64,000 bases of DNA from Agromyces subbeticus DSM 16689. Its GTDB lineage: Bacteria > Actinomycetota > Actinomycetes > Actinomycetales > Microbacteriaceae. The position numbers were made by a program, and so were the translations under genes. The notes under the pieces are model-generated. The model did not search any database. It saw only the letters and a list, made by a program, of their open reading frames with translations, and was not told the origin of the DNA. Shown here one piece after another: positions 1 to 64,000 of this stretch. The stretch is from positions 248,001-312,000 of the forward strand of contig NZ_ATXG01000001.1 of assembly GCF_000421565.1 (NCBI RefSeq), read 5' to 3'. Every line of letters starts with the position of its first letter. Positions within the stretch are counted from its first letter, which is position 1.

Positions 1-1
1 G

Positions 2-184
2 CTCGCCGACCTCGATCGCGAGCTCGCCGCGCAGCACATCGAACTGCGGTGCGCCGCGGTGCCCGAGTCGGGAGCGGCGACGGCGCGGAAGGGCAGCTGG
101 TTCACACGGCTCGAGCAGGAGGGACGGGTCTACCCGACCCTCGAGGCGGCTGTGCGGGCGCCGGTGAGGGCGGAGCCGGAGTAG
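2..184 (+). CDS. C-terminal fragment, probable SulP-family anion transporter (STAS end)
   Basis: Only the last 60 codons are present; the gene begins before the window. The visible peptide has the look of the tail of a STAS domain (L-x2-LDREL near its start, then an RVYPTLEAAV segment close to the end). STAS domains form the cytoplasmic C-terminus of SulP sulfate/bicarbonate transporters. It converges on the formylglycine-generating enzyme gene, and a sulfate transporter beside a sulfatase-maturation gene would make sense, but this is inference from a short fragment. A stand-alone STAS protein is the main alternative. Confidence 0.4.
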   Translation, partial: LADLDRELAAQHIELRCAAVPESGAATARKGSWFTRLEQEGRVYPTLEAAVRAPVRAEPE

Positions 185-206
185 CTCAGCAAGCGGTCTC
201 GCCGCG

Positions 207-1160
207 TCAGCTCACGTCGCGCACGCAGCGGAAGCCGATGTGCGTCGTCGCCGTGTCGTCGGCCTGCGGCGACCGCGCCGATGGGCGGTACCGCAGGCAG
301 TAGTCGGGCGAGCAGAGGTGCGATCCGCCCTTCAGCACGCGACGCGGAATGCGGGAGCCGGGCTCGGCGGATGCCGCGGCGAGCAGGTTCGGCCGCAGCT
401 GCGCGTCGACCGCTTCGACGCCCGGCGGGTTGTGGCGAGACGTGTAGAAGTCGGTGGTCCACTCCCACACGTTGCCCGTGACGTCGAAGAGCTCGTAGCC
501 GTTGGCCGCGAACGTCATGACGGGTGACGTGCCGACCCAGCCCTCGGCGCCGGTGTTGCGGTACGGGAACGAGCCCTGCCAGCGATTGACCATGAGCTCG
601 CCGTCGGGGAACTCCTCGTCGCCCCACGCGAAGCGTGCGCCATCGAGCCCGCCGCGGGCGGCGAACTCGAACTCGGCCTCGGTGGGCAGGCGCTTGCCGG
701 CCCATTCGGCGTACGCCGTGGCATCCGCGAAGCTCACCTGCACGACCGGGTGGTCGGCGCGCTCGGTGAGTGCATCGACGACAAGGCCATCGGGACGGGA
801 CGGCTCGGCGCCGAAGGGATGCCGCCAGCTCGCGCCTGCTCCCCAGCGCCACCACTGCCGCCACTCGCGCAGGTCGACCGGGCCGGCGGTCGGCGTGAAC
901 ACGAGCCCGCCCGGGACGAGGTCGGCGGCGTCGACACCGGGGAAGTCGGCAGGGTCCAGTGGCCGCTCGGCTACGGTGACGTAGCCCGTGGCCTCGACGA
1001 ACGCCGCGAACTGGGCGTTCGTGACGGGGTGCACGTCGATCTCGAACGGCCCGACCGTGCGTTCGTGCACGGGCGTCTCGTCGGCGTAGAACTCGGCCGA
1101 CCCCATCTGGAACGTGCCGCCCGCGAGGCGGGCCATCGGCGTGGTCGCGATCTTCACCAT
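207..1160 (-). CDS. Formylglycine-generating enzyme (sulfatase-activating)
   Basis: 317 residues covering the whole FGE-sulfatase fold: GGTFQMGS near residue 14, a KRLPTEAEFEFAARGG segment mid-protein, a GNVWEWT motif, and the C-terminal KGGSHLCSPDYCLRYRPSAR block. Cys283 and Cys288 in that block match the copper-binding cysteine pair of genuine FGE, which oxidises a sulfatase active-site cysteine to formylglycine; many family members lack the pair. No sulfatase gene lies in the window. The ATG at 1160 is used here, but a TAGGCT hexamer at 1164-1169 sits exactly 6 nt before the GTG at 1157, so translation may start there on a leaderless mRNA. Confidence 0.9.
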   Translation of the reverse strand: MVKIATTPMARLAGGTFQMGSAEFYADETPVHERTVGPFEIDVHPVTNAQFAAFVEATGYVTVAERPLDPADFPGVDAADLVPGGLVFTPTAGPVDLREWRQWWRWGAGASWRHPFGAEPSRPDGLVVDALTERADHPVVQVSFADATAYAEWAGKRLPTEAEFEFAARGGLDGARFAWGDEEFPDGELMVNRWQGSFPYRNTGAEGWVGTSPVMTFAANGYELFDVTGNVWEWTTDFYTSRHNPPGVEAVDAQLRPNLLAAASAEPGSRIPRRVLKGGSHLCSPDYCLRYRPSARSPQADDTATTHIGFRCVRDVS

Positions 1161-1163
1161 CCG

Positions 1164-1169
1164 AGCCTA
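1164..1169 (-). promoter_or_regulatory. -10 hexamer TAGGCT for the FGE gene
   Basis: TAGGCT on the minus strand, 6 nt before GTG 1157 and 3 nt before ATG 1160. It fits the TAnnnT-N6-RTG leaderless pattern seen repeatedly in this window. Confidence 0.5.
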
Positions 1170-1191
1170 CGGCCCGCATCGAGTTCTGCGT

Positions 1192-1246
1192 GAGGTGACG
1201 CAGATCTACCTTCCATGCCCATCCGAAGGTCGATTTGCGTCACTTC
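1192..1246. repeat. Left hairpin repeat of DUF559 cassette 1
   Basis: Inverted repeat: 1195-1213 (GTGACGCAGATCTACCTTC) pairs with 1225-1243 (GAAGGTCGATTTGCGTCAC) with 2 mismatches in 19, and the stem extends outward to 1192 and 1246. The same sequence recurs at 2264-2322 on the other side of the gene. This copy lies between two divergent start codons, so it is not a transcription terminator. Confidence 0.85.
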
Positions 1247-1349
1247 GGTCGGCGGCGACTCGTCCTCGGCAGGACGGACCAGCAGTCGGGCGTCCACAAA
1301 CGGGCTCGCGCGGTTGGGGGCGAGCTTGCCGGCGAGCAAGGGTGGTCGG

Positions 1350-2267
1350 ATGCCTCCCCGACAACAACTTCCCGATCACCTCGCAGCCCGGCCGTTCCGA
1401 GTACGCGATGCCGCCGCTTCGGGCATCGGTGAAGGACGACTCCGCGGCCCCGACCTGTCGAGACCGTTCCACGGCGTGCGGGCGAGTGCCGTCGAACCGC
1501 AGTCCCTGCTGTCGATGTGTGTTGCGTACTCTGCCCGAATGCGCGCGAGCGAGGTGTTCAGCCACGGAACGGCCGCGGAGTTGCACGGGCTCCCACTGCC
1601 GCGACGAATGCGTGGCCAACTGCACGTCGCAGCGTTCGTGCCGGAAGGGCTGCCGAGGGCCGCGGGAGTGCGCGGGCATCGTGCACAGCCCGGAGGCGTG
1701 CGGGTGGTTCGCCGGTTCGGGCTGTCGGTCGTCGACCCCGTCGATGCATGGTGCCAGCTCGCCGGTTCACTCACCGAGCGAGAACTCGTCGTCGCGGGTG
1801 ATGCCCTGGTTCGGCGGCAGCAACCGCTCGCCACGCTCGAGGAGCTGGAGCGTGAAGTCAGGCGTCGTGCGGGTCGACGTGGCCAGCGACGGCTGGTCGG
1901 CGCGCTCGGGAGGATCCGGCCGCGCACCGACTCGCCGCAGGAGACGGAGCTGCGGCTCGACATCGTCGACTTCGGCCTGCCCGAGCCCGAGGTGAACGTG
2001 GAGATCTCCGATCACGACGGGCGGCGGATTGCGATCGCTGACCTCGCGTTCTCCGCCTATCGAGTCGCAGCTGAGTACGACGGTGAGCATCACCGCACCG
2101 ATCGGCACCAATATGCCCGCGACGTTGATCGACTCGACGACGTCGTCCACGAGGGGTGGCGAATCGTGCGCTTCAACGCCTCCCACCGCGGCATCCTGCG
2201 CAGGCAACGTCTCGCGCGGCTGCGAGACGCCTTGATCGCATCTGGCTGGCGCCCGGATGTCTCGTGA
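1350..2267 (+). CDS. DUF559 / AbiEi-like protein with endonuclease-like C-terminus (cassette 1)
   Basis: 305 residues. The N-terminal part (LAARPFRVRDAAAS, LSRPFHGVR) looks like the winged-helix 'AbiEi-like' domain of actinobacterial DUF559 proteins. The C-terminal part (IADLAFSAYRVAAEYDG, then HRTDRHQYARDVDRLD and EGWRIVRF) resembles the Vsr/PD-(D/E)XK-like DUF559 fold with candidate acidic residues and a Q-Y-x-R-D motif. The start at ATG 1350 is the first that keeps the whole N-terminal domain; the frame is open further upstream. The TGA stop lies inside the right-hand hairpin. The real biological role of this family is not established; endonuclease activity is inferred from fold resemblance. 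Confidence 0.65.
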   Translation: MPPRQQLPDHLAARPFRVRDAAASGIGEGRLRGPDLSRPFHGVRASAVEPQSLLSMCVAYSARMRASEVFSHGTAAELHGLPLPRRMRGQLHVAAFVPEGLPRAAGVRGHRAQPGGVRVVRRFGLSVVDPVDAWCQLAGSLTERELVVAGDALVRRQQPLATLEELEREVRRRAGRRGQRRLVGALGRIRPRTDSPQETELRLDIVDFGLPEPEVNVEISDHDGRRIAIADLAFSAYRVAAEYDGEHHRTDRHQYARDVDRLDDVVHEGWRIVRFNASHRGILRRQRLARLRDALIASGWRPDVS

Positions 2268-2322
2268 GATGACGCGAATCGACCTTCCACACGTGCGGGA
2301 AGGTCGATTCGCGTCACTTCAC
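2264..2322. repeat. Right hairpin repeat of DUF559 cassette 1
   Basis: Perfect 19-bp inverted repeat, 2270-2288 (TGACGCGAATCGACCTTCC) with 2298-2316, extendable to about 25 bp per arm with two mismatches; loop ACACGTGCG. It starts inside the stop codon of the DUF559 gene and repeats the left hairpin at 1192-1246 in the same orientation. No T-run follows, so it is not a classical terminator. Confidence 0.9.
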
Positions 2323-2341
2323 CCGGGTGGGGGAAGAGGAG

Positions 2342-3685
2342 CTAGGGGAGCAGGCGCGTCGGGCCGCGGAAGAGGTAGGTCGTCTCGCGGATGGACTGCT
2401 CGCCGAGCATGAGCATCAGCACGCGGGCGAGGCCCATGCCGAAGCCGCCGTGCGGGGGCACGCCGTAACGGAAGAAGTCGAGGTAGAACTCGAGCTCTTC
2501 AGGCTCCATGCCCTTGTCGCGAGCCTGCTCGACGAGCACGTCGATGCGGTGCTCGCGCTGCGCGCCGGTCGAGATCTCGACGCCGTTGTAGATGAGGTCG
2601 TACGAGTTCGTGAGGCTCGAGTCGCCCTCGTGGCGCATGTGGTAGAACGGCCGGATGCTCGACGCGTAGTCGATGAGGAACACGAAGTCGTGCCCGAACG
2701 TCTCTTTGACGTAGGCCGAGATCTGGCGCTCGCCCTCGGGGTCCATGTCGTCGTCGGCGCGGGGGATCACGTAGCCGCGGTCGGCGACGATCTGCTTCGC
2801 CTCGGCGAGCGGGATGCGCGGGAACGGACGCGACGGCACCTGCAGTTCGATGCCGAACAGCTCGGCGATGTCGGCACCGTGCTTGGCGACGACGGCCTCG
2901 AAGCCGGCGACCATGAGCTCTTCGTGCAGCGCCATGACGTCTTCGTGCGAGTCGATCCAGCTGATCTCGGTGTCGACCGAGGTGAACTCGGTCGCGTGCC
3001 GCGAGGTGAACGAGGGGTCGGCGCGGAACGCGGGCCCGACCTCGAACACGCCGCCGAAGCCGGCCGCCTGCGCCATCTGCTTGAAGAACTGCGGGCTCTG
3101 CGCGAGGTACGCCTTGGTCTCGAAGTACTCGACCTCGAAGAGCTCTGCGCGAGACTCCGACGCCGAGGCCATGAGCTTCGGCGTGTGAATCTCGATGAGC
3201 CCCTTCTCGACCCACACGCCGCGAAGCGCGTGGAGGAAGGTGGTCTGGATGCGGAAGATGAGCGCCTGCTTCGGGTGACGCAGGTCGAGGAAGCGCCAGT
3301 CCATGCGCTTGTCGAGGCTCGAGTCGGCCGCGATCGGCGTCTCGGGGTTCGCGGCAGTGACGACGTCGAACTCGCGGATCTTCACCTCGAGGCCGCCGAG
3401 CTTGACGCGCTCGTCGTGCTTGAGCTCGCCGGTCACGGTGATGAACGAGCCGTGCGAGAGCGCCGAGATGGCCTCGGTCGTCGCGAGGCGAGCGGATGCC
3501 GCGACGTCCGTTGCATCTTCGACCTCGCGCGTCGCGGGGTTCACGAGCTGCACCGCGCCCGACTCATCGCGAAGGATGACGAACTGCACCTTCTTCTGAT
3601 CACGCACCGTCTCGACCCATCCGGACACGGTGACGGGGCCGTCGGGGAGCGCGGCGAGGTTCTTGACGAGGGTGCGGGTGTTCAC
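2342..3685 (-). CDS. aspS: Aspartate--tRNA(Asp/Asn) ligase, archaeal-type
   Basis: Charges tRNA with aspartate in the cytoplasm. 447 residues, with an N-terminal OB-fold (VSGWVETVRD), class II motif 2 (FRADPSFTSRHATEFTSVD) and motif 3 (GGFGMGLARVLMLML). It is about 140 residues shorter than standard bacterial AspRS and lacks the inserted GAD domain, as in the archaeal/eukaryotic type; such enzymes in bacteria are often non-discriminating and also make Asp-tRNA(Asn) for GatCAB. The GTG start at 3685 is chosen because the OB-fold begins at once, and a TAGGAT -10 box lies 8 nt upstream. Whether it is non-discriminating cannot be told from this window. Confidence 0.93.
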   Translation of the reverse strand: MNTRTLVKNLAALPDGPVTVSGWVETVRDQKKVQFVILRDESGAVQLVNPATREVEDATDVAASARLATTEAISALSHGSFITVTGELKHDERVKLGGLEVKIREFDVVTAANPETPIAADSSLDKRMDWRFLDLRHPKQALIFRIQTTFLHALRGVWVEKGLIEIHTPKLMASASESRAELFEVEYFETKAYLAQSPQFFKQMAQAAGFGGVFEVGPAFRADPSFTSRHATEFTSVDTEISWIDSHEDVMALHEELMVAGFEAVVAKHGADIAELFGIELQVPSRPFPRIPLAEAKQIVADRGYVIPRADDDMDPEGERQISAYVKETFGHDFVFLIDYASSIRPFYHMRHEGDSSLTNSYDLIYNGVEISTGAQREHRIDVLVEQARDKGMEPEELEFYLDFFRYGVPPHGGFGMGLARVLMLMLGEQSIRETTYLFRGPTRLLP

Positions 3686-3693
3686 GATCGACC

Positions 3694-3699
3694 ATCCTA
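3694..3699 (-). promoter_or_regulatory. -10 hexamer TAGGAT for aspS
   Basis: TAGGAT on the minus strand, 8 nt before the GTG start of aspS, with no Shine-Dalgarno between them. Likely a leaderless or very short-leader transcript. Confidence 0.45.
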
Positions 3700-3753
3700 C
3701 CCGTGGGGGTTTCACCGGCCCGGCGCACGGCGGATTCAAAGGGAAGGCCTCTC

Positions 3754-3759
3754 TAGACT
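3754..3759 (+). promoter_or_regulatory. -10 hexamer TAGACT for the phosphatase/cytochrome c biogenesis operon
   Basis: TAGACT ending 7 nt before GTG 3767. As the first gene of a coupled series (to 7465), this is the likely operon promoter. Confidence 0.5.
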
Positions 3760-3766
3760 GGAAGCC

Positions 3767-4411
3767 GTGCCGGCCGAGCAGATCCATCTCGTGCGCCATG
3801 GCGAGGTGTTCAACCCCCAGGGCGTGCTCTACGGTCGGTTGCCCGGCTACGGGCTCTCCGATCTCGGTCGCCGCATGGCGCAGGCGGCCGCCGACGATCT
3901 CGTCGCCCGCGACCGTCCGGTGAGCGCCCTCATCTCTTCCCCGCTGCAGCGCACGCAGCAGTCGTCGGAGCCGGTCGCCGCGGCGTTCGCCCTCGAGCCG
4001 GCGCTCGAGGATCGGGTGATCGAGCCCGAGAACCGCTTCGAGGGCAGGCGCATGCGCGGCGTCGACGGTGCACTCCGCGACATCCGCAACTGGCCGCTGC
4101 TCATCAACCCGTGGGAGCCGAGCTGGGGCGAGCCGTTCCGTTCGATCGCCGATCGCATGCTCGCAGCCATCGACGATGCCTGGCAGGCCGCCGACGGCGG
4201 AGACGTCGTGATCGTCAGCCATCAGCTGCCGATCTGGATGGTGCACCGTCGACTCGCCGGCCTCTCGCTCTCGCACGACCCCCGCCGTCGCCGGTGCGCC
4301 CTCTCGAGCGTCACCACGCTCGAGCGCCGTGGTGCCCGGTTCGTCGAGGTCGGCTACGCGGATCCTGCGGCGGGGCTCGCCGCCGAAGCCACAGATGTAG
4401 GAGCAGTGTGA
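3767..4411 (+). CDS. Histidine phosphatase family protein
   Basis: 214 residues of the phosphoglycerate-mutase-like superfamily. The RHG signature is at residues 10-12 (LVRHGE; catalytic His11), a second conserved arginine sits in SSPLQRTQQS, and the second catalytic histidine is in VIVSHQLPIW near residue 150. The GTG start is chosen because the catalytic strand begins immediately after it. The stop overlaps the ATG of the thioredoxin-like gene (ATGA), so the two are translationally coupled. The substrate is unknown. The gene's fixed place in front of the cytochrome c biogenesis genes is seen, but does not reveal its job. Confidence 0.85.
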   Translation: MPAEQIHLVRHGEVFNPQGVLYGRLPGYGLSDLGRRMAQAAADDLVARDRPVSALISSPLQRTQQSSEPVAAAFALEPALEDRVIEPENRFEGRRMRGVDGALRDIRNWPLLINPWEPSWGEPFRSIADRMLAAIDDAWQAADGGDVVIVSHQLPIWMVHRRLAGLSLSHDPRRRRCALSSVTTLERRGARFVEVGYADPAAGLAAEATDVGAV

Positions 4412-5013
4412 TGCGCAAGCGGCGCTCGATGATGATGGCGGTGGCCGTGGCATCCGCCCTGCTGCTGGCGGGCTGCACGAGCGGCAACGACGACCTCGCC
4501 GACCAGTTCGCCGAGGGCAGCGGCAAGAACTACATCGCGGGCGACGGCACGATCACGGTCTACGACGCCTCCGACCGCGGCGAGCCGATCGAGTTCGCCG
4601 GCGAGACCGTCGAGGGCGAGTCCTTCGACTCGGCGGATGCCGCGGGCAAGGTGCAGGTCGTCAACTTCTGGTACGCGGGCTGCGCGCCGTGCCGGGTCGA
4701 GGCCCCCATCCTGCAGGAGGTCTACGACGGCATCGACGCCGACGACGTGAGCTTCACCGGCGTGAACGTGCGCGACCAGGCCGCCAACGCGGCCTCCTTC
4801 GAGAAGGACTACGGCATCAGCTTCCCGTCGGTGCTCGACGTCGCGAGCGGTGAAGCCCAGCTCGCGTTCGCCGGCCGGGTACCGCCCGCCGCGGTGCCGA
4901 CGACGATCGTGCTCGACCAAGACGGCAAAGTGGCGGCTCGCGTGCTCGGCCAGCTGAAAGACGCGTCGATCCTCGAGACGATCATCGACGACCTCCTCGC
5001 CGAGCGGGCCTAG
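4411..5013 (+). CDS. ResA/TlpA-like thiol:disulfide lipoprotein
   Basis: 200 residues. A lipoprotein signal peptide ends in the lipobox LLAGC (Cys22), so the protein is tethered outside the membrane. The thioredoxin fold carries the C-A-P-C redox motif at Cys91/Cys94 in FWYAGCAPCR and a conserved cis-proline in AAVPTTIVLD. By family it reduces the haem-binding CXXCH cysteines of apocytochrome c, with electrons from CcdA encoded just downstream. ATG 4411 overlaps the previous stop; 3 nt separate it from ccdA. Confidence 0.9.
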   Translation: MRKRRSMMMAVAVASALLLAGCTSGNDDLADQFAEGSGKNYIAGDGTITVYDASDRGEPIEFAGETVEGESFDSADAAGKVQVVNFWYAGCAPCRVEAPILQEVYDGIDADDVSFTGVNVRDQAANAASFEKDYGISFPSVLDVASGEAQLAFAGRVPPAAVPTTIVLDQDGKVAARVLGQLKDASILETIIDDLLAERA

Positions 5014-5016
5014 CGC

Positions 5017-5769
5017 ATGGGCGCGGGCGAGATCGTGCTGAACGGGCAGCTGCTCGCGGCGATGCCGATCGCGCTCGCAGCGGGACTCGTCTCGTTCCTC
5101 TCTCCGTGCGTGCTGCCGCTCGTGCCGGGTTACCTCGGTTACCTCGGCGGGTTCACGGATGCCTCGGCCGACGCCGCCACCGAGCGCAAGAACCGGCGCC
5201 GCCTGCTGCTCGGGGTGCTGCTCTTCGTGGCCGGCTTCACCGTGGTGTTCGTGTCGTTCAACCTCGTCGCGGGCGTCGCCGGCGCGTGGCTGCTGCAGTA
5301 CTCCGACCTCATCGTGCGCATCGCGGGCGTGCTGCTGATCGTCATGGGGCTCGTCTTCATCGGGCAGTTCACGTTCATGCAGCGCACGATCAAGCCGTCG
5401 TGGCGCCCGGCGACCGGACTCGCCGGGGCGCCCCTGCTCGGCATCGTCTTCGGCATCGGCTGGACGCCCTGCATCGGCCCGACCCTCGCCGTCGTGCTCG
5501 CCCTCAGCGCCGACTCCGCCTCTGCCGGCCGCGGCGTGCTGCTCGGCCTCGCCTACTGCGTCGGCCTCGGCATCCCGTTCCTGCTCGTCGCCGCCGGCTT
5601 CAGCTGGGTCACGGGCTCGCTCTCCTTCCTCCGCCGCCACATCCGTGCGATCAACATCGCGGGCGGCACGCTGCTGATCCTCATCGGCGTGCTCATGGTG
5701 TCGGGAATCTGGTCCATCTGGATGTACGAACTGCAGGCGGTGATCACGGGTTTTGTCCCCGCAATCTGA
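5017..5769 (+). CDS. ccdA: Cytochrome c biogenesis protein CcdA
   Basis: 250 residues, six hydrophobic segments. The redox cysteines are in the two pseudo-symmetric motifs [12 protein letters not shown] (Cys31) and [10 protein letters not shown] (Cys152). CcdA passes reducing equivalents from cytoplasmic thioredoxin across the membrane to the ResA-like protein. It begins 3 nt after that gene and overlaps the start of resB. Confidence 0.93.
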
Positions 5770-7465
5770 CCCGGGTGCGCCCTCGCGGCCCGCCGACCAC
5801 ATCGACTCGGTCGAGCCGGATGCCGCCGAGGCATCCGTCACTGGGCCGAAGCTCGGCTTCGTCGGCTGGGTCCGCTTCGGCTGGCGTCAGCTCACGAGCA
5901 TGCGCACCGCACTGCTGCTGTTGCTGCTGCTCGCGATCGCCGCGGTGCCCGGCTCGCTCGTGCCGCAGCGCTCGAGCGACCCCAACGGCGTCACCCAGTA
6001 CTTCGACGACAACCCGAGGCTCGCGCCCATTCTCGACAGCGTGCAGATGTTCGACGTCTACACCTCGGCGTGGTTCTCGGCGATCTACCTGCTGCTGTTC
6101 GTCTCGCTCATCGGCTGCATCATCCCGCGCACGAAGCACCACTTCGAGGCGTTGCGGGCGCGGCCGCCGCGCACGCCCGTGCGGTTGTCGCGGCTCGCGG
6201 GGTTCACCGAACGCGAACTGCCGGTTTCGACAGGCTCGACCAGTGACGCAGCGGCCGAGGCATCGATCGACGCCGCCTCGAAGCAACTGCGGCAGGCGGG
6301 CTACCGCGTTGAGCGCTACGCCTTGCGCGGGGAGCCATCGGTCTCGGCCGAGCGCGGCTATCTGCGCGAGACCGGCAACCTCGTCTTCCACACGGCGCTG
6401 CTCGGCGTGCTCGTGGCCGTCGGCTTCGGCGGCGGCTTCGGCTTCTCGGGGCAGCGCGTGATCGTCGAGGGACAGACCTTCGTCAACACGCTCGCGGCAT
6501 TCGACTCGTTCAATCCCGGCCGCTTCTTCAACGACACCCGACTGACGCCCTACCGGCTCTCGCTCGAGAACCTCGACGCCGTCTACGAGACCCGCAATCA
6601 AGACGCGATCGGCCAGCCCATCGACTTCACCGCGCACGTGACGGTGCAGGGGCAGCAGGGCGAGGCCGAGGAGCGCACCGTCAAGGTCAACGAGCCGCTC
6701 TACACGCACGGCACCGACGTCTACCTGCTCGGCAACGGCTACGCGCCGACGATCACGGTGAAGAACGCCGCGGGCGAGGTCGTGTTCACCGACGCGGTGC
6801 CGTTCCTGCCGCAAGACGCGAACCTCACCTCGATCGGCGTCGTGAAGGTGCCCGACGGCATGCCGGAGCAGCTCGGCATGGTCGGCTTCTTCTACCCGAC
6901 GCAGAGCGAACTCACCACGGGCGCCTACACCTCGAGCTATCCCGACCTGATCCTGCCTGTGCTCACGCTCAACGTCTACGAGGGCGATCTCGGCATCGAC
7001 GAGGGCACACCGACCTCGGTGTACACGCTCGATCCGTCGACCATGGAACAGCTCACGGGTGGCGACACGGGCGTCGACTCGATCGAGCTCAAGCCCGGCG
7101 AGACCGCCGAACTGCCGAACGGGCTCGGCACGGTCACGTTCGACGATGCGACCCCCGAGTCGTCGAGCACGGATGCCGCAGACGGCGACTACTCGCAGAG
7201 CGTGCCGCGCTTCGCGAGCTTCGACATCCACCACGACCCGACGCAGATCTGGGTGCTGATCTTCGCCGCGCTGATCCTCGGCGGCCTGCTCGTCTCGCTC
7301 TTCGTGCCGCGCCGTCGCATGTGGGTGAAGGCCGTGACGAAGCCCGACGGCCGGGTCGTGCTCGAGTACGCGGCACTCGCCCGCGGTGAGGACCCGGGCC
7401 TCGAAGAGGCAGTGACCTCGTTCGCCGACAAGCACGCCGGGCCGCGGCCATCGCCGGTCGAGTAG
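5753..7465 (+). CDS. resB: Cytochrome c biogenesis protein ResB
   Basis: 570 residues. ResB with CcsB forms the system II haem transporter and cytochrome c synthase. Hydrophobic segments lie near residues 50-70 and 100-125, another near 210 ([20 protein letters not shown]), and a last one near 500 after a large extracytoplasmic domain. The TTG start overlaps ccdA by 17 nt; no better start keeps the first membrane segment. Residues about 157-163 (PVSTGST) are encoded by a repeat piece (GGTTTCGACAGGCTCGACC), and the TAG stop itself lies in the palindromic repeat 7454-7535, so both are marks of repeat insertion. Confidence 0.92.
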
Positions 7466-7535
7466 GCCCGCCAGGGCCGTATCGAGACCTCGCGACAGGT
7501 CTCGATACGCTCGCTGGCGCTCGCTACTCGACCGG
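7454..7535. repeat. Interspersed palindromic repeat between resB and ccsB
   Basis: Outer arms CCGGTCGAGTAG (7454-7465) and CTACTCGACCGG (7524-7535) are exactly complementary; inner arms TATCGAGACCT (7480-7490) and AGGTCTCGATA (7497-7507) also pair. Members of the same family occur at about 20325-20414, 31593-31664 and 42850-42889. The resB stop codon is the TAG inside the left arm. Confidence 0.85.
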
Positions 7536-7555
7536 CGGGAACACACACTTCGACG

Positions 7556-7561
7556 TAAGGT
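7556..7561 (+). promoter_or_regulatory. -10 hexamer TAAGGT for ccsB
   Basis: TAAGGT ending 6 nt before GTG 7568. The palindrome at 7454-7535 separates ccsB from resB, so ccsB probably has its own leaderless promoter here. Confidence 0.5.
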
Positions 7562-7567
7562 AGAACA

Positions 7568-8614
7568 GTGCAGTTGACGCTCGACGAGATCTCCATCCTC
7601 TGCGTGTACTCGGCCATGGTCGTCTACGCGATCGCCTTCATCGCGTTCTCGATCGACCTCGCCAAGCGCTCGGCGGCTGCCACAGCGGCAACGGATGCCG
7701 CTCTCGTCGAGGCGAAGCAGGCGGTCGCCGTCGGTGCCGCCTCCGATGCCACGGCAGGCACGGGCTCCACGGCCACCGCCGCGCCCGGGGCATCCGCTCG
7801 ACCGTCGAAGACCGCCGCCGGTACCGGCACCGGTGCCGTCGCCTACGGCCGCTCGCCCTCGCTGCGTGTCGGCGTCGCGATGACGGTGCTCGCCTGGCTG
7901 CTGCACCTCACGGCCGACGTGACGCGCGGCTTCGCCGCGGGCCGGGTGCCGTGGGCCAACATGTACGAATTCGCGCTCACGGGCACGCTCATCATCACCA
8001 CGGTCTTCCTCGTGGTGATCGTGATCTCGAAGCACGACCTGCGGTTCCTCGGCACCTTCGTCACGGGCCTCGTGCTCGTGCTGCTCGGCGTCGCGGCGCT
8101 GAACTTCTACGTGAGCCCGATTCCGCTGCCGCCGGCGCTGCAGTCGGTCTGGCTCGTGATCCACGTGTTCGTGGCGAGCGCCTCGGTCGGCCTCTTCGCG
8201 CTCGGCTTCGCGCTCTCGGTCGTGCAGCTCATGCAGTCGCGTCGCGAGGCGCTCCTCGACACCGCGAAGGCGGCGAAGGCCACGTTCCTCGCGACGCTGC
8301 CCGACTCGGTCACCCTCGAGAATCTCGCCTACCGGGTCAACATCATCGGCTTCATCATGTGGACCTTCACGCTCATGGCCGGGTCGATCTGGGCCGAGAA
8401 GGCCTGGGGCCGTTACTGGGGCTGGGACACCAAAGAGGTGTGGACCTTCATCATCTGGGTGGTCTACGCCGGCTACATCCACGCTCGCGCGACGCGCGGC
8501 TGGCGCGGCTCGCGTTCGGCCTGGCTCGCGATCATCGGCTTCTCGGCGGTGCTGTTCAACTTCACCGTGGTCAACCTCTTCTTCAAGGGACTGCACGCCT
8601 ACTCGGGCCTCTGA
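7568..8614 (+). CDS. ccsB: Cytochrome c biogenesis protein CcsB/ResC (haem handling)
   Basis: 348 residues, multiple membrane segments. The haem-handling tryptophan-rich motif WGRYWGWDTKEVW lies around residue 280, with the conserved histidine-containing flanking segments of the HCP superfamily (LLHLTADVTRG, VIHVFVASASVG). Residues 40-95 are an Ala/Thr-rich linker without obvious function. GTG 7568 is preceded at 6 nt by TAAGGT. It works with ResB to deliver haem and ligate it to reduced apocytochrome c. Confidence 0.92.
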   Translation: MQLTLDEISILCVYSAMVVYAIAFIAFSIDLAKRSAAATAATDAALVEAKQAVAVGAASDATAGTGSTATAAPGASARPSKTAAGTGTGAVAYGRSPSLRVGVAMTVLAWLLHLTADVTRGFAAGRVPWANMYEFALTGTLIITTVFLVVIVISKHDLRFLGTFVTGLVLVLLGVAALNFYVSPIPLPPALQSVWLVIHVFVASASVGLFALGFALSVVQLMQSRREALLDTAKAAKATFLATLPDSVTLENLAYRVNIIGFIMWTFTLMAGSIWAEKAWGRYWGWDTKEVWTFIIWVVYAGYIHARATRGWRGSRSAWLAIIGFSAVLFNFTVVNLFFKGLHAYSGL

Positions 8615-8790
8615 AGCAGGGCTGCCGGAGCGTGAGGGTTCGAGCTGCGGCCCCGATGGCCATTTCGCCCCCGACGTCGGGCACCGATCGTTGGCTAGTG
8701 TGGACCGCGGATCCCTACATCCGTTTCGACACGTCATCGGCTTGACGCCGCATCGGCGGCGGGTTGGGGTGCGCGACGAAGGGTAGCCCT

Positions 8791-10647
8791 GTGAAGAAGC
8801 TCGTGGTCGGACTGGTCGCCGCGGTACTGCTCGTCTCGATGAGCGCGGTTCCCGCTTCTGCGGCCGACAACGGCGACGACCTCATCGACGAATCGACCCA
8901 GCACGCGGCGCAGGTTCTCGAGCAGGCGGAATCCGCAGCTGATCCGGCGCCGGGCGACAGAGCCGCCGATGGTGCGGCCGAGCGTCGCGCAGACCAGGAC
9001 GAAGCGCTCGCCGGTGCGGCGTTCGCTGATGATGGAATCGAGGCCGCGCTGGCCGGCGGCGACTTCACGCCCGGTGATCTCATCGCCGACGTGAACTTCT
9101 ACGACAAGGCCGCGATGTCGGAAAGCCAGATCCAGGGCTTTCTGCAACAGATGGTCGGGAGTTGTGCAACGTCGCTCTGTCTCGCGAACTACAAGGCCAC
9201 GACCCCGAACCGCACGTGGAGCTACGGCACGTGCTCGCCGTACGCCGGAGCGGCGAACGAGTCGGCGGCCCGGATCATCTTCAAGGTGCAGGAGGCGTGC
9301 GGACTCAGCGCGAAGGTCATCCTCGTCACCCTGCAGAAGGAGCAGTCGCTTCTCACGAATCCGCAGCCCACGCAGGAGGTCCTGCGGAAGGCGATGGGCT
9401 ACGGATGCCCAGACACCGCAGCGTGCGACTCGACGTACTACGGCTTCTTCAACCAGGTGTACGCCGCCGCTCGTCAACTGACGTGGTACGGCAACCCCGG
9501 CGGTTCGTTCACGTGGTTGAAAGTGGGGCAGCCGAATCACGTGCTCTTCCACCCCGACGACGATCGCTGCGGCGGCGCGAGCGTGACGATCGCGAACAGT
9601 GCGACGGCGGCGCTCTACTACTACACGCCGTACCAGCCGAACGCCGCAGCGCTCGTCGACCTCTACGGCACGGGTGACTCGTGCTCCAGCTATGGCAACC
9701 GGAACTTCTGGCGAATGTACAGCGACTGGTTCGGCGACCCCAGGAGCGGCGTGGTGCTGACGACGGAGCGCCTGGAGGGTGTCGATCGCTATGCGACGGC
9801 GGTTGCCATCTCCGAGGCGAGCTACCCCGGAGGGGCGCCGGTGGTGTACATCGCCTCGGGCACCGAGTTCGCCGACGCGCTGGCGGCGGCCCCTGCGGCT
9901 GCGCACAAGGGCGGCCCGATGCTGCTTACGGCGGCCGACGTCCTCCCCGAAGCCACGGCCGCCGAAATCCGACGGCTCGCACCGCAACAGATCGTCGTCG
10001 TCGGCGGCGACGGCGCTGTCGGTGCATCCGTGATGCGAACGCTCCTGCAGATCGCGCCAGCCAAGAGGATCGGCGGCACCGACCGCTACGACACGTCGCG
10101 CAACATCATCGCCGACGCATTCGGTCCGACTGCCATCGCCTATCTCGCGACCGGGCGTGATTTCCCCGATGGGTTGAGCGCAGGCGCCGCCGCCGGAGCG
10201 ATCGGAGCGCCCGTCGTGCTCGTCGACGGCCTCGGGAGCAGCGTCGATGAGAAGACGCTCGCGCTCCTGCGAAGCAAGGGCATCGCCGAGGTGCGCATCG
10301 CAGGAGGCGACGGCGTCGTCTCACCCGGCATCGCGTCGAGCCTCGCCGCGGCGTCGATGACGGTCAAGCGGTACGCGGGTGCCGATCGCTATACGACGAG
10401 CGTCGCCATCAATACGGTCTTCGCGACGACCGCCAACGCGTACATCGCCACGGGCGCCTCATTCCCCGATGCCCTGACCGGTGCCGCTGCCGCAGGCGCA
10501 GCCGGTGATCCGCTGTACCTGGCAGCGCAGTCGTGCGTTCCCGGTGCTGTTCGCAGCGCAGCGCTCGGCCAGGGCGTCACGTCGTTGACGTTGCTCGGTG
10601 GTCGAGGCGTGCTGGCCGAGGCCGTGGGTCGGCTCCAGTCCTGCTGA
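8791..10647 (+). CDS. Secreted protein with three cell-wall-binding repeats (hemagglutinin-type)
   Basis: 618 residues. A signal peptide (KKLVVGLVAAVLLVSMSAVPASA) is followed by an acidic/alanine-rich stretch and then a domain about residues 95-300 with conserved cysteines (SCATSLC, GTCSPY, EACG, GYGCPDTAACD) that is commonly labelled hemagglutinin in actinobacteria. The C-terminal third has three tandem cell-wall-binding type 2 repeats, each starting like RLEGVDRYATAVAIS and containing a FxDAL-type core. Expected at the cell envelope. GTG 8791 is preferred over TTG 8764 because AAGGG lies 8 nt upstream and the signal peptide begins there. The cysteine domain's activity is unknown. Confidence 0.8.
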   Translation: MKKLVVGLVAAVLLVSMSAVPASAADNGDDLIDESTQHAAQVLEQAESAADPAPGDRAADGAAERRADQDEALAGAAFADDGIEAALAGGDFTPGDLIADVNFYDKAAMSESQIQGFLQQMVGSCATSLCLANYKATTPNRTWSYGTCSPYAGAANESAARIIFKVQEACGLSAKVILVTLQKEQSLLTNPQPTQEVLRKAMGYGCPDTAACDSTYYGFFNQVYAAARQLTWYGNPGGSFTWLKVGQPNHVLFHPDDDRCGGASVTIANSATAALYYYTPYQPNAAALVDLYGTGDSCSSYGNRNFWRMYSDWFGDPRSGVVLTTERLEGVDRYATAVAISEASYPGGAPVVYIASGTEFADALAAAPAAAHKGGPMLLTAADVLPEATAAEIRRLAPQQIVVVGGDGAVGASVMRTLLQIAPAKRIGGTDRYDTSRNIIADAFGPTAIAYLATGRDFPDGLSAGAAAGAIGAPVVLVDGLGSSVDEKTLALLRSKGIAEVRIAGGDGVVSPGIASSLAAASMTVKRYAGADRYTTSVAINTVFATTANAYIATGASFPDALTGAAAAGAAGDPLYLAAQSCVPGAVRSAALGQGVTSLTLLGGRGVLAEAVGRLQSC

Positions 10648-10717
10648 GCGCAGCGGTTCGGCCGCAGAGGGTCGGCGCCGACTGAGACGGGCATGCCGGT
10701 GACCGACGGAATCTGCC

Positions 10718-10731
10718 TGACAGCGCTTCCA
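10718..10731. promoter_or_regulatory. Possible second LacI-type operator
   Basis: TGACAGCGCTTCCA has the AGCGCT core and TG...CA ends of LacI-family operators but two unmatched positions between the arms. It is about 100 bp upstream of the better operator before the amylopullulanase gene. Confidence 0.3.
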
Positions 10732-10815
10732 GTCGGCTAGGCCTCGTACGCGCCCTGATGATCGGGCTGCCGTCGAGCACTCACGCCCACTTCCTTTGCC
10801 GTACTGCTCCAGCCG

Positions 10816-10829
10816 TGTAAGCGCTTGCA
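10816..10829. promoter_or_regulatory. LacI-family operator upstream of the amylopullulanase gene
   Basis: TGTAAGCGCTTGCA is a near-perfect 14-bp palindrome centred on CG, matching the general LacI/GalR operator form TGnAAnCGnTTnCA known for maltose and alpha-glucoside regulators in actinobacteria. It lies 75 bp before the ATG at 10904, a good place for repression in the absence of maltodextrins. The LacI-type gene at 42891 is a possible but unproven partner. Confidence 0.7.
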
Positions 10830-10903
10830 TTAACGAGCCTGCCGCTGCTACCGTCGCCTGCAGGTCGGAGGCACGCGGACGTGCCGGAAATCGGGAGTCA
10901 AGG

Positions 10904-16978
<6,075 letters not shown>

Positions 16979-16985
16979 GGTGGAA

Positions 16986-17012
16986 GGGAGCCGGGCTCAG
17001 CGCCCGGCTCCC
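16986..17012. terminator. Bidirectional hairpin between the amylopullulanase and MFS genes
   Basis: GGGAGCCGGGC (16986-16996) and GCCCGGCTCCC (17002-17012) pair perfectly around a 5-nt loop. It follows the amylopullulanase stop by 7 nt and overlaps the end of the convergent MFS gene, whose stop codon starts in the loop. There is no clear T-run, as is usual in high-GC actinobacteria. Confidence 0.7.
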
Positions 17013-18232
17013 ACCGGCGCGAAGGCGGAGCGCACGGTCGCGGCGATGACCGCTGCGACCGCGACCAGCACGAGGGCGAGCCACGGCAGCCAGTCGATGC
17101 CGAGCCCGTCGAGCGCGAGGCCGCCGAGGAAGGCGCCCGCCGCGATCGACCCGTTCCAGGTCGCGACGACCATCGACTGCGCGACATCCGCCGCTTCGCC
17201 TGCGATGCGCGCCGGCGCGGCCTGCAGCAGCGTCGGTGCGCTGCCGTAGGCGAGCCCCCAGACGCCGAGTGCGATGTACACGACGATCGGCTGGTCGGCC
17301 CACAGTCCGATCGCGATCATCGCGGCGCCGAGCAGCACCGCGGCGACGATGACCATCGACCGCATGCGACGGTCGACGAGCGCGCCCGCTCCGATCACGC
17401 CCACCACGGCGAGCACGCCGAACACGAGCAGCGCGAGGTCGAGGTGCGCGTCGATGCCCGATGCCACCGTCAGCGGGGCGATGTAGGTGTAGGCGATGTT
17501 GTGGGCGAGGATGAAGAACGCCGTGGTCGCGAGCACGGCGGCGAGTCCCGGCAGCCGCAGCACCGACGCCAGTGAAGGGCGCGCCCCGGCTCGTTCGCCG
17601 GGGAACGACGGCAGCGCGGCGACCACCCAGACGGCGAGGCCGACGCCGACGATCGCGATGAGGCCGAACGCGGCGCGCCAGCCGACGGCGCCACCGAGCA
17701 TCGTCGCGATCGGCAGGCCGAAGGCGAACGCCAGGGGAGTGCCGACCATCGCGATCGAGAGCGCCCGGCCCGAGTGCTCGGGCTCGACGGTGCGCATCGC
17801 GTACCCAGCGGCCATCGCCCAGAGCAACCCGGCGAGCATGCCGCCGAGCACGCGGGCGGCGAGGATGAGCGCGTACGAGTCGGCGATCGCCGTGACGCCG
17901 TTCACGAGGGCGAAGCCGAGCACGAGCGCGACGAGGAGCGGCTTGCGCGGCACGCTGCGGGTGAGCGCGGTGAGGGGGATCGCGGTGATCGCGGTGGTGA
18001 CCGCGTAGATCGCCACGAGCTGGCCGATCTGCGATTCGGATGCCCCGAGGTCGGCGCTCATCTGCGGCAGGAGCCCGGCCGGCAGGATCTCGGTGACGAC
18101 CCCCACGAAGACGATGGAGGCGAGGGCGAGCAGCCCGTTGAGCGGGAGTCGGGTGCGGCCGGAGCGGCGCGCGTGACCCGTCGCCGTCGCGGGCTTCGGC
18201 AGGGTCAGTGAGTCGGTGATCGGTGATGCCAT
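16997..18232 (-). CDS. MFS transporter, DHA1/arabinose-efflux type
   Basis: 411 residues with about 12 hydrophobic helices, starting NGLLALASIVFVGVVTEILPAGLLPQM, typical of the DHA1 family of drug or sugar exporters (AraJ/YdhP-like). The start ATG 18232 places the first helix about 30 residues in. It is divergent from a MerR-type regulator with 67 nt between the starts, so the regulator probably controls it in response to an exported compound. The substrate is unknown. Confidence 0.85.
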   Translation of the reverse strand: MASPITDSLTLPKPATATGHARRSGRTRLPLNGLLALASIVFVGVVTEILPAGLLPQMSADLGASESQIGQLVAIYAVTTAITAIPLTALTRSVPRKPLLVALVLGFALVNGVTAIADSYALILAARVLGGMLAGLLWAMAAGYAMRTVEPEHSGRALSIAMVGTPLAFAFGLPIATMLGGAVGWRAAFGLIAIVGVGLAVWVVAALPSFPGERAGARPSLASVLRLPGLAAVLATTAFFILAHNIAYTYIAPLTVASGIDAHLDLALLVFGVLAVVGVIGAGALVDRRMRSMVIVAAVLLGAAMIAIGLWADQPIVVYIALGVWGLAYGSAPTLLQAAPARIAGEAADVAQSMVVATWNGSIAAGAFLGGLALDGLGIDWLPWLALVLVAVAAVIAATVRSAFAPVGAGR

Positions 18233-18248
18233 GTCGACAGTGTCGAAC

Positions 18249-18272
18249 CTTGACACTAATGTGAAGGTCAAG
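18249..18272. promoter_or_regulatory. Divergent promoter/operator, MerR-type
   Basis: CTTGAC (18249-18254) and GTCAAG (18267-18272) form an inverted repeat in the short space between the divergent MFS and MerR genes. A TTGACA -35-like hexamer is embedded in the left arm on the plus strand and TTGACC in the right arm on the minus strand. MerR proteins characteristically bind such a dyad within the promoter they control. Confidence 0.55.
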
Positions 18273-18299
18273 TCGTGTTCGAGATGGAAGGGAGACGGC

Positions 18300-18662
18300 A
18301 TGCGCATCGGCGAGCTCTCCAGCCGCACCAGCGTGGCCACGCGTCTGCTGCGCTACTACGAGGAGCAGGGACTCGTGCCCTCCACTCGGGAGCACAACGG
18401 GTACCGCGACTATGCGGAGTCCGCGGTCGAGCGAGTGAACCAGGTGCGCGGGCTGATCGAGGCCGGCATCCCCACCGCGGTCATCCGCGACATGCTGCCG
18501 TGCCTCGCGAGCACCTCGCACGCCTCGGCACCGGTCATCCAGCGCGAGCTGGCCGAGACCCTCGCCGAGCGCCGCGCGCAACTCGAGCAGCGCATCGGAT
18601 GCCTCTCGAAGAACCGCGACGCCATCTCGACCTACCTCGAGCGGGCGACCGTCACCGGCTGA
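18300..18662 (+). CDS. MerR-family transcriptional regulator
   Basis: 120 residues. The N-terminal winged helix (MRIGELSSRTSVATRLLRYY, then EEQGLVPSTREHNGYRDY) is standard MerR; a coiled-coil dimerisation helix follows. There is no metal-binding cysteine cluster (only isolated cysteines), which argues against a metal sensor and for a drug or small-molecule sensor. ATG 18300 is preceded by GGAAGGGAG. Divergent from the MFS exporter, its likely target. Confidence 0.85.
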   Translation: MRIGELSSRTSVATRLLRYYEEQGLVPSTREHNGYRDYAESAVERVNQVRGLIEAGIPTAVIRDMLPCLASTSHASAPVIQRELAETLAERRAQLEQRIGCLSKNRDAISTYLERATVTG

Positions 18663-18683
18663 AGCTGCGTGCTCAGGCGCTGC

Positions 18684-19685
18684 TCACGCGCTCGGCGACA
18701 CCTCGGCGTCGGCGAGCACCGCGTGACACCGCACGATGCGCTCGAACCACCACTCCGTGCGCTCGGGCGACGCCGCGTGGCGGTCGAGCAGTTCAGGATC
18801 GGGCAGCACCCGGCGCACCGGGATCGACCCCTGCTCGGGCAGCAACGGCGAGCGCGTGACATCCGCCGCCAGCAATGACGCGGTGCCGAGCCCGCAGTCG
18901 AATTCGAGCGAGGTGATGGATGCCGCGAGCTGCGCGCCCATCGCGATGCCGACGCTCGTGTCGAGGGCACTCGAGACCACGACGGGCAGTCCGGTGCCCG
19001 CGATGAGCTCGAGCGCGCGGTGGATGCCGCCGAGCGGCTGGGCCTTGATCACGAGCAGGTCGGCGGCGCCCGCCTCGGCGACCGCGAGCGGGTCGTCGGC
19101 CCGGCGCACGCTCTCGTCGGCCGCGATCGGCACGCCCATGTACTTCGTGCGCCGGCGGATCTCGGCGAGCTCCTCGACGGTCTCACAGGGCTGCTCGACG
19201 TACTCGAGGTCGAACGGCGCGAGCGCGTGGATCGCGTGCTCGGCCTCGTCGACGTTCCAGCCGCCGTTGGCGTCGATGCGGATGCGGCCCTCGGGTCCGA
19301 GCGCCTCGCGCACGGCGCGCACCCTCGCGACATCCTGAGCGAGCGTCTGGTCTGACGCCGCGACCTTGACCTTCGCCGTACGGCATCCGGGGAATCGGGC
19401 GAGCACCGCGGCGACGCTGTCGGGATCGACCGCGGGCACGGTCGCGTTGACGGGAATCCGGTCGCGCAGGGCGGGCGGCGGGGCGGTCCATCCGTAGTCG
19501 ATCGCGGCGGCGAGCCACGCGGATGCCTCGTGGTCGTCGTATTCGACGAACGGCGAGAACTCGGTCCACCCCTCTGGCCCCTCGAAGAGCACGGCCTCGC
19601 GCACGTCGATGCCGCGGAAGCGCGTCACGAGGGGGAGGGCCACGACTCGGGCGGTGGCGAGCAGGTCATTCGGCTCGGGCAGCAT
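18684..19685 (-). CDS. menC: o-Succinylbenzoate synthase
   Basis: 333 residues of the enolase superfamily. The catalytic lysine pair region TAKVKVAAS, the metal ligands in RIDANGGWN, VEQPCE and AADES, and the second lysine in LLVIKAQPLGG are all present. It dehydrates SHCHC to o-succinylbenzoate in menaquinone synthesis. ATG 19685 begins right at the family's N-terminus. The other men genes follow at 19988-28979, though menC is on the opposite strand to menB. Confidence 0.92.
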   Translation of the reverse strand: MLPEPNDLLATARVVALPLVTRFRGIDVREAVLFEGPEGWTEFSPFVEYDDHEASAWLAAAIDYGWTAPPPALRDRIPVNATVPAVDPDSVAAVLARFPGCRTAKVKVAASDQTLAQDVARVRAVREALGPEGRIRIDANGGWNVDEAEHAIHALAPFDLEYVEQPCETVEELAEIRRRTKYMGVPIAADESVRRADDPLAVAEAGAADLLVIKAQPLGGIHRALELIAGTGLPVVVSSALDTSVGIAMGAQLAASITSLEFDCGLGTASLLAADVTRSPLLPEQGSIPVRRVLPDPELLDRHAASPERTEWWFERIVRCHAVLADAEVSPSA

Positions 19686-19755
19686 GTGCCCAGTCTCGCA
19701 CCCGTGCTCGCCGAAGGTGACGGTGTTATGGTGAACGCCCACAGGGATGGTGCAT

Positions 19756-19947
19756 ATGAACTCGCTGCAGCAACTCGGCATCGACGACGTCGAGGTGCCC
19801 GAAGACCCGGTGTCGCGCAACGTGCTCATCGGCGTGAGCGGCATCCTGATCGTGATCGCCGCGCTGATCCCGATCACCGCGGCTGCCGTCACCGTCGTGG
19901 TCGTCGTCACGACGTACGGCCGATTCCTACTGGGCCTCGGCGGCTGA
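19756..19947 (+). CDS. Small single-pass membrane protein, unknown
   Basis: 63 residues: a polar N-terminus (NSLQQLGIDDVEVPEDPVSRN) followed by one long hydrophobic segment (VLIGVSGILIVIAALIPITA and onward). ATG 19756 is chosen because AGGGA lies 8 nt before it; ATG 19747, three codons upstream, is possible. It lies between menC (divergent) and menB. No function can be assigned. Confidence 0.6.
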   Translation: MNSLQQLGIDDVEVPEDPVSRNVLIGVSGILIVIAALIPITAAAVTVVVVVTTYGRFLLGLGG

Positions 19948-19975
19948 CTCCTTCGGGGGCCGGGCGCCGCCCGAA

Positions 19976-19981
19976 TAGGCT
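19976..19981 (+). promoter_or_regulatory. -10 hexamer TAGGCT for menB
   Basis: TAGGCT ending exactly 6 nt before ATG 19988; leaderless pattern. Confidence 0.55.
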
Positions 19982-19987
19982 GGGGTC

Positions 19988-20971
19988 ATGAGCCCCGACG
20001 TGTCCGAACTGTTCGATGCGAGTGAGTGGACCGACGCGGCATCCGCGATCGGTGGGCCCTCGGGTCTCACCGACATCACCTATCACCACTCGGTCGACGG
20101 GCGCATCGCGCGCATCGCCTTCGACCGGCCCGAGGTGCGCAACGCCTTTCGGCCGCACAGTGTTGACGAGCTCTACCGCGCCCTCGAAGACGCCCGCACG
20201 AACCCGCACATCGGCGTCGTGCTGCTCACGGGCAACGGCCCGAGCGCGAAAGACGGCGGGTGGGCGTTCTGCTCGGGCGGCGACCAGCGCATCCGCGGTC
20301 GCGACGGCTACAGGTACGAGGAGCCCGCCGGTCGAGTAGCGAGCGCCAGCGAGCGCATCGAGACCACGGGCGCGGATCTCGATACGCCTCCTCCGTCGGC
20401 TACTCGATCGGCGGGGCTCGGGCGCCTGCACATCCTCGAGGTGCAGCGGCTCATCCGCTTCATGCCGAAGGTCGTCATCGCGGTCGTGCCCGGCTGGGCG
20501 GCCGGCGGCGGGCACTCGCTGCACGTCGTCTGCGATCTGACGATCGCGAGCCGCGAGCACGGCCGCTTCAAGCAGACCGATGCCGATGTCGGCAGCTTCG
20601 ACGCCGGCTACGGCAGCGCCTACTTCGCGCGCCAGATCGGGCAGAAGTTCGCCCGCGAGGTGTTCTTCCTCGCCGAGGAGTACTCGGCCGATCGCGCGTA
20701 CGAGATGGGCGCCGTGAACCGGGTCGTACCGCACGCAGAACTCGAGCGCGAGGCGATCGCGATGGCGCGCACGATCCTCACGAAGTCGCCGACCGCCGTG
20801 CGCATGCTGAAGTTCGCGTTCAACGCGGTCGACGACGGCATGGTCGGCCAGCAGGTGTTCGCGGGCGAAGCCACGCGGCTCGCCTACGGCACCGACGAGG
20901 CGGTCGAGGGCCGCGACGCCTTCCTCGAGAAGCGCGACCCCGACTGGGGCCCGTACCCGTGGCACTACTGA
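19988..20971 (+). CDS. menB: 1,4-dihydroxy-2-naphthoyl-CoA synthase with a repeat-encoded insert
   Basis: 327 residues, crotonase fold: oxyanion-hole motif CSGGDQRIRGRDGY near residue 95 and GWAAGGGHSLHVVCDLTIAS near residue 175, plus the MenB-specific C-terminus (PDWGPYPWHY at the end). It closes the second ring of the naphthoquinone from OSB-CoA. Residues about 113-142 (GRVASASERIETTGADLD and following) are absent from the usual family pattern and are encoded by an exactly 90-bp palindromic repeat at 20325-20414 that happens to be open in this frame. The catalytic segments on both sides are intact, so the enzyme probably works with an extra surface loop. Confidence 0.92.
   Translation: MSPDVSELFDASEWTDAASAIGGPSGLTDITYHHSVDGRIARIAFDRPEVRNAFRPHSVDELYRALEDARTNPHIGVVLLTGNGPSAKDGGWAFCSGGDQRIRGRDGYRYEEPAGRVASASERIETTGADLDTPPPSATRSAGLGRLHILEVQRLIRFMPKVVIAVVPGWAAGGGHSLHVVCDLTIASREHGRFKQTDADVGSFDAGYGSAYFARQIGQKFAREVFFLAEEYSADRAYEMGAVNRVVPHAELEREAIAMARTILTKSPTAVRMLKFAFNAVDDGMVGQQVFAGEATRLAYGTDEAVEGRDAFLEKRDPDWGPYPWHY
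20325..20414. repeat. Palindromic repeat inserted in-frame within menB
   Basis: CCGCCGGTCGAGTAGC (20325-20340) pairs with GCTACTCGATCGGCGG (20399-20414), 15 of 16 positions; inner GCATCGAGACC/GATCTCGATACG segments also match the family seen at 7454-7535. The 90-bp length is a multiple of three and no stop arises in the menB frame. Confidence 0.85.
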
Positions 20972-21008
20972 TGCCGGTTACCGGTCACCGGTTCAGGCGG
21001 AGTCCGAG

Positions 21009-22190
21009 GTGCCGGTGAAACCACTCGTACGGGTGACGGCGACGGATGTCCCGGTGCTCACCGAAGCACTCCGCGTCGCGCTCGCCGGCGGCCCCGCCGT
21101 CTGGCCGGTGCCCGCTGCGCTGGGTTTCGAGACGGGCGGAGAGGGCCCTCCTCACCCCGCAGAAATCGCCGAGGGCATCGCGCTCGTCGTGGAGACGAGC
21201 GGGTCGACGGATGCCCCGAAGCGGGTGATGCTCTCGGCCGACGCGCTCATCGCGAGCGCCGACGCCACCGCCGACCGGCTCGACGGCCCGGGACGCTGGT
21301 TGCTCGCCCTGCCCGGCCACTACATCGCCGGCGCCCAGGTGCTCGTGCGGTCGATCATCGCGGGCACCACGCCGGTGCTCCTGGGCGACGGGCCGTTCAC
21401 GGCAGAGGCGTTCGCCGCGGCATCCGCTCGCCTCGACGCCGCCGCACCGCGCTACACCTCGCTCGTGCCGGTGCAGCTCGCGCGGGTCGTCGAGCGGGCG
21501 CAGCGTGACGCCTTCGTCGCGGCCGCATTGACCGGTTACGACGCGGTGCTCGTCGGCGGGCAGGCGCTCGCCCCCGAACTCGCTGCGCGCGCCGAAGAGC
21601 TCGGTGCCCGCATCGTGCGCACCTACGGCTCGAGCGAGACCGCCGGCGGATGCGTCTACGACGGCCGCGCGCTCGACGGCGTCGGCGTGCGCACCGTCGA
21701 CGGCCTCGTCGAGCTGTCGGGCCCGGTGCTCGCCGACGGCTACCTCGGCGATGCCGAGCGCACCGCGGCGGTGTTCACCTCCGACGCCCGCGGCACCCGC
21801 TGGTATCGCACGGGCGACCTCGGCGAGCTCACGGCCGACGGAGTGCTGCGCATCAGCGGGCGCGCCGACGACGTCATCATCTCGGGCGGAGTGAAGGTCG
21901 CGCTGGGCGAGGTCGAGCGCGCCGTGCGCACCCGCCCCGGATTCGGCGAAGCCGTGGTCGTCGCGGTCGCACACCCCGAGTGGGGTGAGCGGCCCGCGGT
22001 CGTCTCGCCGGCGACGGATGCCGCGACATCCGCGACGCTCGACGATCTCGCCTCGGCGACGGATGCCGCGGGCCTACCGCAGGCCGCACGGCCCGTGCGG
22101 CTCGTCATCGTCGACGGGCTGCCGTTGCTCGCCTCGGGCAAGCCCGACCGCCGCGCCATCGCTGCGGCGCTCGCCGCACCGGCGAACTAG
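21009..22190 (+). CDS. menE: o-Succinylbenzoate--CoA ligase
   Basis: 393 residues, ANL superfamily: the P-loop motif ETSGSTDAPKRVMLS near residue 62, the YGSSETAGG motif near residue 215, GDLGEL with the hinge region following, and the catalytic lysine region LLASGKPDRRAI at the C-terminus. It activates OSB to OSB-CoA, the MenB substrate. The GTG start lies 37 nt after menB; menA starts 9 nt after its stop, so menB-menE-menA are probably co-transcribed. Confidence 0.9.
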   Translation: MPVKPLVRVTATDVPVLTEALRVALAGGPAVWPVPAALGFETGGEGPPHPAEIAEGIALVVETSGSTDAPKRVMLSADALIASADATADRLDGPGRWLLALPGHYIAGAQVLVRSIIAGTTPVLLGDGPFTAEAFAAASARLDAAAPRYTSLVPVQLARVVERAQRDAFVAAALTGYDAVLVGGQALAPELAARAEELGARIVRTYGSSETAGGCVYDGRALDGVGVRTVDGLVELSGPVLADGYLGDAERTAAVFTSDARGTRWYRTGDLGELTADGVLRISGRADDVIISGGVKVALGEVERAVRTRPGFGEAVVVAVAHPEWGERPAVVSPATDAATSATLDDLASATDAAGLPQAARPVRLVIVDGLPLLASGKPDRRAIAAALAAPAN

Positions 22191-22199
22191 CATGTTCGT

Positions 22200-23219
22200 G
22201 TGGCACGCCCGAAACCCCAGCGCATGAATCCCGCCGCCGATCTCGCGGGCAGGAGCCGCGCGCCCGGCCGCAGCGGCAACCCGGCCAAGGCCGCGACGAC
22301 GGCGGCGCGCACCGCACCGACCGCGCCTCGCCGGCCGCCCCGCGCCACGGCGGCCGACTGGGTCTCGGGTGCGCGGCTGCGCACCCTGCCGCTCGCCATC
22401 GCCCCCGTCGCACTCGGCACCGGCGCCGGCATCGTCGCGATCCCCGACGGGCCGTGGCACGGTGCCCGCGCGCTGCTCGCGCTCGTGGTCGCCCTCGGCC
22501 TGCAGATCGGCGTCAACTACGCCAACGACTACTCCGACGGCGTGCGGGGAACCGACGAGCACCGGGTCGGGCCGGCCCGGCTCACGGGTTCGGGCGTCGC
22601 CAAGCCGCGGCAGGTGCTCGCCGTCGCCCTGAGCTTCTTCGCGCTCGCCGCGCTCGCCGGTCTCGCGCTCACGATCGTCACCGGGCAGTGGTGGATGCTC
22701 GCCGTCGGTGCGGTCGCCATCGTCGCCGCCTGGTTCTACACGGGCGGCAAGCATCCGTATGGCTACTACGGGCTCGGCGAGCTGTTCGTGTTCGTGTTCT
22801 TCGGCATCATCGCGACCGCCGGCTCTGCCTACGTGCAGGCGCTCACCGTCAACTTCGAGGCGTGGCTCGGCGGAGTGGGGGTGGGCCTGCTCGCCTGCGC
22901 GGTGCTCATGGCCAACAACCTGCGCGATGTCGCGCAAGACAAGATCGCCGGCAAGCGCACCCTCGCCGTGCTCGTCGGGCCGCTCGCGGGCCGCATCCTG
23001 TTCACGATCTTCATGCTCGCGCCGTTCGCGATCGTGGTGTTCTTCGCGCTGCTCTACTCGACGGCGTGGCTCGTGCTGTTCGCGTTGCTCGCTGCGCTGC
23101 CGGCGTGCCTCATCGTGCTCACCGCCAAGACGCCGCGCGAGCTCATCATCGCCCTGCAGCTCGCGAGCCTCACGGCGCTCGTCTACGGGGTCGGGCTCGG
23201 GCTGGCGTTCGCGTTCTGA
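22200..23219 (+). CDS. menA: 1,4-dihydroxy-2-naphthoate polyprenyltransferase
   Basis: 339 residues of the UbiA family. The first Asp-rich prenyl-diphosphate motif is in NYANDYSDGVRGTD and the second in NNLRDVAQDKIAGKRTLAV; eight or nine membrane helices follow the expected pattern. It attaches the polyprenyl tail to DHNA, giving demethylmenaquinone. The first about 50 residues are Ala/Pro/Arg-rich and not conserved; GTG 22200 is used, though ATG 22224 is possible. Confidence 0.92.
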   Translation: MARPKPQRMNPAADLAGRSRAPGRSGNPAKAATTAARTAPTAPRRPPRATAADWVSGARLRTLPLAIAPVALGTGAGIVAIPDGPWHGARALLALVVALGLQIGVNYANDYSDGVRGTDEHRVGPARLTGSGVAKPRQVLAVALSFFALAALAGLALTIVTGQWWMLAVGAVAIVAAWFYTGGKHPYGYYGLGELFVFVFFGIIATAGSAYVQALTVNFEAWLGGVGVGLLACAVLMANNLRDVAQDKIAGKRTLAVLVGPLAGRILFTIFMLAPFAIVVFFALLYSTAWLVLFALLAALPACLIVLTAKTPRELIIALQLASLTALVYGVGLGLAFAF

Positions 23220-23228
23220 CGCAGGGAG

Positions 23229-23510
23229 TTACTGGTCGCGCTCGCGTGAGCCGCGCTCGACGGCGGCGTCTTCGGCCTCGTCGTCTTCGGGGATCAGCGG
23301 CTTCTCGCGGTGCCGAACGGCGTAGAGGTCGCTCGACATCGACTCGCGCGGTCGGCGCAGGAAGATGAGCGACGCGCTGAACCCGAAGAGCGCGGCGACG
23401 GCGGCGGAGATCAGCGGATCGATGCCGAACATGAGCAGCACGGCGAGCGGCACGGCGAAGAGCACCAGGCGCAGCGCGGTGTACCAGATCCAGACGGGCA
23501 CGGATTTCAC
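23229..23510 (-). CDS. DUF4229 membrane protein
   Basis: 93 residues with two closely spaced hydrophobic helices (WIWYTALRLVLFAVPLAVLL and PLISAAVAALFGFSASLIFL) and a charged C-terminus, matching DUF4229 proteins that accompany men genes in actinobacteria. GTG 23510 is chosen because AGCAGG lies just upstream and the first helix starts directly after it. It is convergent with menA (10 nt apart) and its function is unknown. Confidence 0.75.
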   Translation of the reverse strand: MKSVPVWIWYTALRLVLFAVPLAVLLMFGIDPLISAAVAALFGFSASLIFLRRPRESMSSDLYAVRHREKPLIPEDDEAEDAAVERGSRERDQ

Positions 23511-23571
23511 CTGCTCAGTGTAGATCGCGGCGCCTGAGCGCACTCACAGCCGCGGAGCCCCGCGGCGCGCC

Positions 23572-23577
23572 TAGACT
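23572..23577 (+). promoter_or_regulatory. -10 hexamer TAGACT upstream of the PLDc_N gene and menD
   Basis: TAGACT ending 6 nt before ATG 23584; leaderless pattern. It probably drives the PLDc_N gene and the overlapping menD. Confidence 0.5.
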
Positions 23578-23583
23578 GGGAGC

Positions 23584-24018
23584 ATGGCCCGGCTGCTCTT
23601 CGGACTCGGCGTCGCCGCCGTGATCTTCACGATCTACGCCGTCGCCGACTGCGCGTTCTTCGACCGCACGCGCATCCGCGGGCTGCGTCGCGGCTGGTGG
23701 ATCGTCGTCATCCTCTTCGTGCCGATCATCGGTGCGCTGCTCTGGTTCATCATCGGCCGCGGGCGTGCCGACCGGCTTCCCGGCGGGCGGGCGCGCACGA
23801 TCGCTCCCGACGACGACGCCGACTTCCTGCGCCAACTCGGCAGCGAGGCTGAGCAAGACGACCGAATCCGCCGTCTCGAGCAAGAACTGGCCGAGCTCGA
23901 CTCCGACAAGAAGAGCGGCACCGACGAGGCCGACGGCACGCGTGACACCGAGCGCAAGCGCCCCGACACTCCCGAGACGCCGGGTGAGTCCGGTCCGTCC
24001 GCCCAGCCGAATGGCTGA
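23584..24018 (+). CDS. PLDc_N-domain membrane protein
   Basis: 144 residues. The first 60 match the N-terminal membrane anchor found on cardiolipin synthases ([33 protein letters not shown]), but no phospholipase D HKD motif follows, only an acidic/charged tail with coiled-coil character. It is therefore not a cardiolipin synthase. Its stop overlaps the menD start by 8 nt. Confidence 0.8.
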
Positions 24019-25885
24019 GCCGGCGCCCCACCGACCGGCAGACCGCAGCCCCGCGAGCGATACCGCGATGGCGCTGCTTGCGGCGTTCATCGGCGAAGGC
24101 GTCGTCGATGTCGTCGTCGCGCCCGGTTCCCGCTCGCAGGCCCTCGCGCTCGCCGCCGCCGAGCTCGAGCGCGCCGGTGCCGTGCGGTTGCACGTGCGCA
24201 TCGACGAGCGCGGTGCGGCGTTCCTCGCGCTCGGCCTCGCCGTCGAGTCGGGGCGGCCGGTGCCGATCATCACGACGTCGGGCACAGCGGTCGCGAACCT
24301 GCATCCCGCGGTGCTCGAGGCGCATCACTCCGGGGTTCCGCTCATCGTGCTCTCGGCCGACCGGCCGGCGGAGCTCCGCGGCATCCGCTCGAACCAGACG
24401 ACCATGCAGCCCGGCATCTTCGCGGGCGCGGTGCGCCTCGAGCGCGACGTCACCGCACCCGAGGGGGCAGCCGGCGAGACGGATGCCGCGGCTCGCCTCG
24501 CTCGCGACGCCGTTGCCGCAGCACTCGGCCGCGGGGCCGACGGGGTGCGAGCGCCGCAGCCCGGCCCGGGGCCGGTGCACCTGAACCTGCAGTTGCGCGA
24601 GCCGCTGTCTGCCGTGGTCGCTGCGGGCTCGTTCGCTGAGCTCGTCGAAGCGGCCAGGGCTGAGCGGGCGGGCGGCCCTTCGACAGGTTCAGGGAGCGAG
24701 CTGGCAGGCTCAGCTGGCCACGCCGCGCTCATCGCGCCCGGGCCGCGCACCGTCGTGATCGCCGGCGCCGGTGCCGGCTCTGCGGCCGAGAGCTTCGCCC
24801 GAGACGGCGGCTGGCCGCTGCTCGCCGAGGTCACGAGCGGTTCCCATTTCGGCCCGAACCTCGTCGTCGCCTACCGCGAGCTGCTGCGCGAGCCCGGCTT
24901 CGGCGACGAGATCGAACGGGTCGTCGTGTTCGGGCATCCGACGCTCTCGCGCGAGGTGCCGGCGCTCGTGCAACGCGAGGGCGTCGAGACGATCGCCGTG
25001 GCACCGTGGGGCATCGAATGGTTCAACCCCGGGCGCCGGGTCGGCAGGTTCGAGCGCGCCGTTCGCGCCGAACCGCACGCGCCGAGCGCCGAGGAGCGGG
25101 CATGGGTGGGCCGATGGGTGCACGCGAGCCGCACGCTCGTTGAGGCCGGGTTGCCCGTGGCAGTCGTGCAGCGCAGCGGCATCGACGAGACCGGCCACGT
25201 CTCCGACTTCGAAGCCCAGCGCGAGTACATGAAGGCGCAGCTCGCCGCGGTGCGCGCCCCGGTCACACGACGAATGCTGGTCGACGCCGTGTGGTCGGCG
25301 ACGTGGCCGCACGATCGGCTGGTGTTCGGCGCCTCCCGACTCATCCGCGACGCCGACCGTGCCGTGCCCGGGCGACGCATCGCTGTGCACGCCAATCGCG
25401 GGCTCGCGGGCATCGACGGCACGGTCGCCACGGCGATCGGCATCGCGGTCGCGAGCCAGAGCCCGCTGCCCGGTGAGCAGGCCGAGGCGCCGGAGGCGAC
25501 GCCCAGCGCGACGCCCGCTACGACACCTGCATCGCGCGCCGTCGCCGCACACGCGGGCGTCACCCGGGCCGTCATCGGCGATCTCACCCTGCTGCACGAC
25601 GTCGGCTCCATGCTCATCGGCGACGGCGAATCCCGCCCCCGGGTGCAGCTCATCGTCGGCAACGACGGGGGCGGGTCGATCTTCGATTCGCTCGAGGTCG
25701 CGGCATCCGCGCCGCCCGAAGCGTTCGACCGCGTGCAGTTCACCCCGCAGCGGGTCGACCTCGCCGCGCTCGCCGCCGCCTACGGCTGGGCCTACTCCCG
25801 GGCGACGACCCGCGGTGAGCTCGATGAGGCGCTCGGCACGCAGATCGATGGCCCGTCACTGCTCGAAGTGCCGCTGCCGCGCTGA
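24011..25885 (+). CDS. menD: SEPHCHC synthase
   Basis: 624 residues. A ThDP enzyme that joins 2-oxoglutarate to isochorismate. The catalytic glutamate region is in [18 protein letters not shown], and the ThDP/Mg motif runs from [12 protein letters not shown] (Asp524) to [11 protein letters not shown] (Asn551). Two segments look like extra linkers: residues about 221-238 ([16 protein letters not shown]), encoded by a CCTTCGACAGG-type interspersed repeat, and an Ala/Thr/Pro-rich stretch around 495-515. ATG 24011 overlaps the previous stop. Confidence 0.92.
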
Positions 25886-25978
25886 ATCCGCACCGGAACG
25901 CGACCGGCACTTGCCGCGGCATCCGCTCGCTCGGCAGGATGGAGCCGATGCGACGCTCCGTCGCCGAAGGAGCGTGAC

Positions 25979-26833
25979 ATGAGCCGCGAGTCGTACTGGA
26001 CCGCCGACCCCGCCGAGCTGCTGCGGGTCGGTGAGGGCTTCGAGCTGGCGAACACCGACTCGCACGCGCATCCGGGGTTCGACGGCGACAAGGCGGCGGG
26101 CCAGCAGGCGCTCGCCGAGGGAGCCGAGATCCTCGCCGAGCTGCAGGAGCAGCTCTTCGCGATGAGCCGCATGGGCGATGAGCGGCGGGTGCTGCTCGTG
26201 CTGCAGGCGATGGACACCGCCGGAAAAGGCGGCATCGTCAAGCACGTCATGGGTTCGGTCGATCCGCAGGGCGTGCACCTCGCCGCGTTCAAGAAGCCGA
26301 CGCCCGAAGAGCTCGAGCACGACTTCCTCTGGCGGGTGCACAACGAACTGCCGGGCGCCGGCATGATCGGCGTGTTCGACCGATCGCACTACGAAGACGT
26401 GCTCATCGGGCGGGTGCGCGAGCTCGCGTCGCCCGAAGAGCTCGAGCGCCGCTACGACGCGATCAACGAATTCGAGGCGGAGCTCGCCGCGAACGGCACG
26501 ACGATCATCAAGGTCATGCTGCACATCTCGCGCGCCGAGCAGAAGGCGCGGCTCACCGAGCGGCTCGCGCGGCCCGAGAAGCACTGGAAGTTCAACCCGG
26601 GCGATGTCGACGAGCGGTTGCTGTGGGATAAGTACGCCGAGGCGTATCAACTGGTCTTCGACCGCACTGCGGCAGCGGATGCCCCGTGGTTCGTCGTGCC
26701 GGCCGACCGCAAGTGGTACGCGCGGCTTGCGGTGCAGCACCTGCTGATCGACGCGCTCGAGTCGCTGCGGCTCGACTGGCCGAAGGCCGACTACGACGTC
26801 GAGGAGCAGCAGGCGAGGCTCGCCGCGAGCTAG
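25979..26833 (+). CDS. Polyphosphate kinase 2 family protein
   Basis: 284 residues, single PPK2 domain. Walker A is QAMDTAGKGGIVKHV near residue 75, the lid arginines lie in GRVREL, and Walker B is GVFDRSHYEDVL near residue 135. PPK2 enzymes use polyphosphate to phosphorylate nucleoside mono- or diphosphates (or the reverse). The sequence resembles the short one-domain group; the nucleotide preference cannot be told from here. ATG 25979 has GGAG 8 nt before it. Confidence 0.9.
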   Translation: MSRESYWTADPAELLRVGEGFELANTDSHAHPGFDGDKAAGQQALAEGAEILAELQEQLFAMSRMGDERRVLLVLQAMDTAGKGGIVKHVMGSVDPQGVHLAAFKKPTPEELEHDFLWRVHNELPGAGMIGVFDRSHYEDVLIGRVRELASPEELERRYDAINEFEAELAANGTTIIKVMLHISRAEQKARLTERLARPEKHWKFNPGDVDERLLWDKYAEAYQLVFDRTAAADAPWFVVPADRKWYARLAVQHLLIDALESLRLDWPKADYDVEEQQARLAAS

Positions 26834-26862
26834 ATCTCCGCCACTCGACGGACGAGAGTTGC

Positions 26863-28167
26863 TCAGCCGCCGAAGGCCTCGACGATCGGGCGGAACTTCA
26901 TGACGGTCTCGGCGAGCTCGTCGTGCGGCACCGAGTCGTGCACTATGCCGCAACCGGCATATGCGGTGACCGTGCCGTCGGCGTCGACCTGCGCACAGCG
27001 CAGCGCAATCGCCCACTCGCCGTCGCCGTCGCCGTCGATCCACCCCACCGGTCCGGCATACCGCCCGCGGTCGAAGCCCTCGAGCTCGGCGATCACGGGC
27101 AGGGCGATGCGGCGCGGGGTGCCCGCGACGGCGGCGGTCGGGTGCACGGCCTGCACGAGGTCGAGCGAGCTCGAGCCGTCGCCGAGGGTGCCTTTGAGGT
27201 CGGTCGCGAGGTGCCAGAGGTTCGGCAGCTGCAGGGTGAAGGGTTCTGGACTCGTGTCGAGCCGGGCCGTGTGCGGGACGAGTCGCTTCACGGCGCTCTG
27301 CACGGCGAGCGCGTGCTCGGCCAGGTCCTTCTCCGACCCTGCGAGGGCGATCGCACGCGCGCGATCGGAAGCCTCGCCCGCGCCGCGCGATGCGGTGCCG
27401 GCGAGCACACGGGCCGACACGGTGCCGTGATCGACGCGCACGAGGGTCTCGGGGCTCGCGCCGATGAGGCCGTCGACGGCGAAGACCCACGTGTCGGGGT
27501 AGTCCTCGGCGAGCCGGTTGATCGTCGCCCGCAGCCCGGCGTCTTCGTGCAGCTCGCCGACGAGCTGGCGGGCGAGCACGACCTTCTCGAGCTGGCCCGC
27601 GTCGATGCGTCGCACGGCCTCGGCCACCGCCGCCTCGTAGGCCTCGGGTGTCACCGAGCCGGGCGTGAACGCGACCCGCGGCACCTGCCGCTTGGGCGCG
27701 GGCTCCGGCAGGGCGACCTCGCCGGCACCTTCGGCATGGTCGGCCGCGGAGGCATCCGTCGCAGTGTCGCCCGTGTCGAGCGTGATGCGGGTCACCCAGG
27801 CACGACCGTCGCGCCGACCCATGACGAGCTCGGGCACGATGAGCACGCTCGTCGCGGCGGACTCGTCGGCGAACGCGAACGCGCCGAACGCGACGAGCCC
27901 GGTGCCCGGCAGCCCGACCCGGTCGTCGATCTCGGCGAGGCCGGCGAGGGCGGTCCAGGCTGCAGCGGCGTCTTCGACCCGGTTCGGGCCGGTCGTCTCG
28001 ATGCGCACCGTCTCGCCGAGCCCGACGATGCCTTCGCCGCGACGCATCCAGACGAGCGGATGCCGCGGGTCGGCGCGCGGGATGAGCGGCTCCGTCTCAT
28101 CGACGGCGACGGTGCGAACGACGAGCCGAGCACTCGCAGCCTGCGCCGCGTCATCCGTCTGACTCAC
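26863..28167 (-). CDS. menF: Isochorismate synthase
   Basis: 434 residues of the chorismate-binding family. Conserved blocks: KVVLARQL (the water-activating lysine region), SPETLVRV, VLAGTASRG, and the C-terminal HPTAAVAGTP with GYAGPVGWIDGDGDGEWAIALR-type Mg site (residues about 365-390). It makes isochorismate for MenD. The GTG start at 28167 lies 6 nt downstream of TAGGCT. Divergent from menG, only 92 nt between starts. Confidence 0.9.
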   Translation of the reverse strand: MSQTDDAAQAASARLVVRTVAVDETEPLIPRADPRHPLVWMRRGEGIVGLGETVRIETTGPNRVEDAAAAWTALAGLAEIDDRVGLPGTGLVAFGAFAFADESAATSVLIVPELVMGRRDGRAWVTRITLDTGDTATDASAADHAEGAGEVALPEPAPKRQVPRVAFTPGSVTPEAYEAAVAEAVRRIDAGQLEKVVLARQLVGELHEDAGLRATINRLAEDYPDTWVFAVDGLIGASPETLVRVDHGTVSARVLAGTASRGAGEASDRARAIALAGSEKDLAEHALAVQSAVKRLVPHTARLDTSPEPFTLQLPNLWHLATDLKGTLGDGSSSLDLVQAVHPTAAVAGTPRRIALPVIAELEGFDRGRYAGPVGWIDGDGDGEWAIALRCAQVDADGTVTAYAGCGIVHDSVPHDELAETVMKFRPIVEAFGG

Positions 28168-28173
28168 CGCTTC

Positions 28174-28179
28174 AGCCTA
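28174..28179 (-). promoter_or_regulatory. -10 hexamer TAGGCT for menF
   Basis: TAGGCT on the minus strand ending 6 nt before GTG 28167; leaderless pattern. Confidence 0.55.
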
Positions 28180-28247
28180 CGCCGCGCTGTCGGGGCGTTC
28201 GCCGGTGGCCCGCGAGGACGCACGGACGACCACCCGGCCGGCCGCCG

Positions 28248-28253
28248 TAGAAT
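28248..28253 (+). promoter_or_regulatory. -10 hexamer TAGAAT for menG/ubiE
   Basis: TAGAAT ending 6 nt before ATG 28260; leaderless pattern, divergent from the menF promoter. Confidence 0.55.
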
Positions 28254-28259
28254 CGAGGG

Positions 28260-28979
28260 ATGACGCGCGCAGACCTCGGCAAGCAGCCCGGCCAGGTGTC
28301 GGCCATGTTCGATCGCGTCGCCGCGAGTTACGACCGCACGAACAACGTGCTCTCGATGGGCAACGCCCCGCTCTGGCGCGTCTCGACGACGCGCGCAGTC
28401 GATCCGCAGCCCGGGCAGAAGATCCTCGACGTCGCAGCCGGCACCGGCACCTCGAGTGCGAGCCTCGCGAAGTCCGGGGCATCCGTCGTCGCCGCCGACT
28501 TCTCGCCGGGCATGATCGAGGTCGGCCGCAAGCGCCAGGCGGGCGTGCCCAACCTCGTGTTCGTCGAGGCCGACGCCACGAAGCTGCCGTTCGACGACGA
28601 CGAGTTCGACGCGGTGACGATCTCGTTCGGCCTACGCAACGTCAACGAGCCCAAGCGGGCGCTCGCCGAGTTCTTCCGGGTCACGAAGCCGGGCGGCCGG
28701 CTCGTGATCTGCGAGTTCTCGACGCCACCCGCCGCCCTCGTGCGCACCGGCTACGGCGTGTACCAGCGATACGTGATGCCCCCGCTCGTGAAGCTCTCGA
28801 GCTCGAACGACACCGCCTACGAGTACCTCAACGAGTCGATCAACGCCTGGCCCGACCAGCCGACGCTCGCGGGCTGGGTTCGCGAGGCGGGCTACGCGGA
28901 TGTCGCGTGGCGCAACCTCGCCCTCGGCGTCGTCGCCCTGCACCGCGGCACGAAGCCCCTCGCGTCCGTCGGACCGTGA
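28260..28979 (+). CDS. menG: Demethylmenaquinone methyltransferase
   Basis: 239 residues, class I SAM methyltransferase of the UbiE/MenG family. Signature: FDRVAASYDRTNNVLSMG at the start, the SAM-binding LDVAAGTGTSS (Asp57 to Gly63), FGLRNVNEPKRALAEFFRV, and KPGGRLVICEFSTP. It adds the ring methyl group in the last step of menaquinone synthesis. Confidence 0.93.
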   Translation: MTRADLGKQPGQVSAMFDRVAASYDRTNNVLSMGNAPLWRVSTTRAVDPQPGQKILDVAAGTGTSSASLAKSGASVVAADFSPGMIEVGRKRQAGVPNLVFVEADATKLPFDDDEFDAVTISFGLRNVNEPKRALAEFFRVTKPGGRLVICEFSTPPAALVRTGYGVYQRYVMPPLVKLSSSNDTAYEYLNESINAWPDQPTLAGWVREAGYADVAWRNLALGVVALHRGTKPLASVGP

Positions 28980-29035
28980 ACCTGCCGATACCCCACCCGT
29001 CGAGACATCCCGCGTCGAGCGCGGATCCACCCCGA

Positions 29036-29041
29036 TAGGCT
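29036..29041 (+). promoter_or_regulatory. -10 hexamer TAGGCT for the polyprenyl synthase gene
   Basis: TAGGCT ending 6 nt before GTG 29048. The spacing supports GTG 29048 as the start. Confidence 0.55.
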
Positions 29042-29047
29042 GATGAC

Positions 29048-30172
29048 GTGAAACCGAGTCACCCGGTCGCCCGTCGAGGCTCATCGCTCGCCGCGAATCT
29101 CGGCCTCAGCGAACGCGTCTTCGCCTCCTCAGCCGACAAGGCGATGGCGAAGGCGATCGACGACGGGCTCGATCGGGTCGAAGCCGGGCTCCTCCAAGAG
29201 GTGCGGTTCGCCGACACCATCGCCGATGTCTCGACGCGCTACCTGCTGCAGGCGGGCGGCAAGCGCGTGCGCCCCATGCTCACGCTGCTCACGGCCCAGC
29301 TCGGCGCCGGCGTCACCGACGACGTCGTCACGGCCGCCGAAGCGATCGAGATCACGCACCTCGCGAGCCTCTACCACGACGACGTCATGGACGACGCCGA
29401 CCGTCGCCGCGGCGTGCCGAGCGCGCAGGCCGTGTGGGGCAACTCGGTCGCGATCCTCACGGGCGACCTGCTCTTCGCCCGTGCCAGCCAGCTCATGGCC
29501 GGCCTCGGCGAGGGCGCCATCCGCATGCAGGCCACGACGTTCGAGCGGCTCGTGCTCGGCCAGTTGCACGAGACCGTCGGCCCGCAGCCGGGCGACGACC
29601 CGATCGCCCACTACATCCAGGTGCTCGCCGACAAGACGGGCTCGCTCATCGCGGCCGCCGCCCAGTCGGGCATCATCTTCTCGGGCGCCGACCCCGGCTT
29701 CGAGGCGCCCATCATCGAGTTCGGCGAGAAGATCGGCGTCGCGTTCCAGCTCGTCGACGACGTCATCGACCTCTCGCCGCAGCCGGCCGAGACGGGCAAG
29801 GTGCCGGGCACCGACCTGCGCGCCGGCGTCGTCACCCTGCCGATGCTGCGCCTCTCCGAGCACGCGAAGCACGACGCGGCATCCGCTGCCCTGCTCGAGC
29901 GCATCGAGCGCGACGTCGTGGTCGTCACCGACCCGGCCGCGCTCGGCGACCCGCTCGACACGAACACGCTGGCATCGCGTATCGTGCCGTCGAAAGCGAC
30001 CGTCGACGCGATCGTCGCCGAGCTGCGGGAGCACGAGGCGACGCGCGCGACGCTCGCCGAGGCCCACCGGTGGGCGCGCGAGGCCGTCGCGGCCCTGGCG
30101 CCGCTGCCCGAGGGCAGCGTGAAGAAGGCGCTGACACGATTCGCCGAAACGGTCGTGGAGCGCGAGAGCTGA
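29048..30172 (+). CDS. Polyprenyl diphosphate synthase (menaquinone side chain)
   Basis: 374 residues, all-helical trans-isoprenyl synthase. First Asp-rich motif DDVMDD at 111-116, second DDVID from 237, and the IPP-binding GGKRVRP near residue 77. It makes the long isoprenoid diphosphate used by MenA; the chain length cannot be read with confidence. The stop overlaps the ATG 30172 of the next frame. Confidence 0.92.
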   Translation: MKPSHPVARRGSSLAANLGLSERVFASSADKAMAKAIDDGLDRVEAGLLQEVRFADTIADVSTRYLLQAGGKRVRPMLTLLTAQLGAGVTDDVVTAAEAIEITHLASLYHDDVMDDADRRRGVPSAQAVWGNSVAILTGDLLFARASQLMAGLGEGAIRMQATTFERLVLGQLHETVGPQPGDDPIAHYIQVLADKTGSLIAAAAQSGIIFSGADPGFEAPIIEFGEKIGVAFQLVDDVIDLSPQPAETGKVPGTDLRAGVVTLPMLRLSEHAKHDAASAALLERIERDVVVVTDPAALGDPLDTNTLASRIVPSKATVDAIVAELREHEATRATLAEAHRWAREAVAALAPLPEGSVKKALTRFAETVVERES

Positions 30173-30204
30173 TGCAGCAGCCGAGCCCTGAGGAGACTAG
30201 GCAC

Positions 30205-31584
30205 GTGACGAGGAACAAGCTGAGACTGGCGATCGTCGGGGCAGGCCCCGCGGGCATCTACGCCGCAGACATCCTGCTCAAGTCGGAGCGCAACTTCGAC
30301 GTCTCGATCGACCTCTTCGATCACCTGCCCGCGCCCTACGGGCTCGTCCGCTACGGCGTCGCCCCCGACCACCCGCGCATCAAGGGCATCATCTCGGCGC
30401 TCCGCGAGGTGCTCGACCGCGGCGACATCCGCATCTTCGGCAATGTGCGATTCGGCGAGGACATCACGCTCGAAGACCTGAAGAAGCACTACAACGCGGT
30501 GATCTTCGCGACTGGTGCGGTGAAGGACGCCTCGCTGCGCATCGCCGGCGCCGAGCTCGAGGGCTCGTACGGGGCCGCCGAGTTCGTGAGCTGGTTCGAC
30601 GGACACCCCGACTTCCCGCGCACGTGGCCGCTCGACGCCCGCCAGGTCGCCGTCATCGGCAACGGCAACGTCGCGCTCGACGTGTCGCGCATTCTCGCCA
30701 AGCACGTCGACGACCTGATGCCGACCGAGATCCCGGCGAACGTCGCCGCGGGCCTCGCCGCTTCGCCCGTGACCGACGTGCACGTGTTCGGCCGGCGCGG
30801 CCCCACCTCGGTGAAGTTCACGCCGCTCGAACTGCGCGAGCTCGGCGAACTGCGTGACGTCGACATGATCCTCTACGACGAGGACTTCGACTACGACGAT
30901 GCAGCCCGTGCGGCCGTCTCGGGCAACAAGCAGGTTTTCGTGATCGACAAGGTGCTGAACCAGTGGCGCCAGCGCGAGGTCGGGCAGGCCTCGCGTCGGC
31001 TGCACCTGCACTTCTTCGCGAAGCCGCTCGAACTCGTCGACGACGGCACCGGCCGGGTCGGCGCCATCCGCTGGGAGCGCACCGCGCCCGACGGCGAGGG
31101 CGGCGTCGTCGGCACCGGCGAAATCCGCGAACTGCCCGTGCAGGCCGTCTACCGGGCGGTCGGCTACTTCGGCTCGCAGCTGCCCGGCATCCCCTTCGAC
31201 AAGAAGTTCGGCGTCATCCCGAACCACGAGGGCCAGGTGCTGACGAGCGACAAGTCGACCGGCGAAGCGCGCCAGATGTACGGCGTCTACGCGACCGGCT
31301 GGATCAAGCGCGGCCCAGTCGGCCTCATCGGGCACACCAAGTCCGACGCGATGGAGACGATCAAGCACGTCATCAACGACCTCGGCAACTGGTGGACCCC
31401 CGAGTCGCCGTCTGAGGAGTCGGTCATCGAGCTGCTCGAGTCCCGCGGCATCCGCTGGACCGACCTCGACGGCTGGCACCGCCTCGACGAGCACGAGCAG
31501 GCGCTCGGTTCGGCCGAGGGGCGCGTGCGCGTGAAGGTCGTGCCGCGTGACGACATGGTCGACATCTCGCGCGGCGAGGAGTAG
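30205..31584 (+). CDS. FprA-type ferredoxin--NADP+ reductase (adrenodoxin-reductase-like)
   Basis: 459 residues. FAD-binding AIVGAGPAGIYAAD at the N-terminus, YGLVRYGVAPDHP, the NADP-binding VIGNGNVALDVSRIL with a following FGRRGP, and the C-terminal GWIKRGPVGLIGHTKSDA, all diagnostic of the FprA/adrenodoxin reductase family. It passes electrons between NADPH and ferredoxin or P450 partners. GTG 30205 (GAGGAG 8-12 nt upstream) gives the family's normal length; the frame is open from ATG 30172, which overlaps the previous stop and could add 11 residues. Confidence 0.9.
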   Translation: MTRNKLRLAIVGAGPAGIYAADILLKSERNFDVSIDLFDHLPAPYGLVRYGVAPDHPRIKGIISALREVLDRGDIRIFGNVRFGEDITLEDLKKHYNAVIFATGAVKDASLRIAGAELEGSYGAAEFVSWFDGHPDFPRTWPLDARQVAVIGNGNVALDVSRILAKHVDDLMPTEIPANVAAGLAASPVTDVHVFGRRGPTSVKFTPLELRELGELRDVDMILYDEDFDYDDAARAAVSGNKQVFVIDKVLNQWRQREVGQASRRLHLHFFAKPLELVDDGTGRVGAIRWERTAPDGEGGVVGTGEIRELPVQAVYRAVGYFGSQLPGIPFDKKFGVIPNHEGQVLTSDKSTGEARQMYGVYATGWIKRGPVGLIGHTKSDAMETIKHVINDLGNWWTPESPSEESVIELLESRGIRWTDLDGWHRLDEHEQALGSAEGRVRVKVVPRDDMVDISRGEE

Positions 31585-31592
31585 GGCAACCG

Positions 31593-31664
31593 CCGGTCGA
31601 GTAGGCGCGCCAGCGCCGCCTGCTGCCGGTCGAGTAGGCGCGCCAGCGCCGTATCGAGACCCGC
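31593..31664. repeat. Two tandem interspersed repeat units
   Basis: The segment GCCGGTCGAGTAGGCGCGCC is present twice head to tail, the second copy continuing into GTATCGAGACC. Same family as 7454-7535. It fills the gap between the fprA-type gene and the pilus locus. Confidence 0.75.
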
Positions 31665-31671
31665 AACCCGC

Positions 31672-31677
31672 TACGCT
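31672..31677 (+). promoter_or_regulatory. -10 hexamer TACGCT for the prepilin peptidase gene
   Basis: TACGCT ending 6 nt before ATG 31684; leaderless pattern. Confidence 0.5.
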
Positions 31678-31683
31678 CCACGG

Positions 31684-32328
31684 ATGGCCCTGCTCGCACC
31701 CGCGCTGATCGCAGCGCTCGTCGGCGCAGCATTCGGCTGGTGGCCGCTCGCCGCGTGGGCGGCACACGCGATGCACGACGAGCGGATGTCGCGGCGCACC
31801 GTGCGCGTCACCGCGGCGATCGTCACGGCAGCCGCCTTCGGCGCGCTCACCTGGCGCTTCGGGCTCACGTGGTTGCTGCCGGCGCTGCTCGCCTTCGCCG
31901 CGTGCGCCACCGTGCTCTCGATCGTCGACCTCGCCGAGCACCGGCTGCCGAACGCGGTCGTGTTCCCCGCGCTCGGCGCCGTCGCCGTGCTGCTGGTGCC
32001 GGCGTCATGGGCGGGTTCAGCATGGCTGCCGATGCTGTGGGCGCTCGCGGGTGCGGCGGCGATGTTCGCCGTGTACCTGCTGCTGGCGCTCATCTCGCCG
32101 TCGTCGATGGGCATGGGTGACGTGAAGCTCGCGCTCGTGATCGGGCTGCTGGTCGGCTGGTTCGGCCTGTCGACGTGGCTGCTCGGACTGCTCGGCGCAT
32201 TCGTCGTCGGCGGCGTGATCGCGATCATCGCGCTCGCGCTGCGACGCGTCACGCTGCGGGGTTCGATCCCGTTCGGGCCATCGATGCTCGCGGGGGCGCT
32301 GCTCGCGCTGCTCGTCGTCGGGCCGTGA
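31684..32328 (+). CDS. Prepilin peptidase, A24 family (TadV/CpaA type)
   Basis: 214 residues, about six membrane helices. The two catalytic aspartates are Asp82 (SIVDLAEHRLPN) and Asp146 in the GxGD motif (SMGMGDVK). It is the short form without the N-terminal methyltransferase domain. It should cleave the Flp and TadE/G leader peptides at the cytoplasmic side of the membrane before pilus assembly. Confidence 0.9.
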   Translation: MALLAPALIAALVGAAFGWWPLAAWAAHAMHDERMSRRTVRVTAAIVTAAAFGALTWRFGLTWLLPALLAFAACATVLSIVDLAEHRLPNAVVFPALGAVAVLLVPASWAGSAWLPMLWALAGAAAMFAVYLLLALISPSSMGMGDVKLALVIGLLVGWFGLSTWLLGLLGAFVVGGVIAIIALALRRVTLRGSIPFGPSMLAGALLALLVVGP

Positions 32329-32336
32329 TCGGCGTC

Positions 32337-32403
32337 GGGGTACGTGGTGTACCCCGAAAATGGGGGACGCTGTACCCCATGCCGGGTGACATCTGATACC
32401 CCC
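32337..32403 (+). promoter_or_regulatory. TACCCC repeat array upstream of the Flp pilin gene
   Basis: TACCCC occurs at 32350, 32373 and 32397, spacing 23 and 24 bp, so on nearly the same helix face; the first copy is also the right arm of an inverted repeat GGGGTAC/GTACCCC (32337-32343, 32349-32355). Nothing else in the 258-bp gap looks like a gene. Probably binding sites for an unknown regulator of the pilus operon. Confidence 0.45.
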
Positions 32404-32586
32404 AGAACAAGGCACACACGACGCGCATTCCGCGTGGAATCAGGCCAATTCGCACGGTTCGTTGCGCGAACCGTCGTTCTATCCCCCGAAGAGGGGCGTT
32501 CGGGGCCGTACACGCAGGACTACCGTCGGGTCACCGCACCTACCCGAGCGGTGTACTGCACTTACCCGAACCCGAAGGATCCCGAA

Positions 32587-32772
32587 ATGCTCAAGGCATA
32601 TTCGCGCATTCAGGCGCGCATCAACTCCCTCCGTGACCAAGAAGAAGGCGCGACTGCGGTCGAGTACGCCCTCATCGTCGGCCTCGTCTCGCTCGTCATC
32701 ATCGCGGCGCTCGCCCTGATCGGACCGGCGGTCGTCACCTTCGTGAACAACGACATCATTCCGAAGCTCTAG
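32587..32772 (+). CDS. Flp family type IVb pilin
   Basis: 61 residues. A short positively charged leader region, then EEGATAVEYALIVGLVSLVI, the classic Flp signature with the processing glycine before the mature A-T-A-V-E-Y start; Glu at position +5 of the mature pilin is kept. This is the major pilus subunit. GAAGGA lies 7 nt before ATG 32587. A strong hairpin follows the gene. Confidence 0.93.
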   Translation: MLKAYSRIQARINSLRDQEEGATAVEYALIVGLVSLVIIAALALIGPAVVTFVNNDIIPKL

Positions 32773-32788
32773 CCAGGAGGTTCGCCCA

Positions 32789-32833
32789 ACGAGCCGTCGG
32801 GCTGCGCCCGATCGGGCGCAGCCCGCGGCTCGT
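32789..32833 (+). terminator. Strong hairpin between pilin and tadE
   Basis: ACGAGCC and GGGCTGCGCCCG (32789-32810) pair with CGGGCGCAGCCC and GGCTCGT (32813-32833). No T-run. The position after the pilin suggests partial termination or 3' mRNA protection so that pilin is made in excess over the assembly proteins; that role is inference. Confidence 0.6.
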
Positions 32834-32865
32834 GAGCAGCATCGCGTGAGCAGAATGAGGTAGTG

Positions 32866-33255
32866 ATGCGATCCCTACGATCGGTCCATGGTGCGGCGGC
32901 CGTCGAGTTCGCGCTCGTCGTGCCCCTGCTGCTCATCGTGCTGTTCGCGATCCTCGACCTCGGCTGGGTGTTCAACCAGCAGCTCACCGTGACGGCCGCA
33001 GCACGCGAGGGCGCACGACACTACGCAGTGCATGCGAACGAGGCGGGCGCGCAGGGCGAGGCCGAAGCGATCGTCGCCGGCATCGTGCCCGGCACCCCGA
33101 CCATCACGTACCTCTCGACCTGCAGTCCCAACGTCGATGACGACGAACTCACGATGGTCGTGCATATTCCGCTCACCGATCTCACCGGTTGGCTCGACAG
33201 CATCACGGGTCAAGCGACGCTCGGCGGACAGGGGAGCATGCGATGCGGTGGCTGA
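32866..33255 (+). CDS. TadE-like minor pilin
   Basis: 129 residues with the N-terminal TadE motif HGAAAVEFALVVPLLLIVLF, including the glutamate used in pseudopilin packing. ATG 32866 is chosen since AGG lies 6 nt before it; GTG 32863 is equally in frame. It overlaps the next gene by 13 nt. It works as a minor pilin in Tad pilus assembly. Confidence 0.85.
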   Translation: MRSLRSVHGAAAVEFALVVPLLLIVLFAILDLGWVFNQQLTVTAAAREGARHYAVHANEAGAQGEAEAIVAGIVPGTPTITYLSTCSPNVDDDELTMVVHIPLTDLTGWLDSITGQATLGGQGSMRCGG

Positions 33256-34262
33256 GCGCGCGTGAGCGCAGGAACCGCGGTGAACGCGGGGCGGTGGCGA
33301 TCTGGGTGGCGATGTCGATCATCCCGATCCTCGTCTTCATCGCGGTCGTCGCCGATGTCGGCCTGCTGTTCTGGGAGAAGGGCCAGCTGCAGAACGGTGC
33401 GGATGCCGCGGCGCTCGCTGTCGCCCAGGAGTGCGCCGCCGATTCGAGCTGCAGCGGTGGCGCCGGCGTGCTCGCCGATGAGATGGCGGTGCTCAACGCC
33501 AACGATGACAGTGCAGCGAGTGAGCTCCTCTCGCTCACGGTGAACACCAGCAGCGGCAAGGTCGAGGTGCGTGCGTCGACGTCGACGGGCAGCGGCACCA
33601 CTATGCAGCATCCGTTCGCCTCGATCATCGTGCCGACGGAGACGACCCTCGACGCCGACGCGACAGCGGAGTGGGGCGCCCCGATCGCCGGCACCACGAT
33701 TCCGCTGGCGATCGCGCAGTGCGAGTTCGACGACTTGCCGGCGCAGCCCGCCGACACGCAGAACCCGCAGCGCGCGCTCATCCTGATCAACAACAGCAAC
33801 ACCGGAGTGCCCTGCGCCAATGGGTACCCCGGCGGATTCGGCTGGCTCGACGGTACCGGCTGCCAGGCGGAGATCTCAGCCGGTGGAACGGTGGGCGGAG
33901 TGCCGGGAATCCAGCCGAACCAGAACAAGAACGGCTGCTCGAACACATATCTCAACACCTTGCTCTGCAAGACCGTGCTGATTCCGCTGTACAGCGCCAC
34001 GACGGCGCAAGGGCAGAACGCGACCTACACGATCTCGAGGTTCGCCGCCTTCAAGATCACCGGGCTGAAGACCGGTGGGGCCGCCCAATCCGCCGTCTAC
34101 TGCGGCGGCAGCCCGCTGAGCCCCGCCTTCCCGACCGGCCCGGCCGGCGGCAACGCCAAGGGCATCCAGGGGTTCTTCGTGAAGTACGTCGAACTCGGTG
34201 AAGACTTCGAGCTCGGCAATTCCCCGGGAGCCGGATTGATGATCGTGCGCCTCTCCGAATGA
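33243..34262 (+). CDS. TadG-like pilus assembly protein
   Basis: 339 residues: a charged N-terminus, then GAVAIWVAMSIIPILVFIAV as the Tad-type membrane/leader segment and NGADAAALAVAQECA, typical of the putative Flp pilus-assembly TadG-like N-terminus. A cysteine-containing extracytoplasmic region follows. ATG 33243 lies within the end of tadE, indicating coupling. Confidence 0.82.
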   Translation: MRWLSARERRNRGERGAVAIWVAMSIIPILVFIAVVADVGLLFWEKGQLQNGADAAALAVAQECAADSSCSGGAGVLADEMAVLNANDDSAASELLSLTVNTSSGKVEVRASTSTGSGTTMQHPFASIIVPTETTLDADATAEWGAPIAGTTIPLAIAQCEFDDLPAQPADTQNPQRALILINNSNTGVPCANGYPGGFGWLDGTGCQAEISAGGTVGGVPGIQPNQNKNGCSNTYLNTLLCKTVLIPLYSATTAQGQNATYTISRFAAFKITGLKTGGAAQSAVYCGGSPLSPAFPTGPAGGNAKGIQGFFVKYVELGEDFELGNSPGAGLMIVRLSE

Positions 34263-34264
34263 CC

Positions 34265-34303
34265 GACTGACCCTGCTCAGCGGAGGACTGACCCTACTCA
34301 GCG
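34265..34303 (+). repeat. Short tandem duplication before the CpaB gene
   Basis: GACTGACCCTGCTCAGCG (34265-34282) and GACTGACCCTACTCAGCG (34286-34303) are an 18-bp direct repeat, 21-bp period, one mismatch, just before the Shine-Dalgarno region of the CpaB-like gene. Confidence 0.7.
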
Positions 34304-34315
34304 AAGAAGGACCAC

Positions 34316-35077
34316 ATGAAGACCCGAATCATCGGGGCGATCCTCGCCCTCGTCCTCGCCGTACTCGGTGCGTTCGTGCTCGTCAACTACGTGCGGGGCG
34401 CCGATGCCCGCGCCGCCGACGGCGCTGAGCAGGCCGAGGTCTTCATCGTCGACACCGAGATTCCGAGTGGCACCCCCGGCGACCGCATCGCCGAGTTCGT
34501 GACAGTCGACACGATGCCGGCGCGCAACATCGCCGACGGTGCGGTCGCCGACCTCGCCACGCTGGAAGGAACCGTCGCCGACGTGGCGATCCTCCCCGGA
34601 GAGCAACTGCTCGAAGCCCGGTTCGTCGACCCCGCCGTTCGCGCGGCCCAGGGCACGGTGGATGTGCCGGAGGGCATGCAGGAGGTCAGCTTCGCGCTGC
34701 CCGTGCAGCGAATGGTCGGCGGCTCGGTCGTGCCGGGCAGCACGGTGGGGATCGTCGCGACCACGGCATCCGACATCAGCTCGCCGCCCGGCGTGGCTCC
34801 GATCACCACCCGTTTCGAGTTCGATCGCGTGCTCGTGACGGCGGTGCGCGTCGGCACGACCGTGACCGGCGGCTCAGCGGAGACCGAGGCTGCGGAGTCC
34901 GGTGACGTGCTCCTCTTCACCGTCGCACTGGGCACGCACGACGTCGAACGCCTCGTGTGGGCGCTCGAGGCGGCGGAGAAGTATCCACAACACCACGGAG
35001 TCTGGCTGACTCTGCAGAACGAGGCGACCGACACCTCCGGCTCCGCCCCCGTCGATGAGAGCAATGTCAGGCGGTGA
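34316..35077 (+). CDS. Flp pilus assembly protein CpaB/RcpC
   Basis: 253 residues: one N-terminal membrane segment (IIGAILALVLAVLGAFVLVNY), a SAF-like domain (residues about 45-110) and the RcpC/CpaB region (EVSFALPVQRMVGGSVVPGS). In other Tad systems this protein sits in the periplasm or cell wall near the secretin; in this monoderm it presumably guides the pilus through the wall. ATG 34316 has AAGGA upstream. The end overlaps tadZ. Confidence 0.85.
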   Translation: MKTRIIGAILALVLAVLGAFVLVNYVRGADARAADGAEQAEVFIVDTEIPSGTPGDRIAEFVTVDTMPARNIADGAVADLATLEGTVADVAILPGEQLLEARFVDPAVRAAQGTVDVPEGMQEVSFALPVQRMVGGSVVPGSTVGIVATTASDISSPPGVAPITTRFEFDRVLVTAVRVGTTVTGGSAETEAAESGDVLLFTVALGTHDVERLVWALEAAEKYPQHHGVWLTLQNEATDTSGSAPVDESNVRR

Positions 35078-36465
35078 CGACGGTGACTCCATACCTCCTC
35101 GTCAGCAGATCCGCCGAGTACGAGCAGCGCTTGCGTACTCTGCTCGGCCGACGCCTGCACGTCGTCACCGGTGAGTTCCTCACCTTCGGAACCGACACGA
35201 TCCTCGACATGGCGGGCGAACGGCCGCGCATCGCCCTGCTGGGCCCCGTGCTCAACTACGAGGAGACGCGCGATCTCGTCGAGGGCCTCGCGGAACGACA
35301 CCCGGGCATCGGCATCATCGTCGTGCGCGAGCAGCGCAGCGACCTCGAAGACTGGGTCGACGAACTCGAACTGCACGCGGTGCTGAGCCCGCAGGCCGCC
35401 GACACGACCACGCTCGACCTGCTCGCCAGGCTCTCCGATTGGCTCGTCGCCAACGGGCGCGCCGAACGGGGCGACTTCGCCGTGCCGGAAGAGCCGGAGC
35501 CCGACGTGCCGGAGGTCGGCGGCACCATCGGCAGCGTCGAGGATCTGCTCTCGTTCGAGGAACTGGTCGCCGAGCCCGGAGCGCTCGATGAAGCAGGAGC
35601 CGACGAGGCGTCGCTCTCGATGGCGCCCGACCCCTCCGACGACGTGCAGGCGCCGGTCTGGGAGTTCCCGCCGATGCCGCCGGGCACGCGCAGCGAGGTG
35701 ATCGCCGTGGTCGCGCCGAAAGGCGGGCAGGGAAAATCGACTCTGGCGATCAACATCGCCGCGAGCCTCGCTGAGGGAGCGCCGAACTCCGTCGTGCTGA
35801 TCGATGCCGACCTGCAGTTCGGCGATGTCAGCACTTCGCTCGCGCTCGAGCCCACGGCGACGATCGTCGATGCGGTGGCGCCGGAGGCATCCGATGAGAT
35901 CGTGCTGAAGACCACGCTCACGCATCACGCCGACGGATTCTTCGTCGTCGCGAGCGCCCCGTCGCCCGAACTCGGCGACGGCATCGCCCCGCGGGCCCTT
36001 GCACGGCTGGTCGAGCGGCTCCGCGGCACGTTCCGCTACGTCGTCGTCGACACCACCCCGGGACTCGGCGAGCACACGCTCACGATCATCGAGCACGCGA
36101 CCGACGCCGTCTTCGTGACCAACATGGCCGTCGCGAGCCTGCGCGCGATGCGCACCGAGTTCGAACTGCTGAGAACGCTCGGTCTCACCCCTGCCAACCG
36201 GCATCTCGTCGTGAACTTCAGCGACCGGATGTCGGGACTGACCGTCAAGGACGTCGAGAACGTCATCGGCGCACCCGTCGACGTGGAGGTGCCCCGCTCA
36301 CCGGCGGTGCTCCTCGCGGTCAACCGCGGGGTGGTGCTCGTCCGATCCGATGCGCGCGATCCGGCCGCCAAGGCGATTCGACGCCTCGCGGCGCGCATCG
36401 CGCCCGATGCGGTGACCGGCCGCACCCGAACCGACAAGAGGCGGCGATCACATGAGCCTGTATGA
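35074..36465 (+). CDS. TadZ/CpaE-like MinD-family ATPase
   Basis: 463 residues. N-terminal atypical receiver-like domain (about 1-135), an acidic linker, then a deviant Walker A (PKGGQGKST, residues 215-223, with Lys216 and Lys221) followed by VVLIDADLQFGD. Family members localise Tad pilus machinery to the pole or a membrane focus. GTG 35074 overlaps the upstream stop. Confidence 0.88.
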   Translation: MTTVTPYLLVSRSAEYEQRLRTLLGRRLHVVTGEFLTFGTDTILDMAGERPRIALLGPVLNYEETRDLVEGLAERHPGIGIIVVREQRSDLEDWVDELELHAVLSPQAADTTTLDLLARLSDWLVANGRAERGDFAVPEEPEPDVPEVGGTIGSVEDLLSFEELVAEPGALDEAGADEASLSMAPDPSDDVQAPVWEFPPMPPGTRSEVIAVVAPKGGQGKSTLAINIAASLAEGAPNSVVLIDADLQFGDVSTSLALEPTATIVDAVAPEASDEIVLKTTLTHHADGFFVVASAPSPELGDGIAPRALARLVERLRGTFRYVVVDTTPGLGEHTLTIIEHATDAVFVTNMAVASLRAMRTEFELLRTLGLTPANRHLVVNFSDRMSGLTVKDVENVIGAPVDVEVPRSPAVLLAVNRGVVLVRSDARDPAAKAIRRLAARIAPDAVTGRTRTDKRRRSHEPV

Positions 36466-37969
36466 CCGACTGAACGCGCTGCACAGCGACGGTGCGGTGG
36501 ATGCCGCCGAGCCAGCCCCGCCTGTAGCTCCGGGTTCGCCCGATTCTGCCCTCACGATCACCGACACCGAAGCAGCCGCGGGACCCGGACCGAGCGCAGC
36601 TGTGCCCGCCGAGGCGCCGCCTATGCGCGAGTTCACGCCGTACGCTCCGGGCAACGCCGAGTCCGCCGCATCCGTCGACCCGCTCGCCGGGGTGAAGGAG
36701 AAGGCGGCCGACGAGCTCTTCGGGCGCATCGGAGCACGACTCAACGACGCGAGCCTCACCGAGGAACAGCTGCACGCCATCGCTCGCAGTGAGCTCGCCG
36801 AGATCGTGGCGGGCGAGCAGCTCGCACTGACGACGGCCGAGCGCAACCGGCTCATCGACGACATCGGCGCCGATGTGCTCGGCTACGGCCCACTCGAACC
36901 GCTCCTCGCCGACGATTCCATCAGCGAGATCATGGTCAACCGACACGACCAGATCTACGTCGAGCGGTTCGGCCGACTCTCGGAATCACCCCACCGCTTC
37001 ACCGGCGAGCCGCAGTTGCGGCGCGTCATCGAGCGCATCGTCGCGCGAGTAGGCCGACGCATCGACGAGTCGTCGCCGCTCGTCGATGCACGGCTCGATG
37101 ACGGCTCGCGCGTGAACGCGATCATTCCGCCGCTCGCGGTCGACGGCGCATCGCTGACCATCCGGAAGTTCGCGGGCACGCCGTACACGGTCGAGGACCT
37201 CATCGGCTTCGGATCGATGACGCGGGAGCTCGCCACGGTGCTCGATGCCGCCGTTCGGGCCAAGCTCAACATCCTGGTCTCGGGTGGCACCGGCACCGGC
37301 AAGACGACCCTGCTCAACGTGCTCTCCGCGTTCATCCCGCCGGAGGAGCGGATCATCACGATCGAAGACGCCGTGGAGTTGCAGTTGCAGCAGAACCACG
37401 TCGTGCGGCTCGAGTCGCGCCCGCAGAACATCGAGGGGCGCGGCGAGATCACGATTCGCGACCTGGTGCGCAACTCGCTCCGCATGCGACCCGATCGCAT
37501 CGTCGTCGGCGAGGTGCGCGGGGCCGAGAGCCTCGACATGCTGCAGGCGATGAACACCGGCCACGAAGGCTCGCTCTCGACCATCCACGCGAACTCGCCT
37601 CGCGACGCCGTCTCGCGCATCGAGACCCTCGTGCTCATGGCCGGCATGGACCTGCCGTTGCGGGCCATCCGCGAACAGATCTCGTCGGCCGTCGACCTCA
37701 TCGTGCAGATCAGCCGGCACAAAGACGGCATGCGTCGGGTGACGCACCTGACCGAGGTGCACGGCATGGAAGGCGAGGTCGTCACCCTGCAGGACGCGTT
37801 CACCTTCGACTACAGCGCCGGCTACGACGAAGAGGGTCGGCTTCGAGGCCGCATCGAGCCGACCGGTGTGCGACCGCGCTTCGCGGAGAAGGTCGCCGAC
37901 CACGGCATTCCGTTGTCGATGGCCCTGTTCCAGCCGCAGCAGCGAGACCTGCTCGGGGAGATCCGATGA
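36452..37969 (+). CDS. tadA: TadA/CpaF secretion ATPase
   Basis: 505 residues. N-terminal helical domain, then Walker A GGTGTGKTT (Lys284), Asp box and Walker B region (RMRPDRIVVGEVRGAE), and the HxxG.STIHANSP motif. It is the hexameric motor for pilus extension (and perhaps retraction, as no separate retraction ATPase is seen). It overlaps tadZ by 14 nt. Confidence 0.93.
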   Translation: MSLYDRLNALHSDGAVDAAEPAPPVAPGSPDSALTITDTEAAAGPGPSAAVPAEAPPMREFTPYAPGNAESAASVDPLAGVKEKAADELFGRIGARLNDASLTEEQLHAIARSELAEIVAGEQLALTTAERNRLIDDIGADVLGYGPLEPLLADDSISEIMVNRHDQIYVERFGRLSESPHRFTGEPQLRRVIERIVARVGRRIDESSPLVDARLDDGSRVNAIIPPLAVDGASLTIRKFAGTPYTVEDLIGFGSMTRELATVLDAAVRAKLNILVSGGTGTGKTTLLNVLSAFIPPEERIITIEDAVELQLQQNHVVRLESRPQNIEGRGEITIRDLVRNSLRMRPDRIVVGEVRGAESLDMLQAMNTGHEGSLSTIHANSPRDAVSRIETLVLMAGMDLPLRAIREQISSAVDLIVQISRHKDGMRRVTHLTEVHGMEGEVVTLQDAFTFDYSAGYDEEGRLRGRIEPTGVRPRFAEKVADHGIPLSMALFQPQQRDLLGEIR

Positions 37970-38919
37970 CTGCCGCGCTGCTCGTGCTGGGCATCGTGCT
38001 CGGACTGCTCGCCGTGCTCACGCTGGTGTTCCTCGTCATCGCGCCGCCGGCGCCGCGAGTGGCGGCCTCCCGGCGTCGCGCTCCCGGCGTCGAACACGTG
38101 TCGCTGCTCAATCGGGCGTCGGCGCGAACCACCGCGGCGGTCGACGCAGCGACGAGCGGCCGCGCCCGCTTCTTCGGCCCTGAGCAGCTCGAGCTGGCCG
38201 GCATCGCCGCGACGCCCTCGCAGATCGTCATCTACGTGGCCTCGGCCGCGAGCGGCGCAGCCCTGGTCGGCGCCCTGCTCGGCCTCGCGAGCGGTACCGC
38301 GATCATTCTCGCCGTGTTCTTCGCCGTCGCCACACCCCTCGTGGCCAAACTGATCGTGATGCTGAAGACGGGTCGCCGCCGCACGAGGTTCGCCGACCAG
38401 ATCGATGACACGGTGCAGCTGATGGCCGGCGGACTGCGCGCCGGCCACGGGTTGTCGCGAACGATCTCCGCCGTCGCGAGCGAGGCGCCCGCGCCCATGG
38501 GCGAAGAACTCGCCCGAGTGATGAACGAGACTCGCCTCGGGCGCGACCTTCCGGGCTCGCTCAGCACCACCGCCCAGCGCATGCGCAGCGACGACTTCGA
38601 ATGGGTCGCCCAAGCGGTGAGCATCAACGCGGAGACCGGCGGCAACCTCGCGGAGGTGCTCGACCGGGTCGGCACCACCATCAGGGAGCGCAACCAGATC
38701 CGCCGTCAGGTGAAGGCGCTGAGCGCGGAGGGACGACTCTCGGGCATCATCCTGATCGCCCTGCCGATCGGCATGTTCATCCTGCTCTCGGTGATCCAGC
38801 CCAGCTTCCTTCCTTCCTTCTTCGGGACGTTCATCGGAATCGTCGCGTTCATCGTGGGGATCATCCTCCTGATCCTGGGCACGCTCTGGATCGCGGCCGT
38901 GGTGCGGGTGAAATTCTGA
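37966..38919 (+). CDS. tadB: TadB, pilus platform protein
   Basis: 317 residues with membrane segments at the N-terminus, near residue 90-115 and at the C-terminus, and the type II secretion F domain (QIDDTVQLMAGGLRAGHGLS) in between. With TadC it forms the inner-membrane platform that TadA turns. It overlaps tadA by 4 nt and tadC by 1 nt. Confidence 0.9.
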   Translation: MTAALLVLGIVLGLLAVLTLVFLVIAPPAPRVAASRRRAPGVEHVSLLNRASARTTAAVDAATSGRARFFGPEQLELAGIAATPSQIVIYVASAASGAALVGALLGLASGTAIILAVFFAVATPLVAKLIVMLKTGRRRTRFADQIDDTVQLMAGGLRAGHGLSRTISAVASEAPAPMGEELARVMNETRLGRDLPGSLSTTAQRMRSDDFEWVAQAVSINAETGGNLAEVLDRVGTTIRERNQIRRQVKALSAEGRLSGIILIALPIGMFILLSVIQPSFLPSFFGTFIGIVAFIVGIILLILGTLWIAAVVRVKF

Positions 38920-39800
38920 TGGCCACGCTCATCGCCTATCTCGCGGCCGGTGTCACGGCGTCCGCGGTCGCGCTCTTCGTCTTCCTGCTCTTCCCGAAGC
39001 GAGCGGTGGCAACCGAGACCGACGAGGTCGTCGAAGTGCACCCCACCGTCGGCGTCGTGCAGCAGTCCACCCTCGGTCGGAACCTGGTGGCGGCCGCGCC
39101 GAGCGGCTACGTCGGTTGGCTCGATCGCCAGATCGTGTTCGCCGGCCGGCCTGCGGGATGGACGATCAACGGCATCGTCACGTGGAAGCTCGTGCTCGTC
39201 GTCGTCGGTGCGCTCATGGGCCTGCTGTTCGTCGTCGTCGGTGGGCCGCATCCGCTCAAGGTGCTCGTCGCGATCGCCGCGACCGTGCTGCTCTTCTTCC
39301 TCCCCGACGTGCTCATCAACAGCCGGGCGCACGAGCGTCAGCAAGCGATTCGCCGCGCGTTGCCCGACACCCTCGACCAGATGACGATCGCCGTCGAGGC
39401 GGGTCTCGGCTTCGACTCGGCGATGGCCAAGGCCGCGCGCGGTGGCACGGGGCCGCTCGCCGAAGAGCTCATCCGCGTACTGCAGGACATGAGCATCGGG
39501 CGCACGCGACGGGCGGCGTTCATGGAGCTCGAGCGACGCACCGACATCGAAGACCTCAACCGGTTCGCGCGCGCCGTCATCCAGGCGGACTCGTACGGCG
39601 TCGCGATGGGCGACATGCTCCGCGTGCAGTCGGGCGAGATGCGGCTCAAGCGTCGTCAGCGCGCCGAGGAACAGGCGATGAAGATGACCGTGAAGATCCT
39701 CTTCCCGCTCATCTTCTGCCTCCTCCCCGTCTTGTTCATCGTCATCATGACCCCCGCGGTGGTGCAGATCGTCGCAACGTTCACCGAACTCGGTTCCTGA
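38919..39800 (+). CDS. tadC: TadC, pilus platform protein
   Basis: 293 residues with a second F domain (ALPDTLDQMTIAVEAGLGFD) and C-terminal membrane helices (ILFPLIFCLLPVLFIVIM). The ATG overlaps the tadB stop. It is the last gene of the Tad locus; no secretin is expected in this cell type and none is seen. Confidence 0.9.
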   Translation: MATLIAYLAAGVTASAVALFVFLLFPKRAVATETDEVVEVHPTVGVVQQSTLGRNLVAAAPSGYVGWLDRQIVFAGRPAGWTINGIVTWKLVLVVVGALMGLLFVVVGGPHPLKVLVAIAATVLLFFLPDVLINSRAHERQQAIRRALPDTLDQMTIAVEAGLGFDSAMAKAARGGTGPLAEELIRVLQDMSIGRTRRAAFMELERRTDIEDLNRFARAVIQADSYGVAMGDMLRVQSGEMRLKRRQRAEEQAMKMTVKILFPLIFCLLPVLFIVIMTPAVVQIVATFTELGS

Positions 39801-39877
39801 CCTCGCGCAAACCGCCACCCGGGTGCTGGTGTCGGGCAGCGGCGACGCAGCTGGCTAGTATGCGCGGAGGAGGTCTC

Positions 39878-40930
39878 GTGAATTCCACCAGCGCGTTCGA
39901 CGGCGAGACCCCTGCCGCCGCCCCGGCTCCGCCGGAGCGCTGGCGCCCCGACGTGCTCGGCGAACTCTTCGAGCAGCTCACGCTTCCGCTCGGGCACGAC
40001 GACGAGGGCGAACTCGTCGCCACCCTCGTGCGCCACCGGCCACCGTGGCGCCCGCGGTTCACGCGTGGCGCGGCATCCGGAGCCGACGTGCTCTACGTGC
40101 ACGGCTGGAGCGACTACTTCTTCAATCCCGAGCTCGCTGCGTTCTGGTCGAATGCGGGCGCCCGCTTCTTCGCGCTCGACCTGCGCAAGTACGGCCGCAG
40201 CCTGCGCCCCGGTCAGACCCCCGGATTCGTCACCGACCTCAGCGACTACGACGCCGACCTCGAGGCCGCGCTCGAGGCGATGGGCCACGGGCGAGCGGAT
40301 GCCGCGACATCCGCTCGCTCGCTGATTCTGCTGGGGCACTCGACGGGCGGCCTCACACTCAGTCTCTGGGCCGCTCGAAACCCGGGGCGAGTCGCGGCGC
40401 TCGTGCTGAACAGCCCGTGGCTGGAGTTCCAGGCGAGTCGTGTCGGGCGAGAGGCGCTCGCGCCCGTCATCGGCTGGGGTGCGAAGGTCAACCCGCTCGG
40501 CGCGCTGCCGAACGTCGACCTCGGGTTCTACACCCGCTCGGTCGCGAAGGATGCCGATGGCGAGTGGGAGTACGACCGCGCGTGGCGACCCGATCGCGGA
40601 TTCGCGACGCACACCGCGTGGCTGACGGCGGTGCTCAACGGCCACGCCACGGTGGCCGCCGGCATCGACGTTGGCGCACCGGTGCTGACGCTCCTTTCGG
40701 CGCGATCGACGATCCTGCCGCGCTGGGATCCGGCGATGCTCTCGAGCGACATCGTGCTGGTGGTCGATGAGATCGCGCAGCGATCGCTGCGCCTCGCCCC
40801 GACGGTGGGCATCTCGCGCATCGACGGGGCGCTGCACGACGTCTTCCTCTCGCGCGAGCCCGCCCGGGCGGCCGCGTACACGGCGATCACCCGCTGGCTG
40901 CGCGGCTACGCCCCGCGCCCACGCCCCTGA
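39878..40930 (+). CDS. Alpha/beta hydrolase
   Basis: 350 residues. Nucleophile elbow GHSTGG, an oxyanion region around YVHGWSDYFFNP, ALDLRKYGRS, and the late acid and histidine (GALHDVFLS). Likely a lysophospholipase-like serine hydrolase; the substrate is unknown. GTG 39878 is chosen because GGAGGAGG lies 5-12 nt upstream; the TAGTAT hexamer at 39856 is a likely -10 box, giving a normal short leader. Confidence 0.82.
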   Translation: MNSTSAFDGETPAAAPAPPERWRPDVLGELFEQLTLPLGHDDEGELVATLVRHRPPWRPRFTRGAASGADVLYVHGWSDYFFNPELAAFWSNAGARFFALDLRKYGRSLRPGQTPGFVTDLSDYDADLEAALEAMGHGRADAATSARSLILLGHSTGGLTLSLWAARNPGRVAALVLNSPWLEFQASRVGREALAPVIGWGAKVNPLGALPNVDLGFYTRSVAKDADGEWEYDRAWRPDRGFATHTAWLTAVLNGHATVAAGIDVGAPVLTLLSARSTILPRWDPAMLSSDIVLVVDEIAQRSLRLAPTVGISRIDGALHDVFLSREPARAAAYTAITRWLRGYAPRPRP

Positions 40931-41005
40931 CCCCCGACCCGCGCGCCCTCGCCCTCTCCCTCCCTTTCCTTCCCGCTCCCACTCTTCTCGGCCCTACGCC
41001 AAGCC

Positions 41006-41075
41006 GAGGACCCGGTGTGCGCGTGATTGCGCCGAATCCGAATCCATCGGGGCCTCCAGCGCGCATCCGGTACTC
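41006..41075. repeat. Left hairpin repeat of DUF559-like cassette 2
   Basis: GAGGACCCGGTGTGCGC (41006-41022) and GCGCGCATCCGGTACTC (41059-41075) are imperfect inverted arms, 13 of 17 paired. The same motif, better preserved, recurs at 42203-42273 on the other side of the gene. The stretch before it (about 40931-41000) is pyrimidine-rich and holds no gene. Confidence 0.65.
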
Positions 41076-41158
41076 GTGCAGATGGGCACTCCACCTCGAC
41101 AGTTCCGCGGCGCACTCGGTCTCTCACAGTCGTCGTCGGACGCCTGACGATCTCGGCA

Positions 41159-42166
41159 ATGGGCCCCATGCTGTCACGCATGCTCGAGCGATTTCCAGTG
41201 AACCCGAACGGCTTCGTGCTCACCCGAGATGTCCGCGCGGCCGGGCGCCTCGCCCAGCTCCGGAACGCCGAGGCCCGAGGCGAACTCGAGCGGGTACGCG
41301 CCGGGGTCTACCGTCGCCCAGCCGACTACGACGAGACTTGGAGCACCGCGAAGCGCGACGCCGCCGAGTATCGGGTGAAGGTGAGTGGCGTCGCTCAGAC
41401 GCTCTCCGCGCCGATCTTCACAGGCCACTCCGCTGCTGCACTGCTCGGTTTGCCGACCCTCGGGCGCTGGCCCGATGACGTGTACGTGCTCTCACGCGAT
41501 GCCACGGGCCACCGACGTGCGGGTGTGACCTCTGTGGCGAGAAGACACGAGGTCGACGTCGAGCAGCTCAACGGCATCGCCATGACGTCGATCGAGTTCA
41601 GCCTCGTTCAGTTATGCCGGCGCGCGACCCTGACTGCGGCACTCACCACGGTCGATGCGGCACTCCATGTGCCACGACTCGGTGCAGGCCATGCGATCGC
41701 TCCCCGTACCACGCTCGATCGACTCATCGCCGAGCACCAGCGTCTGCTCCCGTACCCGCGAAGCCGGCAAGTGGATGCCGTGCTCAGAAGAGCCACACAC
41801 CTGGCCGAAACACCGCTCGAGACGCTCAGTCGCGTCGTGATCGAAGAGCTCGGGTTTCCTCAGCCCGAGCTGCAGCACGAACTCTGGCTGCCGGAGCTCG
41901 GCAGGCGTGCCTTCCTCGACTTCCACTGGCCCGAGTACGGAATCGGCGCTGAGGCCGACGGGCGTGGAAAGTACGAGGCAGCCGGTGACGTGCCGACGAG
42001 TATCGCCACGGTGATCGCCGAGAAGGAGCGCGAAGATGCAGTTCGGCGTCAGGTGCAGGCGTTCACTCGATGGAACTGGGCAGAGGCATGGGGTCGCTCA
42101 GTGCTGTTCACGAAACTCCGCGATGCGGGGCTTCCGGTGGTGCGCAAGGTGATGGCGCTCCGGTGA
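41159..42166 (+). CDS. DUF559/AbiEi-like protein (cassette 2)
   Basis: 335 residues. N-terminal AbiEi-like domain (FVLTRDVRAAGRLAQLRNAE, GELERVRAGVYRRP), and a C-terminal endonuclease-like part (RRAFLDFHWPEYGIGAEADG, then EKEREDAVRRQVQAFTRW). It has the same architecture as the gene at 1350 but clearly different sequence. ATG 41159 is chosen because it begins just before the conserved N-terminal domain; ATG 41168 and 41180 are also possible. No toxin partner (AbiEii-type nucleotidyltransferase) is next to it. Function not established. Confidence 0.65.
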   Translation: MGPMLSRMLERFPVNPNGFVLTRDVRAAGRLAQLRNAEARGELERVRAGVYRRPADYDETWSTAKRDAAEYRVKVSGVAQTLSAPIFTGHSAAALLGLPTLGRWPDDVYVLSRDATGHRRAGVTSVARRHEVDVEQLNGIAMTSIEFSLVQLCRRATLTAALTTVDAALHVPRLGAGHAIAPRTTLDRLIAEHQRLLPYPRSRQVDAVLRRATHLAETPLETLSRVVIEELGFPQPELQHELWLPELGRRAFLDFHWPEYGIGAEADGRGKYEAAGDVPTSIATVIAEKEREDAVRRQVQAFTRWNWAEAWGRSVLFTKLRDAGLPVVRKVMALR

Positions 42167-42202
42167 GCGCGCACGCAAGTCGCTGCATCGGTGTGCTCGC
42201 GT

Positions 42203-42273
42203 GAGTACCCGATGTGCGCTGGAGCACGAGAAGTGAACGGATGTTTCGGTGCTCCGCCGCACATCGGGTACTC
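42203..42273. repeat. Right hairpin repeat of DUF559-like cassette 2
   Basis: 42203-42227 (GAGTACCCGATGTGCG, then CTGGAGCAC) pairs with 42249-42273 (GTGCTCC, GC, CGCACATCGGGTACTC), 23 of 25 positions. The outer 17 bp repeat the left hairpin at 41006-41075. No T-run follows. Confidence 0.85.
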
Positions 42274-42327
42274 GGGGCGGGCAGGCGCGCGGAGCGTGCG
42301 AGCGCGCGGGGCGCGGGGCGCGGGGCG

Positions 42328-42816
42328 CTAGCGGAAGTTCACGAACTGCAGGGCGACCTCGAGGTCTTTGCCCTTGAGCAGCGCCATGGTGGCCTGCAGG
42401 TCGTCGCGGCTCTTCGAGGAGACTCGCACCTCGTCGCCCTGCGTCTGGCTCTTCACGCTCTTGGGCGCCTCGTCGCGGATGATCTTGTTGATCTTCTTCG
42501 CGTTCTCGGAGTCGATGCCGGCCTTCATCGTGGTCTCGATGCGGAACTCCTTGCCCGAGGGGAACGGCTCCCCGGCGTCGAGCGAACGCAGCGAGATGCC
42601 GCGCTTGATGAGCTTGGCCTCGTAGACCTCGAGGATCGCCTTCGCGCGCTCCTCGCTGTTGGCCTTGATCAGCACCTTCTCGCCGGACTGCTCGATCGAC
42701 GCGCCGACGTTCTTGAAGTCGTAGCGCTGTGCGACCTCTTTCTGCGCCTGGTGGAGGGCGTTGTCGGCCTCCATCTGGTCGACCTTGGAAACGATGTCGA
42801 ACGTTGCATCTGCCAT
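42328..42816 (-). CDS. YajQ family nucleotide-binding protein
   Basis: 162 residues, the full YajQ length, beginning [20 protein letters not shown] and ending in [18 protein letters not shown]. Two RNP-like folds; members bind nucleic acid or nucleotides, and some bind cyclic di-GMP. The role here is unknown. TACACT at 42823-42828 is 6 nt before the ATG. Confidence 0.9.
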
Positions 42817-42822
42817 TCCGCC

Positions 42823-42828
42823 AGTGTA
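42823..42828 (-). promoter_or_regulatory. -10 hexamer TACACT for the yajQ gene
   Basis: TACACT on the minus strand ending 6 nt before ATG 42816; leaderless pattern. Confidence 0.5.
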
Positions 42829-42849
42829 ACGACGAGCGGATGCCGCGTG

Positions 42850-42889
42850 GCGGGTCTCGATACGGCCGCGGGCGGCCTACTCGACCGGC
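42850..42889. repeat. Interspersed repeat between yajQ and the lacI-type gene
   Basis: GGGTCTCGATACGGCC...GGCCTACTCGACCGGCG, the reverse-complement form of the repeat family at 7454 and 31593. It lies between the yajQ promoter and the LacI gene's stop. Confidence 0.75.
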
Positions 42890-42890
42890 G

Positions 42891-43910
42891 TCAGGTCGGC
42901 GGGCGGGCCGTCGACGAGCGCACGCGCAACTCGTATGGCAGGGGAGTGGCGGCGGGCGTCGCGGCATCCGTGGTGCTCGGCTCGAGCTCGTCCATGAGAA
43001 TCTCGACCGCCATCTCGCCCTGCACCCGCGGGAACTGCGCGACCGTCGTGAGGCCGAAGAAGTCGGAGAGGTCGTGGTCGTCGATGCCGGCGATCGAGAC
43101 GTCGCGCGGCACGGTGAGCCCGAGGTCGCGGGCGGCGAGGATCGAGCCGATCGCCATCTCGTCGGATGCCGCGAAGATCGCCGTCGGGCGGCCGTGCGGT
43201 GCGCCGAGCAACTGCTTGGCGGCGTGGTAACCGCCCCGGATGGTGAAGTCGGCAGGCGCGAAGAGCCGCGGGTCGATCTTGATGCCCGCGTCGGCGAGCG
43301 CGCCCTCGTAGCCGATGCGGCGGTTGGTGGGCAGATGGAAGTCCATGTCGAACTCGAGGTCGCCGCCGATGTGGGCGATGCGGGTGTGGCCGAGGCCGAT
43401 GAGGTGCTCGGTCGCGAGGCGCGCGACGGCGACGTCGTCGATCGTGAGGGTGCGAACGCCCGGAATCGGGCCGCCCACGCCGACGAGCGGCTTGCCGAGC
43501 TCGTGCAGTCGGGTGACCTCGGGCTCGGTGAGCTCGAGCGAGACGGCGATGACGGCGTCGACGCGTTGCCGCAGCAGGAAGTGCTCGAAGACGCTCGAGC
43601 GCTCCTGCCCGTCGCCCGAGAGGTTGTAGAGGGTGAGGTCGTAGCCGCTGCGGAGGAGTGACTGCTGCGCGCCCTCGAGCACCGAGGAGAAGAACCAGCG
43701 GTTCAGGAACGGGATGACGACGCCGATGTTGCGCGTACGGCCCGAGGCGAGGCTCGAGGCATTCGACGAGACGACGTAGCCGAGCCGGGCAGCCGCCTCT
43801 TCGACCTTGGCCTTCGAGCCGGGCGAGACGTGGCCCCGGCCGCTGAGCGCGCGCGACACCGTCGCGGTGGAAACGCCCGCGAGTCTCGCGACCTCTTCGA
43901 TGCCGGCCAT
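42891..43910 (-). CDS. LacI-family transcriptional regulator
   Basis: 339 residues. N-terminal LacI helix-turn-helix and hinge (GIEEVARLAGVSTATVSRAL, then SGRGHVSPGSKAKVEEAAARLGY and SLASGRTR), then a periplasmic-binding-type sensor domain. No sugar gene is adjacent, so it may act in trans; the operator at 10816 is a possible target. GAGGAG precedes ATG 43910. Confidence 0.88.
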   Translation of the reverse strand: MAGIEEVARLAGVSTATVSRALSGRGHVSPGSKAKVEEAAARLGYVVSSNASSLASGRTRNIGVVIPFLNRWFFSSVLEGAQQSLLRSGYDLTLYNLSGDGQERSSVFEHFLLRQRVDAVIAVSLELTEPEVTRLHELGKPLVGVGGPIPGVRTLTIDDVAVARLATEHLIGLGHTRIAHIGGDLEFDMDFHLPTNRRIGYEGALADAGIKIDPRLFAPADFTIRGGYHAAKQLLGAPHGRPTAIFAASDEMAIGSILAARDLGLTVPRDVSIAGIDDHDLSDFFGLTTVAQFPRVQGEMAVEILMDELEPSTTDAATPAATPLPYELRVRSSTARPPT

Positions 43911-43919
43911 GGCTCCTCA

Positions 43920-43959
43920 TTCCCGGCCTCGCCGAGTCGATTCCCGGCCTCGCCGAGTC
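43920..43959. repeat. Short direct repeat upstream of the LacI gene
   Basis: TTCCCGGCCTCGCCGAGTC at 43920-43938 and again at 43941-43959, period 21 bp, exact. It could be a small duplication or paired regulator sites. Confidence 0.65.
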
Positions 43960-44098
43960 AGGTGAATCCTATCGCCCGGCTCGGCGGCGGCCCGCGTGGC
44001 GCATTGTCTGCATTCGCACCGTGCGGTAGACATGCGTGTCGGGGCCGGCTCTGGGGGTGGCGGCTTGCCCCAGTCGCCGACGTGAAGGGAAAGCACCC

Positions 44099-44263
44099 GT
44101 GAAGTGGCTCAAGGGCATCGCCGTGGCGTTGGTCGTGATCTTCGCCCTGTTCTACATGATCAGCAGGCCCGAAGATGCGGCGAACGTCGTTCAGGGCGCC
44201 TTCGGCGCGGTCGTCTCGGCATCCGAGGCCGTGGGCAGGTTCTTCACCTCGCTCGCCACATGA
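44099..44263 (+). CDS. Small membrane protein, unknown
   Basis: 54 residues: KWLKGIAVALVVIFALFYMI membrane segment, then a mildly amphipathic tail. GTG 44099 is chosen because GAAGGGA lies about 8 nt upstream. It starts 5 nt before the next gene's ATG region ends the intergenic space, so it is probably co-transcribed with the PH-domain gene. Confidence 0.6.
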   Translation: MKWLKGIAVALVVIFALFYMISRPEDAANVVQGAFGAVVSASEAVGRFFTSLAT

Positions 44264-44267
44264 CGCC

Positions 44268-44915
44268 ATGAGCGTGTTCGGCTTCGATCCACGCGTCGAG
44301 CGGCATCTGATCGCCGACGAGGGCGAGGTGATCGTCGACGAGGTGCGCAAGCACTGGGCCGCGATCGTCGGCGCGGTGCTCGAGATGCTCGCGGCGGTGC
44401 CGGCGCTGATGCTTCTGGCCTGGGTGCCGCAGCAGGTCTACTGGCTGCCGTTGTTCCTCGCGCTGTTCCTCTTCGTGCACGGGCTGTGGCGCATCCTCCA
44501 GGCGCGCATGGACCGCTTCGTGATCACCAACATGCGGGTGTTCCGGGTGCACGGCATCCTCTCGCAGCGCATCGCGACCATGCCGATCTCGCGCATCCTC
44601 GACATCTCGGTGCACACGCCGATCATCGGCAGGGTCATCGGCTACGGCCACTTCGTCTTCGAGTCGGCGGCGCAAGACCAGGGCCTGCGCGAGATCCGCT
44701 TCGTCGGCTCGCCCGACCAGCGCGGCGCCACGATCCAGCGGGTCATCCAGCGGTCGGGCCTTCGCGGGCCCGCGCGCCAGATGCACCGTGACGAGCAGCG
44801 CGAATCGGCCTCTCCGACGCGACGCTACGACCCGGCACCGCGGCCCGATCTGTACGACACCACGCCGCAACGCGACCCGAACGACACCGCCGAGATGCCC
44901 TGGTGGCGGTCGTAG
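44268..44915 (+). CDS. Membrane protein with bacterial PH-like domain
   Basis: 215 residues: two hydrophobic helices (about residues 38-80), then a bPH2 (YdbS/YdbT-like) domain with RFVITNMRVFRVHGILSQ and the STP-like DISVHTPIIGRVIGYGHFVFES segment, then a polar Arg/Pro/Asp tail. The function of the family is unknown; membrane-associated. Confidence 0.8.
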   Translation: MSVFGFDPRVERHLIADEGEVIVDEVRKHWAAIVGAVLEMLAAVPALMLLAWVPQQVYWLPLFLALFLFVHGLWRILQARMDRFVITNMRVFRVHGILSQRIATMPISRILDISVHTPIIGRVIGYGHFVFESAAQDQGLREIRFVGSPDQRGATIQRVIQRSGLRGPARQMHRDEQRESASPTRRYDPAPRPDLYDTTPQRDPNDTAEMPWWRS

Positions 44916-44952
44916 GCCGTCGATTTCTCGCACCGGGCCTCGCCGGGTATCC

Positions 44953-44958
44953 TTGACA
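44953..44958 (+). promoter_or_regulatory. -35 hexamer TTGACA of the tRNA-Tyr promoter
   Basis: TTGACA lies 37 nt before the mature tRNA start. A convincing -10 box at normal spacing is not obvious (AGAACG at 44976 is the best), so only the -35 is marked. Confidence 0.4.
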
Positions 44959-44995
44959 GGCCCCCGGTTGTGTGCAGAACGTGGTCGGGTGCGAT

Positions 44996-45077
44996 GGCGA
45001 GTTACCCAAGCGGCCAAAGGGATCTGACTGTAAATCAGACTGCTCAGCATTCGGGGGTTCGAATCCCTCACTCGCCA
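44996..45077 (+). tRNA. tRNA-Tyr(GTA)
   Basis: 82-nt class II tRNA: acceptor GGCGAGT pairs with ACTCGCC, discriminator A at 45077, anticodon loop CTGTAAA with GTA, a long variable arm (GACTGCTCAGCATTC region) and T-arm GGGGGTTCGAATCCCT. No CCA is encoded. The 3' 51 nt are the core of the attachment site of the element that follows, and the gene is left complete by the insertion. Confidence 0.95.
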
Positions 45078-45079
45078 CC
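45027..45079. repeat. attL: 53-bp core direct repeat
   Basis: Identical over 53 bp to 61251-61303. It spans the anticodon-to-3' end of tRNA-Tyr plus 2 nt and contains the integrase stop codon (minus strand, 45068-45070). Confidence 0.95.
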
Positions 45080-46387
45080 CCCAGTAGTTGCAAGGGTTTC
45101 GGATGAAAGTCCGGGGCCCTTGTTCTCGTTCGAGGCCATTGTGTGTGCACTGTGTGTGCGAGACCTCGGTGGAAGGATCGATTCCGCGGCATCTGCGGCC
45201 GCTCGGTTCGCGTCGGTGAGCAGGTGCGAGTAGAGGTCACTCGTCACCGCAATGGTGGAGTGACCAAGCCGCTTGCTCACAACAGCGATGTCCACGCCGC
45301 CGCTGAGGAGCAGCGAAGCATGCTCGTGACGAAGGTCATGGAAGCTCATGCGAGGGAGCCCCGACCGCTCGACGATCGTGTCGAACGTTCGAGAGATGTG
45401 ATTGGGCCGAAGCGGTCGGCCATCCTCGTACGTGAACACGTAGCCGTCGCCACGGTAGACATCGCCCCACGCCTCGCGCTCAGCGTCCTGTCCTAGCTTC
45501 CACGCCACCAGCGCGCCGACTGCCTCACCGCCGATAGAGACGCGGCGATCCTGACCAGAGTCGGTCTTCACGGCCCCCTCGATGACCTCACGGCCGACCT
45601 GCACGCGCTGCTGCCTCACAGTGAGTTCTCGGCGGGTGAAGTCGACGTCGACCCATCGGAGGCCGGCGAGCTCACCACGGCGGAGGCCGGTGAACACCGC
45701 CAGTTCGAAAACCGGGGCGAGGCGCCAGGTCGACGCGAAGTCGAGGAACTCCCGAACGGTCTCAGGCTCCCAGATGCGGGTCTTCTTCTTGCCCGTCGAC
45801 GGCAGGGCGATCTTCGAGGCGACGTTCGTGTCGACGAGGCTGAGTCGTTCCGCCGCCGTGAGTGCGCTCGACAGTGATGCGTGGATGCGGCGCACGGTCG
45901 TCGCGCCCCGGCCGGCACCGGTGAGATCCTGAATGAATCGGTCGACGTGGAACCGGCGCAGCTCGGCGAGTTTGATCCGGCCGATGGATGGAACTATGTC
46001 CTGCTCGATGTAGCGGCGGTACATGCGTTCGGTGGACGGTCGAAGACCATCGCGGACGCGGCGCTCGAGCCACGACGGCAGGTACTCGCCGATGGTGATC
46101 TTGCGATCGCCTCGGAAACCGCCGCTCGCGACTTGGTCGACTGTGCGAGCCCGCTCTAGCTGCGCCTCGCGCTTTGTGGCGAAGCCCATGCGACGCACCT
46201 GGATGCGCTTCCCGCTGCCGGCGTGAGTGCCACCCGATACCGCGAACCCCCAGGTTCCGTGCTTCGGGTCGCGCTGCAGGATCGGGCATGCGGTCGCTTT
46301 CTGCGCTGCCGTCGCACGGTCCGGCAAGGGTCCGTAGAGGCGCCCATCGTCGCGCCGGCAGCCGCATCGGCGGTAGATGTCAGACAT
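45068..46387 (-). CDS. int: Tyrosine-type site-specific integrase
   Basis: 439 residues. Arm-binding N-terminal region with a CGC/Arg-rich start, a core-binding SAM-like domain (about 97-185) and a catalytic domain with Arg236 (TGLRRGEL), Lys274, His350 and Arg353 (HDLRHEH), His376 (GHSTIAVT) and Tyr386 (DLYSHL). It catalyses integration and, with an excision factor, excision at tRNA-Tyr. The stop codon lies in the att core, and the C-terminal tail codes through the GTGTGTGC repeats. AGGAGG precedes ATG 46387. Confidence 0.95.
   Translation of the reverse strand: MSDIYRRCGCRRDDGRLYGPLPDRATAAQKATACPILQRDPKHGTWGFAVSGGTHAGSGKRIQVRRMGFATKREAQLERARTVDQVASGGFRGDRKITIGEYLPSWLERRVRDGLRPSTERMYRRYIEQDIVPSIGRIKLAELRRFHVDRFIQDLTGAGRGATTVRRIHASLSSALTAAERLSLVDTNVASKIALPSTGKKKTRIWEPETVREFLDFASTWRLAPVFELAVFTGLRRGELAGLRWVDVDFTRRELTVRQQRVQVGREVIEGAVKTDSGQDRRVSIGGEAVGALVAWKLGQDAEREAWGDVYRGDGYVFTYEDGRPLRPNHISRTFDTIVERSGLPRMSFHDLRHEHASLLLSGGVDIAVVSKRLGHSTIAVTSDLYSHLLTDANRAAADAAESILPPRSRTHSAHTMASNENKGPGLSSETLATTGGGE
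45138..45160. promoter_or_regulatory. Candidate left arm-type integrase sites
   Basis: ATTGTGTGTGCACTGTGTGTGCG: two tandem GTGTGTGC units 11 bp apart, about 60 bp inside the core. A matching pair is at 61109-61132 near the other end, in the same orientation. Confidence 0.5.
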
Positions 46388-46414
46388 GCGCGCCTCCTGG
46401 GTTCTTGACGATGC

Positions 46415-46618
46415 TCACGGCCACTCCTCGATAGCTGGCGATCGCTCGGCTCGGTACGCGGCTTCCATCAGCGCCACGGCGAGCGAGCGGGCCTGATCTG
46501 GACTCAGGTCGGCGTGGACGTTCACGTTGGACAGGACTACTGCTCGCGAATCGCCGCGCTCGACGACGTCGACTTCGACGGGCTCGAGCGCGAAGCGAGG
46601 CATCAGCGTGAAGGCCAT
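46415..46618 (-). CDS. Small hypothetical protein
   Basis: 67 residues with no recognised domain; acidic middle (NVNVHADLSPDQARSLAVAL) suggesting a short helix. It lies 27 nt before int and overlaps the end of the 122-residue gene by 16 nt, so it belongs to the int operon. Confidence 0.55.
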   Translation of the reverse strand: MAFTLMPRFALEPVEVDVVERGDSRAVVLSNVNVHADLSPDQARSLAVALMEAAYRAERSPAIEEWP

Positions 46619-46971
46619 GCGTCTACCTCCGTAGCGGTCGCACCGAGATCACGGCCGAGCCATGCCTTCCGGTTGAGGATCTCGACGAGCGTCGCGTACT
46701 GGAGGATCTGCGCGGCGCCGTGGACGGCTTCCTGGTAGGTCACCCCTTCGTTCACGAGGCCGAAGTCGGCGTAGATGTCGAGCTTCCACTTCCCGGTCTC
46801 GATCTGGAGGAAGACCTCGAGCTGCAGGTCGCCGTGCTCGGCTTTCGCGGCGACGTGGATCGGTTCGGGCGCCACGTCGTCGATGTCGTGCTCGGCGTGT
46901 ATGCAGTCTTCAACGGGGCACGGGATCGTACGGGGGTTGTCGTTGTCGGCAGGGGGTGCGACGATGTTCAA
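46603..46971 (-). CDS. Hypothetical protein
   Basis: 122 residues, no recognised domain; N-terminal CPVEDCIHAEHD has two cysteines and two histidines that could bind a metal. TTG start at 46971 with GGAAGG upstream; no better start exists in frame. Part of the leftward int operon. Confidence 0.55.
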   Translation of the reverse strand: MNIVAPPADNDNPRTIPCPVEDCIHAEHDIDDVAPEPIHVAAKAEHGDLQLEVFLQIETGKWKLDIYADFGLVNEGVTYQEAVHGAAQILQYATLVEILNRKAWLGRDLGATATEVDAWPSR

Positions 46972-47003
46972 GGATCTAGTTTCCTTCCAGGGGATTGGTC
47001 TTC

Positions 47004-47036
47004 GCCCTCGGGTCGGCGGCTACCGACTTCGAGGGC
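47004..47036. terminator. Hairpin between two genes of the int operon
   Basis: GCCCTCG (47004-47010) pairs with CGAGGGC (47030-47036), with an inner TCGG/CCGA stem. T-rich sequence (ATTTCTGTTT) follows on the plus strand, so it would stop rightward transcription; its effect on the leftward operon is uncertain. Confidence 0.4.
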
Positions 47037-47049
47037 ATTTCTGTTTCGG

Positions 47050-47364
47050 TCACGCGAGCGTCCACAGCTGACAGGTCGAACCGGTGCGCGTGCGTCCTCG
47101 TTGTGACGCAGCGCGGACCTTGCCCTCGGCGACGAGCTCGCTGCGTCGCGTTCGCACGTTCTGCGGCGTTGCTGGCGGCACGCTGGGGTGCATGAAGCAG
47201 TGAGCCTCGTAGAGGTCGACGAGCCGTTCGTCGGACAGGGGTCCGTGGTTGTTGATGAGCGTGACGATTGCGGCTTGGACGAGTTGCCGGCGCGAGGTGG
47301 TTTGCGCTTCCGCCGCGTTCCAGGAGGTCTCGGGGTCGTGCGGGCGTGCGATCGGCGCGGGCAT
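47050..47364 (-). CDS. Winged-helix-like hypothetical protein
   Basis: 104 residues. HDPETSWNAAEAQ at the start and the LIYxLIxxxGPLSDERLVDLYE-like stretch followed by PSVPPATPQNVRTRRSELV suggest a winged-helix DNA-binding protein of a kind common in actinophage early regions. Its ATG touches the stop of the excisionase-like gene. Function unknown. Confidence 0.6.
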   Translation of the reverse strand: MPAPIARPHDPETSWNAAEAQTTSRRQLVQAAIVTLINNHGPLSDERLVDLYEAHCFMHPSVPPATPQNVRTRRSELVAEGKVRAASQRGRTRTGSTCQLWTLA

Positions 47365-47564
47365 CAGGACTCCTTCGGATTTATGCCGTCATGGGCACTT
47401 GCTTCGATCCATTCCGTGACGTCGTCGACGGCATAGAGAACCTTTCGCGGGGTGGGCTTGAACCATTTCGGGCCCTTGCCTTCATGACGAAGGACGCCGA
47501 GGTGGGAGCGGGTGATGCCGTAGCGTTCCTCCACCTGTTTCGGGGATAGGTACTGGGTGTCCAT
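47364..47564 (-). CDS. Excisionase-like helix-turn-helix protein
   Basis: 66 residues with a MerR/AlpA-like winged-helix: YLSPKQVEERYGITRSHLGV, then a YAVDDVTEWIEA end. Size, fold and place at the head of the int operon fit an excisionase or directionality factor. First gene leftward from the divergent control region. Confidence 0.7.
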   Translation of the reverse strand: MDTQYLSPKQVEERYGITRSHLGVLRHEGKGPKWFKPTPRKVLYAVDDVTEWIEASAHDGINPKES

Positions 47565-47585
47565 TGCTCTGTCCGCTCCTCAATC

Positions 47586-47603
47586 CTAATCGAGAATGAT
47601 TAG
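47586..47603. promoter_or_regulatory. Operator-like dyad in the divergent control region
   Basis: CTAATC-GAGAAT-GATTAG is an exact 6-bp inverted repeat with 6-bp spacer, in an unusually AT-rich spot between the excisionase-like gene and the Xre-type gene. It is followed by GGATA-type repeats (47616-47658). A probable repressor site of the element's switch. Confidence 0.55.
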
Positions 47604-47657
47604 TAAGGCCAGAATAGGATAGACCGGATAAGGATGCAAGGGGTGTCTGGAATCGGA

Positions 47658-47663
47658 TAGGCT
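47658..47663 (+). promoter_or_regulatory. -10 hexamer TAGGCT for the Xre-type gene
   Basis: TAGGCT ending 7 nt before GTG 47671; leaderless pattern as for host genes. Confidence 0.5.
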
Positions 47664-47670
47664 GCGGCCC

Positions 47671-48222
47671 GTGGTCGAGGAGCGCGGGGCGGGGTCAGTC
47701 GATGTCGCGTTCGCGAACGCGATGCGCGACGCGCGTCTCGCGGCGGGTATATCTCAGGGTGACCTCGGTGCGCGGATGGCTCAGCGCGGGTTCGATTTTC
47801 ACCAGACGACGATCGCGAAGATCGAGCGGGGCGCGCGGCGCGTGACGGTCGGCGAGGCGGCCGAACTCGCCGATATCGCGGGCGTTCCTCTGGCAGCCAT
47901 CCTCGAGCGAGATTCCGCATCCGTACCAGCGCGTCGAGCCCAGTTGGAAGCCAAGACGCGCGCGGTGCTCGTCGACCTGATCGCCCTCGACGATCGCGCT
48001 CGGGATGCACGCGAGCGCCTCGACGGTCTGCTGCAGCTCGCGGTCGAGTTCGATGCGATGGTCGGTGAGGATCTCGTTGAGTGGCGTGGGGAACGTATGA
48101 CTGCCGGGGCGTTCCTCGGTGACCTGCTGGATGTGCTCGACGTCGATGCGCTTTCGGAATGGGAGCAGTTCACCCGGTCGTCAGGCGGCGCCGCCATGCT
48201 CCGTCACTTCGGGCTGACCTAG
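47671..48222 (+). CDS. Xre-type regulator, probable element repressor
   Basis: 183 residues. Helix-turn-helix in residues about 12-70 (RDARLAAGISQGDLGARM, HQTTIAKIERGARRVTV), then a helical C-terminal region likely for dimerisation. Divergent from the int operon across an operator-like dyad: the classic place of an immunity repressor. The stop shares CTAG with the stop of the convergent gene. Confidence 0.78.
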   Translation: MVEERGAGSVDVAFANAMRDARLAAGISQGDLGARMAQRGFDFHQTTIAKIERGARRVTVGEAAELADIAGVPLAAILERDSASVPARRAQLEAKTRAVLVDLIALDDRARDARERLDGLLQLAVEFDAMVGEDLVEWRGERMTAGAFLGDLLDVLDVDALSEWEQFTRSSGGAAMLRHFGLT

Positions 48223-48812
48223 AACGGCTCCTGCCGGGCCGGCATCGGTTTCGCTGTCGGGGCGGCTCCGGGAGGCGGCAGCAGGCCAACCGCGCGGCAC
48301 CGCTCAGCGCGGCGATTCGCTGTCGCACGGCTAACGTTGAGCAGCTTCGCCGTCGCAGTCATGGCGCGATGGGCGTTGCGGACTCGCTGCTCCGTGTACA
48401 CCCTTGCGAACTCGACCAGCTCGTCGGGGGCGGCGCTTCGAGACGCCGCTCGACTCGCCGTTGGCAGCCGCGGCGACCGCCTCACGGTGAGTTCGTGCAC
48501 GATTCCCCATTCGGCCTGTTCGGCGAGATCTTCGTAGTCTGGTGCGTCTTCGATGCTCCATCCGTCGAACACTGCGCCCAGGATGGTGCCGATCTTGATC
48601 TGGCGAAGTGAGTTCGCGGTGACTTCGCCACGGGGCCACGAACCGCCGATCATGATGCCCGTAATCACGCCGCGGCCGTCCATGGTCTGCGCGATGCGAA
48701 CGTAGATCGGCGCGTCAAGCGTTCCGCCTTCGACTCGAGTCCAGGTCTCCTCGCCGAGGTCTTCCCAGTTGGGCTCGATGCCGACGGCGATGCTGATCGG
48801 CTTCTCTTCCAT
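48219..48812 (-). CDS. Hypothetical protein with C-terminal helix-turn-helix
   Basis: 197 residues. An N-terminal region of mixed strand character (WEDLGEETWTRVEGGTLD, IYVRIAQTMDGRGVITGIMI) and a C-terminal HTH-like end (TATAKLLNVSRATANRRAER). ATG 48812 is chosen since the conserved part starts there; the frame is open upstream. A DNA-binding regulatory protein of unknown target. Confidence 0.55.
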   Translation of the reverse strand: MEEKPISIAVGIEPNWEDLGEETWTRVEGGTLDAPIYVRIAQTMDGRGVITGIMIGGSWPRGEVTANSLRQIKIGTILGAVFDGWSIEDAPDYEDLAEQAEWGIVHELTVRRSPRLPTASRAASRSAAPDELVEFARVYTEQRVRNAHRAMTATAKLLNVSRATANRRAERCRAVGLLPPPGAAPTAKPMPARQEPF

Positions 48813-48970
48813 GCGGCCGAGCGTACCGGGATTGTAGCCGTGAGTGCAACAGTCGTGCGGAAGTGTCTCACCAGTGCGCGCCGACATGAAACAGCCTGAT
48901 GTAGCCACAAATCCGCCCAGTCATGTTCCCTAGGAGTATCCGACGCAATCAGTTCGAGGAGGGAAACGCT

Positions 48971-49195
48971 ATGACACTCGTGGAAGAGGTGCGAGCGCAG
49001 AAGGCCGCGCTGCCGAGCCCAGTCACTGCGCGCCTGATCCGGCTCGCCGCCGACGTCACCCAAGCGCGAATGGCTCAAGAGCTCGGCGTCTCGCGAGTGA
49101 CGATCGCGCGCTGGGAGGCCGGCACTCGTCGGCCCCGCGGGAAGATGATGCTCGACTACCGCCGAGTTCTCGACGAGCTGCGCGAGGCGGTGTAG
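48971..49195 (+). CDS. Small Xre/Cro-type DNA-binding protein
   Basis: 74 residues with a clear HTH (QARMAQELGVSRVTIARWEAG). GAGGAGGG lies 6-13 nt before ATG 48971, a far stronger ribosome site than elsewhere in the element. First gene of the rightward early operon; a Cro-like role is inferred. Confidence 0.72.
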   Translation: MTLVEEVRAQKAALPSPVTARLIRLAADVTQARMAQELGVSRVTIARWEAGTRRPRGKMMLDYRRVLDELREAV

Positions 49196-49198
49196 CCG

Positions 49199-49405
49199 GT
49201 GCAGATCGAAATCCCAGACGAGCTCAAGGGCAAGCTCACGACCGATGTCGCGACCGCTGCGCGAGTCCTTGGCATCGGCCGCAGGCAGGCCTACGCCGCG
49301 GCGCAAGCAGGAACGATCACCACCCTCAAGATCGGTTCTCGCGTCCTGGTTCCCGTCGCGCCTCTCCTCGAGGCGCTCGGTATTCACGCAGGCAAGGCGG
49401 CCTGA
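49199..49405 (+). CDS. HTH (excisionase-fold) protein
   Basis: 68 residues: TDVATAARVLGIGRRQAYAA followed by TLKIGSRVLVPVAPLLEAL, the HTH_17/excisionase fold. GTG start 3 nt after the previous stop. It may help control the initiator gene right after it, or be a second directionality factor. Confidence 0.65.
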   Translation: MQIEIPDELKGKLTTDVATAARVLGIGRRQAYAAAQAGTITTLKIGSRVLVPVAPLLEALGIHAGKAA

Positions 49406-49409
49406 TCGG

Positions 49410-50297
49410 ATGGGCTTCCAGTCGACGACGCTCGCATTCGCGGTCCAGGGACTCTCTGGCCCGCAGAAGGCTGTGCTCGTCGCGCTGGCGCACTGCAGAA
49501 ACGACAAGAGCGGCAGGTGCAATCCCGGCCACGCGACACTCGCGCGCATGACGTCTCTCGGCGAGAAGACCGTGCGCCGCGCGCTCGCCGATCTCGAGGA
49601 CAATGCGCTCGGGCTGATCTCGCGCGCCGCGGTGGTCGTCGGCAACGAGAGGAAGGGGACGGACTACACCCTTCATCTCGCTCAGGCCGAACCCCCGGTC
49701 AGCGTGACCCCCGGTCAGAGTGACCACGGGTCAGAGCGACCAGAGGGGGTGGTCGGAGTGACCGCAGGTGTGGTCACAGAGTCCGCGACCCCCGGTCAGA
49801 GTGACCACCTAACAGGAAGAGAACAGGAAGGAACAGGAAGAGAACAGGAAGAACTCTTCGTGCATCACGAGGATGCACCAGCAGAGGTGAAGCCTGACTA
49901 CTCATCCGAGTTCGAAGACGAGTTCTGGCCGGTCTTCCCGAGAAAGCAGGCGAAGGCACCCGCCGCCAAGGCATTCGCGAAGGCGCGGACGAACCACAGT
50001 CTCGAAACGATCATGGCAGGTGTCCGTGCGTATGCCCTCGTGAACGCGGGCGGCGACAAGACGAAGATCAAGCTCCCCGCAGGGTGGCTCAACGATGAGC
50101 GCTTCGCAGATGAGGAGCAGATTCCCAACGTGCCCGAGCCGGCTCAACGTCGCGCTCCCGAGCAGCGCGCTCGGCAGACGTTGAGCCTCGCCGCGCTGCC
50201 TGTGGCGCCCCGTCTCGACGATCACGTGCATGAGTTCGTTCACGGCTGCTGCATTCGCTGTGGGCATATCGCCGAAGAACGGCGGTGGAGCGCATGA
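49410..50297 (+). CDS. Replication-initiator-like protein with iterons inside its gene
   Basis: 295 residues. N-terminal winged helix of the phage replisome-organiser type (GPQKAVLVALAHCRND, HATLARMTSLGEKTVRRALADLE), a low-complexity linker about 96-150 whose DNA holds the iterons at 49697-49806, and a C-terminal domain (FWPVFPRKQAKAPAAKAFAK, then a WLNDERF segment) like that of DnaA/DnaD-type phage initiators. The C-terminus holds a CCIRCGH cysteine cluster. Layout matches lambda O: binding domain, linker with origin, partner domain. Activity is inferred. Confidence 0.65.
   Translation: MGFQSTTLAFAVQGLSGPQKAVLVALAHCRNDKSGRCNPGHATLARMTSLGEKTVRRALADLEDNALGLISRAAVVVGNERKGTDYTLHLAQAEPPVSVTPGQSDHGSERPEGVVGVTAGVVTESATPGQSDHLTGREQEGTGREQEELFVHHEDAPAEVKPDYSSEFEDEFWPVFPRKQAKAPAAKAFAKARTNHSLETIMAGVRAYALVNAGGDKTKIKLPAGWLNDERFADEEQIPNVPEPAQRRAPEQRARQTLSLAALPVAPRLDDHVHEFVHGCCIRCGHIAEERRWSA
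49697..49806. repeat. Five 13-bp iterons (candidate replication origin)
   Basis: GGTCAGAGTGACC or one-base variants at 49697, 49713, 49729, 49751 and 49794. Each is itself a dyad (GGTCA-N3-TGACC). The first three are 16 bp apart. Right after them come four AACAGGAAG repeats (from about 49811 to 49850). Confidence 0.75.
49811..49852 (+). repeat. Purine-rich AACAGGAAG repeats
   Basis: Four copies of AACAGGAAG with alternating AG/G spacing. They are markedly less GC-rich than their surroundings and lie beside the iterons, where an unwinding region would be expected. Confidence 0.65.
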
Positions 50298-50557
50298 ACG
50301 CGTACCGAGCGCTGCATGACGCCCTCGCTGATCGTCAGCCGTTGTGCGCCGGCGATGACCGGTTCATCGCGGATGCCCCGTCGACGGAAGACATCGCCGA
50401 GATGGCGGGCATGTGCGAGCTGTGCTCGGTCAGAGCACGGTGCCTCGACTACGCGCTCGCGGCGAAGCCCGCGGCCGGGTTCTGGGCCGGCATCCGGCCA
50501 CCACGCACCTACGCGCCGAGGGCCGCCCGCAGCGCTGAAGACCGGAGGATCGCGTGA
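50294..50557 (+). CDS. WhiB-like iron-sulfur regulator
   Basis: 87 residues with Cys18, Cys41, Cys44 and Cys50 in the WhiB spacing (C, then C-x2-C-x5-C) and the G-rich turn FWAGIRPP. WhiB proteins hold a 4Fe-4S cluster and bind the sigma factor. ATG 50294 overlaps the end of the initiator gene. Actinophages often carry one; here it may set the element's transcription or tame a helper. Confidence 0.85.
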   Translation: MNAYRALHDALADRQPLCAGDDRFIADAPSTEDIAEMAGMCELCSVRARCLDYALAAKPAAGFWAGIRPPRTYAPRAARSAEDRRIA

Positions 50558-50946
50558 CCGACCACACTCACTTCATCGGCCCCGACGGGGTGCTCTCGTT
50601 CGACATCGACGCGATGGTCGCACAGGCGAAGACCGCGGCGGCACGGATCGCGCTCGAGGCGGGCAACCGTGACGAGCTCGCGCGGGTCGTCGCACAGGAA
50701 CTCGCCCGCATGGACATGCACCCCGCCCAGCGGGCCGCGTGGGTCGCGCTCGTCGTCGACTCGCTCGCCGGCGACATCTTCGCTCCGCTGCTCAGCTACG
50801 TGCAGGTGCGCGAGCGTGACTACGACTTCCTCGCCGAGCTGCGCCAGCGCGCCGGCGTGGGTACTGAGACGGGCAACCTGCCCGACTCCAAGACGGCCGA
50901 GCAGGGCGGCCCAGACGATGGTCACACGACCATGGACGGGCGGTAG
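50554..50946 (+). CDS. Hypothetical protein before the tape measure gene
   Basis: 130 residues, mainly helical, no recognised domain. GTG 50554 overlaps the WhiB stop; the tape measure gene follows 3 nt later. In siphophages this place holds tail assembly chaperones, but no slippery sequence or frameshift partner is evident here. Confidence 0.55.
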   Translation: MTDHTHFIGPDGVLSFDIDAMVAQAKTAAARIALEAGNRDELARVVAQELARMDMHPAQRAAWVALVVDSLAGDIFAPLLSYVQVRERDYDFLAELRQRAGVGTETGNLPDSKTAEQGGPDDGHTTMDGR

Positions 50947-50949
50947 CGC

Positions 50950-53832
50950 ATGTTCGACGCCGGAGCGCTGATCTTCACCATCAAGGCCGCGGGAGCACAA
51001 CTCTTCCAGCAGGACCTTCGTCAAGCTGACCAGGCGATCGAGAAGACTGGGCGCTCGGCGTCGGCCGCGAAGGCACCGGTCGAGCAGCTCGGCAATGCCA
51101 CGGACACCGCGGGCAAGAAGTCGCGGGCCGCGACGCAGCCCCTCGACGAGCAGGCGCGCTCCACCGAGCGCGTCGGCGACGAGTCCGCGAAGGCGAAGGC
51201 GAAGCAGGAGGCGCAGGCCGCCGCGTCGGAGAAGCAAGCGCAGACCGCGCGCCAGCTCTCCGTCGCGCTCCTCGCCGCCGGCGTCGCCGTCACCGCCCTC
51301 GTCGGTCTGTCGGTCGCGAAGTTCGCGTCGTTCGATCACGCGATGTCGCAGACCGCGGCCGCGACGATGGCGACGACCGCCGAGCAGGAGAAGCTCGGCG
51401 ACGCCGCGCTCGAAGCCGGCGCCGACACCGCCTACTCGGCGAACCAAGCAGCAGCGGCTGAGGAGGAGCTCGCGAAGGCGGGCCTGAACGTCTCCCAGAT
51501 CATCGGCGGCGGCCTTCAGTCGTCCCTCGCGCTCGCCGCGGCCGGTCAGCTCGAGGTCGCACGCTCGGCGACGATCATGGCCACGACGCTGAAGCAGTTC
51601 AAGCTGCCCGCGTCGGATGCCGCGCACGTCGCCGACCTCCTCGCGGCCGGCGCTGGCAAGGCGCAGGGCTCCGTCGACGACCTCGCGCAGGCATTGCAGT
51701 ACGTCGGCCCCGTCGCGGCCGGCATGGGGCTCTCCGTCGAGGAAGTCACCGGCACGCTGGCCCTGTTCGCCGAGAACGGACAGCTCGGCGAGCGTGCCGG
51801 CACGGGCCTGCGCGGCGTGATCCAGTCGCTCGTGTCCCCGTCTGCGATCGCGGCTCAGACCATGAAGGCCTACGGCGTCGAGATCTTCGATGGCCAGGGC
51901 AAGATGAAGTCCCTCGCGCTCGTTTCCGAAGAGCTTCGGGGTGCGTTCTCCACACTCACGGAGGAGGAGCGCTCGGCTGCGCTCGGCCGGATCTTCGGCA
52001 ACGAGCAGATCACCGCCGCGCGTGTCCTCTACGAGGGCGGCGCAGCCGCCGTCGACAAGTGGACCGACGCCGTCGACGACTCCGGGTTCGCTGCCGACCA
52101 GGCGGCGCGCCGGCAGGACAACCTCGCGGGCGACGTCGAGAAGCTCGGCGGCGCGTTCGACACCGCCCTGATCAAGACCGGCTCGGGCGCGAACGACGTC
52201 CTCCGCGACATGGTGCAGTCCGTGACGGCGCTCGTCGACTGGTACGGCGAGCTCGACCCGGCCGTGCAGGGAACAGCGCTGACGCTCGGCATCGCGACCG
52301 GTGCAATGCTGCTCTTCTCGGGCGGCGCGCTCGGCGCGATTTCAAAGTTCGCCGAGCTGAAGGTCACCCTCGACAAAGCGAACATCAGCATGGGCAAGAC
52401 CGCCCTCATTGCCGGCGGTGTCGGTCTGGCCCTCACCGGCGTGCTCGTCGTCATTTCACAACTGGCGCAGCAGCAGGCCGAGGCCCGCGCGAAAGCAGAG
52501 GCCTACGCCGACACCCTCGAGGAGGGCACGCACCGAGTCACCGCGGAGACGCGGGAGATGGTCGCGACGAACCTGCAGGCGAAGCAGTCGCTCAACCTGC
52601 TCGGCATCGAGATCGACGCCATCCAGTTCGACTCCGCCGCCGACGGCGCCGCGAAGCTCGGCATCGGCATGAGCGACCTGACCGATGCGTCGATGGGCAA
52701 CGTGCCCGCGCTCGAGCGCATCGCGGAACTGACGCGCCTCCGGAATCGTACGGATGCCGAGGCTGTGCAAGTCCGCAAGGAGCTGAACCTCACGGAGGGT
52801 GAGTTCGCATCCGCGATCGACGCAGTGATCTACAGCATCGCGGGCGAGAACAGCACCATCGAAGACTCCATCCGGCTCGCGAAGCAGAATGACGAGCTCA
52901 CGAAGGACGGTGCCGAGGGCACTCGCGACGCTGCATCGGCGTACCTCGAGGCCGCGGACGAAGCGGGCGGCTACAACGACAAGCTTGCCGAGCTCATCGC
53001 GACCATCGACGAGGGCAACGGGAAGCACCTCGACGCTCGCGAGGCGAATCGGAAACTGATCGAGTCGCTCTCCGAGTTCGATGCGGCACTCGCCGAGAAC
53101 GGCGCCACCCTCGACCTGAACACCGAAGCGGGCCGCGAGAACGAGGCGAACCTCGACGCGATCGCGACCGCCGCGATGGATGCCGCGACGAGCACGATCG
53201 AAGCCGGCGGCAGTTACGAGGACTACCGGGCGTCGCTCGAATCGTCACGCCAGGCGCTGCTCGACCGAATCAACGATCTCGGCATCACCGGGCAAGCAGC
53301 CGAGGACCTCGCCGACGACATCCTCCGCATCCCGTCGGAGACGGAATGGCAGCTCATCGCCGAGACGGCCAATGCACGGAACGAACTCGACCGGTTCTTG
53401 GACGCCTACCAGGGTCGCACGATCGAGATGACCGTGCGCGCGACGAACGGCAACTATGCGACGCCGTCCGAGATCTTCGAGAAGGCCGATGGCGGCAACG
53501 TGAAGTTCTTCGGGAACGGCGGCGAGCACCACGTCGCGCAGTTCGCCCGCGCCGGCGACTGGCGGGTCTGGGCCGAGCCCGAGACGGGCGGGGAATGGTA
53601 CTTCCCGGACTCTCCGTCGAAGAGGTCGCAGTCCGTCGCGTACGCCGAGCAGATGCTCGACGGCTGGGGTTACGACATGACGCCGCGCGGTGGCAACGGA
53701 TCGCGCAGCTCCACGACGCTCGGGGCGGCGAAGTTCGAAGTGCACGTTCACGCGGCGCCCGGCATGAACACCGACCAGCTCGTTTCCAAGGCCGCCCGTG
53801 CGGCCAAGAAGCTCATCGAACAGCAGCTCTGA
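50950..53832 (+). CDS. Phage tail tape measure protein (TP901 type)
   Basis: 960 residues. Coiled-coil N-terminus, hydrophobic segment about 95-120, the TP901 core about 125-390 (YSANQAAAAEEELAKAGL, SVEEVTGTLALFAENGQLGE), two more hydrophobic segments about 435-510, long helical region, and a C-terminal WRVWAEPETGGEWYFPDSP motif usual in actinophages. Tape measure length sets tail length; at about 1.5 angstrom per residue this would give roughly 140 nm. It is intact. Confidence 0.92.
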   Translation: MFDAGALIFTIKAAGAQLFQQDLRQADQAIEKTGRSASAAKAPVEQLGNATDTAGKKSRAATQPLDEQARSTERVGDESAKAKAKQEAQAAASEKQAQTARQLSVALLAAGVAVTALVGLSVAKFASFDHAMSQTAAATMATTAEQEKLGDAALEAGADTAYSANQAAAAEEELAKAGLNVSQIIGGGLQSSLALAAAGQLEVARSATIMATTLKQFKLPASDAAHVADLLAAGAGKAQGSVDDLAQALQYVGPVAAGMGLSVEEVTGTLALFAENGQLGERAGTGLRGVIQSLVSPSAIAAQTMKAYGVEIFDGQGKMKSLALVSEELRGAFSTLTEEERSAALGRIFGNEQITAARVLYEGGAAAVDKWTDAVDDSGFAADQAARRQDNLAGDVEKLGGAFDTALIKTGSGANDVLRDMVQSVTALVDWYGELDPAVQGTALTLGIATGAMLLFSGGALGAISKFAELKVTLDKANISMGKTALIAGGVGLALTGVLVVISQLAQQQAEARAKAEAYADTLEEGTHRVTAETREMVATNLQAKQSLNLLGIEIDAIQFDSAADGAAKLGIGMSDLTDASMGNVPALERIAELTRLRNRTDAEAVQVRKELNLTEGEFASAIDAVIYSIAGENSTIEDSIRLAKQNDELTKDGAEGTRDAASAYLEAADEAGGYNDKLAELIATIDEGNGKHLDAREANRKLIESLSEFDAALAENGATLDLNTEAGRENEANLDAIATAAMDAATSTIEAGGSYEDYRASLESSRQALLDRINDLGITGQAAEDLADDILRIPSETEWQLIAETANARNELDRFLDAYQGRTIEMTVRATNGNYATPSEIFEKADGGNVKFFGNGGEHHVAQFARAGDWRVWAEPETGGEWYFPDSPSKRSQSVAYAEQMLDGWGYDMTPRGGNGSRSSTTLGAAKFEVHVHAAPGMNTDQLVSKAARAAKKLIEQQL

Positions 53833-53842
53833 GAGGCCCAAC

Positions 53843-54589
53843 GTGGCAAGTCGAACCCCACCATCTGAGAACTTCGGCCGGCAGAAGACCGAGGCGGAGA
53901 AGCGCGACCGCGGCATCCTCGACGCGCTCCGTATCGACGGCTCACAGTTCATTCGGCTCTACGAGAAGATGCAGGCCCTCATCGCGGATCTCGGCACGAC
54001 GGTGACCGCCCTCGTCACCGCGTTGACGTACACAAGGGCTGAGATCGACTCGAAGGTCGCCAACCCCGGCAACATTGCCCCTGGCAGCGTGACGGCGTCC
54101 GGCAACGTGACCGCCGCAGGGCAGGTCTTCTCGCAGGCACCGATTCGGTCGCCCGGGTCGCACGACTACATCGTCACAACGGGCTACGTGGCTGGCTGGA
54201 TCAACAGCGACGGCACGCTCGGAACATCACCCTCATCCCGCACGGTGAAGAAGAACCTCACGGCGATGGAGACGAGGTCGCCCGCCGACGTGGACGCTGC
54301 CGAAGCGCTGATGTCGCTGGTCCCGTACTGGGGCCACTACTCGTGGGATGACGACGGCTCGCCGCTGAAGGTGTTCCTCATCGCCGAGGACGTGCAGGCG
54401 GCCGGCTTCGGCCCCGACGTCGCCCCGGTGAACGACGAGGGCGATGCGTTCACCGTCAACTACTCGCAGCTCGTCGTGCCGCTCCTCGCGGCGCTGCGGG
54501 ACGAGCGGCGCGAGCGCCTCACCCTCGCAGCACGCGTTACCGCGCTCGAGCTGAGTTCGAACCCCACCCAAGAAGGAGAAGCACCATGA
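53843..54589 (+). CDS. Short tail-fibre-like protein with S74 intramolecular chaperone domain
   Basis: 248 residues. A short N-terminus with coiled-coil character (about 20-60), a Gly/Ser/Thr-rich middle (about 65-130), then SSRTVKKNL (Ser131/132, Lys136/137) and LFLIAEDVQ-like, NYSQLVVPLLAAL and a final coiled coil, the pattern of the S74 domain that trimerises fibres and then cuts itself off. Very little receptor-binding sequence lies before the chaperone. GTG 53843 follows the tape measure by 10 nt. Confidence 0.8.
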   Translation: MASRTPPSENFGRQKTEAEKRDRGILDALRIDGSQFIRLYEKMQALIADLGTTVTALVTALTYTRAEIDSKVANPGNIAPGSVTASGNVTAAGQVFSQAPIRSPGSHDYIVTTGYVAGWINSDGTLGTSPSSRTVKKNLTAMETRSPADVDAAEALMSLVPYWGHYSWDDDGSPLKVFLIAEDVQAAGFGPDVAPVNDEGDAFTVNYSQLVVPLLAALRDERRERLTLAARVTALELSSNPTQEGEAP

Positions 54590-54957
54590 CCGCATACAAG
54601 ATCGCATCACCCGACCCGCAGGCGATCAGCACGATCGGCGACGCGAACGACCACGACCGCAGCGTGCGCATCGTGCTCGGCGTCGGCTACACCACGAACG
54701 ACGTCATCGCCGAGTGGGCCGGCCGCCACGGTTACGGCGTCGAGACCGTCGACGAGATCCCGCAAGACCACCTCGACAAGGTCGCCCGACTCGACGCCTT
54801 CCCGGTGCAGTTCCTCGGCTCGCTGTCCGATGGCGAAGACCCCGAGCAGCGGTTCATGGTCACCGCGGGCGACGGGCACACCGCCATCGACCTGCGCGAC
54901 ATCATCAACGGCACCCTGATCCTCGATCTCGACGGCCGCCTCACCACCCCGAACTGA
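54586..54957 (+). CDS. Hypothetical protein
   Basis: 123 residues, acidic, predicted mixed fold, no recognised domain. AAGGAG lies 8 nt before the ATG, which overlaps the fibre stop. First of the unknown series after the fibre. Confidence 0.6.
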   Translation: MTAYKIASPDPQAISTIGDANDHDRSVRIVLGVGYTTNDVIAEWAGRHGYGVETVDEIPQDHLDKVARLDAFPVQFLGSLSDGEDPEQRFMVTAGDGHTAIDLRDIINGTLILDLDGRLTTPN

Positions 54958-54968
54958 AGGAGAACGAC

Positions 54969-55721
54969 ATGACGATCTACATCACATCCGTGCGGAACGC
55001 GGCTACCCGGCTCGCCGAGGCTCGCGCACGCTCTGTGACGCTCGCGCGGGCAACGGCCGACGCGATCGCCAGGGCCCGGACCTACACCGATGCGGACCTG
55101 AGCCCCCAGGGCCTCGCCTCGAAGCGCGCCGAGTTCGAGAGCCAGTTCCGGGCGGCAGCCAGCACGGACCTCGCCGCCATCCAGGCTGAGATGACGCAGG
55201 CACGCCAGTACCTCGCCGACGCCACCCGCGAGCACACTCAGATCCCGAACGACGCCGCCGCACTGATCCGCGCAGAGCAGAAGTGGCGCCAGATCGAACG
55301 CATCCTCGACGCCGGCGGCGACCTCCGCAAGCAGATCCGGACCGCTGATGCTGACACCGCGCTCGCGATCGCGGAGCACGCGCCCTCCTGGCTCGAAGCC
55401 GCCAGCACTACGCGAGGTACCGGCCTATACGATGCCGTCGCCAACGCGTTCGGAGCCACCGACGAGACGCCGGTCAACGGCGTCAGGCGAGCCGCGTACG
55501 CCCGGCTCGCCGATGTCTCGAGCGACCCGGCACTCTCGGAGCTCCTGCGGGCGGAGATCGCCGCAGACTCCCTGCAGGCGACCGCCGAGCCGTGGCTCTA
55601 CGCCGCCGGCCGCCTCGTCGAAGAGGGCGCAGCGGACATGCTCGGCGCAGCAGTCGCATCGGAGGCGGCGTCCCAAGCAGACCCCGCCCAGACGCTCGAG
55701 CACGCTGGTGACCCCGCATGA
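54969..55721 (+). CDS. Helical hypothetical protein
   Basis: 250 residues, almost wholly helical and Ala-rich, with heptad-like stretches (RLAEARARSVTLARATADAI, IQAEMTQARQYLADATRE). AAGGAG 8 nt before ATG 54969; overlaps the next gene by 4 nt. A structural or scaffold-like role is possible; not recognised. Confidence 0.6.
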   Translation: MTIYITSVRNAATRLAEARARSVTLARATADAIARARTYTDADLSPQGLASKRAEFESQFRAAASTDLAAIQAEMTQARQYLADATREHTQIPNDAAALIRAEQKWRQIERILDAGGDLRKQIRTADADTALAIAEHAPSWLEAASTTRGTGLYDAVANAFGATDETPVNGVRRAAYARLADVSSDPALSELLRAEIAADSLQATAEPWLYAAGRLVEEGAADMLGAAVASEAASQADPAQTLEHAGDPA

Positions 55722-56104
55722 CCGCCGATCAGTCATCGACCGAAGCGGCAGCCAGGGCCGAAGCGCTCGAGGCCGCGCTGTACGACCTCGCGCGCGACGT
55801 CGAGGCCGATCTCGGCACCCTCGGCCGGTTTCGCGGCATCTCGAATCCGTCGAGCGAGGGGTACGAATTCCGTGACCCCGGCCCCAACCGTGAGGCGTTC
55901 GAACTGCAGAAGATCGAGCACCCCGGCCGCGTCGAGCACACGCTCAACCAGTACCGATCCGCGCTCGCTCACGCGCGCGACGCGATCGGCCAGCTCAGCG
56001 CTGGCGACGACCGGGCCGCACTCATCGACCTTCACAACAGGATCGCCGAGATCCGCACCCATGACGATGCTGCAGGGCTCGTCGCAACCTTCGAGGAGAA
56101 CTAA
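55718..56104 (+). CDS. Hypothetical protein
   Basis: 128 residues, helical at both ends, with a short non-helical middle (GRFRGISNPSSEGYEF). No recognised domain. It overlaps its upstream neighbour (ATGA) and is 2 nt from the next gene. Confidence 0.6.
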   Translation: MTADQSSTEAAARAEALEAALYDLARDVEADLGTLGRFRGISNPSSEGYEFRDPGPNREAFELQKIEHPGRVEHTLNQYRSALAHARDAIGQLSAGDDRAALIDLHNRIAEIRTHDDAAGLVATFEEN

Positions 56105-56106
56105 CC

Positions 56107-56958
56107 ATGCCTATCGACCCGTATCTCGTCAATCGCGCCGCGAACGAGTTCCCCCATGTCTCACGCCCGGTGCTCACAGATCGGCAGTCGCCGCATCCCG
56201 TGTTCCCTGGTCGAATGAGCGGTACGCGACCTGGGCTCCGGGCACGCTCGGCCGCCCACGCCGCGCTGAAGGCAGCTGAGCAGCACCTGACGAACATCAC
56301 CAACGCCGGCAAGTACCAGAACGCGGAGATCGCTCCCGACGTTCTCCCTGAGCTACGCCGCGAGGTGGCCGGTCGTCTGACGGAACGCACTCGCGGGCAG
56401 TTCGACAACCCGCTGACCGGCTTCGTCCGGATCGCAGAGCAGGCGCACGCGGACGCTGAGGCAGTCGCTGAGAAATACCGCCCGCGTCTCGACCCCGAGT
56501 CCGCAACGCAGCTGGTGCGCACCGACCAGGCGTGGAACAACCACGTCAGGCCGATGCTCGAGAGCGGCAAGGGGTGGGACGAGATCATCCCCACGCTCGA
56601 CACGGATGGCATCCTCGCCGCTCAACGGTTCGCGGGTGGCTACGAGTCCGGCAAGCGCGACAGGTTCAGTCAGAACGAGGTTCCGTCGGTGCTCGACGGC
56701 ATCCAGACGATGTCTGCCCGACGCATCGTCGACATCGCCCCTCCTGAGGGCCGCGCGGCCCTCAGGGAGGCGCAGGACGCGGCCAGGGCGCTCGACTACA
56801 CACGCAACGTTGCGCGGATCGTGAGCGAAACGGATACGCGCAATGCCGCCACGCTCAGCATCGGCCTCACCCGCGGCGCATATCAGGCGGGTGTGCAGCG
56901 CCCCGTCGACACGTCGGACGAGGCGCTCGAGGCGTACGCAGCGGAGCTGGCCGGCTGA
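56107..56958 (+). CDS. Hypothetical protein
   Basis: 283 residues, mainly helical, no recognised domain. Conserved-looking blocks are RTDQAWNNHVRPMLESGKGW and FAGGYESGKRDRFSQNE. The stop overlaps the next ATG. Confidence 0.6.
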   Translation: MPIDPYLVNRAANEFPHVSRPVLTDRQSPHPVFPGRMSGTRPGLRARSAAHAALKAAEQHLTNITNAGKYQNAEIAPDVLPELRREVAGRLTERTRGQFDNPLTGFVRIAEQAHADAEAVAEKYRPRLDPESATQLVRTDQAWNNHVRPMLESGKGWDEIIPTLDTDGILAAQRFAGGYESGKRDRFSQNEVPSVLDGIQTMSARRIVDIAPPEGRAALREAQDAARALDYTRNVARIVSETDTRNAATLSIGLTRGAYQAGVQRPVDTSDEALEAYAAELAG

Positions 56959-57113
56959 TGGGCAAGCGGAGCGAGCCGAAGCCGTCGACGCGACGGGAGA
57001 CACTCGCGGAGGAGCTCGAGCGCATGGCCCGCAGCCTCGTCAGCCGGGGCCTCGCGAGCACGCTGATTCTCGAGTCGCCGTGGCGGCTCTCTCGCCGACA
57101 CCGCGGCGCCTAA
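56958..57113 (+). CDS. Small basic hypothetical protein
   Basis: 51 residues, strongly basic (GKRSEPKPSTRRETLAEELE, then ESPWRLSRRHRGA at the end). ATG overlaps the previous stop, and it is followed by a strong hairpin. Too short to classify; coupling supports it being real. Confidence 0.5.
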   Translation: MGKRSEPKPSTRRETLAEELERMARSLVSRGLASTLILESPWRLSRRHRGA

Positions 57114-57121
57114 CCCGAGGA

Positions 57122-57149
57122 GGCGGGTCGGCATCTGTGCCGGCCCGCC
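57122..57149 (+). terminator. Intra-operon hairpin
   Basis: GGCGGGTCGGCA (57122-57133) pairs with TGCCGGCCCGCC (57138-57149), 11 of 12, loop TCTG. There is no T-run, and the Shine-Dalgarno AAGGAG of the next gene follows, so it may be partial termination. Confidence 0.5.
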
Positions 57150-57172
57150 CTCCGCCTGAGAAGGAGCACCAG

Positions 57173-57460
57173 ATGGCAACCGACAACCTCACCCGTCGAG
57201 CGAAGCGCGCTCGTCATGAAGCCGAGGGGCGCGCCGCCAACGAGATCGTCGACTGGTACAAGGCCGAAATGGCGAGGCTCGAGGCCGATGATTCGCTTAC
57301 GATCTCCGAGCGGATCTATGCGGAGCGTGACGTTCTGATGGAGTTCGGTCGGCGCTCGAAACGTGCGCTCGCGAAGGCCAAGCGCGACAACACCGCCCCG
57401 AAGATCCTCGAGCGCGAAGCTCGCGAGCAGATCGACCGTGAGCGTGGCCGCCGGTCCTGA
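57173..57460 (+). CDS. Charged helical hypothetical protein
   Basis: 95 residues, very rich in Arg, Glu and Ala; predicted long helix. AAGGAG 8 nt before ATG 57173. It overlaps the next gene. Not recognised. Confidence 0.6.
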   Translation: MATDNLTRRAKRARHEAEGRAANEIVDWYKAEMARLEADDSLTISERIYAERDVLMEFGRRSKRALAKAKRDNTAPKILEREAREQIDRERGRRS

Positions 57461-57803
57461 CCTCGGGCGTCTGCTCGACGACGCCGAGCGCAGCCGGTGG
57501 CCGGCCGGCGACGACAAGGCGGCGTGGGCGGCGCTCGCGAACTGGGCCTACCAGACCGAGTCCCTGATGTTCGACGAGGCCGAGAACCTCGCCTGGGAGC
57601 AGCAGATGCGGCACCTGAACCACCGCGAGCTGCTCTACCTCGAGTTCACGGCCGAGCGCATGGCCGCGCTCAGGTACCGCCTCCGAGCCCGGAAGCTCGC
57701 ACAGGCGAATCTCCGATACAAGTACGGGTTCCGGCGCGCCCGGGCCGGGTACCTACTCCGAGGCGCTGTGCGGGACTTCCACGCCCGATGGCTGACGAGC
57801 TGA
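57438..57803 (+). CDS. Hypothetical protein
   Basis: 121 residues, helical (FDEAENLAWEQQMRHLNHRE, LYLEFTAERMAALRYRLRAR). GTG 57438 overlaps the previous gene; GTG 57444 is possible. Last gene of the rightward coupled series. Not recognised. Confidence 0.55.
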   Translation: MSVAAGPDLGRLLDDAERSRWPAGDDKAAWAALANWAYQTESLMFDEAENLAWEQQMRHLNHRELLYLEFTAERMAALRYRLRARKLAQANLRYKYGFRRARAGYLLRGAVRDFHARWLTS

Positions 57804-57876
57804 GAGGCCATGGTCGTTCACCTCGTTCGGGCCTCTTGCCCTGAGTGGTGTCGATCCCCGGTTGTAAAGTTGGGGG

Positions 57877-58152
57877 ATGTCAAAGCTGCTGGTTGATCAT
57901 CATGCGGACGAGCCCGCATTGTTCGCGGGCGACGTCATCATCTCGTACAGGTTCGTCTGTGACCGTTGTGGCCAGCCTGTTGATTCCGTGGATGACCACG
58001 TCGTGTTCGAGTCGACTCCGGAGGGGACGCCAGCGTCTTTCGACTTCCGGCACAAGCACTGTGATCAGGAGACATCACCGTTGAGGTTCGTGACCGTGGG
58101 CTCGTTCCTTGCGAGCTTGAGGCAGTACGGGTTCTACACGCCTGCCGGCTAA
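57877..58152 (+). CDS. Hypothetical protein with possible zinc site
   Basis: 91 residues, with CDRCG and later HKHCD, a likely four-ligand metal site. ATG 57877 has AGTTGGGGG before it; GTTGTAAAGT upstream may hold a promoter. Its lower GC than neighbours suggests a separate origin. A bidirectional terminator follows. Confidence 0.6.
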   Translation: MSKLLVDHHADEPALFAGDVIISYRFVCDRCGQPVDSVDDHVVFESTPEGTPASFDFRHKHCDQETSPLRFVTVGSFLASLRQYGFYTPAG

Positions 58153-58180
58153 GGCCGCAGCCCGCGCCGAATCAGGAACG

Positions 58181-58214
58181 ACGAAACCCCCGCGCCTGTG
58201 GCCGGGGGTTTCGT
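58181..58214. terminator. Bidirectional terminator
   Basis: ACGAAACCCCCG (58181-58192) pairs perfectly over 12 bp with CGGGGGTTTCGT (58203-58214). It has T-runs on both sides and separates rightward genes from the leftward module. The following 180 bp to 58392 holds no evident gene. Confidence 0.88.
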
Positions 58215-58392
58215 GCTCGGCCATGTCGAACGTTCGACATGGTGTTCGTGACGCCCCCGACACAGTGCGCCTGTGCCTCACACGCGTACACAGACACGCA
58301 CGCGCGCATAGGCGTGACCGGTGCATTCGACGATTACCAGAAGGGCGTCCATCCGGTGGACACCCTTGGCAGCATGCCGTGGACCTGAAGAC

Positions 58393-58749
58393 TCAGCGGA
58401 AGGTCCCGTTGTGGTGACGCCTGACGTTGTAGAGCGCGTAGGAGAGGCGTCGCTCTGAGCGGGTGGGTTCTCCGCTGCGGTTCGTCGTCCGGGTGAGCGC
58501 GAAGTACTGGCTCAAGAGCTTGTCTTCGGCCTCGATGCGGGCTGCCCATTGATCGATCTGCTGTGCGCGTGTGGCTTCTGCGGTGTGGGCCGAGCGCTCG
58601 AACCAGAGCTCGTAATCGCGGGCGATGTTCGTCACTGAGCCGGTGGAGATGCCGTGTGCTCGTGCGATGGCGTTACGGCCCATGCCGGCGCGGATGTCGT
58701 CGGCGACTCGGTCGCGGAGTTCGCGAGGGAGCGGGGGCGGCTTCGGCAT
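58393..58749 (-). CDS. HTH protein, possibly small-terminase-like
   Basis: 118 residues: an N-terminal HTH (LRDRVADDIRAGMGRNAIAR, AHGISTGSVTNIARDY) followed by helices. Similar layouts occur in small terminase subunits and in resolvase-like HTH proteins; neither is certain. If TerS-like, it would be the element's only packaging gene. Confidence 0.5.
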   Translation of the reverse strand: MPKPPPLPRELRDRVADDIRAGMGRNAIARAHGISTGSVTNIARDYELWFERSAHTAEATRAQQIDQWAARIEAEDKLLSQYFALTRTTNRSGEPTRSERRLSYALYNVRRHHNGTFR

Positions 58750-58775
58750 GCTTCGACGGTACGCCAGGCTGGTGA

Positions 58776-58916
58776 TCAGTCCGGATAGCGGGGGTCGGTG
58801 TTGCGGAGCTGCCAGAGGTAGACACGCGCGTCGTCCTCATCGAAACCGAGCTCAAGATAGCCGGCGATGATCTCGTCGTCGGTGGCCGTTGCGAGGTCGA
58901 CGCCAGGGACGATCAT
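58776..58916 (-). CDS. Small acidic hypothetical protein
   Basis: 46 residues (IVPGVDLATATDDEIIAGYL and following), acidic, helical. Its ATG touches the stop of the upstream gene, supporting it as real. Confidence 0.5.
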   Translation of the reverse strand: MIVPGVDLATATDDEIIAGYLELGFDEDDARVYLWQLRNTDPRYPD

Positions 58917-59083
58917 CAGTACCGCTCGCGTCGTGCGCGGCCGCGAGCGTGCTTGATCCACCCTGCCTGTGCTTCGGGTGCCGTGCGGCTGCCGCTGCCC
59001 CGCCGGCCGCAGCTGCAAATCCAGATGGCGGCGGGGCGGCCGTAGCGATCTGCGCCACCCTCGAGGCCCATGAACTCGTGCAT
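58916..59083 (-). CDS. Small Cys-containing hypothetical protein
   Basis: 55 residues, EFMGLEGGADRYGRPAAIWI, then CSCGRRG and a basic end. The single CxCG motif and W-x2-H segment are like small proteins in actinophage genomes. It overlaps the 46-residue gene. Confidence 0.5.
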   Translation of the reverse strand: MHEFMGLEGGADRYGRPAAIWICSCGRRGSGSRTAPEAQAGWIKHARGRARRERY

Positions 59084-59282
59084 ACGGGCAACGTACCTCA
59101 GCCCACCGACAGCGGGAATGCGAATGATGCAACTCGCCGAGGGGTGCGAACTGTGCACACCCTCACGGAACCCTCGCTCGAGGGGTACGCGATCACTTTC
59201 GGTTGGACCGGGCAACCTGGGCCGCGCGCATCCGGCGCACGGTGTCCATCTGGCGGACACCATCGGAACCGAGCTCGCGGGG

Positions 59283-59393
59283 TCATGGGTCGCTGACGTC
59301 GCGCGCAGCCTCCGCCCAGGCATCGAGCAGTTCGTCGCGGCCGGCGAGCACCGCCGCAGCGGCGGCGTCGATCGCTTCCTCGTAGGTGGGCAT
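59283..59393 (-). CDS. Possible 36-residue protein
   Basis: An open frame starting PTYEEAIDAAAAAVLAGRDE, acidic and helical. No clear ribosome site. The 200 bp between this frame and 59083, and the 120 bp before it, hold no gene I can support. Confidence 0.3.
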   Translation of the reverse strand: MPTYEEAIDAAAAAVLAGRDELLDAWAEAARDVSDP

Positions 59394-59513
59394 GCCGGGC
59401 AGGCTACGCCGGTCCGCCGACATCGCCGCGGTGAATCGCTGCGGTGGCTCGCGGTGGGAGCGGGATTCGCCGTCGCCACACTCAGCCAACGATCGAGCGC
59501 CCCGAGCCCCCGC

Positions 59514-59831
59514 TCACCTAGCGCGAGAGGTCGCTTCCGTCGTGTCCGGGCGCGGCGTCGCATGCGGGTACCCGGCGAATGGCGGCACACTGCCCCGCGG
59601 CACGACATCGAACCGCACGAGCTCGTTCGCGGCCGCGAGCGATGGCGCGGACGACATCAGGCGCTGCTCGGCCGGGTCGAGCGCCCACCGGATCACAAAG
59701 TAGACCTCGCCGCCCTTGGCGTCACGGTAGCGGCGGATGAGCGCCTTCGGCCGTTCCGGGTCGTTGCGGATGCACATCCATGTGTCGCCGTCGACGCGGA
59801 TCGGTTTCGGCAGATGACTGGCGGCGGCCAT
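59514..59831 (-). CDS. Hypothetical protein
   Basis: 105 residues, with a conserved-looking core VDGDTWMCIRNDPERPKALI and GGEVYFVIRWALDP, then a low-complexity tail. GAGAGGAG lies 5-12 nt before ATG 59831. Not recognised. Confidence 0.6.
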   Translation of the reverse strand: MAAASHLPKPIRVDGDTWMCIRNDPERPKALIRRYRDAKGGEVYFVIRWALDPAEQRLMSSAPSLAAANELVRFDVVPRGSVPPFAGYPHATPRPDTTEATSRAR

Positions 59832-59884
59832 GGGTGCTCCTCTCGAAGGGGAGCGCGCCGGCCCGCGCGGGTGATGATTCGATT

Positions 59885-60046
59885 CTACGAGTCGCCCGCC
59901 GACACGGCGGCCGCGACGATTACGCCGGCTCGCTCTAGCTCGCGCCGAACTGTGATGCGCGCGGTCAGCCAGGCGGCTAGAACGACGACTGAAAGGAACA
60001 CGAGCACGCCGAGAACGAACGGGACGAAGAACAGCAAGCGGGCCAT
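59885..60046 (-). CDS. Small single-pass membrane protein
   Basis: 53 residues: ARLLFFVPFVLGVLVFLSVV forms one membrane helix, then a basic stretch (TARITVRRELERAG) and a short tail. It lies 9 nt downstream of the zinc-ribbon gene. A holin-like role cannot be excluded, but one helix alone is weak evidence. Confidence 0.5.
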   Translation of the reverse strand: MARLLFFVPFVLGVLVFLSVVVLAAWLTARITVRRELERAGVIVAAAVSAGDS

Positions 60047-60055
60047 GCCCGGAGT

Positions 60056-60178
60056 CTAGACGGGACCCTCGATGACAGCGATCTTGCAGGTGCGGCACGT
60101 GTAGTGCCCGTGGATGAGCACGCAGCGGGTGCCGCAGTTCGGGCAATCCGGCTCGGTGGCCACAAGGTCGCTATCCAC
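60056..60178 (-). CDS. 40-residue zinc-ribbon protein
   Basis: CPNCG, then CVLIHGHYTCRTCK: four to five cysteines in classic zinc-ribbon spacing. GTG 60178 is the likely start. It heads the leftward small-protein module. A nucleic-acid or protein-binding role is likely from the fold. Confidence 0.55.
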   Translation of the reverse strand: MDSDLVATEPDCPNCGTRCVLIHGHYTCRTCKIAVIEGPV

Positions 60179-60221
60179 GCCGCGATTCTACGGCTCTCGC
60201 CCTGCCGAAGATCCGGTTGGC

Positions 60222-60227
60222 TACTGT
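60222..60227 (+). promoter_or_regulatory. -10 hexamer TACTGT for the HTH gene at 60234
   Basis: TACTGT ending 6 nt before ATG 60234; leaderless pattern. Confidence 0.45.
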
Positions 60228-60233
60228 CATCGG

Positions 60234-60509
60234 ATGGTCACGACATCCGGGCTCGACTTCATGCTTGAATTCCCACCTGCGCCCGAACGAACCCTCGAAG
60301 AGCCAACGGTAGGAGTTGCCGAGATGGCCATCTACCTGGGAGCGAGCGAGCACTCGGTGAGGCTGTATGCCAGCAGGGGTGACATCCCAGCATTCAAGGT
60401 CGGCGGGCGGTGGCGGTTCTACCTTTCCGACGTTCGCGCGCATCTCACGCGCGTGACTCCGGCCTGGCACCAGTCCAACCAATCACGCGGGCGCAGCCGC
60501 CTCAGCTAA
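60234..60509 (+). CDS. Excisionase-family HTH protein
   Basis: 91 residues; VGVAEMAIYLGASEHSVRLY and GDIPAFKVGGRWRFYLSDVR form the HTH_17/excisionase fold. It is transcribed toward attR and on its own. It could be a second directionality factor or a regulator of the leftward small-protein module. Confidence 0.7.
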   Translation: MVTTSGLDFMLEFPPAPERTLEEPTVGVAEMAIYLGASEHSVRLYASRGDIPAFKVGGRWRFYLSDVRAHLTRVTPAWHQSNQSRGRSRLS

Positions 60510-60543
60510 AACGACTTCGACGGGTGTGAGGTATTTCACCGGA

Positions 60544-61050
60544 CTACGGCTTGAACGCCGTGACGCACTGCGGGTAGCTCGGGTCCGGCAGCGTCACGTG
60601 AAAGCACTCCTCGGGGAAGCACGATGTGTGGTTCTCGCCGTCGCCCGAGTTGGGGAGGCTGCCGGCCGGGCACTTCGTCGCGCCGCTCGGAGCGTCCGGC
60701 TCGTCGATCTCCGCCTCGAGTTGCTGCTCGGCGGCGATCCGCTCGGCTTCGACGGCTGCGGCCTGTTCCGCGGCAACCCGCGCGACCTCGGCGGCGGCTG
60801 CGGCTTCCGCTGCGACGCGAGCCTGCTGAGCGGCGACGGCCGCGGCAGCATCCGTTTCCTGCTCGCCGGCGAGCCCGTTCGTGTAAGGAAGCGACGCGAA
60901 GTCGATCGTCTCGACCACCGCGGCGGGCGTCGGAGTCGGAACCGCTGAGCCTGCGCCGACCGCCGACGTGACGGCCACGATCGCGATGCCTGCAGTGGCA
61001 ACGAGCGCGAGCGCAGCACCCGCGATCCGGCCGAACCCTGATTTGTCCAT
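60544..61050 (-). CDS. Secreted Ala/Glu-rich protein
   Basis: 168 residues. A signal peptide or anchor (GRIAGAALALVATAGIAIVA), an Ala/Glu/Arg-rich coiled coil (about 65-110) and a C-terminal cysteine-containing domain (TKCPAGSLPNSGDGENHTSC, FPEECFHVTL). This kind of exported protein beside attR is often a lysogenic-conversion gene. ATG 61050 gives a sensible signal peptide. Confidence 0.6.
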   Translation of the reverse strand: MDKSGFGRIAGAALALVATAGIAIVAVTSAVGAGSAVPTPTPAAVVETIDFASLPYTNGLAGEQETDAAAAVAAQQARVAAEAAAAAEVARVAAEQAAAVEAERIAAEQQLEAEIDEPDAPSGATKCPAGSLPNSGDGENHTSCFPEECFHVTLPDPSYPQCVTAFKP

Positions 61051-61108
61051 GCGCGCAGTTAACCGCCGTTCATCGGGAATTGGAATAGCGACGGGCGTTG
61101 AGCCTGGC

Positions 61109-61132
61109 CATTGTGTGTGCGATTGTGTGTGC
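61109..61132. promoter_or_regulatory. Candidate right arm-type integrase sites
   Basis: ATTGTGTGTGCGATTGTGTGTGCG: two tandem 12-bp units, matching the pair at 45138-45160 and in the same orientation, about 120 bp from the core. Confidence 0.5.
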
Positions 61133-61250
61133 GTAATGCCGGATCGCAACGGCTACGGGGGGACACCGAGGGAGGCTGATTCTTCCGGAGACCCGCGAGA
61201 ACGTGGGCCGGGCGGAAGGCGCGGACACGGAGGGTCATGGCGGGCGGTTC

Positions 61251-61303
61251 ACTGTAAATCAGACTGCTCAGCATTCGGGGGTTCGAATCCCTCACTCGCC
61301 ACC
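61251..61303. repeat. attR: 53-bp core direct repeat (partial tRNA-Tyr)
   Basis: Identical to 45027-45079. It holds only the 3' part of tRNA-Tyr; no acceptor 5' strand or D-arm precedes it, so it is not a functional tRNA. Confidence 0.95.
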
Positions 61304-61307
61304 AGAG

Positions 61308-61329
61308 AAGCCCCGGTCCTCCGGGGCTT
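61308..61329 (+). terminator. Original tRNA-Tyr terminator, displaced by the element
   Basis: AAGCCCCGG (61308-61316) pairs with CCGGGGCTT (61321-61329), loop TCCT, then TTC. It starts 5 nt after attR, so before integration it lay directly after tRNA-Tyr. Confidence 0.8.
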
Positions 61330-61398
61330 TCGTGGTTTCCGGGGTGGACGGCGACGGATGCCGCGTGGCGGGCGCGACCGGCGGGGTGCGAGCCCGGC

Positions 61399-61404
61399 TA
61401 CCGT
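61399..61404 (+). promoter_or_regulatory. -10 hexamer TACCGT for the inositol-phosphatase gene
   Basis: TACCGT ending 6 nt before ATG 61411; leaderless pattern. Confidence 0.45.
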
Positions 61405-61410
61405 GAAGTC

Positions 61411-62283
61411 ATGAGCGAACTCGAGACATCACCCGATGGCCACGACGAGACGAGCCCGGCCGAGCAGCGTGGCGGCGCGACATCCGTTGCCCTGCTCGAA
61501 CTCGCGCGGAGCATCGCCGTGCAGGCGGCGGAGTTCGCCCGCGAGGCGCGACTCGGCGGGGTGAGCGTGGCCACCACGAAGTCCTCTCCCGTCGACATCG
61601 TGACCGCGGTCGACCGCGACACCGAGGCGCTCATTCGCCGGCTGATCCTCGACGCGCGGCCCGACGACGGCATCCTCGGCGAGGAGGACGCGACGCTCGT
61701 CGGCACGAGCGGCATCGACTGGGTCGTCGACCCGATCGACGGCACGGTGAACTTCTTGTACGACATGCCGGCGTGGGCGATCAGCATCGCGGTCGTCGAT
61801 GGGCCGCCCGACCCGGAATCGTGGACCGCACGTGCCGGGGTCGTCGTCAACCCGAGCACGGGCGAGGTCTTCGAGGCGAGTGCCGGCGGCGGCGCGCGAC
61901 TCAACGGGGCGCCGCTGCAGGTGAACACCGGCGTGCCGCTCAGTCACGCGCTCGTGGGCACCGGCTTCTCGTATTCGGCCGAGGCGCGACGTGCGCAGGC
62001 CGAGGTGCTGCTCACGCTGCTGCCGCGGGCGCGGGACATCCGCCGTGTCGGTTCGGCCGCGCTGGATCTCTGCGCCGTGGCCGCCGGCCGGCTCGACGCG
62101 TACTACGAGCGCGGACTGAACCCGTGGGACCAAGCCGCGGGCGCACTCATCGCCCACGAGGCCGGTGCGCGCGTGGCCGGCCCTGCCGGCGGGGCGGCGA
62201 CGTTCGAACTCACGGTCGCTGCTGCGCCCTCCCTGTACGAAGAGCTCGCGGCGACGCTGCGTGAGGCGGGCCTGAACGCCTGA
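61411..62283 (+). CDS. Inositol monophosphatase family protein
   Basis: 290 residues. Metal-site motifs are complete: VTAVDRDTE, GEEDA, DPIDGTVNFLYDMP (motif A), and NPWDQAAGALIAHEAG (motif B). Members remove phosphate from inositol-1-phosphate, histidinol phosphate or similar; the exact substrate is not readable here. First chromosomal gene right of the element. Confidence 0.9.
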   Translation: MSELETSPDGHDETSPAEQRGGATSVALLELARSIAVQAAEFAREARLGGVSVATTKSSPVDIVTAVDRDTEALIRRLILDARPDDGILGEEDATLVGTSGIDWVVDPIDGTVNFLYDMPAWAISIAVVDGPPDPESWTARAGVVVNPSTGEVFEASAGGGARLNGAPLQVNTGVPLSHALVGTGFSYSAEARRAQAEVLLTLLPRARDIRRVGSAALDLCAVAAGRLDAYYERGLNPWDQAAGALIAHEAGARVAGPAGGAATFELTVAAAPSLYEELAATLREAGLNA

Positions 62284-62447
62284 GATGGCGGGAGCGGGGA
62301 CGGCTCGGCGGCCCGGACCCACACTCCACGTGGCGAGCATCGCCGAGAACGGGTACTGTTTACCAATCTGTTATCTCGGCGGAATGCCGGGATGTTCACC
62401 TCCCAAACGTCCTGTCCGCTTCACAACGTCGAGAGTTTCCCCTACAC

Positions 62448-64000
62448 GTGCTCGAGTCCCCCCTCGTGCCCGACGGTTCATCGCCGGGCACCCAGGCCCC
62501 CTTGCGGCCCGAGCGACCCCTGACCCGCCGTGAGTTGCGTGAGCGCGAGGCGGCAGAGTCGCTTCGAGCCGCCGGCGAGTCGGTCCATGTGCAGCCCGCT
62601 CATGCGGGCTTCGACGCGGTGTTCCGGGCTCCCGCCGCGATCGCTCCGGCTGCGGCACCAGTCGGGCCGGCGGCACCGGCGGCATCCGCGGCACCGGTGT
62701 GGCGACCCGAGTCGGCATGGCAGCCCGAGCCGGTTACCGCGAGTGCTCCCGCCCCCGCTGCTGGGGCGCTCCGGCCTCGACGTGCCCCTTCACCCGCACT
62801 CGCCACACCTCCCGCACTTCTCACACCTCCTGCACATCCCGCTCAGATCTTCCAGGCCGAGCCGGTCGACGCTCCCGTCGACAGGAACTCGGCCTTCGCT
62901 GTTGCACGACCCGCCGCGCCGGCCGCGCCCGTCGCAGGGCCGCCCGCCGCACCTGTGGCGCCCACGAAGGCCGTAGAGCCAGTCGCATCCACTGCACCCG
63001 CTACACCCGCCCCGCGGGCCGAGATCGCGCCAGACGGCGACGTCGGGTTCGACTCGATCTTCGCCGGCCTCGGCGAGCCCGAACCGGCGAACTCAGACGC
63101 GAGCTCGAACTCGTCGCGTCGCGATCAGCCGTCGAAGCGCTCGACCCGTCCGACTCGTGCCGAGCGCAAGGCCGCGAAGGCCGCGAAGGCCGAAGCTGCG
63201 GCGCTGAAGGCCGCCGAGACCGATGCGGTCACGGCAGGAGCACCGAAGGCCGCCACCTCCGCGGCACCCGGACCCCGCCGCACCGCGTCCGTGAGCGCGC
63301 CGGTCGTCGTCTCGACTGCCGCTCCCGTGGCGACGGCCACTCCGGCCCCCGCCGCCGTGCCGGTCGCGCCTGCCGCGGTGGCGACCACCCCCGACGTCGC
63401 GGCCACGATCGCCGCATCGCGTGACGTGCCCGCCTCGTTCTTCGACGTCGTGCCGGTGGCACCGGCCGATGACGATCACAGCGATGTGTACGTGCAGACG
63501 ACGCCGTGGCAGCCGTCGACGAGCGTCGCACACGAGAGCGACCGAGCCTCGCGGCGATCCGCAGCCGCCGCCGACCTGGCCGCTCACGGCGGCCGCGCCC
63601 GCAGGGCCAACGCCAACGGCACCGCCAGCACGACCGGCACCGGGCCCGCCCGCTCGACCGCGGGCTCGAGCTCGACCGCCGTCGCCCCGGGTCGCCCGCC
63701 GGCCAAGGCCCGCGCGAAGCGCCGCAGCCGCGTGACTCGCGTCGCCAGTGGCTTCGCGGCGATGGGATTCGCCGCGCTGCTCGCCGTCGCGACCTCCGTG
63801 CCCTCGCTCTCGCTGCTCTCGCCGGCCGACGTGCAGGCCATGGCCCTCGAGAGCGCCACCCTCGACAGCGAGCCCGGCCAGCGCGTCGAGATCACGGGCG
63901 GCACGCTCGCCCAGACCGTCGAGCGCGAGGGCTACGAGACGCAGACGATCGACGAGTACGCACGGGCCGCCGGCATTCGCGCCGAGGCCACGTTCACGAA
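62448..64000 (+). CDS. Membrane-anchored probable cell-wall hydrolase, 3' part outside the window
   Basis: At least 517 codons, open to the window end. A long Pro/Ala-rich, low-complexity N-terminal part (about 1-420), a basic stretch (AKARAKRRSRVTRVASG), one membrane segment (FAAMGFAALLAVATSVPSLS) and the start of an extracytoplasmic domain. In this family that layout usually ends in an M23 or NlpC/P60 peptidase domain, which is not in view, so the call is inference. GTG 62448 is the earliest start consistent with the frame; the 164-nt leader with GTTTACCAATCTGTTATC may carry regulation. Confidence 0.5.
   Translation, partial: MLESPLVPDGSSPGTQAPLRPERPLTRRELREREAAESLRAAGESVHVQPAHAGFDAVFRAPAAIAPAAAPVGPAAPAASAAPVWRPESAWQPEPVTASAPAPAAGALRPRRAPSPALATPPALLTPPAHPAQIFQAEPVDAPVDRNSAFAVARPAAPAAPVAGPPAAPVAPTKAVEPVASTAPATPAPRAEIAPDGDVGFDSIFAGLGEPEPANSDASSNSSRRDQPSKRSTRPTRAERKAAKAAKAEAAALKAAETDAVTAGAPKAATSAAPGPRRTASVSAPVVVSTAAPVATATPAPAAVPVAPAAVATTPDVAATIAASRDVPASFFDVVPVAPADDDHSDVYVQTTPWQPSTSVAHESDRASRRSAAAADLAAHGGRARRANANGTASTTGTGPARSTAGSSSTAVAPGRPPAKARAKRRSRVTRVASGFAAMGFAALLAVATSVPSLSLLSPADVQAMALESATLDSEPGQRVEITGGTLAQTVEREGYETQTIDEYARAAGIRAEATFT

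Follow-up and report, generated by a model that had tools for sequence, protein, structure and literature searches.

The 64,000-nt stretch of Agromyces subbeticus DNA analyzed in this study (the window) carries a 16-kb integrated element at 45027–61303, which is probably a helper-dependent phage satellite whose own tape measure protein (TMP) would function in the tails of its helper. Like phage satellites in general, the element possesses an incomplete virion-building gene set, and like the PLE satellites of Vibrio cholerae, it encodes a TMP (PF10145, 3e-48).

Organization of the integrated element

The element is bounded by identical 53-bp att copies at a tRNA-Tyr gene (44995–45080), the first perfect repeat lying within the 3′ part of the tRNA (Table 1). 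At the tRNA-Tyr loci of congeners, the site was uninterrupted in 14 of 29. The integrase, the 53-bp att and the uninterrupted congener sites together define a discrete integrated element, as expected of phage satellites, and confirm the integrase and att sites proposed in an initial annotation made from the sequence alone. The integrase was 59% identical to that of another element at a tRNA-Tyr site, L105.

Table 1. Features of the element, with positions in the window
Feature	Position	Strand	Evidence or remark
attL	45027..45079	+	53-bp direct repeat, 3′ part of tRNA-Tyr
Tyrosine integrase, 439 aa	45068..46387	-	phrog_1 3.4e-77, PF00589 1e-25
Presumed AlpA/excisionase-like HTH protein, 66 aa	47364..47564	-	cluster c3
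CI-like repressor	47671..48222	+	phrog_3 6e-6
Presumed Cro-like HTH protein	48971..49195	+	related genes in L094, L096
Small HTH DNA-binding protein	49199..49405	+	cluster c75, common to L096 and L105
Replication initiator (HTH_36)	49410..50297	+	phrog_270 3.3e-37; PF13730 3e-8
Iterons, four 25-bp copies, putative origin	49687..49808	.	repeat family D1
WhiB-like regulator	50294..50557	+	PF02467 2.9e-8, cluster c37
130-aa protein	50554..50946	+	adjoins TMP upstream; no family above cut-off (PHROG, Pfam)
TMP, 960 aa, intact	50950..53832	+	PF10145 3e-48; phrog_1533 1e-85; trees
Fibre / minor tail protein, 248 aa	53843..54589	+	cluster c33; phage minor tail proteins
123-aa protein	54586..54957	+	no significant family
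250-aa protein, predicted helical	54969..55721	+	no relatives; single-sequence model
128-aa protein	55718..56104	+	no family above cut-off (PHROG, Pfam)
283-aa protein, predicted helical	56107..56958	+	no believable relatives; single-sequence model
95-aa protein	57173..57460	+	coding by codon usage
121-aa protein	57438..57803	+	37% to L096, L098 proteins
Small-terminase-like HTH protein, 118 aa	58393..58749	-	phrog_5536 5e-15
Excisionase-like HTH protein	60324..60509	+	phrog_66 2e-6 (longer frame 60114–60509)
attR	61251..61303	+	second copy of 53-bp repeat

The control genes that had been claimed were identified as CI-like, AlpA-like and Cro-like regulators, the latter two taking their names from their sequence type. 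Cluster c3 of the AlpA-like protein comprises 12 loci, other elements among them, and cluster c37 of the WhiB-like regulator also includes L072, L075 and L084. The proposed initiator with iterons was likewise recovered (PHROG and Pfam scans on the frame taken from 49362), the four repeats lying within the initiator gene at spacings of 16, 16 and 65.

The TMP is intact over its 960 residues, as first described, and carries three membrane-like segments; no relatives of it were found among viral contigs. From its position only, the 130-aa product upstream is a candidate TMP chaperone, and it gave no match to the TAC (chaperone) profile; neither TAC nor scaffold was recognized in the window element. 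Downstream of the TMP, the 248-aa protein has distant relatives in Microbacterium phages OscarSo and Wyvern, where they are named "minor tail protein" (E 1e-6 to 1e-5), and among the post-TMP genes of prophages L078 and L095. The S74 type given to this fibre in the initial annotation is supported by a motif only, Pfam having found nothing at E 0.01.

The interval between the fibre and small-terminase-like genes holds six genes without assigned function. Relatives of the 121-aa product occur in islands L096 and L098 directly after the initiator. For the 250-aa protein (54969) no relatives were found in phages or viral contigs, and for the 283-aa protein (56107) none believable in viral or genome contigs; a match of the latter in genome G284 (E 5e-4) was counted as noise because it lies antisense inside a host gene resembling sugar-phosphate mutase. 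Single-sequence models of poor confidence predicted the former as all helical (pLDDT 51.5) and the latter as nearly all helical (pLDDT 48.4), and profile comparison of both with the satellite proteins A1 and A2 was not significant (lowest E 0.049).

The gene at 58393–58749, which runs in the opposite direction to the TMP genes, had been overlooked previously. Its match to phrog_5536, a family without assigned function, spans residues 4–79 and the N-terminal half of the family only, its DNA-binding end. It also resembles gene 1 of Streptomyces phage Hiyaa (46% over 59 aa, E 0.002), which overlaps terL in that phage. The product is a probable DNA-packaging recognizer. As to genes that would redirect a helper, the TMP is clear, and the small terminase (TerS)-like match covers only that N-terminal half.

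The last 2.5 kb of the element (~58.8–61.2 kb) is sparsely coding, so the dense coding described earlier holds for roughly 46.4–58.2 kb. A tRNA-Ile called there by ARAGORN (60428–60515) lacked Rfam support.

Search for virion genes in the element and its host

Terminase large subunit (TerL), portal, capsid, tail tube and lysis genes were not recognized in the element, and PHROG, Pfam and cluster profiles agree in this with the initial annotation. The PHROG scans covered 20 frames, namely 19 of the 32 called genes and one frame outside the gene calls, the omitted genes all being ≤168 aa. None of these frames significantly matched a head, packaging or lysis family, the sole such names being an endolysin at E 0.079 (57173) and a TerL at E 0.081 over 19 residues (57877). 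Profiles of 23 prophage gene clusters also gave no match in the element. All called genes other than the TMP and integrase encode ≤295 aa, and the largest without recognized function encodes 283 aa.

Four TerL/portal Pfam models had no match in the whole host genome, and a resident helper was thus not detected by these models. The same models were positive in 15 of 15 genomes with a TMP-bearing prophage recognized from gene clusters; this is the independent control, because the prophage status of five more genomes (G056, G066, G090, G202 and G255) rests on the control's own Pfam matches only.

Related islands and descent of the TMPs

In Microbacteriaceae genomes, 16 islands with a TMP and without head genes were found, the window's included, at various sites and with various integrases; as they were chosen for exactly this combination, the combination itself is not independent evidence. 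The 37 TMP-positive genomes comprised 14 with satellite-type loci, 20 with prophages and 3 left unclassified for short or weak TMP matches (G120, G164 and G296). An integrase was seen in 14 of the 15 further islands, though not in L130, where a contig end is nearby, and exact direct repeats were found in nine islands, the window's among them. The limits of L072, L073, L075, L084, L086 and L089 were placed by flanking host genes and the contig-side limit of L130 (G208) by eye; L130 was kept outside the TMP trees and the length comparison. The 59 genes of L125–L128 were examined by BLAST and the TMP profile only.

When clusters 4–35 with at least three prophage members were tested (the fibre and TerS clusters being too small), 22 of the 23 prophage gene clusters had no match among the 318 called proteins of the 16 islands; only the chaperone (TAC) cluster did, in L071. 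The portal, TerL, capsid and tail-tube clusters of the co-sampled prophages occurred in none of the 16 islands, and the clusters that flank the TMP in prophages (tail tube, pre-TMP, post-TMP) were absent except for TAC in L071.

Small-terminase homologues were found in 7 of the 16 islands, scaffold in 2 and TAC in 1. By phmmer, the TerS of L075, L084, L085, L086 and L089 is related to Footloose terS (9e-9 to 3e-15), whereas that of the window element and of L105 belongs to phrog_5536; the scaffolds of L071 and L081 matched phrog_233 (4e-10 and 1e-9), and the TAC profile detected L071 only. L071 is the best-equipped relative, sharing with the window element little beyond the integrase, WhiB-type and TMP genes, and a Footloose-like Microbacterium phage has relatives of the TMP, the TAC and the scaffold of L071 alike.

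Among satellite TMPs, 14 of 15 measure 879–960 aa, including that of L084, which is split over two frames. Pfam failed to recognize the TMPs of L098 and L105; PHROG recognized that of L105 (7e-7) and not that of L098, whose identity to the prophage TMP of L095 is 34% over 874 aa. Mapping the satellite label onto the TMP tree required 6 changes, at least 4 of them forced, and after removal of the four least certain rows 7 changes, at least 5 of them forced, which implies several switches of the TMP between satellite and phage. The window TMP is nested among those of complete prophages, and its descent suggests a helper akin to prophages L067, L068, L069 and L076. As the trees name candidate helpers, a Footloose-like Microbacterium phage in the case of L071, the idea is testable.

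Among the three options that the initial annotation left unranked was a satellite bringing its own tail-length and fibre proteins to a helper, and this fits the fifteen further islands, one of them (L105) at a tRNA-Tyr site and some with TerS, scaffold or chaperone genes. From these gene contents we infer a family of actinobacterial satellites that seize a siphophage helper and place their own TMP in chimeric tails. Siphophage infection or induction would lead the element to excise and replicate from its own origin, and its small-terminase protein may then steer the helper terminase to satellite DNA. The satellite TMP would replace that of the helper in tails made from helper tube and baseplate proteins, so that the tail length, injection and adsorption of the chimeric particles would be partly determined by the satellite.

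Competing explanations and comparison with known satellites

The element is unlikely to have arisen by decay or to be an undersized phage. A remnant of a larger siphoprophage, in which head genes were deleted and the integrase, control genes, TMP and fibre were left, could account for the phage-related TMP and fibre, the nesting of the window TMP among full-prophage TMPs and the sparse last 2.5 kb. However, TMP-bearing islands without heads recur at different sites with different integrases; the TMP is intact here and of consistent length in the satellites; the prophage clusters next to the TMP are absent from the islands, TAC in L071 aside; and random deletion would not be expected to spare TerS and scaffold genes while removing TerL and capsid. 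We consider such a remnant improbable.

It is a little less probable still that the element is a helper-dependent island whose TMP acts mainly against phages, a mismatched TMP spoiling the tails of invaders. Phage defence by interference with tail assembly is known (Tai; described in PMC11364771), the helper TMP is a target of the PLE protein Rta according to PMC12987554, and island L085 contains a GajA/AAA-ATPase-like gene. But the integrase, initiator and TerS-like gene point to transfer, deletion of the PLE tmp lowers PLE transfer in the account of PMC12987554, and none of the six window proteins examined with PADLOC was recognized as a defence protein.

A small siphophage with head proteins too divergent to recognize, another option raised initially, had in its favor the six genes without assigned function. 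Autonomous actinophages of 14–17 kb exist. The option fails because no called gene besides the TMP and integrase is long enough for TerL or portal, the largest of unrecognized function being 283 aa; the products of 54969 and 56107 are predicted helical (low confidence, single sequence), head and packaging families were not significantly matched in the PHROG scans of 20 frames, and TerL, portal, major capsid and major tail protein were not recognized by PHROG, Pfam or cluster profiles. It is thus very unlikely. The tailocin-like weapon, which TMP and fibre-like genes might have suggested, is rejected as highly improbable, since genes for a tube, a sheath, a baseplate or lysis were not recognized by PHROG, Pfam or cluster profiles.

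SaPI/PICI elements carry an integrase, regulators, their own replication and their own TerS, and the window element, taken as a satellite, is alike in these and unlike them in carrying a TMP. The cf-PICIs are also integrated and helper-dependent, and some carry putative tmp genes (PMC12987554); they have capsid, portal and terminase genes of their own and take tails, as described in PMC10690885, whereas no such capsid, portal or terminase was recognized here by PHROG, Pfam or cluster profiles. The Streptomyces satellites MulchRoom and MiniFlayer (14.8 and 17.4 kb; PMC10690885) are likewise actinobacterial, but encode capsid and packaging genes and are roughly the inverse of the window element; the same text reports no tail-gene homologues for the satellite of the Mulch system, where it prints the helper's name, apparently a slip. 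AH14b of Pseudomonas sp. ANT_H14 is a 16.8-kb satellite of a helper with a siphophage-type TMP, but there the TMP is described in the helper AH14a, and AH14b has a P4-like integrase, an AlpA-like regulator and a primase (PMC4936722).

The closest likeness, in gene content and proposed mechanism, is to PLEs (PICI-like elements). PLE TMP, TAC and BhuB were shown experimentally in 2026 to enter chimeric tails in Vibrio cholerae (PMC12987554), and that paper gives PLEs as the first known case of a satellite that inserts its own TMP into a helper tail and states that no other satellite has been reported with one. Both kinds are integrated and encode a TMP, the use of helper tube and baseplate being presumed here from genes alone, and TAC and scaffold are also encoded by the relative L071. 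They differ in host phylum, in TMP (contractile-tail in PLE; TP901-type, siphophage-like here), in initiator type, and in the TerS-like and fibre genes of the window element.

A broader reading, tentative and somewhat short of an even chance, is that the islands form a large unnamed clan of actinobacterial satellites with modular virion specifiers and no building blocks, whose TMP was repeatedly captured from helper lineages, so that the satellite's ruler would track the helper. In such a clan, TerS would specify which DNA, scaffold which head, chaperone and TMP which tail, and fibre which receptor. The 16 islands with siphophage-type TMPs suggest that tail reprogramming is a general satellite strategy, extending to another phylum.

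Anatomy of the tRNA-Tyr element and search for head genes

The element lies in a host genome of 4.3 Mb in 34 contigs. When the neighbouring suhB-like gene was compared with named genomes, its nine best matches all came from Agromyces (Microbacteriaceae), with protein identity of up to 80%. Repeat, PHROG and frame checks confirmed that the integrase, att sites, control genes, initiator with iterons and intact 960-residue tape measure protein (TMP) described in the initial annotation are all present. The TMP frame showed a third-position GC of 0.89 and three membrane-like segments.

Features of the element, of its surroundings and of related loci
Feature	Sequence	Position	Remarks
att pair	window	45027-45079 and 61251-61303	53 bp, exact copies; first lies in the 3' part of tRNA-Tyr
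Tyrosine integrase	window		adjoins attL
Control region	window		AlpA-, CI- and Cro-like proteins
Initiator	window		phrog_270 (3e-37); iterons within gene
WhiB, 130-aa protein, 960-aa TMP, fibre-like protein	window		in this order after the initiator
Six function-unassigned genes	window		between fibre-like and small-terminase-like genes
Small-terminase-like gene	window		strand opposite to TMP block; phrog_5536 (5e-15)
Right end of element	window		sparsely coding; holds excisionase-like HTH gene
ARAGORN tRNA-Ile call	window	60428-60515 (-)	overlaps HTH gene; not confirmed by Rfam; probably spurious
Alanine-rich protein	window	60544-61050 (-)	just inside attR; apparent signal peptide; no family match
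suhB-like gene	window	61411-62283	neighbour of element
A1 protein, example	L070	7288-7827	helical-looking
Divided TMP	L084 (G239)	8700-11449	two adjoining reading frames
Cargo region	L085 (G011)	12254-14982	includes GajA/AAA-ATPase-like gene
Integrase, initiator, tail-protein gene	L096 (G191)	10403-14324
Prophage L129	G009	542001-562000	adjoins satellite L075

The reported lack of visible head, packaging and lysis genes also held in PHROG scans, as no significant match to these functions was obtained among 20 frames of the element (19 of its 32 called genes plus one further frame). Only chance-level matches were seen, at 57173 to an endolysin (E 0.079) and at 57877 to the large terminase, TerL (E 0.081 over 19 residues). 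The largest gene without assigned function encodes 283 aa, and is therefore too short for TerL or portal. Four TerL/portal models (PF03354, PF03237, PF05133 and PF04860) gave zero matches in the whole host genome; as a control, the models matched in 15 of 15 genomes with a TMP-bearing prophage recognised from gene clusters.

Related islands in Microbacteriaceae and genes shared with prophages

A TMP search of 299 Microbacteriaceae genomes gave matches in 37, where the TMP lay in an island without head genes (14 genomes), in a prophage (20) or in an unclassified setting (3). An initiator search matched 29 of the 299 genomes and contributed the islands L098 and L105, giving a total of 16. For this comparison, 20-kb regions were taken around 29 of the loci, not counting the window's own. 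Exact direct repeats of 24–53 bp bound nine of the 16 islands, which span 10.1–16.4 kb; tRNA genes are the site of seven of these (Tyr 2, Val 2, Ser 2, Thr 1), and L070 and L085 lie at other places. A relative at a Microbacteriaceae tRNA-Tyr locus, which the initial annotation had proposed to seek, was found in L105, whose integrase shares 59% identity with that of the window element. Judged by eye, L072, L073, L075, L084, L086, L089 and L130 sit in tad pilus or comM-type loci. Among these seven, which are the islands outside the repeat-bounded nine, L073 has a tyrosine integrase; L072, L075, L084, L086 and L089 carry members of a recombinase cluster, two tested members of which are serine recombinases (PF00239), and no integrase or recombinase was seen in L130. 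The cargo of L085 is possibly a defence system in a satellite. The divided TMP of L084 may reflect sequencing error, decay or frameshifting alike.

Genes called in the fetched regions were clustered, and profiles were made from the 23 clusters that had three or more members from prophages, including portal, TerL, capsid, tail tube and minor head (named by PHROG or annotated genes of Microbacterium phage Footloose) and many without assigned function. When 318 satellite proteins were compared with these profiles, one profile matched, in L071 (E 1e-12), namely that of the cluster holding Footloose's annotated tail assembly chaperone, and the remaining 22 found no match among the 318 proteins. Outside this 23-profile test, the TMP, the fibre cluster c33 and the small terminase (TerS) cluster c24 were common to satellites and prophages. 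Head scaffold genes (phrog_233) were found in L071 and L081, so that L071 has a scaffold, a tail assembly chaperone and a TMP all related to Footloose.

A Footloose-type TerS was detected in L075, L084, L085, L086 and L089 (9e-9 to 3e-15 against Footloose terS), that of L075 also matching phrog_1496 (2e-18). The second TerS-like type, phrog_5536, occurs in L105 (8e-39) and in the window element, where the match is confined to the family's N-terminal half. This family has no assigned function; a putative small-terminase role is read from the position of its relatives, which overlap terL in prophage L106 and in the Streptomyces phages Eklok and Hiyaa; in L106 the following gene matches Terminase_6N. 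In phage Raleigh, the relative is at the right genome end and terL is the first gene. TerS was not recognised in nine of the 16 islands.

History of the tape measure gene and a possible wider clan

In a TMP tree of 39 rows, the satellite label required six changes, of which well supported branches force at least four; when the split L084 and three rows with long branches (L098, L105 and L095) were removed, seven changes were required, at least five of them forced. TMP trees alone give no direction of gene movement, and are most simply read as showing that satellites captured the TMP. The window TMP is embedded in a clade with its counterparts in prophages L067, L068, L069 and L076 (support 95–99, identity 39–46%), and the L071 TMP pairs with that of Footloose (support 98). 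The median TMP lengths were 915 aa in satellites (15 rows) vs. 990 aa in prophages (16 rows; Mann-Whitney p 0.007), and 915.5 vs. 990 aa (12 vs. 15 rows, p 0.003) without L084, L105, L095 and L098, the last with a weak TMP label; these p values are indicative only, since the rows are related. The window TMP is the shortest in its clade, yet only 9 aa below that of L068.

The A1 protein is conserved in nine TMP satellites and is a candidate hallmark of the satellite clan; it was not recognisable in the window element. An A1 search of 396 genomes of the order gave six matches, two beyond the family, and the five new A1 loci (L124–L128) contained no TMP within the fetched 20 kb. No TMP was found in the fetched 20 kb of L096 either, which looks like a satellite having a tail-protein gene without a TMP. 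Based on the A1 loci and L096, the TMP looks like a module that is optional and can be exchanged. With two of the A1 loci lying outside the family, the clan of satellites may be far larger.

Mobility, possible helpers and comparison with known satellites

The search of the genus sample gave matches in 41 of 41 genomes, and loci were obtained for 30, including the window's own. The site is uninterrupted, with tRNA-Tyr directly before the suhB-like neighbour, in 14 of the 29 congener loci, three of which keep all 53 att bases as compared on one strand only; in the other 15, tRNA-Tyr was not seen close by. By the four models, TerL/portal was absent from 13 of the 16 satellite genomes, and all matches in the remaining three (G009, G035 and G258) lie outside the satellite element. 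In G009, a second element, prophage L129, starts directly beyond satellite L075; it has a recombinase-like gene of its own, matches to TerL and portal, and a different TMP-like gene of 739 aa (PF06791, below cut-off). The helper may therefore come from outside, by analogy with the PLE satellites of Vibrio cholerae. Upon helper infection, the element would excise and replicate, the helper terminase would package its DNA with the satellite TerS, and the satellite TMP would produce chimeric tails.

The PLE TMP and BhuB are present in PLE virions, the tails differ by 10 nm, and tmp deletion leads to a loss of transfer (PMC12987554). Streptomyces satellites carry capsid genes (PMC10690885). For a Pseudomonas satellite, the TMP shown belongs to the helper (PMC4936722). 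No TMP-bearing actinobacterial satellite was found among the best-ranked papers of the literature searched, which is weak evidence of absence, as bioRxiv preprints fell outside it and so did most subscription journals.

The anatomy, the lack of recognisable head genes, the recurrence and the TMP kinship constitute the established part of this work. The window element is real and unusual, and probably belongs to an apparently undescribed actinobacterial satellite family with its own tape measure. TMP-swapping satellites as a kind were first reported in 2026. As far as the search reached, this family, its type of tail and the recurrent exchange of the TMP are new.
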